The position numbers and the translations under genes were made by a program. Of a stretch of 49,804 nucleotides of DNA, positions 1 to 49,804 are shown piece after piece; within the stretch, counting starts at the first letter, position 1; each line of letters opens with the position of its first letter. The notes under the pieces are model-generated. The model had not been told where the DNA came from. It ran no database searches and saw only the letters and a program-made list of their open reading frames with translations. Origin of the DNA: an uncultured Bacteroidales bacterium (GTDB taxonomy: Bacteria > Bacteroidota > Bacteroidia > Bacteroidales > Paludibacteraceae); NCBI GenBank assembly GCA_902799185.1, contig CADBZO010000007.1:68383-118186 (forward strand), written 5' to 3'.

Positions 1-108
1 GCGTTCGATCTCGATGGGCAGGTTGGTGTAATAATGGTCATACTTGCTTTGGGCGCTTGCGAAGAGCGCCGCGCCCAACAGGAGGGCGGAGAGGAAGATT
101 TTTTTCAT
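1..108 (-). CDS. N-terminus of a secreted protein, probably GH28 polygalacturonase-like (partial)
   Basis: Only the first 36 codons are in the window. They start with a clear signal peptide (MKKIFLSALLLGAALFASAQ, cleavage likely after AQ), so the product is exported. The mature start, SKYDHYYTNLPIEIER, resembles the N-termini of Bacteroidales family GH28 pectin-degrading hydrolases as I remember them. That family match rests on about 16 residues and is weak. No promoter of the conserved 31-bp type lies between this start and the neighbouring gene at 163. Confidence 0.45.
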   Translation of the reverse strand, partial: MKKIFLSALLLGAALFASAQSKYDHYYTNLPIEIER

Positions 109-162
109 AATGGTATTATTTTGTTTTATTCGCTATTTCGGTATTTCGAGGGGGTGCAATTA

Positions 163-1722
163 TCATGCCAAAGCGGCAATCTTCAGCGCGGCGTTGATGC
201 CGTCGAGGGCGGATGAGGTGATGCCTCCGGCGTATCCTGCTCCCTCTCCGCAAGGGTAGAGCAGCGGCGTAGAGACAGACTGAAGGGTCTCCGGATCCCG
301 TGTGATACGGACGGCACTGCTGCTGCGGCTCTCGACGCCTACAATCACTGCATCGTTGGTGAGGAAACCGGGGTATTTCTTATCGAAATCCCGAAATCCC
401 TGTTGCAGGCGTTTGCCTATGTGAGGCGGCAGCCATTGGTCCAGGCGGCTGGGTACAATGCCCGGCAGGTAGCTGCACGGCGGCAGGTCTTTGGAGGGCT
501 TGCCCTCTACGAAATCCCGCATCCGCTGCGCGGGAGCGACGGAGAATTGAGAATTGAGAGTTGAGAATTGAGAGTTATGAGCTTGCATAAATGCAAGCTG
601 CTCCAGTTCCTCTTGGAACGCCAGTCCCCTGAGCGGGTCGTTGCCGGGGATGTCCTCGGGGTTGATCTGGACCACCATGCCGCTGTTGGCGAAAGGGGAG
701 TTACGGTGGGACGCAGACATGCCGTTCACCACGCATGTCCCTTCGCTGCTGCCCGCCGGGACGATATGTCCTCCGGGACACATACAGAACGAATAGACGC
801 CCCGTCCCTCCACCTGCGTCACGAGGCTGTAGGAGGCGTTGCCGACATATTTGATAAGTGGGGAGGTTCGGTGGGGTTTTGACAGATGATACATCAGCCT
901 GTTGATTAACGCTTGTGGGTGTTCGATCCGCACACCCATCGCAAAGCCCTTGGTCTCCATCGCCACGCCTTCGGCGGCTAACATCCTGTAGGTGTCATGC
1001 GCCGAATGGCCGATGGCCAATATGATTGGTGTAGTTGAAAGTTGAAAGTTCTTATCTCGGCAAGGCCTCGAACGATCGGCTGAAGCTGTATGGAAAGTTG
1101 AAAGGGACTCGACTTTCGTTTCAAAGTGTATCTCTCCGCCGTGGGCGATGATGCACTCGCGCATTTTTTTGATGATACCGGGCAGTTTGTCGCTGCCGAT
1201 ATGCGCGTGTGCCTCATAGAGCACGGTGTCCGGTGCCCCGAAATAATGGAAGATCTCCATCACCCGTTGCATGTTTCCCCGCTTCTTGGACCGCGAAAAG
1301 AGTTTGCCGTCGGAGAACGTACCGGCACCTCCTTCGCCGAAACAGTAGTTGGACTCGGGGTTGAGTCCTTCGTTCCGGTTGAGCAGTGCTATGTCGCGTT
1401 TGCGGGCGCTGACCTCTTTGCCGCGCTCGTAGATGACCGGTTTGATACCCTGTTCTATCAGTGTCAGTGCGGCAAAGAGCCCTGCGGGACCGGCTCCTAT
1501 AATGATAGCGGAGCGGGCTGCGGAATGTACGTCCTGATAGACTGGCGGTTGGTAAGGGAGTTGAGAGTTTTTTTCGATGGGATTACCTTTCTCGTCAACT
1601 AAAACAGTTAGATGCACGTGCAACTCCCGTTGCCGTGCATCTACTGAACGTTTCACTACCCGCCATTGCTGCGCGGCTACGTACGCCTCGCGCGGAGAAA
1701 GTATGTATTGTCTGGTCTCCAC
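163..1722 (-). CDS. FAD-dependent oxidoreductase, COG2509 family
   Basis: 519-residue cytosolic flavoprotein of the uncharacterised COG2509 (FAD-dependent dehydrogenase) family. A dinucleotide-binding motif GAGPAG lies at residues 76-81, after an N-terminal domain of about 70 residues. The motif CFGEGGAGTFSDGKL follows, and a C-terminal segment GEGAGYAGGITSSALDG closes the FAD site. The substrate is unknown. The start is GTG at 1720-1722: there is a stop codon upstream in frame and no ATG between. It lies 26 bp downstream of recA and is probably co-transcribed with it. Odd: the frame contains two or three in-frame repeat insertions, one of 7-mers giving NSQFSTLNSQFS (540-577) and a composite one (1034-1104) just before the conserved TPIILAIGHSAHDTY segment. 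Confidence 0.88.
   Translation of the reverse strand: METRQYILSPREAYVAAQQWRVVKRSVDARQRELHVHLTVLVDEKGNPIEKNSQLPYQPPVYQDVHSAARSAIIIGAGPAGLFAALTLIEQGIKPVIYERGKEVSARKRDIALLNRNEGLNPESNYCFGEGGAGTFSDGKLFSRSKKRGNMQRVMEIFHYFGAPDTVLYEAHAHIGSDKLPGIIKKMRECIIAHGGEIHFETKVESLSTFHTASADRSRPCRDKNFQLSTTPIILAIGHSAHDTYRMLAAEGVAMETKGFAMGVRIEHPQALINRLMYHLSKPHRTSPLIKYVGNASYSLVTQVEGRGVYSFCMCPGGHIVPAGSSEGTCVVNGMSASHRNSPFANSGMVVQINPEDIPGNDPLRGLAFQEELEQLAFMQAHNSQFSTLNSQFSVAPAQRMRDFVEGKPSKDLPPCSYLPGIVPSRLDQWLPPHIGKRLQQGFRDFDKKYPGFLTNDAVIVGVESRSSSAVRITRDPETLQSVSTPLLYPCGEGAGYAGGITSSALDGINAALKIAALA
540..577. repeat. In-frame 7-mer array inside the flavoprotein gene
   Basis: Units ATTGAGA/GTTGAGA on the plus strand. Read on the gene strand they are stop-free and encode NSQFSTLNSQFS with a 7-residue period. 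The insertion separates conserved regions of the COG2509 protein. Confidence 0.8.
1034..1104. repeat. Composite repeat: 7-mers flanking a GC-rich insert, in frame
   Basis: GTTGAAA units at 1034-1050 and again at 1097-1103 flank about 45 bp of GC-rich sequence resembling the GACCGCTTCGCTG element of radA. On the gene strand the block encodes roughly STFHTASADRSRPCRDKNFQLST with no stop. Confidence 0.6.
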
Positions 1723-1748
1723 CGGTCCGGTAAGTTGTTAGTCCTCTT

Positions 1749-2789
1749 TTATCTGCTGATTTTGTCGAGTACGGCTTCCAGACCCATTTCTTTGATCTTC
1801 TCGGAGATCTTCGCCTCTATCTCGTCGCATAAGTCCGGATTGTCCGCCAGTACCGCTTTCACGTTGTCACGTCCCTGACCTAACTTGGTGTCGCCATAGG
1901 AGAAGAACGAACCGCTCTTCTTGATGACCTCGGTAGCTACGGCAAAATCCAGGAGCTCACCGATGCGGGAAATGCCTTCGTTGAACATGAGGTCAAACTC
2001 CGCTTTCTTGAAGGGAGGCGCCACTTTGTTCTTCACCACCTTCACGCGTACCTGGTTTCCTTTGACTTGGTCGCCGTCTTTGATTTGACCAGTCTTGCGG
2101 ATATCCAGACGTACGGAAGCATAGAATTTCAGTGCGTTACCTCCTGTAGTGGTCTCCGGGTTTCCGAACATCACGCCGATCTTCTCACGCAGCTGGTTGA
2201 TGAAGATGACGGTAGTACCAGTCTTGTTGACCGAAGCGGTCATCTTCCGCAGTGCCTGTGACATCAGACGCGCCTGCAGACCGACTTTGTTATCCCCCAT
2301 GTCCCCTGCAATCTCCGCTTTCGGCGTCAGTGCCGCCACTGAGTCGATGACTACGAGATCTACCGCAGCGGAACGGATGAGTTCGTCTGCGATATCGAGT
2401 CCCTGCTCTCCGCTGTCCGGTTGGGCGATAAGCAACTCGTCGGTGTTGACCCCTAATTTCTCTGCATAGAAACGGTCGAAAGCATGCTCGGCGTCGATGA
2501 TAGCCGCAATACCGCCCGCTTTCTGTACCTCCGCCATGGCATGGATAGCCAGTGTGGTTTTACCGGACGACTCCGGACCGTATATCTCGATGATACGTCC
2601 TCGCGGATAACCGCCTACGCCCAGCGCGTAGTTCAGACCGATACTACCGGTCGGAATAACGGCTACATTCTCCACTTTGTCGTCACCCAATTTCATGATG
2701 GCACCCTTGCCATATTCTTTGTCAATCTTTGCCATCGCGGCCTGCAAAGCTTTCAGTTTGTCTGCCGACGGCGTCAGTTTCTCTGCCAT
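1749..2789 (-). CDS. recA: RecA recombinase
   Basis: 346-residue RecA, the ATP-dependent strand-exchange protein of homologous recombination and the SOS response. Walker A GPESSGKT is at residues 71-78, and Walker B lies in [10 protein letters not shown] around 144-152. The L2/DNA-binding region and the core are complete and of normal length, though the C-terminal tail is less acidic than in E. coli. Transcription starts at a conserved 31-bp promoter (2838-2868) that overlaps the terminator of nth. The leader of about 40 nt consists mostly of an AT-rich 7/8-mer array (2790-2832). No LexA-type palindrome is obvious in the leader. Confidence 0.98.
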
Positions 2790-2832
2790 AAAACTATTTA
2801 CAATTTAGTCATTTACCATTTATTCATTTATC
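2790..2832. repeat. 7/8-mer array forming the recA leader
   Basis: Units ATTTACA, ATTTAGTC, ATTTACC, ATTTATTC and ATTTATC (plus strand) fill the region between the recA -7 box and the start codon. They make an A/T-rich, weakly structured 5' UTR. Confidence 0.7.
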
Positions 2833-2837
2833 GAGTG

Positions 2838-2868
2838 CAAAGGTACAAAAAAAAAAGCACATATGCAA
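2838..2868 (-). promoter_or_regulatory. recA promoter, conserved 31-bp type
   Basis: On the minus strand the -33 box is TTGCATATGTG, followed by a C, ten T and a G, then the -7 box TACCTTTG. The distance TTG to TA is 23 nt. The -33 box and T tract are shared with the nth terminator hairpin. Confidence 0.88.
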
Positions 2869-2878
2869 GGTTGTGCTT
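2847..2878 (-). terminator. nth terminator overlapping the recA promoter
   Basis: On the minus strand, arms AAGCACA and TGTGCTT pair across a 10-nt loop and are followed by ten T. The hairpin begins within the nth stop codon. Its loop and 3' arm contain the recA -33 box. Confidence 0.8.
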
Positions 2879-3521
2879 ATTTTTTCTTGTTTTTTTCGTA
2901 ATAACGGCAATATTCCCGTGTCCCGCATTGCCCGCATCGGGGTTTGCGTGCCTGGCAGACGTACCTGCCGTGGAGTAGCAGCCAGTGGTGTGCCTTTGGG
3001 ATGATCTCCGCAGGGATGTATTTGACCAACTGTCTCTCCGTCTGGAGAGGGTTCTTGCTCCCCGTCGTTAACCCGAGGCGTTCGCTGACGCGGAAGATAT
3101 GGGTATCAACCGCCATGGTAGGTTGGTTCCATATCACGGCGCAGACGACGTTCGCGGTCTTTCGTCCTACTCCCTGCAGGGTCTGCAATTCCTCAATCGT
3201 GTCCGGCACTTCGCCGTTGTACACCTCCACCAGCCGCTGCGCCATAGCTACCAGATGTTCCGCCTTGGAGCGCGGATAACTGACCGACTTGACGTACTCG
3301 AAGACCTCGTCCGATGAGGCTGCGGCTAAGGCTTCGGGGGTGGGATAGGCGGCAAAGAGTGCCGGTGTGACCATGTTCACGCGTTTGTCGGTGCATTGCG
3401 CCGAGAGCATCACGGCTACCAGCAATTCATAGGGGTTGCGGTAGTTCAGTTCGCTTTCAGCCACCGGCATGTTTTCAGCAAACCATGCTAATATATGTTC
3501 AAACCGTTGCTTGGTCGTCAT
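2877..3521 (-). CDS. nth: Endonuclease III
   Basis: 214-residue bifunctional DNA glycosylase/AP lyase of base excision repair, removing oxidised pyrimidines. A helix-hairpin-helix LQGVGRKTANVV carries the catalytic lysine (K121, E. coli K120), and the catalytic aspartate is D139 in MAVDTHIFRV. A C-terminal [4Fe-4S] cluster motif is complete: C189-x6-C196-x2-C199-x5-C205. The lysine-rich end (KNKKK) runs into the terminator hairpin. It is the last gene of the rplY-pth operon and sits directly upstream of recA. Confidence 0.97.
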   Translation of the reverse strand: MTTKQRFEHILAWFAENMPVAESELNYRNPYELLVAVMLSAQCTDKRVNMVTPALFAAYPTPEALAAASSDEVFEYVKSVSYPRSKAEHLVAMAQRLVEVYNGEVPDTIEELQTLQGVGRKTANVVCAVIWNQPTMAVDTHIFRVSERLGLTTGSKNPLQTERQLVKYIPAEIIPKAHHWLLLHGRYVCQARKPRCGQCGTREYCRYYEKNKKK

Positions 3522-3533
3522 GACGATATTTCG

Positions 3534-3992
3534 TTATTTAGATATATCGAAGTCCCGATAGGTCTTGCTTAAAAACTGCAGCAACTGTGTTGCTTGTTGC
3601 TGTACTTGCGCCGTCTCGGGCGTAATCTCCTTTTTCTGCAGACGGAGCATCATGATCTGGTAGAGCAGGAGCAGACACGCCTCTATGTCGCTCATCGTAG
3701 GCCGGTCGGTCTTGGCCTTGAGGAGGTTGAGGGAGGGTTGCAGCCGCATGATAGCCGCGCGGTACATGGCATCTTCGTCCAGCAACTGTGCGTGCAGTTC
3801 CTCCAACTCGTTCAGCGCATTGGCGGCGAGTTGCAGATGACCGCTTTCCATGATTCCCTCGCGGTGCATCATTTCGTTGAGTTCGTGCAACTCCGTAGTC
3901 GCTTCCGCCTGTTGCGGAAAAGCACGCAGAAAATCCTCCATCTGCCATAGATAGAGAATATACTCGGCTATATTATCTTTCTTAGTCTTCAT
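3534..3992 (-). CDS. DUF4924 family protein
   Basis: 152-residue, mostly helical cytosolic protein. The N-terminus (KDNIAEYILYLWQMEDFLRA) and overall shape match the Bacteroidota-specific DUF4924 family; its function is unknown. There is no signal peptide and no catalytic motif that I recognise. Its start overlaps the end of the S4 gene upstream by 11 bp, and nth follows 12 bp downstream, so it is translated within the rplY-pth-nth operon. Confidence 0.8.
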   Translation of the reverse strand: MKTKKDNIAEYILYLWQMEDFLRAFPQQAEATTELHELNEMMHREGIMESGHLQLAANALNELEELHAQLLDEDAMYRAAIMRLQPSLNLLKAKTDRPTMSDIEACLLLLYQIMMLRLQKKEITPETAQVQQQATQLLQFLSKTYRDFDISK

Positions 3993-4389
3993 CGTCCCAG
4001 TCTATTTCGTCGAGGTAGTTATCGGACATGAAGGTCTCTATCTCCCGCCGGTCTTTCTTGGTAGGCCGTCCGGTGCCACGATCCCGGCTGCCGTTACTTG
4101 CCATACGCGCCAGCTCCAGCAGTTCCAGCTGCTTGGGGTCGGTGCAGTCCTGCATGTATTCCGGCACCAGTTTGGCTCCCAGACGGTTCTCGGAGAGTTG
4201 CAGCACGCGGAAAGTATAGGTGATAGGCCCTTTTCGTACGTTGAACCGGTCGCCTATCTTGAATGTCCTGCTGGGTTTGAGTTGCACACCGTTGAGGGTA
4301 ACCCGCCCGTTCTTGCAGGCGTCGGCGGCGATGGAGCGCGTCTTATAGATACGCATCGCCCATAGATATTTGTCTACTCGAACTTCCAT
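3982..4389 (-). CDS. S4-domain RNA-binding protein, Hsp15-like
   Basis: 135 residues. An S4 RNA-binding domain covers residues 1-60 (RVDKYLWAMRIYKTRSIA and GRVTLNGVQLKPS). A basic C-terminal extension with GSRDRGTGRPTKKDRREI follows, as in the heat-shock protein Hsp15 (HslR). HslR binds 50S subunits carrying stalled nascent chains. The adjacent peptidyl-tRNA hydrolase (two genes upstream) and L25 fit a role in ribosome rescue, which is inference. It overlaps DUF4924 by 11 bp. Confidence 0.88.
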   Translation of the reverse strand: MEVRVDKYLWAMRIYKTRSIAADACKNGRVTLNGVQLKPSRTFKIGDRFNVRKGPITYTFRVLQLSENRLGAKLVPEYMQDCTDPKQLELLELARMASNGSRDRGTGRPTKKDRREIETFMSDNYLDEIDWDDED

Positions 4390-4390
4390 C

Positions 4391-6346
4391 TTATTCTACG
4401 GTTAACCGGTTCTCTTTCACCCGGCTGATATACTGCTGGACAGTAGCCTGCAAGTAACGCAGCATGGCCTGCGGCTCAGGTTCTTCTATCCGCTCTTTGA
4501 GGTTCTGCTGTAATAGTCTGTCCTGTTGGAAATTATACAGCCCGGTCACCTCTTTCCCGTCAAACTGCAGGAGCAGAGAGTCGGAGAAAATCTGATAGAC
4601 AGGGTTGTTGTAGTTTACCACGTACGGCTCTTTCTTATCGGAGAGGAGCACGCTTTGACCGAAGGCGAAGTAGGGTTCGTCATAGCCGATATACTCCAAT
4701 ACGGAAGGCAGTATATCCGTTTGCGCCACGGGGTAGTTGCGCTCTCGCGTACGGACCGCCTCGTCCATCTGCGGGTCGAAGAAGATAATCGGTACTTCGT
4801 ACCGCCCTTTGTCGGTCGTATATTCCGGGTGGGTGAGGACGTTGGTATGGTCGGCGGTGAGGACAAACAGCGTGTTCCCGTACCAGGGTTGGGTCTTGGC
4901 ATAGGCAAAGAAGCGGCGCAGGGCGTAGTCGGTGTAGCCTATACAGCGGTGCAGAGGGTGTGTGCCCTCCGGGAAGACGCCTTCGTAGCGTTCGGGCACT
5001 TGGAAAGGGTGATGGCTGGTAGCCGTGAAGACGGCTGTCATGAACGGCTCCTGCATGGAACTCATCGTACGGCCGTAGAACTGCAGGAACTCCTCGTCCC
5101 AGATAGCCCAATAGCCGTCGTAGTCATCGTTGTTGTTGTATTCGTCCTTGCCGTAGTACGCGTCAAATCCGCAGGACCGGGAGTAAGCCTGAAAGCCCAT
5201 TGAGCCGTTCGGCGCCCCATGGAAGAAACCGGTCTGCCATCCTTTTTTGCCCAAATACGAAGCCAAAGAAGATACTTCGTCGGTGGAGTAGGGCGTCAGG
5301 ATATAAGGCGAGATAATCATCGGGATGGATGATAAGACGGACGGCATGGCGTCAATGGACTTGCGTCCGGTAGCCAGGCTCAGCGGGAAGGTCAGGGAGT
5401 GCGCCGCCAGCGAATCGAGGAACGGGGTATAGCCCTGATAGGTACCGCTGTCCAGGTCATGGTTGAAATAACCGAAATACTCTTTGGAGAAACTCTCCAA
5501 GATAAAGACCACTACGTTCTTTTGCTCCAGCGGCTTGCTTCCTTCGGGTTGGTGGACGGGAGTCATGATCGTCTCCAGTTCGTTCTCTTCAAAATACCGG
5601 AGATCAGGAAAGACCCGTCCTTCGGATGAGCGCATGAGCGCAAAAGGCGTATTGAGTACGATATTGGTTTCGTTGGGGCGGTTGGTGTACTGGAGTGCGT
5701 TGCTGAGCGTGATAGGGCGGGTGAAGGCGCCGAAACCTCCGCGGATGCCGATGACGATGAAATAGACGGAGAGGGCGAACAGCAGACTCTCGGTGCTGTA
5801 GTAGAGCGCAGGATGCCGGTTGTCGTCCGTTTCTACCGTCCGTCGTGTAAGGAGTACCATCAGCGCCAGCATGGCTATGCCAAAGAGCGTGACGTACCAA
5901 TACTGGAGGGCGGAGGTGAAGAAGATGTGCGCTAAGTTGCTGTCGTTCTGAAACTCCGTGAAGAACGTGACGGTCGTCCGCCGGCCGGTAAACTGCATGT
6001 ACACCATGTCGGCGCAGTTGACCGCTATCGCCAAGCCGTTGGGTATCCAGTAGAAAAACCGCGCAATCTGTTGGTAAACCGTGTTGCTGCGGAAACGGAA
6101 AGGCAGCAACTGCATCAGGAAATAGACGCTGTTGAGGTATAGCGAAGCCGTCAAGTCGAACCGGATACCGCCTGCCATCATCTCCAGCAAATGACTCATG
6201 CTGACATCCGGGTAGGTGCTCATGTTCGTGAGGTAGTAGAACAGGCGGGAGACGGACAGGATAGCCATCACCAGCAGCCAGTTGCAGACGGCTACTAACC
6301 AAGGGTGGTATTTGATGTTTGATATTTGATGTTTGATATTTGTCAT
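4391..6346 (-). CDS. LTA synthase/phosphoglycerol transferase-like sulfatase-fold membrane enzyme
   Basis: 651 residues with about five N-terminal membrane helices (roughly 15-36, 64-82, 100-118, 148-168, 185-203) and an external alkaline-phosphatase-fold domain from about residue 275. Metal and catalytic motifs: E284 in [23 protein letters not shown] around 328-336, where S330 aligns with the LtaS catalytic threonine; and TADHTN near 500. In Gram-negative bacteria relatives transfer phosphoglycerol or phosphoethanolamine to glycans or lipids; the substrate here is unknown. The first 13 residues ([11 protein letters not shown]) are encoded by a 7-mer array, and the ATG overlaps the pth stop as ATGA. 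Confidence 0.9.
6311..6343. repeat. 7-mer array encoding the N-terminus of the LTA-synthase-like protein
   Basis: Plus-strand units TTTGATG/TTTGATA, 4.5 copies. On the gene strand they read CAAACATCAAATATC with no stop and give [10 protein letters not shown] directly after the initiator Met. Confidence 0.85.
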
Positions 6347-6906
6347 TTTCCGTTAAACTGGTTCATGGTGCGGTCAATGCCGGCAAGGCAGAAAGAGGGG
6401 ATGATCTCGCTTGTCACTTTCAGCCGCTCGTCTATCTTCTTCTCTTCCTCTTCGGTCCAGCGGCCGAGCACAAAATTGATTTGTGCGCCGCGTGTGAACT
6501 CGTTCCCTATACCGAACCGCACGCGTGCGTATGCGTCCGTTCCCAATACCGATTGGATGTTGCCTAATCCGTTATGGCCTCCGTTGGAGCCTTGCTTGCG
6601 GATGCGGATAGTACCGAAAGGCAGGTTCAGATCATCTACCAGCACGAGCATATTCTCCACGGGTATCTTCTCCTGCTGGAGCCAATAGCGCACGGCGTTG
6701 CCGGAGAGGTTCATGTACGTGGAGGGCTTGAGGAGAACCATCTCCGCATTCTTCACCCGGCAGCGGGCTATAAAGCCGTAGCGTTTGTCCTCCCATTGTG
6801 CGTTGAGCGATTTGGCAAACGCATCGATCATCATAAAACCGATGTTATGACGTGTACCTGCGTACTCGTCACCTATATTTCCAAGTCCGACGATTAAGTA
6901 TTTCAT
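6343..6906 (-). CDS. pth: Peptidyl-tRNA hydrolase
   Basis: 187-residue Pth, which releases tRNA from peptidyl-tRNAs that drop off ribosomes. Residues matching the E. coli active site are N10 (VGLGNIG), H20 (GTRHNIG), N66 (STYMNLSG) and D91/D92 ([10 protein letters not shown]). Length is normal. Its stop overlaps the next gene's ATG (ATGA). It follows rplY across a terminator and a 7-mer leader array; the rplY-pth pairing is common in Bacteroidota. Confidence 0.97.
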
Positions 6907-6910
6907 ACTT

Positions 6911-6966
6911 AGTTGAGAGTTGAAAGTTTAGAGTTTAGAGAAGTTGAATAGTTGAAAGTTGAAAGA
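6911..6966. repeat. 7-mer array in the pth leader
   Basis: Plus-strand units GTTGAGA, GTTGAAA, GTTTAGA and GTTGAAT between the rplY terminator and the pth start. The orientation is leader-side, not translated. Confidence 0.75.
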
Positions 6967-6993
6967 AAAGGGCGGGCGTCAAACGCCTCGCCC
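6958..6993 (-). terminator. rplY terminator
   Basis: On the minus strand GGGCGAGGCGT pairs with ACGCCCGCCC around a TTG loop, with one bulged A, followed by CTTTTCTTTC. This is the strongest hairpin in the window. pth beyond it must rely on read-through or a weaker promoter. Confidence 0.8.
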
Positions 6994-7000
6994 CTCTTTC

Positions 7001-7035
7001 ATTCATTAATTCGTTAATTCCTTAACTCATTAATT
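7001..7035. repeat. 8-mer array after the rplY stop
   Basis: Units ATTCATTA, ATTCGTTA, ATTCCTTA and ACTCATTA, running from the rplY stop codon to the terminator stem. Confidence 0.75.
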
Positions 7036-7591
7036 AGGCTTGTTTGCTCTGACGGGTAGCCTTAACCTCAGCAACGCAAGCGTCAGCCGGGTTGACGAAC
7101 TTCAAGCCTTCTACCTTCACGTCACCTACAGCGATCTTCTTACCCAGGCCAAGCTCGGTAACGTCGATGTTGATGCGATCGGGGAATGCGGTGTAGATAC
7201 CCTGTACTTTGAGTTTGCGCATGTCCTGAACCAGTTTGCCACCGGCTTTAACACCCTCAGCCAGACCATTCAGCTGGATAGGAATCTCCACTACAACCGG
7301 CTTCTTCTCGTCCACAGCGAGGAAGTCAATGTGCAACGTGTTACCGCTGATAGGGTGGAACTGAAGCTCCTTAACGATAGCTTTGGTCTTGGTGTCACCG
7401 ATAGTGAGGTCAACAATCTGGGTGTCCGGGCTGTAGATGAGCTTACGAACGTCAGCGGCTGCTACCGTGAAGGTGCAGTTCAGACCGCAACCATAGATGT
7501 TGCAAGGAATCAAATCCTCTGCGCGAAGAGCCTTAGCGGCTTTCTTTCCGTACTCGCTACGCGGAGTACCTACTAATGCAAATTCTTTCAT
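7034..7591 (-). CDS. rplY: 50S ribosomal protein L25, long CTC form
   Basis: 185-residue, two-domain L25 (general stress protein CTC type), which binds 5S rRNA. The N-terminal L25 domain (KEFALVGTPRSEYGKKAAK, about residues 1-95) is followed by the TL5/CTC beta domain with GLAEGVKAGGKLVQDMRKL. A basic tail TRQSKQA ends the protein. Codon use looks optimised, as expected for a ribosomal protein. It lies downstream of tRNA-Gln with a GC-rich palindromic element between them, and ends at a strong terminator. Confidence 0.96.
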   Translation of the reverse strand: MKEFALVGTPRSEYGKKAAKALRAEDLIPCNIYGCGLNCTFTVAAADVRKLIYSPDTQIVDLTIGDTKTKAIVKELQFHPISGNTLHIDFLAVDEKKPVVVEIPIQLNGLAEGVKAGGKLVQDMRKLKVQGIYTAFPDRINIDVTELGLGKKIAVGDVKVEGLKFVNPADACVAEVKATRQSKQA

Positions 7592-7678
7592 TGTTATAAA
7601 TTGTGTTACTCAATATGGGGCAGTAAAAACTTCTGTGTGGCTGCCCGTATCCCATCACACGAACCCCTTTTCATTAAA

Positions 7679-7710
7679 TTCCCTCCCTTGTGGGGAGGGT
7701 TAGGGTGGGG
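7679..7710. repeat. GC-rich palindromic element, family C (intergenic copy)
   Basis: The core CCCTCCCTTGTGGGGAGGG and a following G-rich run match the in-gene copy at 41865-41896 at 27 of 32 positions. On the minus strand CCCTCC pairs with GGGAGG, so it may also attenuate transcription between tRNA-Gln and rplY. Confidence 0.75.
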
Positions 7711-7723
7711 TTGAGCCCTTTGG

Positions 7724-7794
7724 TTGTCCACCGAGGAGTCGAACCTCGCTTCTCGGAACCAAAATCCGGTGTAATACCGATATACGAGTGGACA
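7724..7794 (-). tRNA. tRNA-Gln(UUG)
   Basis: Cloverleaf on the minus strand: acceptor TGTCCAC/GTGGACA with a U1-A72 pair; D stem GTA/TAC; anticodon arm CCGGA-TTTTGGT-TCCGA giving anticodon UUG; T arm CGAGG-TTCGACT-CCTCG; discriminator A. The 3' CCA is encoded (7721-7723). Its own 31-bp promoter lies 53 bp upstream, with a 7/8-mer array between. Confidence 0.96.
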
Positions 7795-7799
7795 ATACC

Positions 7800-7837
7800 A
7801 TTTACCATTTGGTCATTTACCATTTGATCATTTGGCA
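7800..7837. repeat. 7/8-mer array in the tRNA-Gln leader
   Basis: Alternating units CATTTAC and CATTTGGT/CATTTGAT (plus strand) between the tRNA-Gln promoter and the tRNA 5' end. Confidence 0.75.
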
Positions 7838-7847
7838 AAAGCGGGTG

Positions 7848-7878
7848 CAAAGGTACAACAATTTTTTGACATACGCAA
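7848..7878 (-). promoter_or_regulatory. tRNA-Gln promoter, conserved 31-bp type
   Basis: -33 TTGCGTATGTC, an A-rich spacer, and -7 TACCTTTG followed by CACC. TTG to TA is 23 nt. An AT-rich inverted repeat (7879-7915, GATTTTA/TAAAATC arms) lies just upstream, after the coiled-coil gene. Confidence 0.88.
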
Positions 7879-7948
7879 GATTTTAGGCTTTTTTTTGCGA
7901 AAAAAGTGTAAAATCGTAGCGCTTTGTACCTAAATCAGGAGATTTACG

Positions 7949-8839
7949 TCATTTCTTGAGCTGGAATGGGAAGGAGCCGATGAGGTTTCCCTCGCAGAAG
8001 AAATCCACCGTATAGAAGCCTTTCTGTACCTCCTCGACGGGGCAGAAGCATGAGCCCGCATAGGCCTCTCCGGTATATTCGAAGGCCTGGGTGAGCGAAT
8101 AGGGTATCTCGCCGCTCTCGAAGGGGAAGAGTTGTCCTTCCTTCTCGCCCAAAAGCAACCCCTCCGGATCCATCACGCGTACGTACAAGTCTTTCATACC
8201 CGGTTGGCAGGTGATATTCTTGGCGATGGTGAAGTCGAATTGGAGTTTGCGTATATGGCTCGTCATGCGGGTTTTGTGGTCGTTCTTGTTGAGTGGCGTG
8301 ATCTCACAAGCGGTGATCTCCAGCATGGAGGCGCGTGTGACAGTCTCCGAGAGTTGAGAGTTAAGCGTTGATAGTTGAGAGTTTTGCTCCTTGACCTGCT
8401 GGTTCTCCCGACGGACGATTTGGTTCTCCTCCGTGAGACGTGCGTTGGTGGCGTTGAGCGAATCGATCTGGCGAACGTAGTCTTTCATCACCATCCGGAC
8501 GGTAGCCAGTTCTTTTTTCAACTCCGCTATACGGCGGGCGTTGGAGGCTTTGGTCTGACGCAGTTCCTCCAGCAGGTCCTGCACGCGTTGCTGCTCGCGG
8601 GAGAGGAGGTCCTGGAGGCTGTCGTTGCGGATATCCATCTGCTGGAAACCGTCAAACTGGATAGCCAGGTCTTCGTACTCTTCCTGCAACTCCTCTTTCT
8701 CGATGGTCATCTGCTCCACCATTTCGTTTAACTCGCTTCGCTGGGTGAGGTTCCAGACGACCAGACCGCAGATGATGAGTACCAGTGCGGTGACAAGGAT
8801 CCAGGTATTCGATTTCTGTATTTTCTTTTTCTCTGTCAT
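7949..8839 (-). CDS. Membrane-anchored coiled-coil protein, function unknown
   Basis: 296 residues. One membrane helix at about 12-30 (WILVTALVLIICGLVVW) is followed by a long periplasm-facing coiled coil (about 35-165, rich in E, Q and L heptads). A compact C-terminal domain (about 170-296) contains LDFTIAKN-like strands, a YVRVMDPEG motif and FFCEGNLIGSFPF. I do not recognise a named family. It overlaps the end of murF by 4 bp (ATGA), suggesting an envelope-related role. A 7-mer array at 8351-8385 encodes NSQLSTLNSQLS (about 153-164) and keeps the 7-residue coiled-coil period. Confidence 0.8.
   Translation of the reverse strand: MTEKKKIQKSNTWILVTALVLIICGLVVWNLTQRSELNEMVEQMTIEKEELQEEYEDLAIQFDGFQQMDIRNDSLQDLLSREQQRVQDLLEELRQTKASNARRIAELKKELATVRMVMKDYVRQIDSLNATNARLTEENQIVRRENQQVKEQNSQLSTLNSQLSETVTRASMLEITACEITPLNKNDHKTRMTSHIRKLQFDFTIAKNITCQPGMKDLYVRVMDPEGLLLGEKEGQLFPFESGEIPYSLTQAFEYTGEAYAGSCFCPVEEVQKGFYTVDFFCEGNLIGSFPFQLKK
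8351..8385. repeat. In-frame 7-mer array in a coiled-coil gene
   Basis: GTTGAGA-type units (plus strand) encode NSQLSTLNSQLS on the gene strand. Three 7-mers equal seven codons, so the insert adds whole heptads to the coiled coil. Confidence 0.8.
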
Positions 8840-10119
8840 AATAAAGGAAGTATCTTTTCCATTTGGTTCGAACGGCTGCCTTTGAGCAAGATACGGTATC
8901 CTGCGAGCGGTTCGCGGCTCAGGTAGTCGTACAGTGTTTCGATATTTTCATAAACGGGGTATGGTGCGGTAGTCTCCTTGTACTCCGGACCGACGAGGAA
9001 CACGTTCTCCGCCTTGCGTTCCAGCAGCATGTTAACGATATTCTGGTGCTCGCGGTGGCTGTATTCGCCCAGTTCGCGCATGGCTCCCAAGATATAGGCC
9101 TTCGGCATTTGAGATTGGATATCCGACATTTGATATCGGTCAAAAGCCTCGATAGCCGCCTGCATGGAAGTGGGGTTGGCGTTATAGGCATCCACGATGA
9201 CGGTATTCTTCTCCGTCTGCATGAGCTGGGAGCGGTTGTTGGACGGCACGTACTCACATATAGCCTCGCGGCTCTCAGGGAAAGTGCAAACCATACACAT
9301 GCCGATGGCAAATGCAGCGGCAATGTTCTCCTGGTTATAACCACCTACCAGATGCGTCTCTGACACCTTAACCGGGCAATCCGATGAACGATAGCGGAAC
9401 AATCCTATTCCTTTGTCGGAACCGGGAGAGTAGACCTCGTTGTACCAATGAATCTTGTTGAATTTGTTACGGATGGTCTTGCGTCCTTTGGGCAGACGTT
9501 TCTTCAACATTTTGCAAAGATACGGGTTCTCTGCATTGTAGAAGATTGTTCCTCCATGCGCAATAATCCAATCGTATAACTCACCTTTCGTTTGCTGTAC
9601 TCCTTCGAAGGACCCGAAGCCCTGTAAGTGCGCTTTGCCTACATTTGTAATCAGCGCGTCGGTAGGCTCCGCAATTTCCACCAGTTCTTTGATATCTCCC
9701 GGGTGGGAAGCCCCCATCTCGATAATTGCTATCTCATGCGCACGCGTGATAGATAATAAGGTGAGGGGTACGCCGAGTTGGTTGTTGAGATTGCCTTGGG
9801 TATAGCATACGTTATACTTCTTGCTCAACACAGCAGCCGTCAGTTCCTTGGTAGTGGTCTTTCCGTTGGTGCCGGTGATGGCAATAACCGGAATTCTAAA
9901 CTTGCGTCTCCACGCGCGTGCGAGGTCTTGTAACTCAGCTAAAGCATTTTTGCCGGAGATGATATATTCCGCGCCGTCGGCTTTCGCCTGCTCTACGAAG
10001 TCATTGCCGTCAAAATGCTCTCCTTTGAGCGCCACAAAAACAGAGCCGGGAGTGACCTTCCGGCTGTCTGTTGTGACGGTAATGGAATCTTTATTTTTTA
10101 TTAGGAAGTTCCAGTCCAT
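8836..10119 (-). CDS. murF: UDP-MurNAc-tripeptide:D-Ala-D-Ala ligase
   Basis: 427-residue cytosolic Mur ligase that adds D-Ala-D-Ala to the peptidoglycan precursor. The P-loop GTNGKTT is at residues 83-89. The central-domain motif EMGASHPGDIKELV and the C-terminal ligase motif DAYNANPTSMQAAI are present. A 7-mer-like stretch (9105-9139) encodes YQMSDIQSQMP in the C-terminal domain, directly before AYILGAMRELG. It is flanked by an MFS transporter upstream (2-bp gap) and the coiled-coil gene downstream (4-bp overlap). Confidence 0.96.
   Translation of the reverse strand: MDWNFLIKNKDSITVTTDSRKVTPGSVFVALKGEHFDGNDFVEQAKADGAEYIISGKNALAELQDLARAWRRKFRIPVIAITGTNGKTTTKELTAAVLSKKYNVCYTQGNLNNQLGVPLTLLSITRAHEIAIIEMGASHPGDIKELVEIAEPTDALITNVGKAHLQGFGSFEGVQQTKGELYDWIIAHGGTIFYNAENPYLCKMLKKRLPKGRKTIRNKFNKIHWYNEVYSPGSDKGIGLFRYRSSDCPVKVSETHLVGGYNQENIAAAFAIGMCMVCTFPESREAICEYVPSNNRSQLMQTEKNTVIVDAYNANPTSMQAAIEAFDRYQMSDIQSQMPKAYILGAMRELGEYSHREHQNIVNMLLERKAENVFLVGPEYKETTAPYPVYENIETLYDYLSREPLAGYRILLKGSRSNQMEKILPLL
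9105..9139. repeat. In-frame diverged 7-mer array in murF
   Basis: Diverged CATTTGA-type units; the gene strand reads CAAATGT, CGGATAT, CCAATCT, CAAATGC and encodes QMSDIQSQM without a stop. Confidence 0.6.
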
Positions 10120-10121
10120 AG

Positions 10122-11771
10122 TTACTTGATATTCGGTTCCTCCAGACCTAAATGCCTTTTTTTGTCAACCGCTTTCAGAATAAATCCTACCATCAAAGCA
10201 GCTGCTCCTAATCCGGCTAACATGATCAGTGCCCAAGTGTAGTCATATGAGATGGCTGCTTGTTCCTCGCTGATCAAACCGGCTTCCACTTGTGCAAAGA
10301 CATCTTCGTTCGTACTATCTAACACCTTGCCGATTAGTAGCGGGAATAGCCATAATCCGATGTTCTGAATCCAGAAAATCAGCGCGTAAGCCGAACCGAT
10401 GATCTTCTCATCTACCAGTTTCGGTACGCTCGGCCATAAGGCAGCGGGTACCAGAGAGAACGATGCTCCTAATACCAATATTGTGATATATGCCACGATG
10501 ATTCCGCCTATTTCATTACCTTTGAACTGCGGCAAAACGAAGGCAAATGTCAAGTGGCAGATGATCAACAGAATGGAACCTAAAATCAGCATGGATGCAG
10601 CTTTGCCTTTGGTGTCCACATATTTGCCAAGCATCGGAGTGATAGCTACGGCAAGCAGTGGGAATACTGCAAAAATTGTTTCTGCCGTTCCGCGCATATA
10701 ACCCATAATGCAGTAGGCGATCAAAGCCAGGACAGCCGTGGCAAAAAGCGGTATCTTGAAATAGTTTTTCTTCGCAAAATTACCCGCAAAAGCGCACGCG
10801 GCAACAATGATCATGATACTGTATTGGAGGAATGTAGCAAGACTGCTTGCCCAAAATCCTTCTCCTTCGTGCAGACTCAGGTTGCATTGCAGCATGTTCA
10901 CCGCGTATTTCTGGAACGGGAAAATAGCACTATAATACAGAACGCAGAGCAATGCTACCAACCAAAATCCTCTGCTGGAAATGATCTTGCCGATATCCGA
11001 GATCTTGAACGGATCGTCTTTCTCTTCTGCCTCTCCGGTCTGTTCGTCCAGCTTCTTGTCCATAAAGAAATAGACCACGAACATCAACATTGCAATGCAC
11101 AGCAGCACAACGCCGAACGCTACCGAACGGGATACATCCACTTGACCACCTAACTTGGCGAAGAATGGCGAAAAGATCATACATGTGGCTACGCCGAGAC
11201 GGGCTAATGCCATCTCTGAACCCATCGCCATCGCCGTCTCTCGGCCTTTGAACCATTTGACAATTCCTCGCGAAACGGTGATTCCCGCCATCTCTGTTCC
11301 GCAACCGAAAATCATGAATCCAACCGCTGCACACTTGGCGGAGGCAGGCATACCGCGATAAAAGGGTGATACGCCTAACTCGTCAAACAGCGGAATATAA
11401 TTGAGGTGGGCGTTGAACCATGCCTCGGCACTGCTGCCGATGAAACCTTCCGATATTGCATAGTATTTGATGAGAGCACCAACTAACATCACCGCTCCGG
11501 AAAGAACAGCCGTGAACCGTACACCCATCTTGTCCAGAATGATGCCCGCAAAAATGAGGAAGAACACGAAGACATTCAGAAATGTCTCGGCACCCTGCAT
11601 CGTTCCGAATGCCGTCGAATCCCATCCGCGCGTGGATTGCATCAGATCTTTGATAGGCGACAGTATATCCATGAAGATATACGAGCAGAACATTGCCAGG
11701 GCAAGCAATAAAAGTGCTGCCCACCGCATAGCTGCACTATCGCGCAGCGTCTTTTGTATCTTTTCTACCAT
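10122..11771 (-). CDS. MFS transporter
   Basis: 549-residue inner-membrane protein of the major facilitator superfamily with about 12 predicted helices, the first at about 15-33 (MRWAALLLLALAMFCSYIF). A cytoplasmic loop near the middle is rich in K, D and E (DEQTGEAEEKDDPFK). A conserved run DKMGVRFTAVLSG matches the MFS loop 2-3 signature. The substrate cannot be read from sequence. Its start lies inside the 41-residue ORF upstream (35-bp overlap), implying translational coupling, and it is followed closely by murF. Confidence 0.88.
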   Translation of the reverse strand: MVEKIQKTLRDSAAMRWAALLLLALAMFCSYIFMDILSPIKDLMQSTRGWDSTAFGTMQGAETFLNVFVFFLIFAGIILDKMGVRFTAVLSGAVMLVGALIKYYAISEGFIGSSAEAWFNAHLNYIPLFDELGVSPFYRGMPASAKCAAVGFMIFGCGTEMAGITVSRGIVKWFKGRETAMAMGSEMALARLGVATCMIFSPFFAKLGGQVDVSRSVAFGVVLLCIAMLMFVVYFFMDKKLDEQTGEAEEKDDPFKISDIGKIISSRGFWLVALLCVLYYSAIFPFQKYAVNMLQCNLSLHEGEGFWASSLATFLQYSIMIIVAACAFAGNFAKKNYFKIPLFATAVLALIAYCIMGYMRGTAETIFAVFPLLAVAITPMLGKYVDTKGKAASMLILGSILLIICHLTFAFVLPQFKGNEIGGIIVAYITILVLGASFSLVPAALWPSVPKLVDEKIIGSAYALIFWIQNIGLWLFPLLIGKVLDSTNEDVFAQVEAGLISEEQAAISYDYTWALIMLAGLGAAALMVGFILKAVDKKRHLGLEEPNIK

Positions 11772-11862
11772 GATTGTAGGAATATTTGTTTTTCTTTTTC
11801 AGCCACTCTGCTTTTTTCTTCTCATATTCCGCATAGTGGGACTCCAAATAGCCATCAGCCAT
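11737..11862 (-). CDS. Small conserved-looking charged protein (41 aa)
   Basis: ORF ATG 11860-11862 to TAG 11737-11739. It encodes MADGYLESHYAEYEKKKAEW followed by LKKKNKYSYN and a short basic end. The lysine- and tyrosine-rich amphipathic helix, ATG start and position inside a tight operon suggest a real gene. I recall similar small ORFs (MADGYLE...YE.RKA.WL) in Bacteroides but cannot verify this. It overlaps the MFS start by 35 bp. Function unknown. Confidence 0.6.
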   Translation of the reverse strand: MADGYLESHYAEYEKKKAEWLKKKNKYSYNHGRKDTKDAAR

Positions 11863-11892
11863 ATTTACGATTTGACGATGTACGAAGGACTT

Positions 11893-12384
11893 TTACTTGA
11901 TTCCCAATTCTTTCTTGACAGCGGGGGTGGCGTCGGTGGCATCTGCGCCGATATGTACCATGGCTGCGGAGTCAAAGATATAGGTGTAGCCTTCGCGCTC
12001 ACCCACGGCTTTGATGGCTTTGGACATCTTCTCGTGCACGGGAGCGAGCAGGTCCTGCTGCTTCTTCTGAATGTCCTGTTCCGCGGTCTGGTAGAAGAGC
12101 TGGATACGCTGCTGCATCTCCTGAAGCTCCTGCTGGCGGATCTGTTTTACGGCGTCAGCCATAGTAGCCTCTTGGGACTGGTAGTCCTGTGCTTTCTTCT
12201 GAATCTCCTCGTTCATCGAAGCCAGTTGTGCTTCGTACTGACCTTGGATGGTATCCATCTTGAGTTTGATTTGTGCCACCTCCGGCATCTGAGCGAAGAG
12301 CTCCTGGGTGTTGATGTGACCAAATTTCTGTGCGCCGGCAAGCATCGGCAGAGCCAGCATCATTGCGATAATAATCTTTTTCAT
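11893..12384 (-). CDS. OmpH/Skp family periplasmic chaperone (copy 2)
   Basis: 163 residues with signal peptide MKKIIIAMMLALPMLAGAQ and the Skp/OmpH pattern: a short beta strand (KFGHINTQELFAQMPE), a long coiled-coil tentacle (about 40-125, with repeated Q, E and K), and a C-terminal strand YTYIFDSAAMVHIG. Skp-like chaperones carry unfolded outer-membrane proteins to BamA. It is the second of two tandem OmpH genes downstream of bamA, as is usual in Bacteroidota. The 110-bp gap to copy 1 holds an inverted repeat around three 11-mers. Confidence 0.93.
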   Translation of the reverse strand: MKKIIIAMMLALPMLAGAQKFGHINTQELFAQMPEVAQIKLKMDTIQGQYEAQLASMNEEIQKKAQDYQSQEATMADAVKQIRQQELQEMQQRIQLFYQTAEQDIQKKQQDLLAPVHEKMSKAIKAVGEREGYTYIFDSAAMVHIGADATDATPAVKKELGIK

Positions 12385-12421
12385 TTTCTTAATATTTTAT
12401 ATTATTTATTCCGTTTTGAAA

Positions 12422-12488
12422 TGTTCCACGACCCTTACAAAAGTCTTACTTGAGTCTTACTTAAGTCTTACTTGCCTTCCGTGGAACA
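12422..12488. repeat. Inverted repeat enclosing three 11-mers
   Basis: Perfect 9-bp arms TGTTCCACG (12422-12430) and CGTGGAACA (12480-12488). Between them lie three tandem 11-mers, AAGTCTTACTT, GAGTCTTACTT and AAGTCTTACTT (12441-12473). It sits between the two ompH genes and may be an mRNA stem-loop or a binding site. Confidence 0.75.
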
Positions 12489-12494
12489 ATCTTA

Positions 12495-13037
12495 TTATTT
12501 TGCTCCTAATTTCTGGAGAACCTGATCGGAGATGTCGAGTTTGGAGGACATGTAGATCAGTGCGGGGTCTGCGGAGCGGTCCTTGACGATGTCTATACGT
12601 TTCTCGCTGGCGACGTCCTGAATGGCGGTGTATATCTCATCCTGGATGGGTTTGATGAGTGCCTCGCGTTTTTTGTACAGCTCGCCATCCTGTCCGAAAT
12701 ACTTGCGTTTGAGTTCCAGGACCTCCTGCTCTTTCTTCACTATCTCCTGTTCGCGTTGTGTGCGCATGTTTTCGGAGAGGAAGATCTGCTCTGTCTGGTA
12801 GTTGGTAGCCATGACACGTGCTTCCTGCTGGGCAGCGTCAATCTCTTTCTGCCAGCGTTTGGAGAGCATCGTGAGCTGTTCGTTCGCCTGCTCGTACTGG
12901 GCCAGGTTTTTGAGTATATAAGCCATGTCGATATAGGCTATCGGTTGATCTTTAGCAAAAGCCGTGCCAGAAATCAAAAGGCAACACAAAAGCAGTTGCC
13001 ATTTGATATTTGAAATTTGAGATTTTAGATTTGACAT
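12495..13037 (-). CDS. OmpH/Skp family periplasmic chaperone (copy 1)
   Basis: 180 residues with the OmpH pattern: strand PIAYIDMAYILKNLAQYEQAN, a central coiled coil, and C-terminal strand RIDIVKDRSADPALIYMSSKLDISD typical of the first OmpH after bamA. The export signal is unusual. Its n-region (SNLKSQISNIK) is encoded by a 7-mer array, with the hydrophobic core QLLLCCLLISGTAFA after it. It lies 17 bp downstream of bamA. Confidence 0.93.
   Translation of the reverse strand: MSNLKSQISNIKWQLLLCCLLISGTAFAKDQPIAYIDMAYILKNLAQYEQANEQLTMLSKRWQKEIDAAQQEARVMATNYQTEQIFLSENMRTQREQEIVKKEQEVLELKRKYFGQDGELYKKREALIKPIQDEIYTAIQDVASEKRIDIVKDRSADPALIYMSSKLDISDQVLQKLGAK
13001..13035. repeat. 7-mer array encoding a signal-peptide n-region
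   Basis: Plus-strand units ATTTGAT, ATTTGAA, ATTTGAG, ATTTTAG and ATTTGAC. On the gene strand they supply the initiator ATG and NLKSQISNIK. Confidence 0.85.
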
Positions 13038-13054
13038 TTTTATCTGTATTTACA

Positions 13055-15661
13055 TTATAAGTCTTGTCCGAGGACGAAGTGGAACTGGCTTCCGCTATAC
13101 TGCTTGGAGCCGTTGATATCGTCGAATCCCCATCCCCAGTCTATACCGAGCAGTCCGAACATCGGCAGGAAGATACGTACTCCGACACCGGCGGAGCGCT
13201 TGAGGTTGAAGGGGTTGTAGTCGCGAAGGTCCGCGAAGCAGTTTCCCGCCTCGAGGAAAGCGAGCGCCCAGATGGTAGCGTTCTGCTCCAGAGTAATCGG
13301 GTAGCGGAGCTCCATGGTGAATTTGTTATATACGTAACCCATATTTCGTCCGCTGGAAGCATCGTACGGGGTAAGCGAACCGGCGGAGTAACCACGCAAG
13401 GCGACGTACTCCGTGGAGTATCCGGAGGAGTAGCCCGCCATGCCGTCTCCACCCATATAGAAGGTCTCAAACGGCGATTTGGTATATTTGTTGAAATGGC
13501 CGAGGTAGCCGAACTCCGCTCTGGTCATCAGAACGAGTTTGTTGTCTCTGGTGAGCGGGGTGAATACCTTTCCCGAGAATTTCCATTTGTGGTACTCAAT
13601 CAGGTGGTACCGCTCGGAGGCCGGCAGTTCTGCGTAGTTCTTTTTCATGAAGAGCGACCAAGGAGGCGTAATCTTCAGTCCCAGGACGAACTGCGAGCCG
13701 CGGCGTGTGTAAATAGGGTTGTCGATAGAGGACCGGCTGAGCTGGAGGTTCAGCGCGAGGTTATGCGCCGTACCGTTGGTAATCAGCAGGTAGGGCCAGT
13801 CTTTCATCCAGAAGAGGGTGTATCCCAGTTCGACATAGAAATTGAAGTAGTCGTCGGGCCATTTCAGACGCTTACCGTAGCCGATGGCGGCTCCGAACTG
13901 GCGAATGAACTTATCCTTATCCGCTTCCGCCTCTGCCAGCTGCTGGTAGTAGTTGCTGTTACCGGAATAGTAGTAATAACTGGAATAGGTGTTATAGAGG
14001 TTCTGATAGGCTCTCTGGTAGCGGCTGGACCATCCGGTTTGGTTGTAGAAGAAGAAGCTGGCGCTCAACTGGTTCGGCCGTTTTCCTCCGAGCCACGGCT
14101 CCAGGAAGGAGAGGGAGACGGAGGTGGAGTAGATACCGTTGGTACGGAGGTTGACAGAGAAGGTCTGTCCCTCTCCCTGCGGCACGATACGGTAGGCTTT
14201 TTTGTTGAAGAGGTTCTGGATGGCGAAATTGGTGAATTTGACGCCGACGGAACCTGTGAGACCGGTAGCACCCCATCCGAGCGAGAACTCGAACTGGTCG
14301 CTGGATTTGGTCTCCAGCTGGTAGGTGATATCCACGGTACCGTCCTCGGGGTTCGGTTGTATATCCGGCACGAGTTTCTCCTGGTCGAAATGTCCCATCT
14401 GCGCCAGCTCACGCAGCGAGCGCATGATATCCGACTGGGAGTATAGCTGGCCGGGCTTGGTGTATAGTTCGCGGCGCACGACGTGCTCGTACACGCGCGT
14501 GTTACCTACGATATTTATCTCATTGATGGTAGCGGGTTTTCCCTCGTACATACGCATCTCAAAATCAATGGAGTCGTTCTCCACATTGACCTCTACGGGC
14601 TCGACGTTGAAGAAGAGGTATCCCCGGTCGGTGTAGAGTTTGCTGACAGCGTCGTCGTCGGTCTGGAGGCGCTCGTTGAGGGTCTTGAGGTTGTACACGT
14701 CGCCGGGTTTGACACCCAGGGTAGCGTCCAGCAGTTCGTAGGGATAGAGCGTATTACCCACCCATTTGACGGAGCGGATGTAGTATTTGTCGCCCTCGCT
14801 GATGGTGATATATACATCGACGCGGTCGGGGTTCTCGGGGTTCGGCACGACGCTGTCGGCTACGATATAAGCGTCGCGATAGCCGTATTCGTTGTATTTG
14901 TCGATGATTGCCTGTTTATCCTTCTCATATTCGGCAGCGACGAATTTCTTGGTCCGGAAGAGGTTGATGATGTGATTGTCGTTGGTCTTCTTCATCGCCT
15001 TGTTGATCTGGAGATCAGAGAGCGCTTCGTTGCCGGTGAGGTAAATCTTCCCGACCTTGGTTTTCACTTTCTTATCCACGGCGATGAGGACCCGAACGTA
15101 GCCTTTGTGGTCCGCGTCGGGTTTCTGCACGATATGCACGTCGGCGTTGTGGAATCCTTTCTCGGCGAAGTATTTCTTGATCACCGTCTTGGCATGGTCC
15201 TCGAGGTTCGGTGTCATCTGGCTTCCCTGCCTGATGCCCGCCTTTATCTCCAGGTCTTCGCGTTCACTTTTCTTGAGTCCTTCGTACCTCACTTCGCTGA
15301 TACGCGGGCGTTGCTCCAGTTCGATGACGAGCCAGATTTTGGAGCCTTCCGTCTTCTTGGCTTTGATTTTTACATTGGAGAAGAGTCCTTGTTTCCAGAA
15401 GCGTTTGATGGCTTTGGTGATCTGCGGTCCCGGCACCTCGATCTTATCTCCCACAGCCAGACCGGAGAAGCCGATGAGCACGAAATCCTCGTAACTATCC
15501 GCTCCTTCCACCTCTATGCCGGCAATCTCGTAGGTCTTCCGTGTCATGCCGTAGTCGATCTCGTCCTGGGCGAAGAGAGGTGAAAGGTGAAAGGTGAAAG
15601 GTGAAAGGACAAGCACCCACAGCAATCCTATAATTCTATATATTTTCCTTTCAATGTTCAT
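13055..15661 (-). CDS. bamA: Outer-membrane protein assembly factor BamA
   Basis: 868 residues: a signal peptide, five POTRA domains (about 45-420, e.g. IEVEGADSYEDFVLIGFSGL and NIVGNTRVYEHVVRRELY), and a 16-strand barrel with TGSVGVKFTNF and the late GYSAGSL and LRYPI(T) motifs. It inserts beta-barrel proteins into the outer membrane. The signal-peptide core LSPFTFHLSPLFAQ is encoded by CTTTCAC 7-mers (15577-15608). The last residue is Leu rather than the usual aromatic. It overlaps uppS by 4 bp (ATGA) and precedes the ompH pair. Confidence 0.97.
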   Translation of the reverse strand: MNIERKIYRIIGLLWVLVLSPFTFHLSPLFAQDEIDYGMTRKTYEIAGIEVEGADSYEDFVLIGFSGLAVGDKIEVPGPQITKAIKRFWKQGLFSNVKIKAKKTEGSKIWLVIELEQRPRISEVRYEGLKKSEREDLEIKAGIRQGSQMTPNLEDHAKTVIKKYFAEKGFHNADVHIVQKPDADHKGYVRVLIAVDKKVKTKVGKIYLTGNEALSDLQINKAMKKTNDNHIINLFRTKKFVAAEYEKDKQAIIDKYNEYGYRDAYIVADSVVPNPENPDRVDVYITISEGDKYYIRSVKWVGNTLYPYELLDATLGVKPGDVYNLKTLNERLQTDDDAVSKLYTDRGYLFFNVEPVEVNVENDSIDFEMRMYEGKPATINEINIVGNTRVYEHVVRRELYTKPGQLYSQSDIMRSLRELAQMGHFDQEKLVPDIQPNPEDGTVDITYQLETKSSDQFEFSLGWGATGLTGSVGVKFTNFAIQNLFNKKAYRIVPQGEGQTFSVNLRTNGIYSTSVSLSFLEPWLGGKRPNQLSASFFFYNQTGWSSRYQRAYQNLYNTYSSYYYYSGNSNYYQQLAEAEADKDKFIRQFGAAIGYGKRLKWPDDYFNFYVELGYTLFWMKDWPYLLITNGTAHNLALNLQLSRSSIDNPIYTRRGSQFVLGLKITPPWSLFMKKNYAELPASERYHLIEYHKWKFSGKVFTPLTRDNKLVLMTRAEFGYLGHFNKYTKSPFETFYMGGDGMAGYSSGYSTEYVALRGYSAGSLTPYDASSGRNMGYVYNKFTMELRYPITLEQNATIWALAFLEAGNCFADLRDYNPFNLKRSAGVGVRIFLPMFGLLGIDWGWGFDDINGSKQYSGSQFHFVLGQDL
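15577..15608. repeat. 7-mer array encoding the BamA signal peptide core
   Basis: Four GGTGAAA-type units on the plus strand. The gene strand CCTTTCACCTTTCAC encodes SPFTFHLSP. Confidence 0.85.
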
Positions 15662-16407
15662 TTGCCAATATTTATTTGTTCGGATGTTTTACCAAAACGT
15701 CTCTCTCGTTTCTGGTAGTCGATGATGGCTTTATAGAACTCGTCCGTGCTGAATTCGGGCCAGAGGCAGTCGGTGAAATAGAGTTCGCTGTACGCCAGTT
15801 GCCAAAGCAGGAAATTGCTGATTCGGTATTCTCCGCTGGTGCGGATCAGCAGGTCCGGATCGGGCATGTCGCGTGTTGTCATGAGTGAAGAGACGAACTG
15901 TTCGTTGACGTCCTCAGGGCGGAGTGCCCCGGCTTGCGTTAGCCGGACGGCTTCCTGCATGGCGCGCGTGATCTCCCACCGTGCGGAGTAGCTGAGGGCA
16001 ATGACCATCGTGAGGCCGGTGTTACGGCTTGTCCGGTCAATACAGCCCAGGAACTTCTGTTTCGTCCCCTCGGGCAGTCGGTCGATGTCTCCAATGGTTT
16101 GCAGCCGTACGTTATTCTCCATGAGCGTAGGCGTCTCCTTGGCAATCGTGTCCACGAGCAAGGTCATCAGGGCATCCACCTCCTCTTTGGGGCGGTTCCA
16201 GTTCTCGGTGGAGAAGGTGTAGAGCGTGAGGTACCCGATCCCCAGCTCCGTGGCGGCCACGGTGATGTTATGCACCGTCTCCACTCCCTGCTTATGGCCG
16301 AACATACGCGCGAGGCCTTGTTTTTTCGCCCATCGGCCATTGCCGTCCATGATGATGGCTATGTGCCGCGGCAGACGCTCTTTGTCTATCTGTGCTCTAT
16401 AATCCAT
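15658..16407 (-). CDS. uppS: Isoprenyl transferase (undecaprenyl diphosphate synthase)
   Basis: 249-residue cis-prenyltransferase making the C55 lipid carrier for peptidoglycan and other surface glycans. The catalytic motif IAIIMDGNGRWAKKQG has D21 (E. coli D26). The segments TLYTFSTENWNRPKEEV and the C-terminal PDLLIRTSGEYRISNFLLWQ are complete. It sits between a DUF6089 gene (12 bp upstream) and bamA (4-bp overlap), the standard Bacteroidota order. Confidence 0.97.
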   Translation of the reverse strand: MDYRAQIDKERLPRHIAIIMDGNGRWAKKQGLARMFGHKQGVETVHNITVAATELGIGYLTLYTFSTENWNRPKEEVDALMTLLVDTIAKETPTLMENNVRLQTIGDIDRLPEGTKQKFLGCIDRTSRNTGLTMVIALSYSARWEITRAMQEAVRLTQAGALRPEDVNEQFVSSLMTTRDMPDPDLLIRTSGEYRISNFLLWQLAYSELYFTDCLWPEFSTDEFYKAIIDYQKRERRFGKTSEQINIGK

Positions 16408-16419
16408 AGTTCTTAGCTC

Positions 16420-17121
16420 TTAGTTGGTATTACATATCCGGCAGGCTTTCTTCGCTCTGGCAAATTCAAAAACTATGCCGAGCGTGAGCATACCCGTCAG
16501 ATCGCAGTTCATCCAGTTCCATCCATTGAGGCTGTGTTTGTTATCCAGCACCCCTTGTCCTTCGATGTTATCCGTGAAATAGATGTTATGCTGCCATGCT
16601 ACGTTCAGCCCGACACGGTCGTGGAATTTCCACTTGAATCCGATACCCAGTGGCACAAAGCCGGTGGCCGCCGGACCTTTCTCCGCCGTGTTGAACATGC
16701 CAACGCCTATCCCCAGAAAGATATAGGGTGTGTAGGGCCGGATACGCTTGTCGTATTTATTGGCAGAGCCGAAGCGGAAGAAGTTGAACTCCGCCATCAC
16801 GTCGATGTTATACAGCCTGTTTTGCCATTTCGTATCGAGTTTCTCTCCTCTTATGGTGAAATCGTTTCCGGCAATACGCTGTCCGGAGAACTTCGCCTGT
16901 ATAGCCCATCGCTTGGTGAACTTATATCGGAAATGGGCACCGTAAGCCTCCCGCACATTCATGAAGATATGCGGCGCCGCATCTCCGACGTAATACCCGC
17001 ATCCCCCCTGCAGACCTATCTCGCAGGTGAAGGGCTGTCCTTGCGTCTGCGCATGAGCACTCATGCTCACGCACGCAGCGAACCATAAAATCAAGCAATA
17101 TATGCGGCTCTTTTTCGTCAT
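16420..17121 (-). CDS. DUF6089 family outer-membrane beta-barrel protein
   Basis: 233 residues. Signal peptide MTKKSRIYCLILWFAACVSM ending SAHAQ; then EIGLQGGCGYYVGDA, alternating strands typical of a small barrel, and a C-terminal LTGMLTLGIVFEFARAKKACR. DUF6089 genes regularly precede uppS-bamA; no function is established. I chose the ATG at 17119-17121. A TTG further upstream (17140-17142) falls inside the -7 box and cannot be in the transcript. Confidence 0.88.
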   Translation of the reverse strand: MTKKSRIYCLILWFAACVSMSAHAQTQGQPFTCEIGLQGGCGYYVGDAAPHIFMNVREAYGAHFRYKFTKRWAIQAKFSGQRIAGNDFTIRGEKLDTKWQNRLYNIDVMAEFNFFRFGSANKYDKRIRPYTPYIFLGIGVGMFNTAEKGPAATGFVPLGIGFKWKFHDRVGLNVAWQHNIYFTDNIEGQGVLDNKHSLNGWNWMNCDLTGMLTLGIVFEFARAKKACRICNTN

Positions 17122-17139
17122 AATTACAAAATAAGCGCG

Positions 17140-17170
17140 CAAAGTTACTGCTTTTTTTCGAAATATGCAA
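17140..17170 (-). promoter_or_regulatory. Promoter of the DUF6089-uppS-bamA operon, conserved 31-bp type
   Basis: -33 TTGCATATTTC, an A7 tract in the spacer, and -7 TAACTTTG followed by CG. TTG to TA is 23 nt. It fixes the start codon choice of the DUF6089 gene. Confidence 0.87.
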
Positions 17171-17195
17171 GAAAAAAAAGAATTTTTTACGTCTT

Positions 17196-18569
17196 TTAGG
17201 CTTTTATGAGCAGTCTAAAGGCGTCAGTGACCTTTTTTACGGCCACTACTTCGATGGAATAGCGTGAAGAGTCCACTTTCTGGTCGGCGGGAATGAGAAT
17301 CCGCCGGAATCCTAATTTCTGTGCTTCAGAGATCCGTTGTTCGATGCGGTTGACGGGGCGTATCTCACCCGCCAGTCCCACCTCTCCGCAGAGGCATGTT
17401 CCGGCATCCAGAGCGATGTCCATGTTACTGCTCAGCACGGCGGCTAAGACAGCCAGGTCGATGGCAGGGTCTTGGACGCGCAGGCCTCCGGCAATATTGA
17501 GGAACACATCTTTTTGCAGCAGTTTGAATCCTACCCGTTTCTCCAGCACCGCCAGCAACATGTTCAGTCTCCGTCCGTCAAAACCGGTGGAGGAACGCTG
17601 CGGCGTGCCATACGCAGCGGAAGAGACGAGTGCCTGCACCTCGATGAGGAAGGGTCTTACGCCTTCTACGGCTGCGGCGATAGCGATGCCTGAGAGTCCT
17701 TCCCGGGCAGTGGAGAGCAGCAATTCCGAGGGGTTGGTAACTTCCCGCAGACCGTTCTGCCGCATCTCATAGATGCCTATCTCGGAGGTGGAGCCGAACC
17801 GGTTTTTCTGCGCGCGTAAGATACGGTACATATACTGCTGGTCTCCCTCGAACTGCAGGACCGTATCGACGATATGCTCCAGCACTTTCGGTCCTGCGAG
17901 GGAGCCCTCTTTGTTGATATGTCCGATGATGATAAAGGGTATATTCCTCGTCTTGGCAAATTCCATGATCCGTGCGGCACATTCGCGCACCTGGGTCAGG
18001 CTGCCGATGGTAGCTTCCGCCGCCTCTGTGCCGATAGTCTGTATGGAGTCGATGACCACGATCTCGGGGTCCAGTTCTTTCACTTGTTCCAAGATACGTT
18101 CCAGTGATGTCTCGGAGCTAATGAACAGGTTCTCTGCGTTTCCGGCAAGTCTCTCCGCCCGAAGTTTGAGCTGGCGTACGGACTCCTCGCCGGAGGCGTA
18201 GAAGGTCTTCCGTTCCCCCTGCTGCATCAGTACCTGGAGTGCCAAGGTGGATTTGCCGATACCCGGTTCGCCGCCGAGGAGCACCAGACTGCCCGGTACC
18301 AATCCGCCTCCCAGCACACGGTTGAACTCCCCGTTGCGCATGTCAAGCCGCATCTCTTCGGTGGCGACGATTTCCTGGAGGCGTTTAGGAAGACCGGCTT
18401 CGCCTGACAGACTGCGTGCGCTGACAGACCGCTTCGCTGACAGACCGCTTCGCTGTAAGACCTCCTCCTCATAAGTGCCCCATTCTCCGCAAACGGGGCA
18501 ACGGCCAAGCATCTGCGGCGCTTTGGCTCCGCAGGAAGAGCAGATATATTGGATGGAAGGCTTGGGCAT
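17196..18569 (-). CDS. radA: DNA repair protein RadA
   Basis: 457 residues. A C4 zinc finger uses C10, C13, C24 and C27. The RecA-like ATPase has GGEPGIGKST (Walker A), the RadA signature KNRFG in AQKNRFGSTSEIG, and a Lon-like C-terminal domain (DVFLNIAGGLRVQDPAIDLAVLAA). RadA is a branch-migration helicase acting with RecA. Odd: between the zinc finger and the ATPase (about residues 37-62) is an insert, LQRSGLSAKRSVSARSLSGE, encoded by tandem GACCGCTTCGCTG-type repeats (18392-18462). Confidence 0.97.
   Translation of the reverse strand: MPKPSIQYICSSCGAKAPQMLGRCPVCGEWGTYEEEVLQRSGLSAKRSVSARSLSGEAGLPKRLQEIVATEEMRLDMRNGEFNRVLGGGLVPGSLVLLGGEPGIGKSTLALQVLMQQGERKTFYASGEESVRQLKLRAERLAGNAENLFISSETSLERILEQVKELDPEIVVIDSIQTIGTEAAEATIGSLTQVRECAARIMEFAKTRNIPFIIIGHINKEGSLAGPKVLEHIVDTVLQFEGDQQYMYRILRAQKNRFGSTSEIGIYEMRQNGLREVTNPSELLLSTAREGLSGIAIAAAVEGVRPFLIEVQALVSSAAYGTPQRSSTGFDGRRLNMLLAVLEKRVGFKLLQKDVFLNIAGGLRVQDPAIDLAVLAAVLSSNMDIALDAGTCLCGEVGLAGEIRPVNRIEQRISEAQKLGFRRILIPADQKVDSSRYSIEVVAVKKVTDAFRLLIKA
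18392..18462. repeat. GC-rich tandem element, family B, in frame in radA
   Basis: Units on the plus strand: GACCGGCTTCGCCTGACA, GACTGCGTGCGCTGACA, GACCGCTTCGCTGACA, GACCGCTTCGCTGTAA. Each has a small inverted repeat (GGCTTCGCC or GCTTCGC). The same units recur at 25021-25094. Confidence 0.85.
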
Positions 18570-18579
18570 GGTGATTGGG

Positions 18580-18614
18580 ACACCCCCCAGCCCCCTCTCA
18601 GAGGGGGAGAAGGG
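18580..18614. repeat. GC-rich palindromic element, family C (intergenic copy)
   Basis: Palindromic core CCCCCTCTCAGAGGGGG between radA and rnz. It resembles the copies at 7679-7710 and 41865-41896 in layout (C-rich arm, short loop, G-rich arm, second G run). Confidence 0.6.
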
Positions 18615-18624
18615 ATTGGTGATT

Positions 18625-19434
18625 TTATAATTCTATTACGTTGTTTTCTTCTGCGAGAACGGTGTTCTCAAATATAGGTTTTGCTTCCTGGAGAAACAGA
18701 TCATGATCCTCCACGCGTGCGGAGTAGTGTCCCAGAATCAGTTTGCCGGCTTTTGCCAGCGAGGCTATTCTCGCCGCGTCGGCGGCAGTGGAATGCTTCA
18801 CCTCTTTGCTGCGTGCAGCCATCGACTCCAGGAATGTGGACTCGTGGTAGAGGGTCTCCACGCCTTCGATGATAGGTACAATCTTCTCGCTGTATTGCGT
18901 GTCGGAGCAGTAGGCGTAGCGCTTTCGCGTGACGTACTCCAAGGAACCGTCTTCATGTTTTACACGGTGCGTCTCTTTGAAGAGGAAACCGCAGGTCGGA
19001 ACGCCGTGTTTGAGAGGGATAGTCTCTACGGAGACTGTTCTGTCCTCGAATATCACCTCATGCTTGCGCGGGTTGATGGGGTGGAAGATGATCTCATACT
19101 GTCGGTCGTTGGCATGGTAGTCCAACAGGGGCGTGAGTAGTTTCTCCAGGTCCGGGTGGGCGTAGATGTGCATGGGCTGGGTGCGTTTGAGCATACCTAA
19201 GGTGGTGAGCAGACCTATGAGTCCGAAGCAATGGTCACCGTGCAGATGGGAGATGAAGATGTTATACAGCCGTCCGGTGTGCACACCCAGGCGCTGCATG
19301 GTCAGCAGCACGCCCTCGCCGCAATCGACGAGGAACGACTTGTCGCTGATCTCCACCAGCTGGCCGGACGGAGAGGTGGTCTTCGTCGGCTTCGCACTTC
19401 CGCAACCTAATATGGTGACTTTTGCTTCGCTCAT
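18625..19434 (-). CDS. rnz: Ribonuclease Z
   Basis: 269-residue metallo-beta-lactamase-fold endonuclease that trims tRNA 3' trailers. The zinc motif SHLHGDH places H63, H65, D67 and H68; the start TILGCGSAKP and the late YHESTF and HYSAR motifs fit RNase Z. It is slightly shorter than the usual 300 or so residues, without internal gaps that I can see. This is relevant here because tRNA-Cys and tRNA-Arg lack encoded CCA and need trimming. It overlaps the DUF4954 stop by 4 bp. Confidence 0.94.
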   Translation of the reverse strand: MSEAKVTILGCGSAKPTKTTSPSGQLVEISDKSFLVDCGEGVLLTMQRLGVHTGRLYNIFISHLHGDHCFGLIGLLTTLGMLKRTQPMHIYAHPDLEKLLTPLLDYHANDRQYEIIFHPINPRKHEVIFEDRTVSVETIPLKHGVPTCGFLFKETHRVKHEDGSLEYVTRKRYAYCSDTQYSEKIVPIIEGVETLYHESTFLESMAARSKEVKHSTAADAARIASLAKAGKLILGHYSARVEDHDLFLQEAKPIFENTVLAEENNVIEL

Positions 19435-21410
19435 AGTTTGTCCAGTTCTGCCAAGATTTTCTCTCCCAAAGCCGTTTTCTTGTCGATATGTTCGAGTACG
19501 GCTTTGACGAAGGAGTTGGACTCGAACGATCCTCTTACTTCCTCAAAATCCGCTGCGGCTTGTTCCCGGTCTCCGTCCGCTCCGAAACCGGTGTGGCTGT
19601 TGAGGTCGAACTCTTTCCGTGCATCATCATAGACCATCCGATCCAGTTTGACGACGGCGTCCCGCCATTCGGTGACGGTCTTCTTGATCTGTTCCAGCGT
19701 CACTTTCTCTACCGGGCATCCCCATACCTGCTCCAGTTTCTCCAGCGCCCAGGTCCATTCGTAGGAGTAATAGTTGGCGTGCATCTGCTCCAGTCTCGTA
19801 CGGATGCCGTCCAGCGTGAGTGCGCCTTTCTCCACGTCGTCCATGAGTGCGCTGACCTCGCTTCTCGGGGCGATGAGTCCTGCCAGATCGACCCAGACGC
19901 CCAATCCGGTTTGGCTGTCGGGACGTAAGGCGGCACGCAGCTCTTCCATGTTCTTCCAACTCTTCTTCTCCAGCCGGCTGATGAGGCTGTTTCCCAGGAA
20001 TTTCTGGATGCCGATGGTGTATAACTCACGTCCGTGGCGGAGCGAGCTGTTGCGGATCTTGCAGTTCTTATAGCCATAGACCTCGGTGTTCTCTCCGCTT
20101 AGGTCTTGCAGTTCGTTCAGCACCTCTCGTCCCTTCCACATCTTCTGTACGGTGTAGGGGCTGAGGAGGTTGAAGTTGATCTGGTCGAGTTTATGGGGAT
20201 CCTTGCGGTTGTCACGTTTGGGCCATTTCTGTGCGTCGCGGATCGTACCTACGGTACGGAGGTTGGCACCGGGGACGAGAAAACTCTCGCTGTTGTTCTC
20301 AATGAGATAGGAGAACGGCAGGTCGGATGTATCGGCGTGGTGGGTATGCCGCCCCATGACGAGGCTGAATGCCCCTATTCTCGACGGCCAGAGCAGATAA
20401 CTGTCGCTGGTGGTTTTTGCTCCGCGCTCGGCGATACCCTGGTGGATAGGACCGAGTTTGTACATGTGGTTGGACTGGTTACTGCCCGAACCGGCGTTGA
20501 GGAACGAGAACATACCCGCTATCAGGAGCGTGCTCTTATGATGGGTCACGGTATATGGCCCGGCGAAGATGGCACATGCCTCTCCGTGCATTCCCTGGCA
20601 GTTGCTGAAGAAGAGACTCTCTCCCGCCGAGTAGTGTTTGTCGAAGATACATCCCTGGCCTACGAAACACTTGTCCACCAGCGTACTGTCGCCTATCTCT
20701 ACGCCCGAAGCAATGATGAAATCGGTACATTTGACGCCGCTGGTGAGGCGTACGGGTGCCGCTTCGTTGGAGTTGATGGTGCCGTTCTTGAGCCTGCTTA
20801 CTCCGCTCAGTTCCGCGTAGTCGCCTATACGTACGTTCTTGATTGAACCGCAGTTGAGGATGCGTACATGGTCTCCTATATAACCGTGATCGGAAGCCTG
20901 CGCATCGGCGTAGGCATCAATCATGCGCTCCACTTCGTGGATCATCTTGGGCCGGTGGCGGTACAGAGTCAGGATATATGCAAGACTGGCGGAGAGCTCA
21001 TTGAAGATAGGAATCTCCCGTCCTCCTCCTTCGTTCATCACCGGCACACGGACGCCGTTTCCGAATTTCGTCCGTCCGTCCACTACGATCGCGTTGACGT
21101 TCTCGATGCAGGTGTTGGAACCGATGTGGTAGTTGGCAATATAGTTGTGGATATTGTACAGGTGTGCATCATCTCCGACCTCGCAGTTATGCAAGGTGGC
21201 GTTATAGATGCCGGAATGGATGGTCAATCCTCCCGGCAGTTCTATCTCGCGGCTGAAGACGCCCAATCGGTTATGCCCCGAGAAATGGGCATTGCGTACG
21301 TATTGGGGAATAAAGGCCAGTGCCACCTCTACCTCCGCCCAATCTTTCGCCGAGCATCCCTGTGCTTCCAGTTGCGCAATTTCTGCGCTCGTCAAGGCCC
21401 GATAGTTCAT
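19431..21410 (-). CDS. DUF4954 family protein
   Basis: 659 residues, start ATG 21408-21410 (MNYRALTSAEIAQLEAQGCS). The central two thirds have short hexapeptide-like turns (e.g. YNATLHNCEVGDDAHLYNIH, SVEIGDSTLVDKCFVGQG) of a left-handed beta-helix, as in sugar-nucleotide acyltransferases. The C-terminal part is helical. DUF4954 is found in Bacteroidota and some spirochaetes with no known function; a sugar-modifying role is only inferred from the fold. It lies between dnaN and rnz in one operon. Confidence 0.85.
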   Translation of the reverse strand: MNYRALTSAEIAQLEAQGCSAKDWAEVEVALAFIPQYVRNAHFSGHNRLGVFSREIELPGGLTIHSGIYNATLHNCEVGDDAHLYNIHNYIANYHIGSNTCIENVNAIVVDGRTKFGNGVRVPVMNEGGGREIPIFNELSASLAYILTLYRHRPKMIHEVERMIDAYADAQASDHGYIGDHVRILNCGSIKNVRIGDYAELSGVSRLKNGTINSNEAAPVRLTSGVKCTDFIIASGVEIGDSTLVDKCFVGQGCIFDKHYSAGESLFFSNCQGMHGEACAIFAGPYTVTHHKSTLLIAGMFSFLNAGSGSNQSNHMYKLGPIHQGIAERGAKTTSDSYLLWPSRIGAFSLVMGRHTHHADTSDLPFSYLIENNSESFLVPGANLRTVGTIRDAQKWPKRDNRKDPHKLDQINFNLLSPYTVQKMWKGREVLNELQDLSGENTEVYGYKNCKIRNSSLRHGRELYTIGIQKFLGNSLISRLEKKSWKNMEELRAALRPDSQTGLGVWVDLAGLIAPRSEVSALMDDVEKGALTLDGIRTRLEQMHANYYSYEWTWALEKLEQVWGCPVEKVTLEQIKKTVTEWRDAVVKLDRMVYDDARKEFDLNSHTGFGADGDREQAAADFEEVRGSFESNSFVKAVLEHIDKKTALGEKILAELDKL

Positions 21411-21438
21411 AGACAATATAACGGTGAACGGTGTGTGA

Positions 21439-22563
21439 TTAATCGTTCAGCAGCATCGGCATGAGCAACATGAGTACGTCTTCGTTCTCCTCGTTCTCAT
21501 TCGGCGTGATCAGTCCTGCGCGTGCGGGGTCCGCCAGTTTGATCTGTACCTCGGTGCTTTCGATAGCGGATAGCAGGTCAATGAGGAACGGCGCTTTGAA
21601 GCCGATAGCCATCGGAGTACCGTTGTAGTCGCAAGCAATCGTCTCCTCCGCGGAGGTGGAGAAATCAATATCCTGTGCAGATATCTTGATTTGGTTCTCG
21701 CTCAACGCCAGACGCAGTTGTGCCGTGCCGTTGTTGGCAAAGACAGCTACGCGTTTGCAAGCGTTGATGATGGTCTGACGGTCCACTGTCACGATATTCT
21801 GGTTCGCCTGCGGGATGACGGCGTTGTAGTTCGGGAACCGGCCTTCAATCTGGCGGCAGACGATGATCGTGCTGCCAAACTCAAAACGTGCGTTCTTTGC
21901 GCCGAAAGTCACTTTCACGTCCTCGTCCGCTTTTGCCAGCAGGTTTTTCAGCAGTCCAGCCGGTTTCTTGGGCAGAATAAAGTTGGCCACAGCGCCGGCC
22001 TGTACGCCCGTGTTGGTGTAGCGTACGAGTCGGTGCGCGTCGGTAGCAACCATCGTCACTTTGTCCTCATTGATATCAAAGAAGATACCGTTCATTACCG
22101 GGCGCAGATCATCGTCGGCCGTGCAGAAGATCGTCTTCTCAATGGCGTTCTGCAATACCCCGGCAGGGATTGTGATCGTACGGGCCTCCGCCTCGGAATC
22201 GGGCATCTCCGGATATTCGTTACCGTTCACGCCGACAAACGAGTACGTACCGTTCTGGCTAACCATGCTGACTGCAAAATTATTCTCGTCAATGGTGAAT
22301 GCCAGCGGCTGCTCGCTGAACTCTCTGAGCGTCTCCAGCAGCAGTTTGGCTGCGGAAGCCACTTTGCCGCTTCCCTCAACGCCCTCTACCTCTACTGCCG
22401 TGCGGATAGTCGTCTCTCCGTCCGAAGCGGTCAGTTTCAACTCGTTGCCTACCAAATCAAACAACACGTCATCCAAGATAGGAAGAGAATTTTTGTTGTT
22501 AATCACGCGGCTTACTGCCTGCAACTGTGAAAAAAGTTTCGAACTCGAAATAGTAAATTTCAT
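21439..22563 (-). CDS. dnaN: DNA polymerase III beta sliding clamp
   Basis: 374-residue processivity clamp with three repeated domains. The start MKFTISSSKLFSQLQAVSRV, the middle AGVLQNAIEKTIFCTADDDL and the C-terminal MAIGFKAPFLIDLLSAI are typical. It ends in VLMLLMPMLLND, an expanded form of the usual clamp ending. It heads the dnaN-DUF4954-rnz-radA operon and is expressed from a promoter that shares its -33 box with murI. The leader holds a duplicated 22-mer (22575-22618). Confidence 0.97.
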   Translation of the reverse strand: MKFTISSSKLFSQLQAVSRVINNKNSLPILDDVLFDLVGNELKLTASDGETTIRTAVEVEGVEGSGKVASAAKLLLETLREFSEQPLAFTIDENNFAVSMVSQNGTYSFVGVNGNEYPEMPDSEAEARTITIPAGVLQNAIEKTIFCTADDDLRPVMNGIFFDINEDKVTMVATDAHRLVRYTNTGVQAGAVANFILPKKPAGLLKNLLAKADEDVKVTFGAKNARFEFGSTIIVCRQIEGRFPNYNAVIPQANQNIVTVDRQTIINACKRVAVFANNGTAQLRLALSENQIKISAQDIDFSTSAEETIACDYNGTPMAIGFKAPFLIDLLSAIESTEVQIKLADPARAGLITPNENEENEDVLMLLMPMLLND

Positions 22564-22574
22564 ATACGTATGTT

Positions 22575-22618
22575 TTTAGTTATTTTTACAATTTTATTTA
22601 GTTATTTTTACAATTCTA
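22575..22618. repeat. Two 22-bp direct repeats in the dnaN leader
   Basis: Two adjacent 22-bp copies differing at one position (ACAATTTTA versus ACAATTCTA at their ends). They fill most of the dnaN 5' UTR. 22 is twice the 11-mer unit seen elsewhere. Confidence 0.85.
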
Positions 22619-22642
22619 TTGTAATCCGTACAATTTAGTGTG

Positions 22643-22673
22643 CAAAGATACATTTTTTTTTGCACATATGCAA
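22643..22673 (-). promoter_or_regulatory. dnaN promoter, conserved 31-bp type
   Basis: -33 TTGCATATGTG, an A9 tract, and -7 TATCTTTG followed by CAC. TTG to TA is 23 nt. Its -33 box overlaps that of the divergent murI promoter. Confidence 0.88.
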
Positions 22674-22690
22674 ATTTTTTTGTACTTTTG
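22660..22690 (+). promoter_or_regulatory. murI promoter, conserved 31-bp type
   Basis: -33 TTGCACATATG, CAAA plus a T7 tract, and -7 TACTTTTG followed by CAGC. TTG to TA is 23 nt. The 14-bp sequence 22660-22673 serves both this and the dnaN promoter. Confidence 0.88.
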
Positions 22691-22699
22691 CAGCAAATT

Positions 22700-23587
22700 A
22701 TGGCGAAAATAGGCATTTTTGACAGCGGCTACGGCGGATTAACCATTCTGGACGCCATCCGTCGGGAGTTACCCGGATATGATTATCTGTATCTGGGGGA
22801 CAACGCGCGTGCGCCTTACGGCACGCACTCTTTCGATGTGATTTACCAATACACGTTGCAGGCTGTCCGGTTTCTTTTTGAGCAAGATTGCGCGCTGGTG
22901 ATCCTGGCCTGCAACACGGCTTCCGCCAAGGCGTTGCGGACAATCCAACAGCAGGACCTGCCGGTCATCAATGCCCGGGGGGCGAAGCGTAATGTGCTCG
23001 GCGTGATACGTCCGACGGTAGAGATGGTGCCGTCTGTTACGAAAAACAACCATGTAGGGATCTTAGCTACCCCCGCAACCGTCAGTTCGGAGAGTTATGT
23101 GCTGGAGCTGGAGAAGATTTATGAGGGATTGCAGACATCCCGGGGCCGGCTGCAGGTGTCACAGCAGGCTTGCCCGTTATGGGTGCCCCTGATCGAGAAC
23201 GGCGAGCATAACACCCCCGGGGCGGATTATTTTGTGGACAAATACCTGCATGAGCTTTTCGCCAGGGACCCGCAGATAGATACGCTGGTGCTGGGGTGTA
23301 CCCACTATCCGTTGCTCCAAGCAAAGATCGAGCAATGGGTACGAAACAGCGCGCAGCATACCCAACGCGGTGTGCAGTGCATCGCGCAGGGTGAGCTGGT
23401 GGCCCGTAGTCTGGCAGATTACCTGATCCGTCATCCGGAGTACCGTTCGCAGCTCTCGCAAGGAGCCACATGCCGGTATCTGACGACCGAGAATGCCGAC
23501 CGTTTCTCGCAATCGGCATCCGTGTTCCTCTCGACCCCAGTTGCCGCAGAGCATGTCCGTTTACCGAACTTTCGGAACAGGTCCTGA
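22700..23587 (+). CDS. murI: Glutamate racemase
   Basis: 295 residues, start ATG 22700-22702, 10 bp after the -7 box, so the longer upstream reading frame is not used. It converts L-Glu to D-Glu for peptidoglycan. Catalytic pair: C71 in ACNTAS and C200 in LGCTHYPLL. D8-S9 in IFDSGYGG and the motif DNARAPYG complete the active site. It is transcribed alone and divergently from dnaN, and ends in a gap with 11-mers and palindromes. Confidence 0.96.
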   Translation: MAKIGIFDSGYGGLTILDAIRRELPGYDYLYLGDNARAPYGTHSFDVIYQYTLQAVRFLFEQDCALVILACNTASAKALRTIQQQDLPVINARGAKRNVLGVIRPTVEMVPSVTKNNHVGILATPATVSSESYVLELEKIYEGLQTSRGRLQVSQQACPLWVPLIENGEHNTPGADYFVDKYLHELFARDPQIDTLVLGCTHYPLLQAKIEQWVRNSAQHTQRGVQCIAQGELVARSLADYLIRHPEYRSQLSQGATCRYLTTENADRFSQSASVFLSTPVAAEHVRLPNFRNRS

Positions 23588-23596
23588 AATAACAGA

Positions 23597-23640
23597 CTTA
23601 TGGCGCACTTATGGCGCACTTATCACGCACTTATCACGCA
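23597..23640. repeat. Four tandem 11-mers after murI
   Basis: CTTATGGCGCA twice, then CTTATCACGCA twice, exactly 11 bp each, 9 bp after the murI stop. Confidence 0.9.
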
Positions 23641-23665
23641 CTAATTTCAGGAAACTAAAGGCTTG

Positions 23666-23693
23666 GTATTATATACATAGTATATAATACTAT
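23666..23693. repeat. Overlapping AT-rich palindromes between converging genes
   Basis: GTATTATATAC and GTATATAATAC form a perfect 11-bp inverted repeat around ATA (23666-23690). A second one, ATAGTAT-ATA-ATACTAT (23677-23693), shares its right arm, so the two hairpins exclude each other. Confidence 0.8.
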
Positions 23694-23773
23694 ATGATGT
23701 GTTGTTTTTAAGAAAAAAACAAAGCGTTTTTCTCCCCATGAAGCGGGAAGCTTCAGTCCGTTTAGAATCAATT

Positions 23774-26188
23774 CTACAAGCCGAGGTGGATGCGGAACCG
23801 CAAAGCCCATTGTACCTGCGGCGAGAGACTCCATACCGAATACAAGTCGCAAACGCGCAGGATATTTCCGATTCCTACGCCTATTTCGGTGTACAGAGTA
23901 TGAGCGTCGCTTCCGGTGAGCGCGCGGTGGGGGGCAGCGAGGTAGCCGTAGGCGATCTTGGTCTCGACCAGTTCGCGCAGATGCAGCCAGCGGACGCCGG
24001 GAATGAGGTTGAAGAGGATACCCTGGCCATTCCACCCGGCCTGAAGCGCGAGGTATTTATCCGCCATCAGTTCGTAGCCGTGCAGGAGCGTGAAACGGTA
24101 CGGGTCGTAGGCGTATCCCTGGTTTGCCGAAGCATGCCAGAGCAGGGTGGCGGGCACCTTTCCGAAAATCGCTCCCGCCTGGAATGCATAGTTGAGCGTT
24201 CCTCCCATGCCGAGTTGCGCGTGGTGGGTGAGCAACAGACGCAGGTGGGCATACAAGCCGGCTTCGGCGGAATGGCTCCAGTGGCCGAGTTCGAGGCCTG
24301 TGAAGAGAACCGGGTATTTGCCCGAATAGGCATACCTGCGGGAGAAGAACCCGTCGTATTTGCGTTCTCCCCAAGAGAGGCGGCTGAGCAAGCTGAGCGC
24401 CTGGTATGAATAGGGCGTGCGGTGTACGGTGTAGGGTGCGTAGAGGTCATTCCGTCCGGCACGGATATAAGCCTGGGTCTCCAGCATGGTAGCAGGTCCG
24501 GCGGAGGAGGCGAATTGCCCCCAGTCGGCGAACCAGCGGAGCTGGAGCTGGCGGCGGTACATGGCGGTGTTGATGCAACGCTTGTCCCGGTGCAGCGCCT
24601 CAAAGGCATAAGCCGTGAAATCGAAATTACCCAAGCCCATGGAGTTCTCCCGCAACTGCCGGTCGAAATCATCCACTTCGGACCATACATAGCCTTCCCT
24701 GTATTCCAGTTGCAGGGTGTTGGTATGGAGCGCCGGCAGGTTGACCGATATCCGCCCGAGTCCTTTTGCCCGGCGGTCCTTGACACCATAGCCAACAGCG
24801 GCTTCCAACGACACGGTTTTGGAGAACCGTTCGTTCGTGCGGAACGGCAGTCCCACATGTACGCCCTCATGGTGGTTGACCTGTAATATCTCCTCCACGT
24901 GGCCGATATCCAGGAACGTACCGGTGGGGATATATCCGGTGGTGGCGATGGTAGCAAACCATTTGGCTACGCGGACTACCGGCAGGCTGTCGAGTGCCGC
25001 AAAAGCCGAGTCGCGGGCAAGACCGGCTTCGCCTACAGGACCGTCCGGCGGACTATAAGACCGCTCTGCTGTAAGACCGGCTTCGCCTGCAGGATTGGTA
25101 AGCGAGGTGGTTAATAAGAGGGTGGGAAAAACCGAACCAGCCCGCTCGGTCTTGACCACGAAATCAAGCAAGACGGACAGGTGCTCTTCTGCGATGGAGC
25201 CATCGGGAGCAAGGGTCTGCGAGACGTGCAGGTTGTTCACATAATTGACCGCCACTTCGGAGGGGACATACGCCTGTAAGGCACGGAGGGCAAAGGTGGT
25301 GGTGTCAATAACCATTTCGCCGTTGAAGGTGGCGTAGAAGGGGTTGCGAGTGCGGAAAACCACCGTAACGTCGTGGCGGTTTTCCGCTAAAGTATCGTTT
25401 GTACCGCTCTCTGCCAGATAGTACCGGTAATAGAGGTTCCCGCCGGCGGCCAGCGGGGAGAGGAACGCGTGTCCCATGATCGGGACGGAAGGGGCATAGA
25501 AATTGAGGTTTCCTTCGCCGCCAAGGAGCGATGAGTAATCCGTCTCGGAGAGTACCAGGGTCTGTGTCTGCCGGTCATTGGCGGGTGTGACGGTAGTGCC
25601 GGAGTGGCGGAAAGTCTGCGTCTCCCGGTAGAGGGGCATGATATACGTAGAGTCGTCCTGCAGGATCATACCAGCTTGCAGACTGCGCCATAGGGCACGC
25701 CGCAGGTGGCGTTTGGAGATGTGCGAGACATAGAGTGTCTGGGTGCGCCGGAGGTCTGCGGTTGACTCGGGATGGAGCGTGCGGTCGTTCTCCGCTCGGC
25801 GGGCTCTTACCTGCCTGAGGATTTCCAAAGCGGGGTTCTCGTTGGGGGCTACCACGACTTCCTCCAGCATCGTCGATCGTTCTTTCATCGTCACTTGCAG
25901 CCCGGCCATTACTCCCGGTGTGATTTCAAACCGCTGGGGGTAATAGCCTACGGCGGAGAAGACGAGCTGTGCTTTGTCCTGCATGTCCACGCGGAGAACG
26001 TAGTTGCCGTTCTCGTCAGAGGTGGTACCGATCTTTGTGCCCCGGAAATGGATATTCACATTGGGGATAGCCTCTCCCGTGGTCTCATTCATGATCTCCC
26101 CTACGATGATTGTTTCGAGTGCGTGGAGAATTGAAACATGAAAAGTGAAAAGTGAAAGGAGCAGGAGCCCTCTCATCCAATGTTTCAT
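23774..26188 (-). CDS. DUF5686/carboxypeptidase-like regulatory domain outer-membrane protein
   Basis: 804 residues from ATG 26186-26188. Signal peptide (MKHWMRGLLLLSLFTFHVSI), a carboxypeptidase-regulatory-like beta domain (about 25-100: IIVGEIMNETTGEAIPNVNI, GTTSDENGNYVLRV), then a DUF5686 region and many barrel-like strands to the C-terminus. The family resembles the N-terminal parts of TonB-dependent receptors without being transporters of known substrate. In-frame repeats: 7-mers in the signal peptide (26127-26159) and family B elements at 25021-25094 (NPAGEAGLTAERSYSPPDGP). It is the last gene of the rpmH operon. Confidence 0.88.
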   Translation of the reverse strand: MKHWMRGLLLLSLFTFHVSILHALETIIVGEIMNETTGEAIPNVNIHFRGTKIGTTSDENGNYVLRVDMQDKAQLVFSAVGYYPQRFEITPGVMAGLQVTMKERSTMLEEVVVAPNENPALEILRQVRARRAENDRTLHPESTADLRRTQTLYVSHISKRHLRRALWRSLQAGMILQDDSTYIMPLYRETQTFRHSGTTVTPANDRQTQTLVLSETDYSSLLGGEGNLNFYAPSVPIMGHAFLSPLAAGGNLYYRYYLAESGTNDTLAENRHDVTVVFRTRNPFYATFNGEMVIDTTTFALRALQAYVPSEVAVNYVNNLHVSQTLAPDGSIAEEHLSVLLDFVVKTERAGSVFPTLLLTTSLTNPAGEAGLTAERSYSPPDGPVGEAGLARDSAFAALDSLPVVRVAKWFATIATTGYIPTGTFLDIGHVEEILQVNHHEGVHVGLPFRTNERFSKTVSLEAAVGYGVKDRRAKGLGRISVNLPALHTNTLQLEYREGYVWSEVDDFDRQLRENSMGLGNFDFTAYAFEALHRDKRCINTAMYRRQLQLRWFADWGQFASSAGPATMLETQAYIRAGRNDLYAPYTVHRTPYSYQALSLLSRLSWGERKYDGFFSRRYAYSGKYPVLFTGLELGHWSHSAEAGLYAHLRLLLTHHAQLGMGGTLNYAFQAGAIFGKVPATLLWHASANQGYAYDPYRFTLLHGYELMADKYLALQAGWNGQGILFNLIPGVRWLHLRELVETKIAYGYLAAPHRALTGSDAHTLYTEIGVGIGNILRVCDLYSVWSLSPQVQWALRFRIHLGL
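25021..25094. repeat. GC-rich tandem element, family B, in frame in the DUF5686 gene
   Basis: GACCGGCTTCGCCTACAG, GACCGTCCGGCGGACTATAA, GACCGCTCTGCTGTAA, GACCGGCTTCGCCTGCAG (plus strand). These are the same units as in radA. It encodes PAGEAGLTAERSYSPPDGPV between two otherwise conserved stretches. Confidence 0.85.
26127..26159. repeat. 7-mer array encoding a signal peptide core (DUF5686)
   Basis: AAAAGTG/GAAACAT-type units; the gene strand encodes SLFTFHVSILHA. Confidence 0.8.
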
Positions 26189-26199
26189 ATGTGTCTGTT

Positions 26200-26228
26200 C
26201 ATTTTTCACTTTTCACCTTTTATCTTTT
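26200..26228. repeat. 7-mer array at the end of xerD
   Basis: ATTTTTCACTTTTCACCTTTTATC (18-mer-plus run of 7-mer units) spans the xerD stop and encodes its last residues KKIKGEK. It also gives the 17-bp spacer to the next gene. Confidence 0.7.
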
Positions 26229-27153
26229 TTTGGTTAGCCGGATGGTATTGCAGCACAGCCTTGCGCAGGTCGGCTATATTGACGTGGGTGTATATCTCGG
26301 TGGTGGCCAGATCTTCGTGGCCGAGGAGTTGCTGAATGACACGCAGGTCTGCACCGTTTTGGAGCAGGTGGGTGGCGAACGAGTGGCGGAGAGTGTGGGG
26401 GGAGACGGTCTTGGTGATACCGGCTTCGGCGCAGAGGCGTTTGACGATGGTGAAGACCATCACGCGGGTTAGCGGGCGTCCGTAGCGGTTGACGAAAGCG
26501 ATGTCTCTTGACTCGGGTTTGACCGGCCAAGTGGAGCGCTCCTGCATCCAGTAAGCGAACCGCTCTTCCGCTACCGGCGAGAGGGGCACGAGACGTTGTT
26601 TGGGGCCTTTGCCTTCAATGAGCATATAATGTTCGTTGAGGTAGATCTTGCTCAGTTGCAGGTTGACCAGTTCGCTTACACGCAGTCCGGAGCCGTAGAG
26701 CATCTCCATCATAGCACGGTTGCGGTGGCCTTCGTTGGTGCTGAGGTCGATAGCCGCCATCATCCGGTTCACTTCGTCCAGGGAGAGAACGGTAGGCAGG
26801 TGCTTGGATTTCCGGGGGCCTTCCAACAGTTCCGTGGGGTCCTGGTCAATATAGTCTTTGTACAGCAAAAAGCGGTACCAGGCATGAATGCCGGCGAGGA
26901 TACGTGCTTGCGTAGCTTCCGACTTGATTTCCTTGAACCGGTCGAAGACAAAGGCCTCCAGTTCCTCGAAATCCATGTGTACATAGTCCAGCGGTTCGCC
27001 ATTCTTGCCGGTGTGCGTAGATGCGTACTCGCGCAGCTTCGCGAGGTCCGTCTCGTAACCCTCCACCGTGTTTGGCGAGTAACTGCGTTCCAGGCGCAGG
27101 TAGGTGTGATACTCGCGCAGGAGTGCTTCGTCCGATGTTATCGTTTTAGCCAT
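26206..27153 (-). CDS. xerD: Tyrosine recombinase XerD
   Basis: 315 residues from ATG 27151-27153. A core-binding SAM-like domain (about 1-100) and a catalytic domain with the complete set R158, K182, H253, R256, H279 and Y288 (nucleophile, in TTEIYTHV). XerD resolves chromosome dimers at dif with a partner Xer protein; the partner is not in this window. It overlaps the upstream lipoprotein gene by 16 bp, so it is a core operon gene rather than a phage integrase. The end of the frame is made of a 7-mer array. Confidence 0.93.
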   Translation of the reverse strand: MAKTITSDEALLREYHTYLRLERSYSPNTVEGYETDLAKLREYASTHTGKNGEPLDYVHMDFEELEAFVFDRFKEIKSEATQARILAGIHAWYRFLLYKDYIDQDPTELLEGPRKSKHLPTVLSLDEVNRMMAAIDLSTNEGHRNRAMMEMLYGSGLRVSELVNLQLSKIYLNEHYMLIEGKGPKQRLVPLSPVAEERFAYWMQERSTWPVKPESRDIAFVNRYGRPLTRVMVFTIVKRLCAEAGITKTVSPHTLRHSFATHLLQNGADLRVIQQLLGHEDLATTEIYTHVNIADLRKAVLQYHPANQKKIKGEK

Positions 27154-27704
27154 AGTTGTAACGAGTCCCGGAAATGGCATTCGTAGGTAGCGGAGCGGTT
27201 CTCCGCGTTGGTATAGACCAGCGTGAAGGAGAGGCGGGTGAGACCGCCGGTGGTGTCCTGCACGGTGAATGAACCGGAGTCGAAAAGCTGATAAGAAATC
27301 AGTTTGCCGTCCTCAATCTTCAAGAGGTACGCACCATGGGGCGTGCCTTCGAAATCCCGGCCGGGAAGGAAGGTGAAGGGATAGTTGAGAGTGGAGAGTT
27401 GAGAGTTGAGAGGTAGTGAGGTGTATTCGCCCAAAGCAAGCGTATCGCCGGGAACGAAGATGTCCGACAGGTAGAGGTTGTAGCCTGTGCCCTGCATGCG
27501 GCGAGTGGTTGTATCGAGTGTCAACCCTTCGGAATAGAGGTCGAGAGAGACTACGGCGCAGGGTATCGAGTCATAGCAACGCCCGTGACGCTCCTCCCAA
27601 CCGGAAGTGTATTGGTCGGGGAAAATATTGGGCGAGACATATGTCTTCCTGGGATTGCAGGCAGCAAGCGCTACCAGAACTATGAGAGGGAGGAGTTTTT
27701 TCAT
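27138..27704 (-). CDS. Lipoprotein of unknown function
   Basis: 188 residues from ATG 27702-27704. The lipobox LVALAAC has acylated Cys16. The mature part begins NPRKTYVSPNIFPDQY, and the C-terminal half is beta-rich (SFTVQDTTGGLTRLSFTLVY). I do not recognise the family. A 7-mer array at 27381-27412 adds LPLNSQLSTLNYP in frame. The start overlaps the permease stop (ATGA), suggesting an envelope role shared with the LolC/E-like protein. Confidence 0.85.
   Translation of the reverse strand: MKKLLPLIVLVALAACNPRKTYVSPNIFPDQYTSGWEERHGRCYDSIPCAVVSLDLYSEGLTLDTTTRRMQGTGYNLYLSDIFVPGDTLALGEYTSLPLNSQLSTLNYPFTFLPGRDFEGTPHGAYLLKIEDGKLISYQLFDSGSFTVQDTTGGLTRLSFTLVYTNAENRSATYECHFRDSLQLWLKR
27381..27412. repeat. 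In-frame 7-mer array in a lipoprotein gene
   Basis: GTTGAGA/GTGGAGA units on the plus strand; the gene strand encodes LNSQLSTLN. This is nearly the same peptide as in the genes at 163 and 7949. Confidence 0.8.
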
Positions 27705-28915
27705 TGGATCGTAATCTTTTTGCTGGGGTACCATGCGGCTAACCATCCCAAGGCGAAGACCATCAAACCGACTAACAGTATATCCGGCGTTTGGACTTGA
27801 ACGGGGTAGGCGGAGATGACATAGTCGGCACCGGTGCCCAGTTTGAGCCATCCGTAGTGTTGCTGCCCCAAGCATACCACTACCCCTACTACCAGCCCGG
27901 CTATCGTTCCTAACACCGAGATGAGCCATCCCTCCAAGAGGAAAATGCGGCGGATGGCGGCCTCGTCGGCTCCCAGATGGGAAAGGATGCGGATATCGTC
28001 CTGCTTGTCAATGATAAGCATGGAGAGGGAACCGATGATATTAAAACTGGCTATGAGCAGAATGAAAACCAGCAATAGAAATGTCAGCAGCTTCTCAATA
28101 CGCAGGATCCGGAAGAAATCGTGCTGTTGCTCATAGCGGTCCAAAACCCGGTAGCCGGGCCCCAGGTGATTTGCTATTTGATATTTGATATTTGAGAGTT
28201 TGACGCCTTGTTTGGGTTGAATACGAAGGGCTGTGGCGGTGTGTTCGTCGTAGTCGAAGAGCCGCTGTGCAAGAGGCAGGGAGACGAGCATCAGCCGGTC
28301 GTCGTACTCAATCTGGTTCACGGCAAAGGTGCCGGCGATAAACGCGTGTTCATGGCGAAGCGACCGGTCGGGACGGAGCATATTCAGCTGTCCGGTCCGT
28401 TCGGGTGCGTAGAGGTGCAGCGCTCCCGTGAAATGGGCGTTGATACCTATCTGTGCTGCCAGGCCGCGCCCGAGTACAGCCCTGTCGAAAGCGCCGTCAT
28501 GGACGGAATAGAAACCATCGGTGATGATAGAGTCGATATGTGCTGTTGCCCTAAAAAGAGAATCCACCCCCATTATCCGTGCAGGGAGCTGGTGGTCTTT
28601 GTACCGGATAAGAGCGGTTTGCTCCAGTTGCATGGAGACGGCTTCGATATCTTCGCGCGCGCATAAAGAAACAACAGGCGCCGTGTCAGTGCGGAGGGTC
28701 TGCCCTTCCGCGGGCACGACGAGCAGCACCGGGTCGAACTCCGAAAACATATGTTCCACCAGTTCGCCAAAACCGTTCATGACGGATAACACGCATATCA
28801 TAGCTGCCGTGACGACAGCTACCGCAGCAGCACTGATTCCGGAAATAATATTGATGGCGTTGTGTCCTTTTTTCGAGAAAAGGTACCGCCAGGCGATGTG
28901 CGATTCGAGGCTCAT
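27701..28915 (-). CDS. FtsX-like ABC permease, LolC/LolE type
   Basis: 404 residues. One N-terminal helix (about 22-45, NIISGISAAAVAVVTAAMICVLSV), a large periplasmic domain (about 50-270), and three C-terminal helices (about 275-400) as in lipoprotein-releasing LolC/E and MacB-like permeases. The start SHIAWRYLFSKKGHNAINIIS is typical of Bacteroidota LolE. No ATPase partner is adjacent. A 7-mer array (28169-28202) encodes KLSNIKYQIANH in the periplasmic domain. It overlaps rbfA by 4 bp. Confidence 0.9.
   Translation of the reverse strand: MSLESHIAWRYLFSKKGHNAINIISGISAAAVAVVTAAMICVLSVMNGFGELVEHMFSEFDPVLLVVPAEGQTLRTDTAPVVSLCAREDIEAVSMQLEQTALIRYKDHQLPARIMGVDSLFRATAHIDSIITDGFYSVHDGAFDRAVLGRGLAAQIGINAHFTGALHLYAPERTGQLNMLRPDRSLRHEHAFIAGTFAVNQIEYDDRLMLVSLPLAQRLFDYDEHTATALRIQPKQGVKLSNIKYQIANHLGPGYRVLDRYEQQHDFFRILRIEKLLTFLLLVFILLIASFNIIGSLSMLIIDKQDDIRILSHLGADEAAIRRIFLLEGWLISVLGTIAGLVVGVVVCLGQQHYGWLKLGTGADYVISAYPVQVQTPDILLVGLMVFALGWLAAWYPSKKITIQ
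28169..28202. repeat. In-frame 7-mer array in the LolC/E-like gene
   Basis: ATTTGCT, ATTTGAT, ATTTGAT and ATTTGAG units (plus strand); the gene strand encodes LSNIKYQIAN. Confidence 0.85.
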
Positions 28916-29247
28916 TGCTTCAGCAGTTCATCAATGCGCTCCATGCGGTCGATCGTCTCGTCCAGATGGAATATAATCTCAGGGATGATACGCAGTTGAT
29001 GACGCTCCAACGAACCCAGTTCACCGCGGAAACGGTGGGTGTTCTCTTCCATCAGCGCCATCGTAGAAGCTACCTTGTCTTGCGGGAAGACAGAAAGGTA
29101 GATATGCGCAATAGAGAGATCTGACGACACGCGCACCTCGCTCACGGAAATCAATGTCCCATGAAGCGTGCGCGCGTATCGCAATAAAATGTCGCTCATG
29201 TCCTTTTGAATCAGACGGGCGATCTTGTGTTGTCTGGTGGACTCCAT
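28912..29247 (-). CDS. rbfA: Ribosome-binding factor A
   Basis: 111-residue KH-like 30S maturation factor. RQHKIARLIQKDMSDIL at the start and DLSIAHIYLSVFP in the middle are RbfA signatures. The rpmH stop and rbfA start share a base (TAATG), and the end overlaps the permease by 4 bp. Confidence 0.95.
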   Translation of the reverse strand: MESTRQHKIARLIQKDMSDILLRYARTLHGTLISVSEVRVSSDLSIAHIYLSVFPQDKVASTMALMEENTHRFRGELGSLERHQLRIIPEIIFHLDETIDRMERIDELLKQ

Positions 29248-29405
29248 TAGAACTTGTGGCGTCCTTCGTCGGCTACAGTCAGTTTCTTACGACCTTTAGC
29301 ACGGCGTGCAGCCAATACACGGCGACCGTTAGCGGTAGCCATTCTCTCCAAGAAGCCGTGTTTGTTACGACGCTTGCGTTGGGAAGGTTGGAATGTACGT
29401 TTCAT
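29247..29405 (-). CDS. rpmH: 50S ribosomal protein L34
   Basis: 52 residues, ATG 29403-29405. Starts [20 protein letters not shown] and continues with [21 protein letters not shown], the universal L34 pattern, with a short acidic-basic end [10 protein letters not shown]. It is the first gene of a seven-cistron overlapping operon, from its own 31-bp promoter, with a small hairpin in the leader. Confidence 0.97.
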
Positions 29406-29423
29406 TGTTCAATAATATTTAAT

Positions 29424-29439
29424 GTCTTCTCACGAAGAC
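29424..29439 (-). promoter_or_regulatory. Hairpin in the rpmH leader
   Basis: GTCTTC and GAAGAC pair around a 4-nt loop (GTGA on the transcript), 18 nt before the start codon and after an A-rich stretch. There is no U tract, so it is not a terminator; it could be a regulatory or protective stem. Confidence 0.55.
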
Positions 29440-29462
29440 GGGTTTTTAGTCAAAAAAGCGTG

Positions 29463-29493
29463 CAAAGGTACTGCTTTTTTTTTAATTGACCAA
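29463..29493 (-). promoter_or_regulatory. rpmH operon promoter, conserved 31-bp type (variant -33)
   Basis: -33 TTGGTCAATT (the only member lacking TTGC), an A9 tract, and -7 TACCTTTG followed by CACG. TTG to TA is still 23 nt. Confidence 0.82.
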
Positions 29494-29528
29494 ATTTTTG
29501 AGCATTTTTTTTGCTTTTGGATGCATTT

Positions 29529-30098
29529 TTAGTCAAAAACCTCGGTCAAAATCTCCAAAGAGCGTGGGGATTCCCAGGTCTCTACATGTTCTGCAAAGTA
29601 GGCGCAAAGGCCTCGCAGCTGCTCTTGACGCTCGGCGCGTGTGGCGGGGGTGGTGAAGAGCGGATGCGTCTCTTCCAGTGCAAAACCCAACCGTGCCGCA
29701 AAGGCTATCAGGAAATGTACGTGGAAATTCTGCGGCTCGTCGGTCTCATCCAATGCCTGTATGGCGTTGGCCAGGAAATCGAACATCGCCTCGTCCGGCA
29801 TGGGGTGGCGCAGTACGTGGTACAGCACTTCGCCCAAGAACAGCGCCACGGTGCGTTTGTACGGGTCGGTGGTAGTCGTCGCGGGCACGAATGACAGTTG
29901 CGCCGTGCGGAGAGAGCGTTGGTCGGTAGTCAGTTGCAGCAGCGCAAGCGGGGAATACAGTCCGGCACTTTTCTTGCGCCCCAGGCCATATACCTTATAG
30001 TTTACGCGCCCGCCTGTACGCGTGTATGCATGTAACAGGTGCGCCTGGTCCGATACCGGCTGTAACGACAGCACTATCGCATCAGTCGTGCTTAACAT
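29529..30098 (-). CDS. recO: DNA repair protein RecO
   Basis: 189 residues from ATG 30096-30098. N-terminal OB fold (LSTTDAIVLSLQPVSDQAHLL, RTGGRVNYKVYGLGRKKSAG), then a helical domain. RecO helps load RecA at gaps. It is shorter than the typical 240 residues and no Cys4 zinc site is visible. The start overlaps the phosphoesterase gene by 17 bp. A TTG further upstream would extend the frame but ATG is favoured. Confidence 0.9.
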   Translation of the reverse strand: MLSTTDAIVLSLQPVSDQAHLLHAYTRTGGRVNYKVYGLGRKKSAGLYSPLALLQLTTDQRSLRTAQLSFVPATTTTDPYKRTVALFLGEVLYHVLRHPMPDEAMFDFLANAIQALDETDEPQNFHVHFLIAFAARLGFALEETHPLFTTPATRAERQEQLRGLCAYFAEHVETWESPRSLEILTEVFD

Positions 30099-31074
30099 AC
30101 ATGAAATCAATCACTTCGCCGTTATCCATCCGATGAACATGTATATGCATCGGCGAGGGTTGGTAGGCTACCGTCGTGCGTTGGATAGAAAGAACGGCGA
30201 AAGTAGGAACGGTGTCGGTGTGGTCAGTGCGGTAATGAAAACGCTGCGGCTTGGGAGTGCCGGAGGTGTTGAGAACCATGAACGGCGAGCGGCGCATGTA
30301 ACTGTGGTCATGGCCGGCAATGACGAGATCCGCTTCTCCCAGGGCATGACGGAACGCGAGATAGATCAGGCTGTTGAACCGTCCTTTGGCGGCGGAGAAA
30401 ACGGGGTGGTGCATCATCACGACGATGTATCTGTCGCCCGCCGTAGCCATCGTCTTGCGCAGCCAGGTCAGCGTGCGGGTCAGATAGACGAGCCGCGTGA
30501 GCGGGTTGGTATCCAGTACGATGAAACGCAGCTGCGGGAAATCGACGTAGTAATGCTTGCCCGGTACGCCAACGGGGCCGTTCGACGGCTGCGGGAAGGT
30601 GTGGCTCCAAACAGGCGAGAGGGTTTTGTGGAGACCTTTGGAATACTCATGGTTGCCGGGTGTGTTGATGACCGGCAGGGCGGATAAGCCGGAGGGAACC
30701 CATTCGCGGAGCAGCCACTGTCTGTAATACTCCTGTCCGCGGTGCATCCAGTCGCCTACCTGCGCCACGGCATCCGCCTGCGGCACCCAGGCGGCGAGCG
30801 AGTCGTAGTCAGCCCGGGTCAGGTTATTGTGTATGTCTCCCAAGATGAGGATGTCCAGCGCCTGCGGCGAGAGGGTGTCTTGCCACCCCTCGTCGGTAAC
30901 CTCGAATCCCGGCAGGGAGTCGGAGGCGAAGGTAGGGAAGACATATTCCTGTACCTCCCCCGTCCATTGTTTCTCGGCCGGCATACCGAACCACGCTTGC
31001 CAGCGGAGGGCGCATATCACTACGCCCGCCACCGGCAAGAGGGTCAGTACTATGATTTTAAGCCATCTCTTCAT
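30082..31074 (-). CDS. Metallophosphoesterase, membrane-anchored
   Basis: 330 residues. One N-terminal helix (about 6-24, IIVLTLLPVAGVVICALRW), then a calcineurin-like phosphoesterase domain with LGDIHNN, VGDWMHRG, GNHEYSK, MMHHPVFSA and AGHDHSY, which supply the two-metal site. The domain faces the periplasm; the substrate is unknown. It starts where the DUF3127 gene stops (TGATG) and overlaps recO by 17 bp. Confidence 0.92.
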   Translation of the reverse strand: MKRWLKIIVLTLLPVAGVVICALRWQAWFGMPAEKQWTGEVQEYVFPTFASDSLPGFEVTDEGWQDTLSPQALDILILGDIHNNLTRADYDSLAAWVPQADAVAQVGDWMHRGQEYYRQWLLREWVPSGLSALPVINTPGNHEYSKGLHKTLSPVWSHTFPQPSNGPVGVPGKHYYVDFPQLRFIVLDTNPLTRLVYLTRTLTWLRKTMATAGDRYIVVMMHHPVFSAAKGRFNSLIYLAFRHALGEADLVIAGHDHSYMRRSPFMVLNTSGTPKPQRFHYRTDHTDTVPTFAVLSIQRTTVAYQPSPMHIHVHRMDNGEVIDFMYVKHD

Positions 31075-31502
31075 CAGAAGGGCAGGTCGCTTGTGCCGTC
31101 TCCGGCGGAAGCGTCAAACGGATCTACGTTTACCGGTGCGGCCGCAGGTGCGGCTGCCGGAGCGGCAGGAGCAGCCTGTACGGGAGCGGCGGCAGGTGCT
31201 GCAGCGGGTGCTACGGCTGCCTGCTGGGTGGTGTCGCCCTGCTGGATGCGCCAGGCACGGATAGAGGTGTACCAGCGGCCGTTGAACTCACGGCTCTCGA
31301 TATCGAAGCTGACGGTCACCAGCTGGTCGATAGCGCAGGGGTTCTGCTTGATGCGCTCCTCGCCGAAGACCTCGAAATGAACCTTGCGGGGATATTGGTC
31401 GAGCGTCTCCAGTACGTACGGCTGTACTTTCCACGGGTTGCCGTTACGGCCTACGCCGCTCTGCTCCGGGAGAACTTGTATGATTTTGCCTACTACTTCC
31501 AT
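31074..31502 (-). CDS. DUF3127 OB-fold protein with SSB-like tail
   Basis: 142 residues. DUF3127 OB-fold domain (about 1-90: MEVVGKIIQVLPEQSGVGRN, SFDIESREFNGRWYTSIRAW), an Ala/Pro linker (about 92-125), and an acidic end finishing in DLPF. The end mimics the DDxPF tip by which SSB recruits repair and replication proteins, so DNA-linked function is likely but unproven. Neighbours pgk, phosphoesterase and recO do not define it; recO is a known binder of SSB tails in other bacteria. Confidence 0.88.
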   Translation of the reverse strand: MEVVGKIIQVLPEQSGVGRNGNPWKVQPYVLETLDQYPRKVHFEVFGEERIKQNPCAIDQLVTVSFDIESREFNGRWYTSIRAWRIQQGDTTQQAAVAPAAAPAAAPVQAAPAAPAAAPAAAPVNVDPFDASAGDGTSDLPF

Positions 31503-31506
31503 CGTG

Positions 31507-31540
31507 TAATTACGAATTAAAAATTAAAAGTTACGAATTA
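31507..31540. repeat. 7-mer-like AT-rich array between pgk and DUF3127
   Basis: AATTACG, AATTAAA, AATTAAA, AGTTACG and AATTATT units; it begins in the pgk stop codon. Confidence 0.7.
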
Positions 31541-32788
31541 TTCGCCTTTGATAGCTGCTACACCCGGGAGGACCTTGCCTTCGATTGCTTCGAGGAGGGC
31601 ACCGCCACCGGTAGAGATATACGATACCTGGTCTGCCAGACCGAATTTGTTGACGCAAGCAACGGAGTCACCGCCGCCGATGAGGGAGAAAGCACCCTCT
31701 TTGGTAGCCTCTGCGATAGCCTCACCGATAGCGCGGCTGCCGTCGCAGAAGTTGTCGAACTCGAACACACCTGCAGGGCCGTTCCAGAGGATCGTCTTGG
31801 CGCCTTTGATGGCGTTGCGGAAGTTCTTCTGTGCTTCAGGGCCGGCATCCAGACCTTCCCAACCCTCGGGGATGGCGTTGGAGGGGAATACCTTCCGGTT
31901 GGCGTCGTTGCTGAAGCTGTCTGCGCAGATGGCATCCGGAGCGAGCACGAGTTCTACGCCGTTCTTCTTGGCCAACTCCTCTACGCCGAGGGCTACGTCC
32001 AGTTTGTCGAGCTCTACGATAGAACCGCCGATCTCGCCGCCGTGTGCCTTGGCGAAGGTATAGGTCATGCCGCCGCAGAGGATCAGTTTGTCCACCTTGC
32101 CCAGCAGGTTCTCGATGATACCGATCTTCGAGCTTACTTTCGAACCGCCCATGATAGCAACGAACGGACGTTTGATGTCGCCCAGTACGGCGTCAACGGC
32201 AGCTACCTCTTTCTCCATCAGGAAACCGAGCATCTTGTTGTCTGCATCGAAATAGTCGGCAATGACAGCAGTAGAAGCATGTTTGCGGTGAGCGGTACCG
32301 AAAGCGTCCATCACATAGCAGTCTGCGTACGAGGCAAGCGTCTTGGCGAACTCTTTCTGGCGTGCTTTCATCTCTTTCTTTGCCGGCTCGTAAGCGGGAT
32401 CTTCTTTCTCGATACCTACCGGTTTGCCTTCCTCTTCCGGATAGAAACGCAGGTTCTCCAACAGGAGCACTTCGCCCGGTTTGAGGGCGGCAGCCTGAGC
32501 CTGTGCTTTTGCGCAGTCCTCGGCGAACTGAACGGGGCGACCCAGCGCAGCTGCTACGGCATCCACGATCTGGCGGAGGCTGTATTTGGCGACTACTTTG
32601 CCTTTGGGTTTGCCCATGTGGCTCATGATGATGAGTGCACCGCCCTCATCGAGGATGTGTTTGAGTGTCGGCAGCGCACCGCGGATACGGGTGTCGTCTG
32701 TGATTTTTCCGTTCTCGTCCAGTGGTACATTGAAGTCCACGCGTACAATCGCCTTCTTGCCGGCGAATTGATAATCTTTGATAGTCAT
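31538..32788 (-). CDS. pgk: Phosphoglycerate kinase
   Basis: 416-residue glycolytic enzyme transferring phosphate from 1,3-bisphosphoglycerate to [23 protein letters not shown] at the N-terminus, [26 protein letters not shown], and [12 protein letters not shown] plus GGGDSVA near the C-terminus cover both domains. Length is normal. It lies downstream of the DUF6242 gene (32-bp gap without a conserved promoter) and upstream of the DUF3127-recO group. Confidence 0.98.
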
Positions 32789-32820
32789 AATGTTAATATT
32801 TTAGTTGTTTTATGTTGTTG

Positions 32821-34161
32821 TCATTTCCAGTCAATGGAGTTCAGCCGGCCCCGATAGACGTCGCTATAGGTGGTCCGGCTGTCCTGACCGCCGAAGAGGT
32901 AGATATAATTATCACGCACGAGGGCGGTCTGTTTCTGCCGTGCCTGATAGACATCCGGCAGTTGGTTTTTCATGGTGTCCGCTTTGCTCCAGGTCAGTCC
33001 TTCGTCTTTGGATATAAGTATATCCCGTCCGAAATAACTCATCTTGTCATCCACCCCGCCGAAGAGCAGCAGCTGGTAGTTGTATTCGATGACGGAGACG
33101 CCGGTGAGGCTGGTGAACGACGGACGGTCGATGGAGAAATCCTGCAACCGGTAGGTGCCTTCAGGCTTGGGGTGGCTCATGTATTCCATGTTCCACCGCG
33201 TGTTGAGAGACCGCCCGTTCTCCGCAAAACCTCCGATAATCATCGCCCGCTCGCGCAGACTGGAGCTGAGAAATGTCACGGTGGCAAAATCGCTGACGGG
33301 GAAATTGTCAGTAGGCATGAGTCCGCTCATGGCGAGCGTGTCTCCGTCGAGGTATGCCAGTTCGTAACGGTTCTCTTTGTTCCGGCTCAGTGCCCATACG
33401 CGCCGGTTCCAATAGAGCAGCATTGTCAGCACGGGGTGTGCTGTTTTCCGGGCGGTCCAGGTATGGGCGTCAGAAGAGGTGTATATCGTGCTGTCCTGGC
33501 CGTAATAGAGGGTATTGCCGTCGCTGATGATCTGCCGTACGTTGGTGCCGGAGGGCAGTCCGCTTTGCGTGCCTTTGTCCGTCCATGAAGCTCCGTCCTC
33601 GGAGCTGTAAGCACGGATGGCATAGCCGTTGGAGGCTAACATCAGAAACGCCCCGTTGTGCTCCACCACGCGCTGCTCGCTGTCGTCGGTAGGATAGATG
33701 CCGTCGGTCAGTTGCTCCCAGGTATAGAGATCGGGGTCGGCGGAATGGACCGTGGCGCGTATCTCATAGACCTTCGTTGTGCTCTTGTCCGCCGAGCGGA
33801 TGGTGAGGTAGATGGGGCTGAGCGTGAAATCCAGCGTGTCGTAACCCGTCAGCACATAAATCGAGTCGTGCATCGTCAGGTACGCTGCGTCGGGGGTGGA
33901 GAGGAACGTGAACCGCGGTACGACACGGGTGAGGGAGGTGCCGTAGAGAATAGAGTCTTGGTTCCATACCAAGCCGGTGTCGATACGTTCGTCGATGGTG
34001 AAGACGGCGGCTGCCAAACCGGGCATGGTGTCGTTGGCGGCAAAACCGAAAGAGGTCAACTGCGCTACGGAGCGGTTGGCTTGAGTAGTGTCCTGGGTTT
34101 TGTTGCAGGACACTGCCATGAGCATTGTCAAACCCAGTAATATATTAAAAAATCGCTTCAT
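32821..34161 (-). CDS. DUF6242 domain lipoprotein, Kelch-like propeller
   Basis: 446 residues. Lipobox AVSC with Cys19, an N-terminal beta domain (about 30-135), then repeated blades such as NGYAIRAYSSEDGASW, LLLFGGVDDKMSYFGRDI and YIYLFGGQDSRTTYSDVYRG. This is the DUF6242 Bacteroidales family, an outer-surface or periplasmic lipoprotein of unknown role. There is no recognisable 31-bp minus-strand promoter upstream. Confidence 0.86.
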   Translation of the reverse strand: MKRFFNILLGLTMLMAVSCNKTQDTTQANRSVAQLTSFGFAANDTMPGLAAAVFTIDERIDTGLVWNQDSILYGTSLTRVVPRFTFLSTPDAAYLTMHDSIYVLTGYDTLDFTLSPIYLTIRSADKSTTKVYEIRATVHSADPDLYTWEQLTDGIYPTDDSEQRVVEHNGAFLMLASNGYAIRAYSSEDGASWTDKGTQSGLPSGTNVRQIISDGNTLYYGQDSTIYTSSDAHTWTARKTAHPVLTMLLYWNRRVWALSRNKENRYELAYLDGDTLAMSGLMPTDNFPVSDFATVTFLSSSLRERAMIIGGFAENGRSLNTRWNMEYMSHPKPEGTYRLQDFSIDRPSFTSLTGVSVIEYNYQLLLFGGVDDKMSYFGRDILISKDEGLTWSKADTMKNQLPDVYQARQKQTALVRDNYIYLFGGQDSRTTYSDVYRGRLNSIDWK

Positions 34162-34184
34162 TATCTAAAAAATAGTTATTTTAT

Positions 34185-34215
34185 TTGCATATATCGGTAA
34201 AAAGTTGTAATTTTG
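34185..34215 (+). promoter_or_regulatory. fthC promoter, conserved 31-bp type
   Basis: -33 TTGCATATATC, GGT plus an A5 tract, and -7 TAATTTTG followed by CAGCC. TTG to TA is 23 nt. Confidence 0.87.
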
Positions 34216-34228
34216 CAGCCCTGTTTGA

Positions 34229-34257
34229 AAAATCATCAATCTTAAATCATCAATCAT
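34229..34257. repeat. 7-mer array in the fthC leader
   Basis: AAATCAT, CAATCTT, AAATCAT, CAATCAT directly before the ATG. Confidence 0.8.
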
Positions 34258-34860
34258 ATGCTATTCGATGCCCAACTTCATGATTTCATAGCCTGGCTCC
34301 CTTGGAACCGTATCTCGCGTGAGCAGACTGCGCTTCGTGCCATTGTAGAGCAGCGTCGCCGTGTGCTGGACAAAGCCAAGGTGGCGGAGGACAGTGCGCG
34401 TATTATTGCCCAGATTGAGCAGATGGCCGTCTTCCGTGAGGCAAAGGTGGTAATGATGTACTACCCTGTTCACAACGAGGTGGATCTGCGTCCGCTGCTG
34501 ACCAAGTACGAGGGTCAAAAAATATTTCTTTTACCGGTTACCCATCGCCATTCGATGGAGGTTCGTCCTTATGACGGCGAGGAGATGATGCGTAAGGGGC
34601 GTTTGGGTGTTCCCGAGCCTCAGACCCAGCCGTATTCCGGACATATTGACTTGATGTTGGTGCCGGGAGTGGTGTTTGACCATCACTGCCATCGTATCGG
34701 TCGGGGAGGAGGCTATTACGACAAGTTCCTCAGGAAACATCCGTATGCCAAGAAGATAGGCGTCTGCTATTCGTTCCAACTCAAGTCGCATACGATCCCG
34801 CACAGCCGTCATGACCAGAAGATGGACCGGGTGGTCACGCCTCTTCAGACCATTGGATAG
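34258..34860 (+). CDS. fthC: 5-formyltetrahydrofolate cyclo-ligase
   Basis: 200 residues. It recycles 5-formyl-THF to methenyl-THF. KVVMMYYPVHNEVDLRPLL supplies substrate contacts, and the C-terminal LMLVPGVVFDHHCHRIGRGG plus GYYDKFL is the family's ATP-binding signature. The N-terminus is somewhat extended, but the ATG follows the promoter and leader array directly. It converges on, and overlaps by 26 bp, the gene at 34835. Confidence 0.94.
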   Translation: MLFDAQLHDFIAWLPWNRISREQTALRAIVEQRRRVLDKAKVAEDSARIIAQIEQMAVFREAKVVMMYYPVHNEVDLRPLLTKYEGQKIFLLPVTHRHSMEVRPYDGEEMMRKGRLGVPEPQTQPYSGHIDLMLVPGVVFDHHCHRIGRGGGYYDKFLRKHPYAKKIGVCYSFQLKSHTIPHSRHDQKMDRVVTPLQTIG

Positions 34861-35602
34861 TCGGTTGGCTCTCCTGAATCCGTTTGAACTCTCTGTCGGT
34901 TTCGGCGGAGAGTTTTCTTTCTCCCTTCCGGTAATAGTAGATCACGCCGTAGAGCTGGCATTTCATCATCCTGGCAAACGGCAGTTCGTCTTTGTAGTAC
35001 GCTTCTACCAGGTTCCATATATTCAGGATGATGGCATCCGCCTGTTCGCGCAGCGGGCCTAAGTCTCCGTGTACGCGCTCCGTGTTCTGTACGTGGAAGG
35101 TGTGCTGGCGCCGGTGCTCGCAGAAGATATCGTAATGCACCTTCACCTTGTTGATGGCGGGGTTGTAGATCGGGAAACCTCCGTTGGCCATACGTTTCTG
35201 CTCGCCGTCGATGATGTTCTTACCCCATTCCATCAGGTTCTCGTCGGTGGACAGGTCGGGTACGATATTCTCGTGGGGATCCAGGCCGTAGAGCAGTTTC
35301 TGCTCTTTCTTGATCTCGCCGCGGATGACGGCGAGGTTGAGCACCTGGATGAAATGCGAGATATACATACGTGCGTTCTGTACAATATGGCGGTATTGTT
35401 TGTTGGCGTTGACGGTGGATTTGTAGTTGTCCTTGGATTGCATCACTACGTTCTCAAAGGACACCAGGAACCGCTGTGCCTCGCTCTGCACTTTGTAGGG
35501 GATCACTTGCTCGGTGTAGTCCGCAGTCTGTGCGCGCTGGATAGCGTTCTGCAGGGCGTGAAGCCGGGCTAAATCCGTGTTCGGTAATCGTCTGTAAGGC
35601 AT
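34835..35602 (-). CDS. Conserved Bacteroidales protein of unknown function
   Basis: 255 residues, soluble and mainly helical. The start MPYRRLPNTDLARLHALQNA and the block ISHFIQVLNLAVIRGEIKKE match a conserved Bacteroidales protein I recognise only as hypothetical. There is no signal peptide or catalytic motif. It is the last gene of the ddl-prenyl synthase operon. Its final 26 bp overlap the converging fthC. Confidence 0.8.
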   Translation of the reverse strand: MPYRRLPNTDLARLHALQNAIQRAQTADYTEQVIPYKVQSEAQRFLVSFENVVMQSKDNYKSTVNANKQYRHIVQNARMYISHFIQVLNLAVIRGEIKKEQKLLYGLDPHENIVPDLSTDENLMEWGKNIIDGEQKRMANGGFPIYNPAINKVKVHYDIFCEHRRQHTFHVQNTERVHGDLGPLREQADAIILNIWNLVEAYYKDELPFARMMKCQLYGVIYYYRKGERKLSAETDREFKRIQESQPTIQWSEEA

Positions 35603-35608
35603 GATACT

Positions 35609-35640
35609 ATTTACGATTTGGTCATTTACGGTTTACGATT
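35609..35640. repeat. 7/8-mer array between the prenyl synthase and 34835 genes
   Basis: ATTTACG, ATTTGGTC, ATTTACG, GTTTACG units; it begins in the prenyl synthase stop codon. Confidence 0.7.
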
Positions 35641-36601
35641 TTCTGGTGGCGAGTCTCTCTGCTAACTCTCGCAGCCGCTCAGCGGCTTCATTCCGGGGCA
35701 GTCTGTCCAGTTGCTCCAAAGCCATTGCGGTGTGCTCTTCCATTACCGCCTCGCATTTCTCGCGTACGCCCAGCCGGTTGTATATCGCTGTCACGGCGGC
35801 AATCTTCTGTTCATCCTGTCCGACCGCCATCAGCCATTGGAGCAACTCGGCTTTGGTCTCCCCGTCGGCGCTCTCCATAGCCGTGAGCAGCAGGAGGGTC
35901 TTCTTGTTGGCGCATATATCGCCGCCGATAGCTTTGCCGAATGTCTTTGGGTCGCCATAGACGTCGAGGATGTCGTCCTGGATCTGGAACGCGAGGCCGA
36001 TATGCAGGCCGTACCGGTAGAGCGCTTCCTGCTGGGCGGGGGTGGCGCCGGCAATATAACCGGCTATCTGCATGGCATAGGCGAGGAGTACGGAGGTCTT
36101 CTTCTCTATCATCATCATATAGTCGTCGATAGAGACGTTGTTGGCCTGCTCGAAATCGACGTCGTACTGCTGTCCCTCGCATACGCCGGTAGCCATCTCG
36201 TTGAACATCTCCAAAGTCCTTTGTACTTTGTTGCTTGGTACCTGCGCGAGCAGTTTGTAGGCCTCGATGAGCATCTGGTCTCCCGAGAGGATGGCGGTGT
36301 TCTCGTTCCACTGCACGTGTACGGTTGGTCTTCCGCGGCGCACCCGGGCTTTGTCCATCACGTCGTCGTGCAGGAGGGTGAAGTTATGAAACACCTCCAG
36401 CGCCAGGGCCGCAGGCAGCACGTCGTCTATCACGGTCCCGTTGATCAGACCGCCGTTGATAATCACTTCCGCGGCGGTTATCGCCAGGGTTGGACGCAAA
36501 CGCTTGCCGCCGGACGCTAACGCATACCCGATGGGCTCGTATAATCCTTTCGGCTCCTTGTCCCAGTTCAGAGACTCGATGGCTTTGTTGATGTCAAGCA
36601 T
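35633..36601 (-). CDS. Trans-polyprenyl diphosphate synthase
   Basis: 322 residues from ATG 36599-36601. First aspartate-rich motif DDVMD in TLLHDDVMDKARVRRGRP; second IQDDILDVYGD. GGKRLRPTLAI marks the substrate site. Five residues before the first motif is Phe and four before is Thr, a pattern suggesting a shorter (C15-C20) product rather than octaprenyl; this chain-length call is inference. It lies between ddl (30-bp gap filled by a 7-mer array) and the gene at 34835. Confidence 0.93.
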   Translation of the reverse strand: MLDINKAIESLNWDKEPKGLYEPIGYALASGGKRLRPTLAITAAEVIINGGLINGTVIDDVLPAALALEVFHNFTLLHDDVMDKARVRRGRPTVHVQWNENTAILSGDQMLIEAYKLLAQVPSNKVQRTLEMFNEMATGVCEGQQYDVDFEQANNVSIDDYMMMIEKKTSVLLAYAMQIAGYIAGATPAQQEALYRYGLHIGLAFQIQDDILDVYGDPKTFGKAIGGDICANKKTLLLLTAMESADGETKAELLQWLMAVGQDEQKIAAVTAIYNRLGVREKCEAVMEEHTAMALEQLDRLPRNEAAERLRELAERLATRKS

Positions 36602-36604
36602 TTC

Positions 36605-36638
36605 CAATTATCAATTATCAATTGTCAATTATCAATTT
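36605..36638. repeat. 7-mer array between ddl and the prenyl synthase
   Basis: CAATTAT, CAATTAT, CAATTGT, CAATTAT units; the ddl stop codon lies inside it. Confidence 0.85.
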
Positions 36639-37714
36639 GAGAACTTGTTCTCAATAATATCCGTCAGTACGTCCTTTATGTCCAGTCCGGCAGCGCGCAC
36701 CTGCTGCGGGATAAAACTCGTGGCGGTCATGCCCGGCGTGGTGTTGACCTCCAGAAGGTTGATCTGTATCTTGCTCATGTCATCCACAGGGTCCACGTAT
36801 TCCTCGGTGTTGCGCATGCCGGTGATGATCCAGTCCACGCGGATGATGCCGTTGGCGCCGATGATGTCGTAGATACGGAGCGTGTTGGCCTGTATCCGGT
36901 CGCGGATGGCGTCCGGGATACGTGCCGGAGTGATCTCGCTCACCTGACCTTTGTATTTGGCGTCGTAGTCGAAGAACTCATTCTTCGTCACTACCTCGGT
37001 GACGGGGAATGCCACCGCCTTCTCTTTCGTCTTATACACGCCGCAGGTCACTTCCGTGCCCTGCATATACGCCTCGCAGATGACTTCGTCTCCTTCTTGG
37101 AACGCGCGCTCGATAGCCGGGATAACAGCCTCCGCCGTCTTCACCTTCGTGCAGCCGAAGGACGAACCGCCTACGTTGCTCTTGATGAAACACGGGAAGC
37201 CGAGAGACTCGGCTATTTGTGATGTGAGATTTGAGATTAGGGATTTATACTCTGCCTTGCGGATGAGAACCGATTTGGCGATGTTGAATCCGAAGGGTGC
37301 CAGATAGTGGTTGCAGGTGTATTTGTTGAACGTGAGTGCAGCGGCTAATACGTTGCAGCACGAGTAGGGGAGCCCTATCATCTCCAGATAGCCCTGCAAC
37401 AGGCCGTTCTCGCCCGGCGTGCCGTGGATGGTGATATACGCGAAGTCGAACGTGTGCTTCACACCCTCGCGCGTAAAAGAAAAATCATTCTTGTCAATCG
37501 GGCAGGCACGCGCCAGCAGCTCGTCATTCAGCACGCCCTGCGTGCGGCTCAGTTCTTCATTCGCAACCGCCTTCCAATCCTTCCCCTTGAGCACTACGAT
37601 AGCAACGTCGTAGCGCTCCTTATCCATAAAGGAATACAGGCCTGCTGCAGAGCGCAGCGACACCTCGTGCTCGCTGCTGTCTCCTCCGGCAATAATGGCT
37701 ATATTACGTTTCAT
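36632..37714 (-). CDS. ddl: D-alanine--D-alanine ligase
   Basis: 360-residue ATP-grasp ligase supplying the dipeptide for MurF. N-terminal AIIAGGDSSEHEVSLRSA, central GGSSFGCTKV, and C-terminal LLEVNTTPGMTATSFIPQQ are complete. A 7-mer array (37213-37246) encodes KSLISNLTSQIAES in the central domain, directly before LGFPCFIKSNVGG. Its promoter overlaps the sufB terminator. Confidence 0.96.
   Translation of the reverse strand: MKRNIAIIAGGDSSEHEVSLRSAAGLYSFMDKERYDVAIVVLKGKDWKAVANEELSRTQGVLNDELLARACPIDKNDFSFTREGVKHTFDFAYITIHGTPGENGLLQGYLEMIGLPYSCCNVLAAALTFNKYTCNHYLAPFGFNIAKSVLIRKAEYKSLISNLTSQIAESLGFPCFIKSNVGGSSFGCTKVKTAEAVIPAIERAFQEGDEVICEAYMQGTEVTCGVYKTKEKAVAFPVTEVVTKNEFFDYDAKYKGQVSEITPARIPDAIRDRIQANTLRIYDIIGANGIIRVDWIITGMRNTEEYVDPVDDMSKIQINLLEVNTTPGMTATSFIPQQVRAAGLDIKDVLTDIIENKFSN
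37213..37246. repeat. In-frame 7-mer array in ddl
   Basis: The gene strand reads AAATCCCTAATCTCAAATCT and onward, encoding SLISNLTSQIA before a conserved ATP-grasp motif. Confidence 0.75.
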
Positions 37715-37740
37715 CTGATAATAAATTCACAATTTGGCTG

Positions 37741-37771
37741 CAAAGTTACTAAAAAAAAACGACATACGCAA
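37741..37771 (-). promoter_or_regulatory. ddl promoter, conserved 31-bp type
   Basis: -33 TTGCGTATGTC, G then a T9 tract, and -7 TAACTTTG followed by CAGCC. TTG to TA is 23 nt. Confidence 0.88.
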
Positions 37772-37782
37772 GAGCGTACGCC
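37751..37782 (-). terminator. sufB terminator overlapping the ddl promoter
   Basis: On the minus strand GGCGTACGC pairs with GCGTATGTC (two G-U pairs) around loop TCTT, followed by G and nine T. The 3' arm and T tract are the ddl -33 box and spacer. Confidence 0.8.
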
Positions 37783-37809
37783 ATTTTTTTAGCGATTTTT
37801 CTTGTCTGG

Positions 37810-39261
37810 TCATCCTACGGAGCCTTCGAGGGAGACTTGGAGGAGTTTCTGGGCTTCGACGGCGAACTCCATCGGCAGTTTGTCCATCACCTCTTTGGCG
37901 TAGCCGTTGACAATCAGACCAACCGCGTCCTCCATACCTATACCGCGTTGCTGGCAGTAGAAGAGCTGGTCCTCGCTGATCTTGGAGGTCGTGGCCTCGT
38001 GCTCCACGGTAGCCGTGGGGTTGGAGATGATCATGTCCGGGAAGGTGTGTGCACCGCATTGGTCGCCCAGCAGGAGCGAGTCGCACTGGCTGTAGTTGCG
38101 GGCGTTCTCGGCGTGGAGACCCATCTTGACCAAGCCGCGGTAGGCGTTCTGGCTGTGGCCGGCGGAGATACCTTTGCTGATGATCCGCGAGCGGGTGTTT
38201 TTGCCTATATGGATCATCTTCGTGCCGGTGTCCGCCTGCTGGTAGTTGTTCGTCACCGCCACCGAGTAGAACTCCGCCGACGAGTTGTCGCCGCGCAGGA
38301 TACAACTCGGGTATTTCCATGTGATGGCGGAGCCGGTCTCTACCTGGGTCCAAGAGAGACGTGCGTTCTCATAGGTGATACCCCTTTTGGTAACGAAATT
38401 ATAGATACCGCCTTTGCCGTTCTTGTCACCCGGGTACCAGTTCTGTACGGTGGAGTATTTGACCTCTCCGTCCTTATGCACGATAATCTCCACGATAGCG
38501 GCGTGAAGTTGGTTCTCGTCCCTCATCGGCGCCGTACAGCCCTCCAGATAAGAGAGATACGCCCCCTCGTCGGCGATGAGCAGCGTGCGCTCGAACTGAC
38601 CGGTGTTGCCGGCGTTGATACGGAAATAGGTGCTCAGTTCCATGGGGCAGCGGACGCCTTTCGGCACATAGACGAACGAACCGTCGGAGAAGACGGCGGA
38701 GTTCAGCGCCGCATAGAAATTATCCGTCGGGGGAACTACCGAACCGAGGTATTTCTTGACCAAGTCGGGGTGCTCGCGTACCGCCTCGGAGATGGAGCAG
38801 AAGATGATTCCTTTTTCCGCCAGCGTTTCGCGGAAAGTGGTCTTGACGGAAACGGAGTCCATAACCGCATCCACCGCCATGTTACCCACCAGCGCAGCCC
38901 GTTCCTCCAGCGGGATACCCAGTTTGTCGAAGGTCTTCATGATCTCCTCGTCGATCTCCTCGTCTTTCGACTTTTCGCTTTCGACTTTCGACTTTTTGGT
39001 CTTCGGCGCAGCGTAATAGGAAATAGCCTGAAAATCTATCTCGGGTATGTCGAGGTGCGCCCATGTGGGCACAGGCATGGTTTGCCATTTGCGGAAGGCT
39101 TTGAGCCTGAACTCCAGCAGCCACTCCGGCTCGCCTTTCTTCGCCGAAATCAGCCGGACGATTTCTTCGTTCAGCCCTGCCGGCACTACATCGGTCTCCA
39201 CGTCGGTGGTGAAACCGTATTTGTAGTCCTGCGTGGTAATATCTTCTATTATTGTATCCAA
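37810..39261 (-). CDS. sufB: Fe-S cluster assembly protein SufB
   Basis: 483-residue SufB scaffold subunit. [39 protein letters not shown] and the C-terminal [20 protein letters not shown] are strong signatures. No sufC, sufD or sufS lies within the window. The start is unusual. The best candidate is TTG (39259-39261), since no in-frame ATG exists between the upstream stop and the conserved N-terminus, and a 7-mer array lies exactly there. An array at 38963-38997 adds [14 protein letters not shown] in frame. Confidence 0.95.
38963..38997. repeat. In-frame 7-mer array in sufB
   Basis: CGAAAGT-type units on the gene strand encode [13 protein letters not shown]. Both orientations of this unit are stop-free. 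Confidence 0.8.
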
Positions 39262-39294
39262 TAGTAATAATTCGTAATTTTTAATTCGTAATTA
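39262..39294. repeat. 7-mer array before sufB
   Basis: ATTCGTA, ATTTTTA, ATTCGTA, ATTAGA units between the tRNA-Cys terminator and the sufB start. Confidence 0.8.
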
Positions 39295-39295
39295 G

Positions 39296-39325
39296 AAAAA
39301 GTCACTCCTTCGAAGAGTGACTTTT
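39296..39325 (-). terminator. tRNA-Cys terminator
   Basis: GTCACTC and GAGTGAC pair around a 7-nt TTCGAAG-type loop, followed by TTTTT on the minus strand. Confidence 0.85.
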
Positions 39326-39330
39326 CCGAG

Positions 39331-39402
39331 AGGCCGGTAGCGGAGTCAAACCGCTCTATACGGTTTTGCAGACCGCTGACTAAGTCGCTCATCCAACCGG
39401 CC
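39331..39402 (-). tRNA. tRNA-Cys(GCA)
   Basis: Acceptor GGCCGGT/ACCGGCC, discriminator U; anticodon arm loop CTGCAAA gives GCA; T arm AGCGG-TTTGACT-CCGCT. CCA is not encoded. It has its own promoter 18 bp upstream and a terminator directly downstream. Confidence 0.95.
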
Positions 39403-39420
39403 AAAATCGCAAAGCGGGTG

Positions 39421-39451
39421 CAAAGGTAGTACTTTTTTTTGATATACGCAA
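39421..39451 (-). promoter_or_regulatory. tRNA-Cys promoter, conserved 31-bp type
   Basis: -33 TTGCGTATATC, an A8 tract, GTAC, and -7 TACCTTTG followed by CACC. TTG to TA is 23 nt. Confidence 0.88.
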
Positions 39452-39480
39452 ATATTTTGGCAAAAAAATGCAGTTATGCG

Positions 39481-40359
39481 TCAAAAAAGACTCAAATCAG
39501 CATCAGTAATCGTTCCTTTGGGGCGTTTTTTGCCCCGGGAAGGGGTTACTGGAGTACTCGGAGTGACCTGGGGCTTCCGGGTACTCGGAGTGACCTGTTT
39601 CGGAGCTAAGGCAGCGCGGATGATCTGCCGTGTCTGGTCGTCTGTCCATTTGCATTTGTCAACGATCCAGTCGAGGTAGGAGCGGTCGATACGCATCATC
39701 GACTCGCCTTTGTGCGCACCCTGGGTGAGGTAGTAATAACCGCCTCTCTTCGTCAGCCACCGGTCGAAGCAGATAAACCCGAACTCCTCCCGTTGCGCCC
39801 ATTCCCAGCCGTGCGCGGCTATCTGCGCCTTGAAGACCTCAATCGTCGCCATTACGTCGTCGAGCGAGTTATGCGCGCCCTCGAACGGATGGCCGTAATA
39901 CCGCGTGTAGGCGGAGGTGAGGTTGTTAGGCACCTTCTCGCCCGTCTCGGGGTCGGTCATCCCTGCGGTGTGGATGCGCTCCAGCAGCAGCGCGTCGTAC
40001 CAGGTACGGCCCTCGAAATCGAAGTCCAGCCCTAAGCGTTTGAGGTTGTAATGGAGGATAGGTGCGTCGTAGCCGTTGCCGTTATAGGAGAGGAAATCGC
40101 ATCCACGGGTGAAGGCGATGAAGTCGTCATAGACGCTCCTCAGTCCCACGCCGTGCTTTAACAGGAAGGACTTGGAGATATGATGCACCGCCTCCGCCTC
40201 GGCGGGGATGGTGAACTCCCCTTCCGGCAGGATATACCAGTCGCGCTGGTCGATGACGGACCAGTCGGAGGTCTCCACTTTTACCAGCGAGAGTTGGATA
40301 ATGTGCTCTTTCTGCACATCCAGACCCGTGGTCTCGGTATCAAAACAAACAAGGTTCAT
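39481..40359 (-). CDS. 3'-5' exonuclease, DnaQ-like
   Basis: 292 residues. DEDD exonuclease fold: FDTETTGLD at residues 6-14, SYNGNGYDAPIL in the middle, and HNSLDDVMATIEVF toward the C-terminal part of the domain. The C-terminal 60 residues are basic and Pro/Thr-rich with a tandem repeat (QVTPSTRKPQVTPSTPVTPS). The domain resembles the proofreading epsilon subunit; the substrate is unproven. Confidence 0.9.
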   Translation of the reverse strand: MNLVCFDTETTGLDVQKEHIIQLSLVKVETSDWSVIDQRDWYILPEGEFTIPAEAEAVHHISKSFLLKHGVGLRSVYDDFIAFTRGCDFLSYNGNGYDAPILHYNLKRLGLDFDFEGRTWYDALLLERIHTAGMTDPETGEKVPNNLTSAYTRYYGHPFEGAHNSLDDVMATIEVFKAQIAAHGWEWAQREEFGFICFDRWLTKRGGYYYLTQGAHKGESMMRIDRSYLDWIVDKCKWTDDQTRQIIRAALAPKQVTPSTRKPQVTPSTPVTPSRGKKRPKGTITDADLSLF

Positions 40360-40361
40360 GC

Positions 40362-40414
40362 GTCATTCGTAATTCGTAATTTTTAATTCGTAATTCGTCA
40401 TTCGTAATTCGTAA
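40362..40414. repeat. Longest clean 7-mer array: between rlmI-like and exonuclease genes
   Basis: Seven units of ATTCGTA with single changes (ATTTTTA, ATTCGTC). It runs right up to the methyltransferase stop. Confidence 0.9.
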
Positions 40415-41683
40415 TTATTCCACATAAAGCACCAGTCCCTTGAGGTACTCGCCTTCGGGGTGGTAGATATTGATCGGGTGATCCTGAGGCTGATGAAGTT
40501 GGTGTAGGATCCGTACCTTGCGTCCCACTTGCGCGGCGGCGGAGAAGACAGCCAGCCGGAACGCCTCTTTGTCCACTGCCTGCGAGCAGCTGAACGTAAA
40601 CAATATACCGCCCGGACGGATCATCTCTATCGCCTTGGCATTGATGCGCTGGTAGCCTCGGAGGGCGTTCTTCACCGCGTCGCGGTGCTTGGCGAAAGCC
40701 GGAGGGTCAAGAATAATGAGGTCGTACGTATGGCCTGCTGTTTTCTGCGCCGTGAGGTACTCAAACGCATCCGCGGCAACCGCGTTGTGGTTCTTGGCGT
40801 TCGGGAAATTCTTCGCTACATTGACATTCACCAGGTCAATCGCTTTCTGACTGACATCGACGGAATCGACCTTCTTGGCGCCGCCGCGGAGGGCGTAGAG
40901 ACTGAACCCGCCGGTGTAGCAGAACATATTCAGCACCTCTTTGCCGTTCGCGTACCGCTCCACGAGGGCGCGGTTCTCCCGCTGGTCGATGAAGAAACCG
41001 GTCTTTTGCCCTCTCAGCCAGTCGATGCGGAAAGAGAGACCGTTCTCCACACTCCAGAATTCCTCACTCCGGCTTTTGTCTTTGAGCGAAGCGGTCTTTT
41101 GACTTTCGACTAACCATCCTGTCTTTTCGCCTTCTATAGGTGCTTTGAAGGGCAGCGTGTCGTCGGATTTGTAATAGACGTTCTTCACCTGCGGCACAGC
41201 CGCTACAACGGCTTCCGCTATCTCTTTCCGGCTTACGTGCATGCCTACCGAGTGGGCCTGGATAACTGCCGTCTCGGCATACACATCTACAATCAGTCCC
41301 GGCAGAAAATCGCCTTCGCCATGGATGAGGCGGAAGGTGTTGTTGGGGGATCTGAGATTTGAGATTTGGAATTTGACATTTCTCACTAATCCCAATGATT
41401 CGCGTACTTGGTAGGCGGCACGGATGCGTTCGCCCCAGAAATCTGCCGGCAACGTCTCTACGCCGAACGCCAGGATACGTACGGCGATGGAGCCCACCTG
41501 CCAATGACCGACACCGAGGGGCTCGTCCGCTGCCGAACGGATAGCAACAACCTCGCCCTCCTCCGGTGCGTCGCCTCGGTGTTTCGCATCCAGCACCACG
41601 CGGGCAATAGCCCCGCTGAACACCCACGGGTGAAAACGCTTGAGCGATTCCTCTTTGTGAGGTTTGAGATAGATGGTGGTCAT
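40415..41683 (-). CDS. Class I SAM-dependent rRNA methyltransferase, RlmI family
   Basis: 422 residues. An N-terminal PUA-like domain (about 1-90), then a Rossmann methyltransferase with NMFCYTGGFSLYALRGGAKK (SAM site), SVDVSQKAIDL and the catalytic-loop LDPPAFAKHRDAVKNALRGY. RlmI makes m5C in 23S rRNA; whether this orthologue hits the same base is inferred. In-frame repeats: 7-mers at 41350-41384 (NVKFQISNLRSP) and a family B fragment plus 7-mers near 41083-41110 (ESQKTASLKDKSRSE). It overlaps the upstream gene by 4 bp. Confidence 0.92.
   Translation of the reverse strand: MTTIYLKPHKEESLKRFHPWVFSGAIARVVLDAKHRGDAPEEGEVVAIRSAADEPLGVGHWQVGSIAVRILAFGVETLPADFWGERIRAAYQVRESLGLVRNVKFQISNLRSPNNTFRLIHGEGDFLPGLIVDVYAETAVIQAHSVGMHVSRKEIAEAVVAAVPQVKNVYYKSDDTLPFKAPIEGEKTGWLVESQKTASLKDKSRSEEFWSVENGLSFRIDWLRGQKTGFFIDQRENRALVERYANGKEVLNMFCYTGGFSLYALRGGAKKVDSVDVSQKAIDLVNVNVAKNFPNAKNHNAVAADAFEYLTAQKTAGHTYDLIILDPPAFAKHRDAVKNALRGYQRINAKAIEMIRPGGILFTFSCSQAVDKEAFRLAVFSAAAQVGRKVRILHQLHQPQDHPINIYHPEGEYLKGLVLYVE
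41083..41110. repeat. Family B fragment beside a 7-mer in the methyltransferase gene
   Basis: GAGCGAAGCGGTC (reverse of GACCGCTTCGCTC) followed by a GACTTTC-type 7-mer, in frame. Confidence 0.6.
41350..41384. repeat. In-frame 7-mer array in the methyltransferase gene
   Basis: The gene strand begins AATGTCAAATTCCAAATCTC, close to the array that starts the gene at 13037; it encodes NVKFQISNLR. Confidence 0.85.
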
Positions 41684-42174
41684 TCTACGCCGTTGGTTAG
41701 TTCGTGATATGCGTGCAGACTGAGGTTGTCGCTCACGTATTTGAGACTGTGCAGGTGCTTGAAACCCAGCGCGGCGATGAACGCCAGCTCCATGTCGAAG
41801 ACGCAGTCCTTGTAATCGGACGCCAGTACGAAATCGGTATTGGTATAGCAGATGGCGCGTTTTACTCCCTCCCTTGAGGGGAGGGTTGGGGAGAGGTTGT
41901 CCAATACCGGTTCCTTATAGGTCACGTTGGGATGGTTGAGGCGTGCTTCCGTCACCTCCACCCAGGTGCCCAGATCGAAATTCGCACTGCCGGCATAGCC
42001 GATGTTATACAACTCTGCCTCACGGTCCAGATTCTGCAGAGAACGGATGATGTTGATGGCTCCCACGCCGGTGTAGATGAGCGTAGCGTCGCTCAGCTCC
42101 AACCCCAGCGCCTCGCGCGCCTGCTCCAGCAGCACGTGCTCGCCTTCCTCTGCCATAATGATATATTTAGCCAT
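41680..42174 (-). CDS. Nucleoside phosphorylase/MTA-SAH nucleosidase-like protein
   Basis: 164 residues from ATG 42172-42174, the first after the promoter; the frame stays open upstream into the initiator tRNA but that part is not coding. TLIYTGVGAINIIRSLQNL, ELYNIGYAGSANFDLGTWVE and FDMELAFIAALGFKHLHSLK match the nucleosidase fold, with the glycine-rich GVGAIN and the substrate-binding Met-Glu in FDMELA. It is shorter than typical MTA/SAH nucleosidases (about 230). A family C element encodes LSPTLPSREG in frame (41865-41896). Confidence 0.8.
   Translation of the reverse strand: MAKYIIMAEEGEHVLLEQAREALGLELSDATLIYTGVGAINIIRSLQNLDREAELYNIGYAGSANFDLGTWVEVTEARLNHPNVTYKEPVLDNLSPTLPSREGVKRAICYTNTDFVLASDYKDCVFDMELAFIAALGFKHLHSLKYVSDNLSLHAYHELTNGVE
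41865..41896. repeat. GC-rich palindromic element, family C, in frame
   Basis: CTCCCTCCCTTGAGGGGAGG followed by a G-rich run; 27 of 32 positions match the intergenic copy at 7679-7710. The gene strand encodes NLSPTLPSREGVK. Confidence 0.85.
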
Positions 42175-42193
42175 AGTGAAATGAAATTTGCTG

Positions 42194-42224
42194 CAAAGGT
42201 ACAAAAAAAATCTCATATACGCAA
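42194..42224 (-). promoter_or_regulatory. Promoter of the nucleosidase-like gene, conserved 31-bp type
   Basis: -33 TTGCGTATATG, AGA plus a T8 tract, and -7 TACCTTTG followed by CAGC. TTG to TA is 23 nt. It is embedded in the initiator tRNA terminator. Confidence 0.88.
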
Positions 42225-42237
42225 GAGTACACGAGAT
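42203..42237 (-). terminator. Initiator tRNA terminator overlapping a promoter
   Basis: ATCTCGTGTAC pairs with GTATATGAGAT (two G-U pairs) around loop TCTTGC, followed by eight T. It doubles as the -33 box and spacer of the next gene's promoter. Confidence 0.82.
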
Positions 42238-42245
42238 TTTCCTGG

Positions 42246-42317
<72 letters not shown>

Positions 42318-42347
42318 ATAAATCACCGCTTTTTTCAAACGGGAGTG

Positions 42348-42378
42348 CAAAGGTACTGCTTTTTTTTGACATATGCAA
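42348..42378 (-). promoter_or_regulatory. Initiator tRNA promoter, conserved 31-bp type
   Basis: -33 TTGCATATGTC, an A8 tract, GCAG, and -7 TACCTTTG followed by CAC. TTG to TA is 23 nt. Confidence 0.88.
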
Positions 42379-42395
42379 ATTTTTTAGCATTTTTT

Positions 42396-42426
42396 TTGCA
42401 TATGTGCTGCTTTTTTTGTAATTTTG
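42396..42426 (+). promoter_or_regulatory. Nuclease promoter, conserved 31-bp type
   Basis: -33 TTGCATATGTG, CTGC plus a T7 tract, and -7 TAATTTTG followed by CGCC. TTG to TA is 23 nt. It diverges from the initiator tRNA promoter with a separate -33 box. Confidence 0.87.
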
Positions 42427-42446
42427 CGCCGTAAATCGTTACAACT

Positions 42447-43721
42447 ATGCGAAAACACCTGTTTTTCTTCTCGCTTTTGTTCTCTCTTGCTGTCTCGTCA
42501 GCGGAGCGTGTGACTTTGGACCAACTGCGTGCCGACTGGGCGAAATATCACGACCGGGTGGTGACGGTGACCACGCCGCTGGTGGTATGCGGCAGTTTCT
42601 ACGACAGTCTGATTCTCTCGCCGGAGCGGATCTATTGTCCGGAGGAGCGCGCCGTGGGACTGGCAGACGGCGACAGTACCGCCTATTGGCAACTCCGGCA
42701 GGCGAATACCGCCGCCTCCCTCGTGGTGCATTGCCGGAACAATTACTATAAGGTACGCACGGGCGACCGTGTGCGTACATTCACGGCGCGTGTGACGGGA
42801 GAGCGGCATATGGTGACCGGAGCAGGGGTGAAGACGCGCCACGCGAAGACGGACAGACTGCCCAAACCCCGGAAAGGGGAGATACGTATCGTCGGGGCGA
42901 ACATAGAGAACTATTTCGCGGACTTGGGGGGCTATGCCACCCGGAAAACCAAGCCGGAGCAGCAGGCGGTGAAGACGCAGAAAGTGGTGCAGGCGATGAA
43001 GGCGATGAGAGCTGACGTGTTCGCTATCTGCGAGATGCAGGTGGGGACCAAGGCGCCGAAGATGCTGCTGGCGGCGCTGAACAAAGGCGGACGGAACTAT
43101 GCCTTTGCGGCGATGCCGATGCCGGATATGGACCGTATCGGAGGCTGTCTCATCTATGACGCCGATCGCCTGAGACCCTACGGAGCACCGCTGTCGGCTT
43201 ACCGCGACAGCACAAGCCATTACTACGCGCGGATGTACGCCCAGGGTTTTGAGGAGATGGCTACCGGCAAGCGGTTCGTCCTCTCCGTCAACCATCTCAA
43301 GTCCAAGCGCCCCGGCCGGGAGCAGTACGACACCAATCTCCGGCGGATGCAGAACACCGATTCGCTGCTGGCTATGCTGCCCGAGGCGGTGGTGCGGTAC
43401 GAAGACGGGGATATACTGCTGCTGGGCGATTATAACTGCTACACGCAGGAGCAACCTGTTCAGACTATCGTCCGGGCGGGGTACGAAGACCAGCTAATGC
43501 GCTTCTGTCCGGACGACTACTCGTATGTATATAAAGGCGAGACGGGCTATCTGGACCGTTGTTTTGCCAACCCCTCCATGGCTACTCAGATTGTGCGAGT
43601 GAAGCCTTGGCACGTCAATGCCGACTGGTACTACTCCCACGGCGCGTACAAGATGCGGGACAAGACCCTCCACCGCTATTCCGACCACGACCCGATTATC
43701 GTGGATGTCAAACTGAGATAG
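42447..43721 (+). CDS. Secreted endonuclease/exonuclease/phosphatase-family nuclease
   Basis: 424 residues. A signal peptide (MRKHLFFFSLLFSLAVSSA), an N-terminal OB-like domain (about 22-140, VTVTTPLVVCGSFY), then an EEP domain with IVGANIENYF, FAICEMQ, SVNHLKSK, LLLGDYNCY and the terminal SDHDPIIVDV. The layout resembles extracellular DNases (ExeM/NucH-like). It is secreted or periplasmic and probably scavenges nucleic acids. It is monocistronic, followed by a 7/8-mer array and a bidirectional terminator. Confidence 0.9.
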   Translation: MRKHLFFFSLLFSLAVSSAERVTLDQLRADWAKYHDRVVTVTTPLVVCGSFYDSLILSPERIYCPEERAVGLADGDSTAYWQLRQANTAASLVVHCRNNYYKVRTGDRVRTFTARVTGERHMVTGAGVKTRHAKTDRLPKPRKGEIRIVGANIENYFADLGGYATRKTKPEQQAVKTQKVVQAMKAMRADVFAICEMQVGTKAPKMLLAALNKGGRNYAFAAMPMPDMDRIGGCLIYDADRLRPYGAPLSAYRDSTSHYYARMYAQGFEEMATGKRFVLSVNHLKSKRPGREQYDTNLRRMQNTDSLLAMLPEAVVRYEDGDILLLGDYNCYTQEQPVQTIVRAGYEDQLMRFCPDDYSYVYKGETGYLDRCFANPSMATQIVRVKPWHVNADWYYSHGAYKMRDKTLHRYSDHDPIIVDVKLR

Positions 43722-43800
43722 ATGGTAAATGACAAATGGTAAATGAACAAATAGTAAATGAACAAATAGTAAATGAACAAATGGTAAATGACCAAATGGT
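43722..43800. repeat. 7/8-mer array after the nuclease gene
   Basis: About ten alternating units of AAATGGT/AAATAGT and AAATGAAC/AAATGACC, directly after the stop codon. It is the longest array in the window. Confidence 0.9.
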
Positions 43801-43804
43801 ACAT

Positions 43805-43839
43805 AAAAAACGGGCTGCTATCGAAGCAGTCCGTTTTTT
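43805..43839. terminator. Bidirectional terminator between nuclease and tRNA-Arg
   Basis: ACGGGCTGCT and AGCAGTCCGT form a 10-bp stem (one G-U) around ATCGA, with A5 before and T5 after. It therefore works for both converging units. Confidence 0.88.
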
Positions 43840-43840
43840 G

Positions 43841-43914
43841 TGACCCCGCTGGGGCTCAAACCCAGAACCTTCAGAACCGGAATCTGACACTCTATTCAAT
43901 TGAGCTACGGGGCC
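43841..43914 (-). tRNA. tRNA-Arg(CCG)
   Basis: Acceptor GGCCCCG/CGGGGTC with a G2-U71 pair, discriminator A; anticodon loop TTCCGGT gives CCG; T arm CTGGG-TTTGAGC-CCCAG. No encoded CCA and no 31-bp promoter upstream; GC-rich hairpins precede it. Confidence 0.95.
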
Positions 43915-43922
43915 CGGAGCGT

Positions 43923-43973
43923 CCTCCCGACGGAACGGGAGGAGCGGCTTCCGCCTAGGAGGGTAATTCCTCC
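43923..43973. repeat. Three consecutive hairpins upstream of tRNA-Arg
   Basis: CCTCCCG/CGGGAGG (43923-43942), GCGG-CTT-CCGC (43944-43954) and GGAGG/CCTCC (43958-43973) follow each other in 51 bp between the YugP gene and the tRNA. Confidence 0.75.
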
Positions 43974-43983
43974 AACTATCAGA

Positions 43984-44030
43984 TATTAATTATTAATTAT
44001 TAATTATTAATTATTAATTATTAATTATTT
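43984..44030. repeat. Pure 7-mer array after the YugP-like gene
   Basis: Six perfect ATTAATT units, starting just after the stop codon. Confidence 0.9.
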
Positions 44031-44031
44031 C

Positions 44032-44709
44032 TCAATCTCTTCTTCCGCCCATCAGTATGAGTATGTAATATACCAATGTGGCGAGGGAGGAGAGGGCTGC
44101 TACGACGTATGTGTAGGCGGCGGCGTGGAGGGCGTCGGACGCCATCTCGGTGGTGTGGCGGTCGGTGATACCGGCTTCCTGGAGCCAGTTGACGGCTCTG
44201 CGGCTGGCGTCCACCTCTACGGGCAGCGTGACGAAGGCGAAGAGCGTGGTGGTGGCAAACAGGGCTACGCCGATCATCAGCAACTCCGGGAAGCGCTCTA
44301 CTACCAGCATACCTATCAGCAGCACCCACGTCATCCATTTGCTGGCAAACGACACTACCGGCACCAGGGCGGACCGCATCTTCAGCGGCGCATAAGCCAC
44401 CTCGTGCTGCACGGCGTGGCCGCACTCATGAGCAGCTACCGCTGCGGCTGCCACGCTGGCGCTGTGGTACACGTCCTCTGACAGATTGACAGTCTTCGTG
44501 GCAGGATTATAATGGTCGGTCAGCTGGCCTTTGATGCATGTGATCTGCACGTCGTGGATGCCATGGTCACGGAGCATTTTCTCGGCTACCTCGCGGCCCG
44601 TCAGCGAGAGCGGTTCCTTGCTGTATTTCTTGAACTTGCTCTCCAGCGATGCCGAAACGATCCAACTCGCCAGGGCAATGCCGATAAATATAATCCAATA
44701 TAGTGCCAT
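44032..44709 (-). CDS. YugP-like zinc metallopeptidase, membrane
   Basis: 225 residues. The zinc motif HECGH is at 94-98 (AAHECGHAVQHE). Membrane helices lie at about 1-20, 110-125, 130-155 and 200-220. The family (YugP/COG2738) is of unknown substrate. It lies 19 bp downstream of a Fur-type regulator, which could control it by metal. Confidence 0.92.
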   Translation of the reverse strand: MALYWIIFIGIALASWIVSASLESKFKKYSKEPLSLTGREVAEKMLRDHGIHDVQITCIKGQLTDHYNPATKTVNLSEDVYHSASVAAAAVAAHECGHAVQHEVAYAPLKMRSALVPVVSFASKWMTWVLLIGMLVVERFPELLMIGVALFATTTLFAFVTLPVEVDASRRAVNWLQEAGITDRHTTEMASDALHAAAYTYVVAALSSLATLVYYILILMGGRRD

Positions 44710-44728
44710 TGTGTTTGTTTTCTGTGTG

Positions 44729-45184
44729 TTACTCTTTTACAAGCCTTCTGCAATGCTTGCACTCTCCATAGATGAAGATCGAGAAATGCGAGGCATTGAA
44801 ATTCGAGTACTTACGCTCTTGTATCAGCCGTTCAATCGCTTTGTCACGAGTCTCGGACACGCGTCCGCATCGCTGGCAGATGATCTGCATGCGGGTCTGG
44901 TGACCGGTGATCAGCTCGTATTCCGTAGCGGCACGTCCGCGTTGTCTTTCTGATGCATGCAAAATCTGTGCCGAAAGGAACAAATCCAGTGCATTATATA
45001 CCGTTCCTACCGAAATTCGTTCCGCTGCGCAGGCTTTTGTCAGTTGGTCGGCGGTGAATGGCTGGGGGAGGAGACATACTTGCTTCAGTACCATTTCCCG
45101 AACCTGCGAGACACGCATCTTATGCGCTTCTATATACGCGTTGAGTTTGGTCAGCGCCGCCTTATATTGTTTCAAGGTCTCCAC
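44729..45184 (-). CDS. Fur-family transcriptional regulator
   Basis: 151 residues. A winged-helix domain (TADQLTKACAAERISVGTVY), then a dimerisation domain with paired cysteines CQRC (C103, C106) and CKHC (C142, C145) for structural zinc. The histidine cluster used by iron-sensing Fur is largely missing (only H95 near it), so the sensed signal is uncertain. Start GTG 45182-45184, one base after the upstream stop; no nearby ATG. Confidence 0.88.
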   Translation of the reverse strand: METLKQYKAALTKLNAYIEAHKMRVSQVREMVLKQVCLLPQPFTADQLTKACAAERISVGTVYNALDLFLSAQILHASERQRGRAATEYELITGHQTRMQIICQRCGRVSETRDKAIERLIQERKYSNFNASHFSIFIYGECKHCRRLVKE

Positions 45185-45185
45185 C

Positions 45186-46316
45186 TCAGATGGCTTTTAT
45201 ATAGGCGCGGTGCCGTTTGTGCCGCTTGTGGTCAAACTGCTCGAAGAACGACAGCACCTTCGTATTGGTCTCCAGCATGCTGGTGGTCTCCAGCGTACGG
45301 ATGCCGTATTGGTTGATAATCGGTATCTGGTCGTCCAGGAAAAGGGCGTTGATGCCGTTGTCCTGGTAATCCGGCCGTACGGCGATGAGCAGGAAACTGA
45401 ACGTGTCCATCTGTTTCGCCTTCAGCGCCTTGAGCAGGTGGTACCACCCGAAGGGGAACAGCTTGCCGCCGCTCTTGCGCAGCGCCGGAGCTATATCCGG
45501 CATACCTAATCCTACGCCTACCAGCTCCTCTTTCTCGTTCACCACCAGCGTGACGAAATCGAAGTTCAGGAACTGGAAATACATATCTTTGTAATAGTTC
45601 TTCTGCTTGACGGTCATCGGCTGGAAGTTGTACAGCTTCTGGTACGCAGCGTCGATGACGTCCATGTACTCGATACCGAACCGCGCCACCAGCTCGCGTG
45701 AGTTCTTCACTTTCACTACGTGTACGTGCGAGCGTTCCTTAACTATCTGCGCGATGCGTCTGATCCGTTCCGGCACCTCCTTGGGCGGGAAGACGCGCAT
45801 CTCCACCCAGTCCGCCTCTTTCGTCAGTCCGTACGCCTCGATATGTTTCTCGTAGTACGGGTAGTTGTAGAGACTGGCCATCACGGCGGGATATTCAAAA
45901 CCCTCGATGAGCAGACCCTCGTGGTCAAAATCCGTGAACCCTACCGGGCCGTTCAGTCCGTCCATCCCGCGCTCCTTGCCCCAGGCGGCTACCGTGTCCA
46001 GCAGCGCTTTGCTCACCTCCATATCGTCGATGAAGTCAAACCACCCGAACCGCACATGTCTGTATCCCCATTTCTCATTGGCGCGGCGGTTGATGATGCC
46101 GGCGATGCGTCCTACGGGCTTGTTTCCGCGGTACGCCATCCACAGCCGGAACTCGCTCACCTCCAAGGCGGGGTTCTTCTCCGGGTTGAAGCAGTTCATC
46201 TCGTCGAAGAACAGCGGCGGGCAGTAGCACGGGTTGTCCGCGTACAGGTCGTTGGCAAACTGAATAAACCGTTTCAGCTCCCGCTGGGTGTGTATCTCGC
46301 GTATCTCTACTGCCAT
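45186..46316 (-). CDS. GNAT-like N-acyltransferase, function unknown
   Basis: 376 residues from ATG 46314-46316. Two GNAT-like halves: an N-terminal block (IQFANDLYADNPCYCPPLFF, GRIAGIINRRANEKWG) and a C-terminal block (VGVGLGMPDIAPALRKSGGK). It is conserved in Bacteroidota as an uncharacterised N-acetyltransferase-like protein. A GTG at 46328 is too close to the transcription start. It heads the GNAT-Fur-YugP operon. Confidence 0.85.
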   Translation of the reverse strand: MAVEIREIHTQRELKRFIQFANDLYADNPCYCPPLFFDEMNCFNPEKNPALEVSEFRLWMAYRGNKPVGRIAGIINRRANEKWGYRHVRFGWFDFIDDMEVSKALLDTVAAWGKERGMDGLNGPVGFTDFDHEGLLIEGFEYPAVMASLYNYPYYEKHIEAYGLTKEADWVEMRVFPPKEVPERIRRIAQIVKERSHVHVVKVKNSRELVARFGIEYMDVIDAAYQKLYNFQPMTVKQKNYYKDMYFQFLNFDFVTLVVNEKEELVGVGLGMPDIAPALRKSGGKLFPFGWYHLLKALKAKQMDTFSFLLIAVRPDYQDNGINALFLDDQIPIINQYGIRTLETTSMLETNTKVLSFFEQFDHKRHKRHRAYIKAI

Positions 46317-46344
46317 GAGGGTGTTCACTTCTCAAAAACGGGTG

Positions 46345-46375
46345 CAAAATTACTACTTTTTTTCGACATACGCAA
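46345..46375 (-). promoter_or_regulatory. GNAT-Fur-YugP operon promoter, conserved 31-bp type
   Basis: -33 TTGCGTATGTC, G then an A7 tract, GTAG, and -7 TAATTTTG followed by CACC. TTG to TA is 23 nt. Confidence 0.88.
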
Positions 46376-46394
46376 GTATTTTGCCAAAAAAGTT

Positions 46395-47930
46395 TTATTT
46401 TCCTATCTGTTGTACGCGTTGCTCGAAGGTGTCCCGGTCGCCGAGAGCGCCGTTTTTGACCTTCACGCGGTAGTTGCTGATGGTGTTCGGGCTGTAGCAC
46501 AGCAGTTCGGCTATCTTGGCGGAACTGGTGATGCCTAACAGGATCAGCGCGAAGATACGCATCTCCACCGTCATCCGCTCGCCGGGCTTGGGGGTGATAC
46601 GCGCCTCGGGCTTGAGCAATGCGTTGAAATCCTGCACGAACGTGCCGTAGAGCGAGAGGAAGGTGTCGTCAAACGAGCGGTAGAAATTATCCATCTCGCG
46701 GTCCATGAACGCTGCGGAGTCTTTCTCGCCCGCTTTGCGCGCCATCGTCGTCAGCCGCCGGATATAGTCGCTATAGACCTCCAAGTACCGGCATATGTAC
46801 TGCTCTTTCACCAGGTTGGAGGCCTTGAGCTGGCGGTTCGTCTCGTTGAGCCGTTCGTTCACCGCTTTCATCTCTATGTTCTGGGCGCGCAGTTTGCGTT
46901 TCTGGCGGAAGGCGTACAGCACGATCAGCAGGATCACCGCCATCATGGCTGTCAGCAGGCCCAGCAGGATAGCCAGCCGTGTATAGGACTGTTGCAGGCG
47001 CAGGTCGTAATCGGTGCCTATGTGATGGCCCAAGGCGTATGTCTGGATGAAACGGGTAGGGGCGTTGAACGAGGCGGCGTTGGTCAGCGAGTAGTTCATC
47101 AGGGTGTACGCCATCTGTATATCGCCGGCTTCGTAGCACTCCTGCGCCACCATCCATGCCGAGCCGTTGTCGCGGATACCCAGCCGTACGTCCACGATGG
47201 CGGACCGCACCAGCCACTCGTTCCGCTTCTCCCTGTAGCCCGCCTGCTCATAGAGCATCGCGTGGCCGTAGGCGAGGATGGCATATTGGTGCTCGGAGGG
47301 AGAGATGCCGCGTAACAGCTGCTCGCTGTATTGCAGGGCGGCGGTGTAATCGCCCCGTTCCGACGCGCGGTAGAGGTTGTACTCCAGACGGCTCGCCTCC
47401 ATGCTGTCCTGCTCATGCGCGAGCGCGTTCATCATGGATTTATAGTAGTGCTGCGAGGTGCGTCCCAGTTCGGCTTGCATGCTCGGCAGTTTGGCGGCGG
47501 CAGCGGCATCGCTGTAGAGCAGCCACGCCATCTTGTAATCCCCCGAACTCTGTAGCGCCGGCGCTTCGTCCGAGAGCAGCAGGTTGATCGCGCTGCTGTA
47601 ATGGCCGGCGGAGCCCAGAAGCCGCACCGCACCTGTCAGCGCCTGCCGGTGGTAGGGCTCTGACGCTTGCCGCAGTTTCATATACCACGCCAGGGCCGAG
47701 TCGCTCTGGAACGGGTGGTACTCCTGCGCTATCTGCATCTGCAGCGCCTCCGTCATCGGCCGGAGGGCGCACAGCGAGTCGATACGGTGCTGGCGCGCGT
47801 TGATATATACGGACGATTGTTTCACCTCCGTCTCATAGACGCTCAGCAGCGAATCAAGCGTGGACGGCCGGGCGCTGAGCAGCGTGCAGCCGAGGAGAGG
47901 CAAGAGTAGAGTGATCAGTCTGCGTTTCAT
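46395..47930 (-). CDS. DUF6377 TPR membrane regulator with C-terminal HTH
   Basis: 511 residues. A signal peptide, TPR-like helices (about 25-310), one membrane helix (about 320-342, LAILLGLLTAMMAVILLIVLY), a coiled coil (345-375, NERLNETNRQLK), and a C-terminal LuxR-like HTH (about 460-505, LLGITSSAKIAELLCYSPNT). This is the DUF6377 family. It could sense periplasmic peptides and bind DNA while membrane-anchored; that is inference. It lies 20 bp downstream of the CotH-like gene. Confidence 0.88.
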   Translation of the reverse strand: MKRRLITLLLPLLGCTLLSARPSTLDSLLSVYETEVKQSSVYINARQHRIDSLCALRPMTEALQMQIAQEYHPFQSDSALAWYMKLRQASEPYHRQALTGAVRLLGSAGHYSSAINLLLSDEAPALQSSGDYKMAWLLYSDAAAAAKLPSMQAELGRTSQHYYKSMMNALAHEQDSMEASRLEYNLYRASERGDYTAALQYSEQLLRGISPSEHQYAILAYGHAMLYEQAGYREKRNEWLVRSAIVDVRLGIRDNGSAWMVAQECYEAGDIQMAYTLMNYSLTNAASFNAPTRFIQTYALGHHIGTDYDLRLQQSYTRLAILLGLLTAMMAVILLIVLYAFRQKRKLRAQNIEMKAVNERLNETNRQLKASNLVKEQYICRYLEVYSDYIRRLTTMARKAGEKDSAAFMDREMDNFYRSFDDTFLSLYGTFVQDFNALLKPEARITPKPGERMTVEMRIFALILLGITSSAKIAELLCYSPNTISNYRVKVKNGALGDRDTFEQRVQQIGK

Positions 47931-47949
47931 AAGTCGTTGTGTTGTGTGG

Positions 47950-49804
47950 TTAGTATCCGGTGACCAACCGTCCTTCCGGAGAATAGACTTTTCCGTTGCG
48001 GCGGATCAGAAGTTGGCCGTTGATGAGTATCTTCTGTGCGGCAGGGACGGCGTCGGGGGACTCGGTGCCGAGCGTGACGGCGTCAAAGCCCAGTTTGGCG
48101 TCCATCCATGCCAGACGGGTGGGGATATACCGGCGGATATTGTTCACCTCGTTCTCGTACGTACCCCATACACACGGGTTCTGGTGAACGTACTGGTTCA
48201 TGATCTTCCACCGCATGAAGTTCAGCTTCTGCGAGGCGTAGAGCATCTCTTCCTGTGCATCGATATAGTCCGTCAGGGCTTCCTCCGTCATGCCCGCCCG
48301 CCGTGCTTCCGCCCATATGGCGGCCAGACGCTGTTTCGCACCGGTATCATGGACCACGATTTGGTCCACCAGTGTCCGCAGGTAGCCGGTGGTGCTGCCC
48401 TTGGTGCGGTAGATATAATCGCTCAGACTACTGATGGGGTAGGTGCGGACGTCGTTGTCGAAGGCCAGGTCAAAATCCCATACGGGGCCTACGTACATAG
48501 TGTCGTTCGCACGGCGTTTGTAGAGATACAGGCTCCAATAGGTGTCCGTGTTGCCGGATAACTCGCCTACCAGAAAATGCCTTAGAAACGTGTTCAGGTC
48601 CAGATAGGACGACCATTTCTTCTCCGTCATGCTGTAGTGCGAGGCGATATAGTCGTGCTGCGCTTGGGTGATACTGTCTTCTTTGGGGGACTTGATGGTC
48701 ACGCCGGTGCCGGATTGCGACCAGAACATCGACTTCTCTTCGTTGGCATAGGCGTCGGCTTCTATCAGGTATCCGCCGGTCAGCGCCTCGCCGCTGTTGT
48801 CCTGCGGTGTCATCTCCGTGATATCCACGCGGTGCTTGCGCACCTCTATCTGGTCGCACAGCTGGTAGGTGCCTTTGTAGTCGCCGTTGAGCACTACGTC
48901 CACGTGGGCGCAGAAGGGGGTATAGGGCATGCCTAACTTCCGGCTGAGCTCGAAGGCTAAGGCGTTGCGCATCAGCGTCTTGTCGCCGTAGTTGTTGATG
49001 AGCGTCCATTTGCGGGCGTTCGCTGGAGCGCCTAACACATGGTGTTTGTTGGCGAACTTGATACGGTAGGGCTTCTTGGGAAAACTGCGGGACGCATTAC
49101 CCCGCTCGCGGATGGTGGCGCTGTCGCACAGCAGCGTACGGCCGTCGTCGGAGATGACGGAGATGATACAGTCTATCTCGTGCTCCTTGTCGTACGGGGC
49201 CTGGTTGTCCTTCGTATGGATGACTACGGTCGGCAGGTTCGTCAGCTGCGCCAGACGGCTGTCGTCGCCCGCACCGGCTACGCCCCGGAACTCCAGCGCC
49301 TGGATCTTGTACTCCCCTTTGGTGGCCGACTTGAGATACCGCACGTAGCGGAACCCGCGCGAGCACTGCACGGAGGCGTAATTCATCCGGTTCGCCTGCG
49401 AAGCACCGTCATGGATATACAGCGGTACAGCGTCCATGAAGTCCGGACGGTTGGCTCCCTCGAAGAGACCCAACTCCGCCGTGGTGGTGCTTTTGGGGTT
49501 CCACCCTACGGAGGTGATGATATACGGAGAGCCTAAGTCCAACCCCCGCCATCCGTCACCGCTCATCGCCGTGCCGGAGAGCACCTCGTCCGCGCTGAGG
49601 AAGGGCGCGTCGATATAATCCGGATTCTCCTCACTGAAATCATTTTCGTACTGTACCATGAGGTTCGCAAAGCGTTCCGCTTTCATCGTTCCTCTCGCGG
49701 CCTGCATCAGCTTTCCCTCTGCCTGAGCCGCGTCAAAATTGAACATGCTCGGCGTCCCGCTCGCAATCCTGACGGAGAACAGCGTGACCTGCAAAACGCT
49801 GCTC
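47950..49804 (-). CDS. CotH kinase-family surface protein, type IX-sorted (partial)
   Basis: About 618 codons are visible; the frame stays open to the window edge, so the N-terminus is missing. CotH-type atypical protein kinase region: RGNASRSFPKKPYRIKF, NNYGDKTLMRNALAFELSRK, YLIEADAYAN and WDFDLAFDNDV. The C-terminus, ILINGQLLIRRNGKVYSPEG, fits a type IX secretion A-type sorting tail. Substrates of CotH-like kinases in Bacteroidota are unknown. Confidence 0.9.
   Translation of the reverse strand, partial: SSVLQVTLFSVRIASGTPSMFNFDAAQAEGKLMQAARGTMKAERFANLMVQYENDFSEENPDYIDAPFLSADEVLSGTAMSGDGWRGLDLGSPYIITSVGWNPKSTTTAELGLFEGANRPDFMDAVPLYIHDGASQANRMNYASVQCSRGFRYVRYLKSATKGEYKIQALEFRGVAGAGDDSRLAQLTNLPTVVIHTKDNQAPYDKEHEIDCIISVISDDGRTLLCDSATIRERGNASRSFPKKPYRIKFANKHHVLGAPANARKWTLINNYGDKTLMRNALAFELSRKLGMPYTPFCAHVDVVLNGDYKGTYQLCDQIEVRKHRVDITEMTPQDNSGEALTGGYLIEADAYANEEKSMFWSQSGTGVTIKSPKEDSITQAQHDYIASHYSMTEKKWSSYLDLNTFLRHFLVGELSGNTDTYWSLYLYKRRANDTMYVGPVWDFDLAFDNDVRTYPISSLSDYIYRTKGSTTGYLRTLVDQIVVHDTGAKQRLAAIWAEARRAGMTEEALTDYIDAQEEMLYASQKLNFMRWKIMNQYVHQNPCVWGTYENEVNNIRRYIPTRLAWMDAKLGFDAVTLGTESPDAVPAAQKILINGQLLIRRNGKVYSPEGRLVTGY

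What the first reader, a model, noticed from the sequence alone, without database searches (positions are those of the whole stretch)
540..41384. In-frame 7-mer insertions in at least 12 genes, only in the stop-free orientation
Because 7 mod 3 = 1, each 7-mer is read in all three frames, so a unit containing TGA or TAA stops every frame. In all coding cases (genes at 163, 4391, 7949, 8836, 12495, 13055, 23774, 27138, 27701, 36632, 37810, 40415) the gene strand carries the stop-free orientation. They produce related peptides (NSQLSTLNSQ, NIKxQISN, FTFHLSP) in essential enzymes such as MurF, Ddl and BamA. The inserted peptides repeat every 7 residues.
Basis: partly seen in the sequence, partly recalled or inferred. 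Interest (0 to 1): 0.85.

Follow-up and report, generated by a model that had tools for sequence, protein, structure and literature searches.

The report
Seven-base repeats inside protein loops
A rumen bacterium and its relatives carry short runs of seven-base repeats that keep turning up, in frame, in loops, linkers and ends of ordinary housekeeping proteins, so that parts of otherwise conserved enzymes can differ completely between close relatives.

Summary
The window is probably a rumen Paludibacteraceae genome (named relatives). Its period-7 arrays are real: 95 in a 450 kb sample against 0-19 for periods not multiples of 7. "Only stop-free inside genes" is true but forced: seven-base units are read in all three frames. 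Not all 12 cases are insertions: 7949 and the LolC/E-like gene are not (60/60 and 29/29 orthologues filled); RlmI-like, Ddl, gene 163, the lipoprotein and (in relatives) MurF are. In 79 relatives' loci all 33 arrays found in MurF lie in two loops, with differing units. Against a sister species, coding arrays keep their length, change by multiples of 3 (8/8 versus 6/19 elsewhere) or are replaced by unrelated sequence. A 42-bp (6x7) dispersed element lies in phase inside arrays. Best reading: array blocks spread and change in 7-nt steps, and purifying selection keeps the tolerable ones; how they spread is unknown. A new variant of known heptameric repeats.

The parts
542..576 (-). period-7 array (AATTCTC/AACTCTC sense) in FAD-dependent protein gene 163-1722, peptide NSQFSTLNSQFS
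   Evidence: gapped or partial in 29 of 33 orthologues; same length in sister
1033..1050 (-). period-7 array (AACTTTC sense) in the same gene
   Evidence: sister has unrelated sequence here, length +15; 30 of 33 orthologues have residues here, of differing sequence
1051..1092 (+). 42-bp (6x7) dispersed element following the 1033 array in phase, translated within gene 163 (minus strand)
   Evidence: one of 6 copies in G000
6311..6348 (-). array over the start codon of sulfatase-family gene 4391-6346 ([12 protein letters not shown])
   Evidence: identical in sister
6911..6940 (-). intergenic array upstream of pth (6343-6906)
   Evidence: largely replaced in sister
8349..8383 (-). array in gene 7949-8839 encoding a coiled-coil-like stretch NSQLSTLNSQLS (not an insertion)
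   Evidence: 60 of 60 orthologues filled; same length in sister
9100..9141 (-). degenerate array, MurF loop DRYQMSDIQSQMPK
   Evidence: the same loop holds clear arrays in 21 of 79 relatives' loci
12993..13039 (-). array over the start of OmpH-like gene 12495-13037 (MSNLKSQISNIK)
   Evidence: replaced in sister; arrays at or near the same N-terminus in 13 relatives' loci
15575..15608 (-). array in the signal-peptide region of BamA (13055-15661), SPFTFHLSP
26132..26157 (-). array in the N-terminal region of DUF5686 protein 23774-26209 (LSLFTFHVS)
26198..26228 (-). stop-bearing array at the end of Xer-like recombinase gene 26206-27180: last residues KKIKGEK and the stop
27380..27412 (-). array in the small lipoprotein-like gene (ORF 27138-27929; likely start 27704)
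28169..28195 (-). array in LolC/E-like permease 27701-28915 (SNIKYQIAN), same length as orthologues
31508..31533 (.). intergenic array, absent in sister
36605..36637 (-). stop-bearing array supplying the stop codon of Ddl (36632-37714); one unit longer in sister
37215..37245 (-). array inside Ddl (KSLISNLTSQI), 4-5 extra residues against 29 of 30 orthologues
38960..38995 (-). array in SufB 37810-39261 ([13 protein letters not shown]), open on both strands
40356..40416 (-). array between gene 40415-41683 and the start of gene 39481-40359; two units fewer in sister
41349..41381 (-). array in RlmI-like methyltransferase (NVKFQISNLRS), clean insertion; sister has an unrelated CGTACAT-type repeat there
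43984..44029 (.). intergenic TATTAAT array; three units fewer in sister

Best explanation
These are dispersed heptameric tandem repeats of the kind known from cyanobacteria, Beggiatoaceae and Xanthomonas, which in this family also lie in many protein-coding genes. Array blocks arise at or are copied into many sites, lengthen and shorten in 7-nt steps, and are homogenised or replaced by other repeats. Purifying selection keeps only arrays that leave a working reading frame: a stop-free frame in sense, total length change a multiple of three, placed in flexible loops, linkers, signal peptides or termini. Arrays with the stop-bearing strand in sense survive at gene 3' ends, where they become the stop codon, or between genes. 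Shown: period, sites, frame preservation, unit-step changes, whole-block replacement between sister species, and arrays of different units at the same loops. Inferred: that 7-nt slippage drives the length changes, and that some form of copying or recombination between arrays spreads them. The machinery of spread is not identified.
For: Period 7 dominates whatever the unit: 95 arrays in 450 kb with 34 canonical units, against 0-19 for periods not multiples of 7, and 263 arrays in 68 of 80 relatives' loci. Selection: of 32 arrays inside genes none has all sense frames stopped, as it must be; 22 of 28 at gene ends have. Coding sequence is about 83% of the sample but wholly contains 35 of 95 arrays. 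Frame: coding intervals that differ in length from the sister differ by multiples of 3 in 8 of 8 cases, the others in 6 of 19 (one-sided Fisher p 0.0014); two coding arrays differ by exactly 21 nt, three units. Unit steps of +7, -14 and -21 nt at three non-coding or gene-boundary arrays of the window. Dispersal: unit pairs within the genome are alike (0-1 differences) in 17.1% versus 4.7% for shuffled units; in the relatives 13.6% within versus 8.6% between species, 1 of 300 permutations as high. Tolerated sites: 33 of 33 MurF arrays at residues 213-238 or 329-335, 10 of 11 RadA arrays at 41-49, 6 of 7 BamA arrays in the signal-peptide region; the modelled MurF 303-317 loop holds the only stretch of 3 or more residues below pLDDT 50 (306-311). 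G000 has MutS, so loss of MutS is not needed.
Against: No enzyme or intermediate was identified. Whole-loop replacement between sequences whose 500 bases upstream are 96-98% identical (MurF L015/L029, L028/L060) could also come from homologous recombination importing another allele; L015/L029 show extra differences next to the loop. RadA linkers with arrays are not longer than those without (median 52 versus 53 residues), and 7949 and LolC/E are same-length, so insertion does not cover every case. Gene calls are from a home-made caller. Only 36 of 105 arrays had a comparable sister interval. Some of the 19 non-coding intervals are counted twice; without the repeats it is 6 of 17, p about 0.003 by hand. 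Periods 8 and 11 are also raised in the relatives (67 and 64 arrays), so 7 is not the only favoured length.
Confidence: 0.62

Rival explanations
1. Pure local replication slippage: each array is born in place from a chance 7-nt duplication and expands; there is no dispersal between sites.
For: Period 7 regardless of unit; unit-step length changes; heptanucleotides were the most abundant category of long simple repeats in most genomes and polymerase contact length was proposed as cause (Mrazek 2007, as described in the introduction of PMC4679880).
Against: Units are shared between unlinked sites more than shuffled units would be, and more within than between species, though the second effect is modest and could be a species-specific slippage preference; arrays are swapped for unrelated repeats between sister species; the 42-bp element is present in one sister and absent in the other at an array.
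Confidence: 0.22
2. Homologous recombination of loop alleles: arrays are old variants and the swaps between close relatives are imports of short tracts from other species.
For: Extra substitutions beside the exchanged MurF loop in L015/L029; the same loop framework (D...MPKAY) is shared by many relatives.
Against: Does not explain how different units arose at one loop (7 unit clusters among 21 arrays), nor arrays at many unrelated genes and between genes; similar flanks with every unit changed (L024/L025) suggest in-place homogenisation.
Confidence: 0.25
3. Phase-variation loci: arrays are contingency repeats that switch genes on and off by frame-shifting.
For: Tandem repeats whose unit is not a multiple of 3, in coding DNA.
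Against: Coding intervals differ from the sister only by 0 or multiples of 3 (13 intervals after two were dropped); the genes include MurF, RadA and BamA.
Confidence: 0.05
4. The arrays are functional peptide segments kept for a benefit, for example flexible linkers or coiled coils.
For: NSQLSTLNSQLS in 7949 replaces a segment of like pattern in relatives; hydrophobic SPFTFHLSP-like stretches in signal-peptide regions of several proteins.
Against: The inserted sequence is not conserved between close relatives; 32 relatives have a compact 12-residue MurF loop.
Confidence: 0.06

Closest known systems
TAACTGA heptamer direct repeats of Beggiatoaceae, Cyanobacteria and five Bacteroidetes (MacGregor 2015, PMC4679880; abstract and sections 3, 9, 10, 15, 24 read)
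   Same: 7-nt tandem units; stops in all frames in one orientation, open in the other; stop-bearing repeats overlap gene ends, open ones lie inside ORFs, mostly at protein ends; indels mostly in 7-nt increments; one set lies in a PurC gene of a Bacteroidetes species
   Different: Unit TAACTGA is the consensus of 0 of 95 arrays here, which have 34 canonical units; here many arrays lie inside conserved enzymes, the same loops hold different units in different species, and sister-species swaps and a frame test are added
G-rich heptamers GGGAATC / GGGGA(T/C)T of Xanthomonas and Nostoc (Rehm 2015, PMC4692102; passages read)
   Same: Heptameric, under-represented in coding DNA, preferred near stop codons, extensive length and sequence variation between close relatives
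   Different: G-rich units with evidence of quadruplex formation; the units here have no G tracts of that kind
STRR heptamers of Calothrix (named in passages of PMC4692102 without that acronym) and SDR small dispersed repeats of Nostoc (Elhai 2008; recalled, paper not held)
   Same: Heptameric arrays with a small dispersed repeat embedded in them
   Different: Our embedded element is 42 bp (SDRs 21-27 nt as recalled), has no strong hairpin (z -1.0), and keeps the 7-nt phase
Rickettsia palindromic elements inserted in frame in genes (recalled; only a search listing seen)
   Same: Repeats inserted in frame in ordinary genes
   Different: RPEs are long palindromes (recalled); these are direct 7-nt repeats

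Membership tests
Heptameric long simple sequence repeats (STRR/LSSR kind) | 7-nt units in tandem, in excess over other unit lengths | tested here: met
Heptameric long simple sequence repeats (STRR/LSSR kind) | many dispersed sets per genome, patchy among relatives | tested here: met
   62 of 120 family genomes match a TTGA heptad pattern, G000 196 matches (backwards control 59), one genome (G019) more
Heptameric long simple sequence repeats (STRR/LSSR kind) | under-represented in coding DNA, copy number varies in 7-nt steps | tested here: met
TAACTGA repeats of Beggiatoaceae | unit TAACTGA | tested here: not met
   0 of 95 arrays have this consensus unit, 0 hold two exact copies in a row
TAACTGA repeats of Beggiatoaceae | mostly just upstream of start codons | tested here: not met
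   6 arrays overlap starts, 28 overlap ends, of 93 placed
Small dispersed repeats (SDR) of Nostoc, for the 42-bp element | 21-27 nt length (recalled) | tested here: not met
   42 bp
Small dispersed repeats (SDR) of Nostoc, for the 42-bp element | embedded within heptameric repeats (recalled) | tested here: met
   all 6 G000 copies (together) and the 4 copies in the sampled sister stretches have a heptamer-type unit on both sides, some sides only one or two units
Small dispersed repeats (SDR) of Nostoc, for the 42-bp element | conserved secondary structure (recalled) | tested here: inconclusive
   DNA fold z -1.01; too few variants for covariation
Phase-variable contingency repeats | length change shifts the reading frame | tested here: not met
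   8 of 8 changed coding intervals are multiples of 3; one sister genome only, within-population variation not tested

The most novel reading that the evidence does not exclude
A genome-wide, sequence-independent process that writes DNA in 7-nt steps, with phase-locked passengers such as the 42-bp (6x7) element, continually seeds and swaps short in-frame cassettes at a fixed set of tolerant loops and linkers. It thus diversifies housekeeping proteins (MurF, RadA, Ddl, RlmI-like) across a bacterial family and acts as a general source of new loops and new gene ends.
Probability: 0.15. Interest if true: 0.85.

Novelty: new variant of a known kind. Interest (0 to 1): 0.6.

Why it matters
In the papers seen here heptameric repeats are mainly intergenic features of a few lineages. 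Here they are also a recurrent source of indels in conserved proteins, with a built-in test of translation (frame-preserving length changes) and natural replicates (one MurF loop holding different units in many species). That makes two open questions testable: why bacterial long simple repeats favour 7 nt, and how small dispersed repeats add protein sequence without killing the gene.

Tried and rejected
Rejected: the orientation rule as evidence (tautology inside ORFs); phase variation; loss of MutS as the cause (G000 has MutS, as do 76 of 81 genomes searched); an RNA-family explanation (Rfam at gathering thresholds finds three tRNAs in the window); a hairpin-driven 42-bp element (weak fold); insertion as the rule for RadA (linker lengths equal in 43 loci measured).

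Led nowhere: the eight literature searches listed no paper on heptameric repeats in Bacteroidales proteins; MacGregor 2015 treats five Bacteroidetes. This covers the held open-access library and the listings only. The MurF coordinates in the first alignment script missed the loop and were redone. The script label 'unit_change' for 27380 and 37215 is automatic and wrong by eye; I count both as replaced. Two coding arrays (15575, 26132) were dropped from the mod-3 count because the compared interval runs past the gene start. Within the open-strand test, 'at least one open strand' exceeds all 300 shuffles but 'exactly one open strand' (71.6%, shuffle mean 58.6%) does not exceed the shuffle maximum of 72.6%.
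Full report
What was checked. A period-7 scan of the window at score 12 finds 14 arrays; periods 4-15 otherwise give 0-3 except 10 at period 14, a multiple; five Markov shuffles gave none. Tandem Repeats Finder agrees. The window lies in genome G000, contig 7. Its closest named relative among 80 loci returned is MAG RUG12032, uncultured Bacteroidales, with 98% MurF identity; many further relatives are titled Paludibacteraceae, mostly from ruminants, so the window is probably of that family. I call RUG12032 (G120) the sister.

Scale. In 449,804 bases of G000 (window plus 20 stretches of 20 kb) there are 95 period-7 arrays; periods 4-6, 8-13 and 15-20 give 0-19 each, 14 and 21 give 71 and 41 as multiples; 35 of the 95 lie wholly in coding sequence, which is about 83% of the sample. 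A second script placed 93 of them: 32 inside one gene, 6 over starts, 28 over ends, 27 between genes. A TTGA-heptad pattern is found in 62 of 120 family genomes; G000 has 196 matches, its backwards control 59, one genome (G019) has more, and in many genomes the control is as high as the pattern, so it is a rough index only.

Orientation. The informative part lies outside: 22 of 28 arrays across a gene end have all three sense frames stopped, against 0 of 32 inside genes, 0 of 6 at starts and 10 of 23 between co-directional genes. Two such ends are in the window (26198-26228, 36605-36637). Units with at least one stop-free strand are commoner than in letter shuffles (90.5% versus mean 71.6%, maximum 84.2% of 300), also between genes (87%, n=23); 'exactly one' open strand is not beyond the shuffles. 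Composition beyond single letters was not controlled.

Insertion or not. Orthologues from the same family were aligned. Clear insertion: RlmI-like 40415 (28 of 30 gapped). Partial or variable: 163 (542 site), Ddl (11 residues against 6-7 in 29 of 30), lipoprotein 27138 (2 orthologues), Xer C-terminus (4 aligned orthologues). Not insertion: 7949 and 27701. For MurF, 79 sequences were measured (window and 78 relatives; one more had no measurable loop and one locus no intact frame). The loop between NPTSM and the next conserved strand is 12 residues in 32 of them, all without arrays; 21 with arrays have median 23 (20-30), 56 without have median 12 (12-39), p 1e-5; two are in between. By eye several array-free long loops (L008, L039, L071) carry another repeat. 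Solved MurF chains 1gg4 and 4ziy lack nine residues there relative to L016.

Recurrence. In 79 relatives' loci 277 arrays (score 11) were found; those inside stop-to-stop frames homologous to window genes fall at fixed places: MurF 213-238 (12) and 329-335 (21), RadA 41-49 (10 of 11), OmpH-like N-terminus (13), BamA signal-peptide region (6 of 7), g16420 signal-peptide region (4), 7949 coiled coil (4 of 6), and one each before the start of MFS, OmpH1 and Rnz. RecA, DnaN, UppS, Nth, L25, Pth, Hsp15, FADox, X3534 and g19431 gave none, but some of these lie outside many of the loci. The 21 arrays of the second MurF loop fall into 7 unit clusters, the 12 of the first into 3, the 10 of RadA into 5; these are not counts of independent events. 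An AlphaFold2 model of L016 MurF (mean pLDDT 87.9) puts the second loop (303-317) between a helix and a strand, with the only stretch of 3 or more residues below 50 (306-311); the first array (about 212-223) covers a helix-strand connection and that strand.

Sister comparison. 36 of 105 arrays (score 11 or more) had a comparable sister interval. Of 15 coding ones, 5 are the same length and at least 80% identical, 2 differ by exactly 21 nt, 8 are replaced or absent. At 41349 the sister has a CGTACAT-type repeat; at C4:10571 it has a GTACAAA-type one where G000 has GTCGAAA. Length changes: 8 of 8 changed coding intervals (two others dropped) are multiples of three, against 6 of 19 others. In MurF, pairs whose 500 bases upstream are 96-98% identical have wholly different loops (L015/L029, L028/L060); L024/L025 (82%) keep the loop's flanks while every unit differs.

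A passenger. A 42-bp element (6 x 7) has 6 matches in G000 and none in 100 other family genomes at up to 2 mismatches to its 31-nt core, and 4 copies in the sampled sister stretches. In all ten a heptamer-type unit lies on either side in phase, though some sides hold only one or two units. One sister copy sits where G000 has a short uninterrupted array (AGTTGAGAGTT); the neighbouring units differ too, so it is not a bare 42-bp difference. One copy is translated inside gene 163. Other dispersed repeats also border arrays.

Reading. Known heptameric repeats (MacGregor 2015; Rehm 2015) show the same stop asymmetry, association with gene ends and 7-nt steps, so the kind is known. What I did not find described is the weight in coding DNA of conserved enzymes, different units at the same loops across species, frame-preserving change, and the phase-locked 42-bp element. 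The mechanism of spread remains inferred.

Noticed in passing
window 18391-18455: A different repeat (about 16 nt, AGACCGCTTCGCTGAC) is translated in the RadA linker (QRSGLSAKRSVSARSLSGEAGLPK); the linkers of L007, L023, L024, L039, L057 and L072 have closely similar residues, and other relatives carry heptamers there.
   Followed up: partly
window 22629-22702, 23579-23696, 29443-29540, 37724-37814, 39407-39483: Dispersed stretches with many short matches elsewhere in two relatives (54-55 matches in each in all).
   Followed up: no
G000 C11:19300-19380 and C1:96238-96313: An element of about 80 bp, 77-84% alike between copies, bordered by heptamer arrays.
   Followed up: no
G000 C1, about 110315-110340: A G/C-rich palindrome (CCCCGACCCCCTCTCAGAGGGGGAG) recurs next to heptamer arrays in G000 and its sister.
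   Followed up: no
window 7796-7834: Intergenic CATTTACCATTTGAT repeat beside the tRNA at 7724-7794 is replaced in the sister by an unrelated longer stretch.
   Followed up: no
window 43722-43801: A 15-nt tandem repeat (ATGGTAAATGAACAA, 5.4 copies) lies just after the gene ending at 43721.
   Followed up: no
L007-L086: Periods 8 (67 arrays) and 11 (64) are also in excess in the relatives.
   Followed up: no
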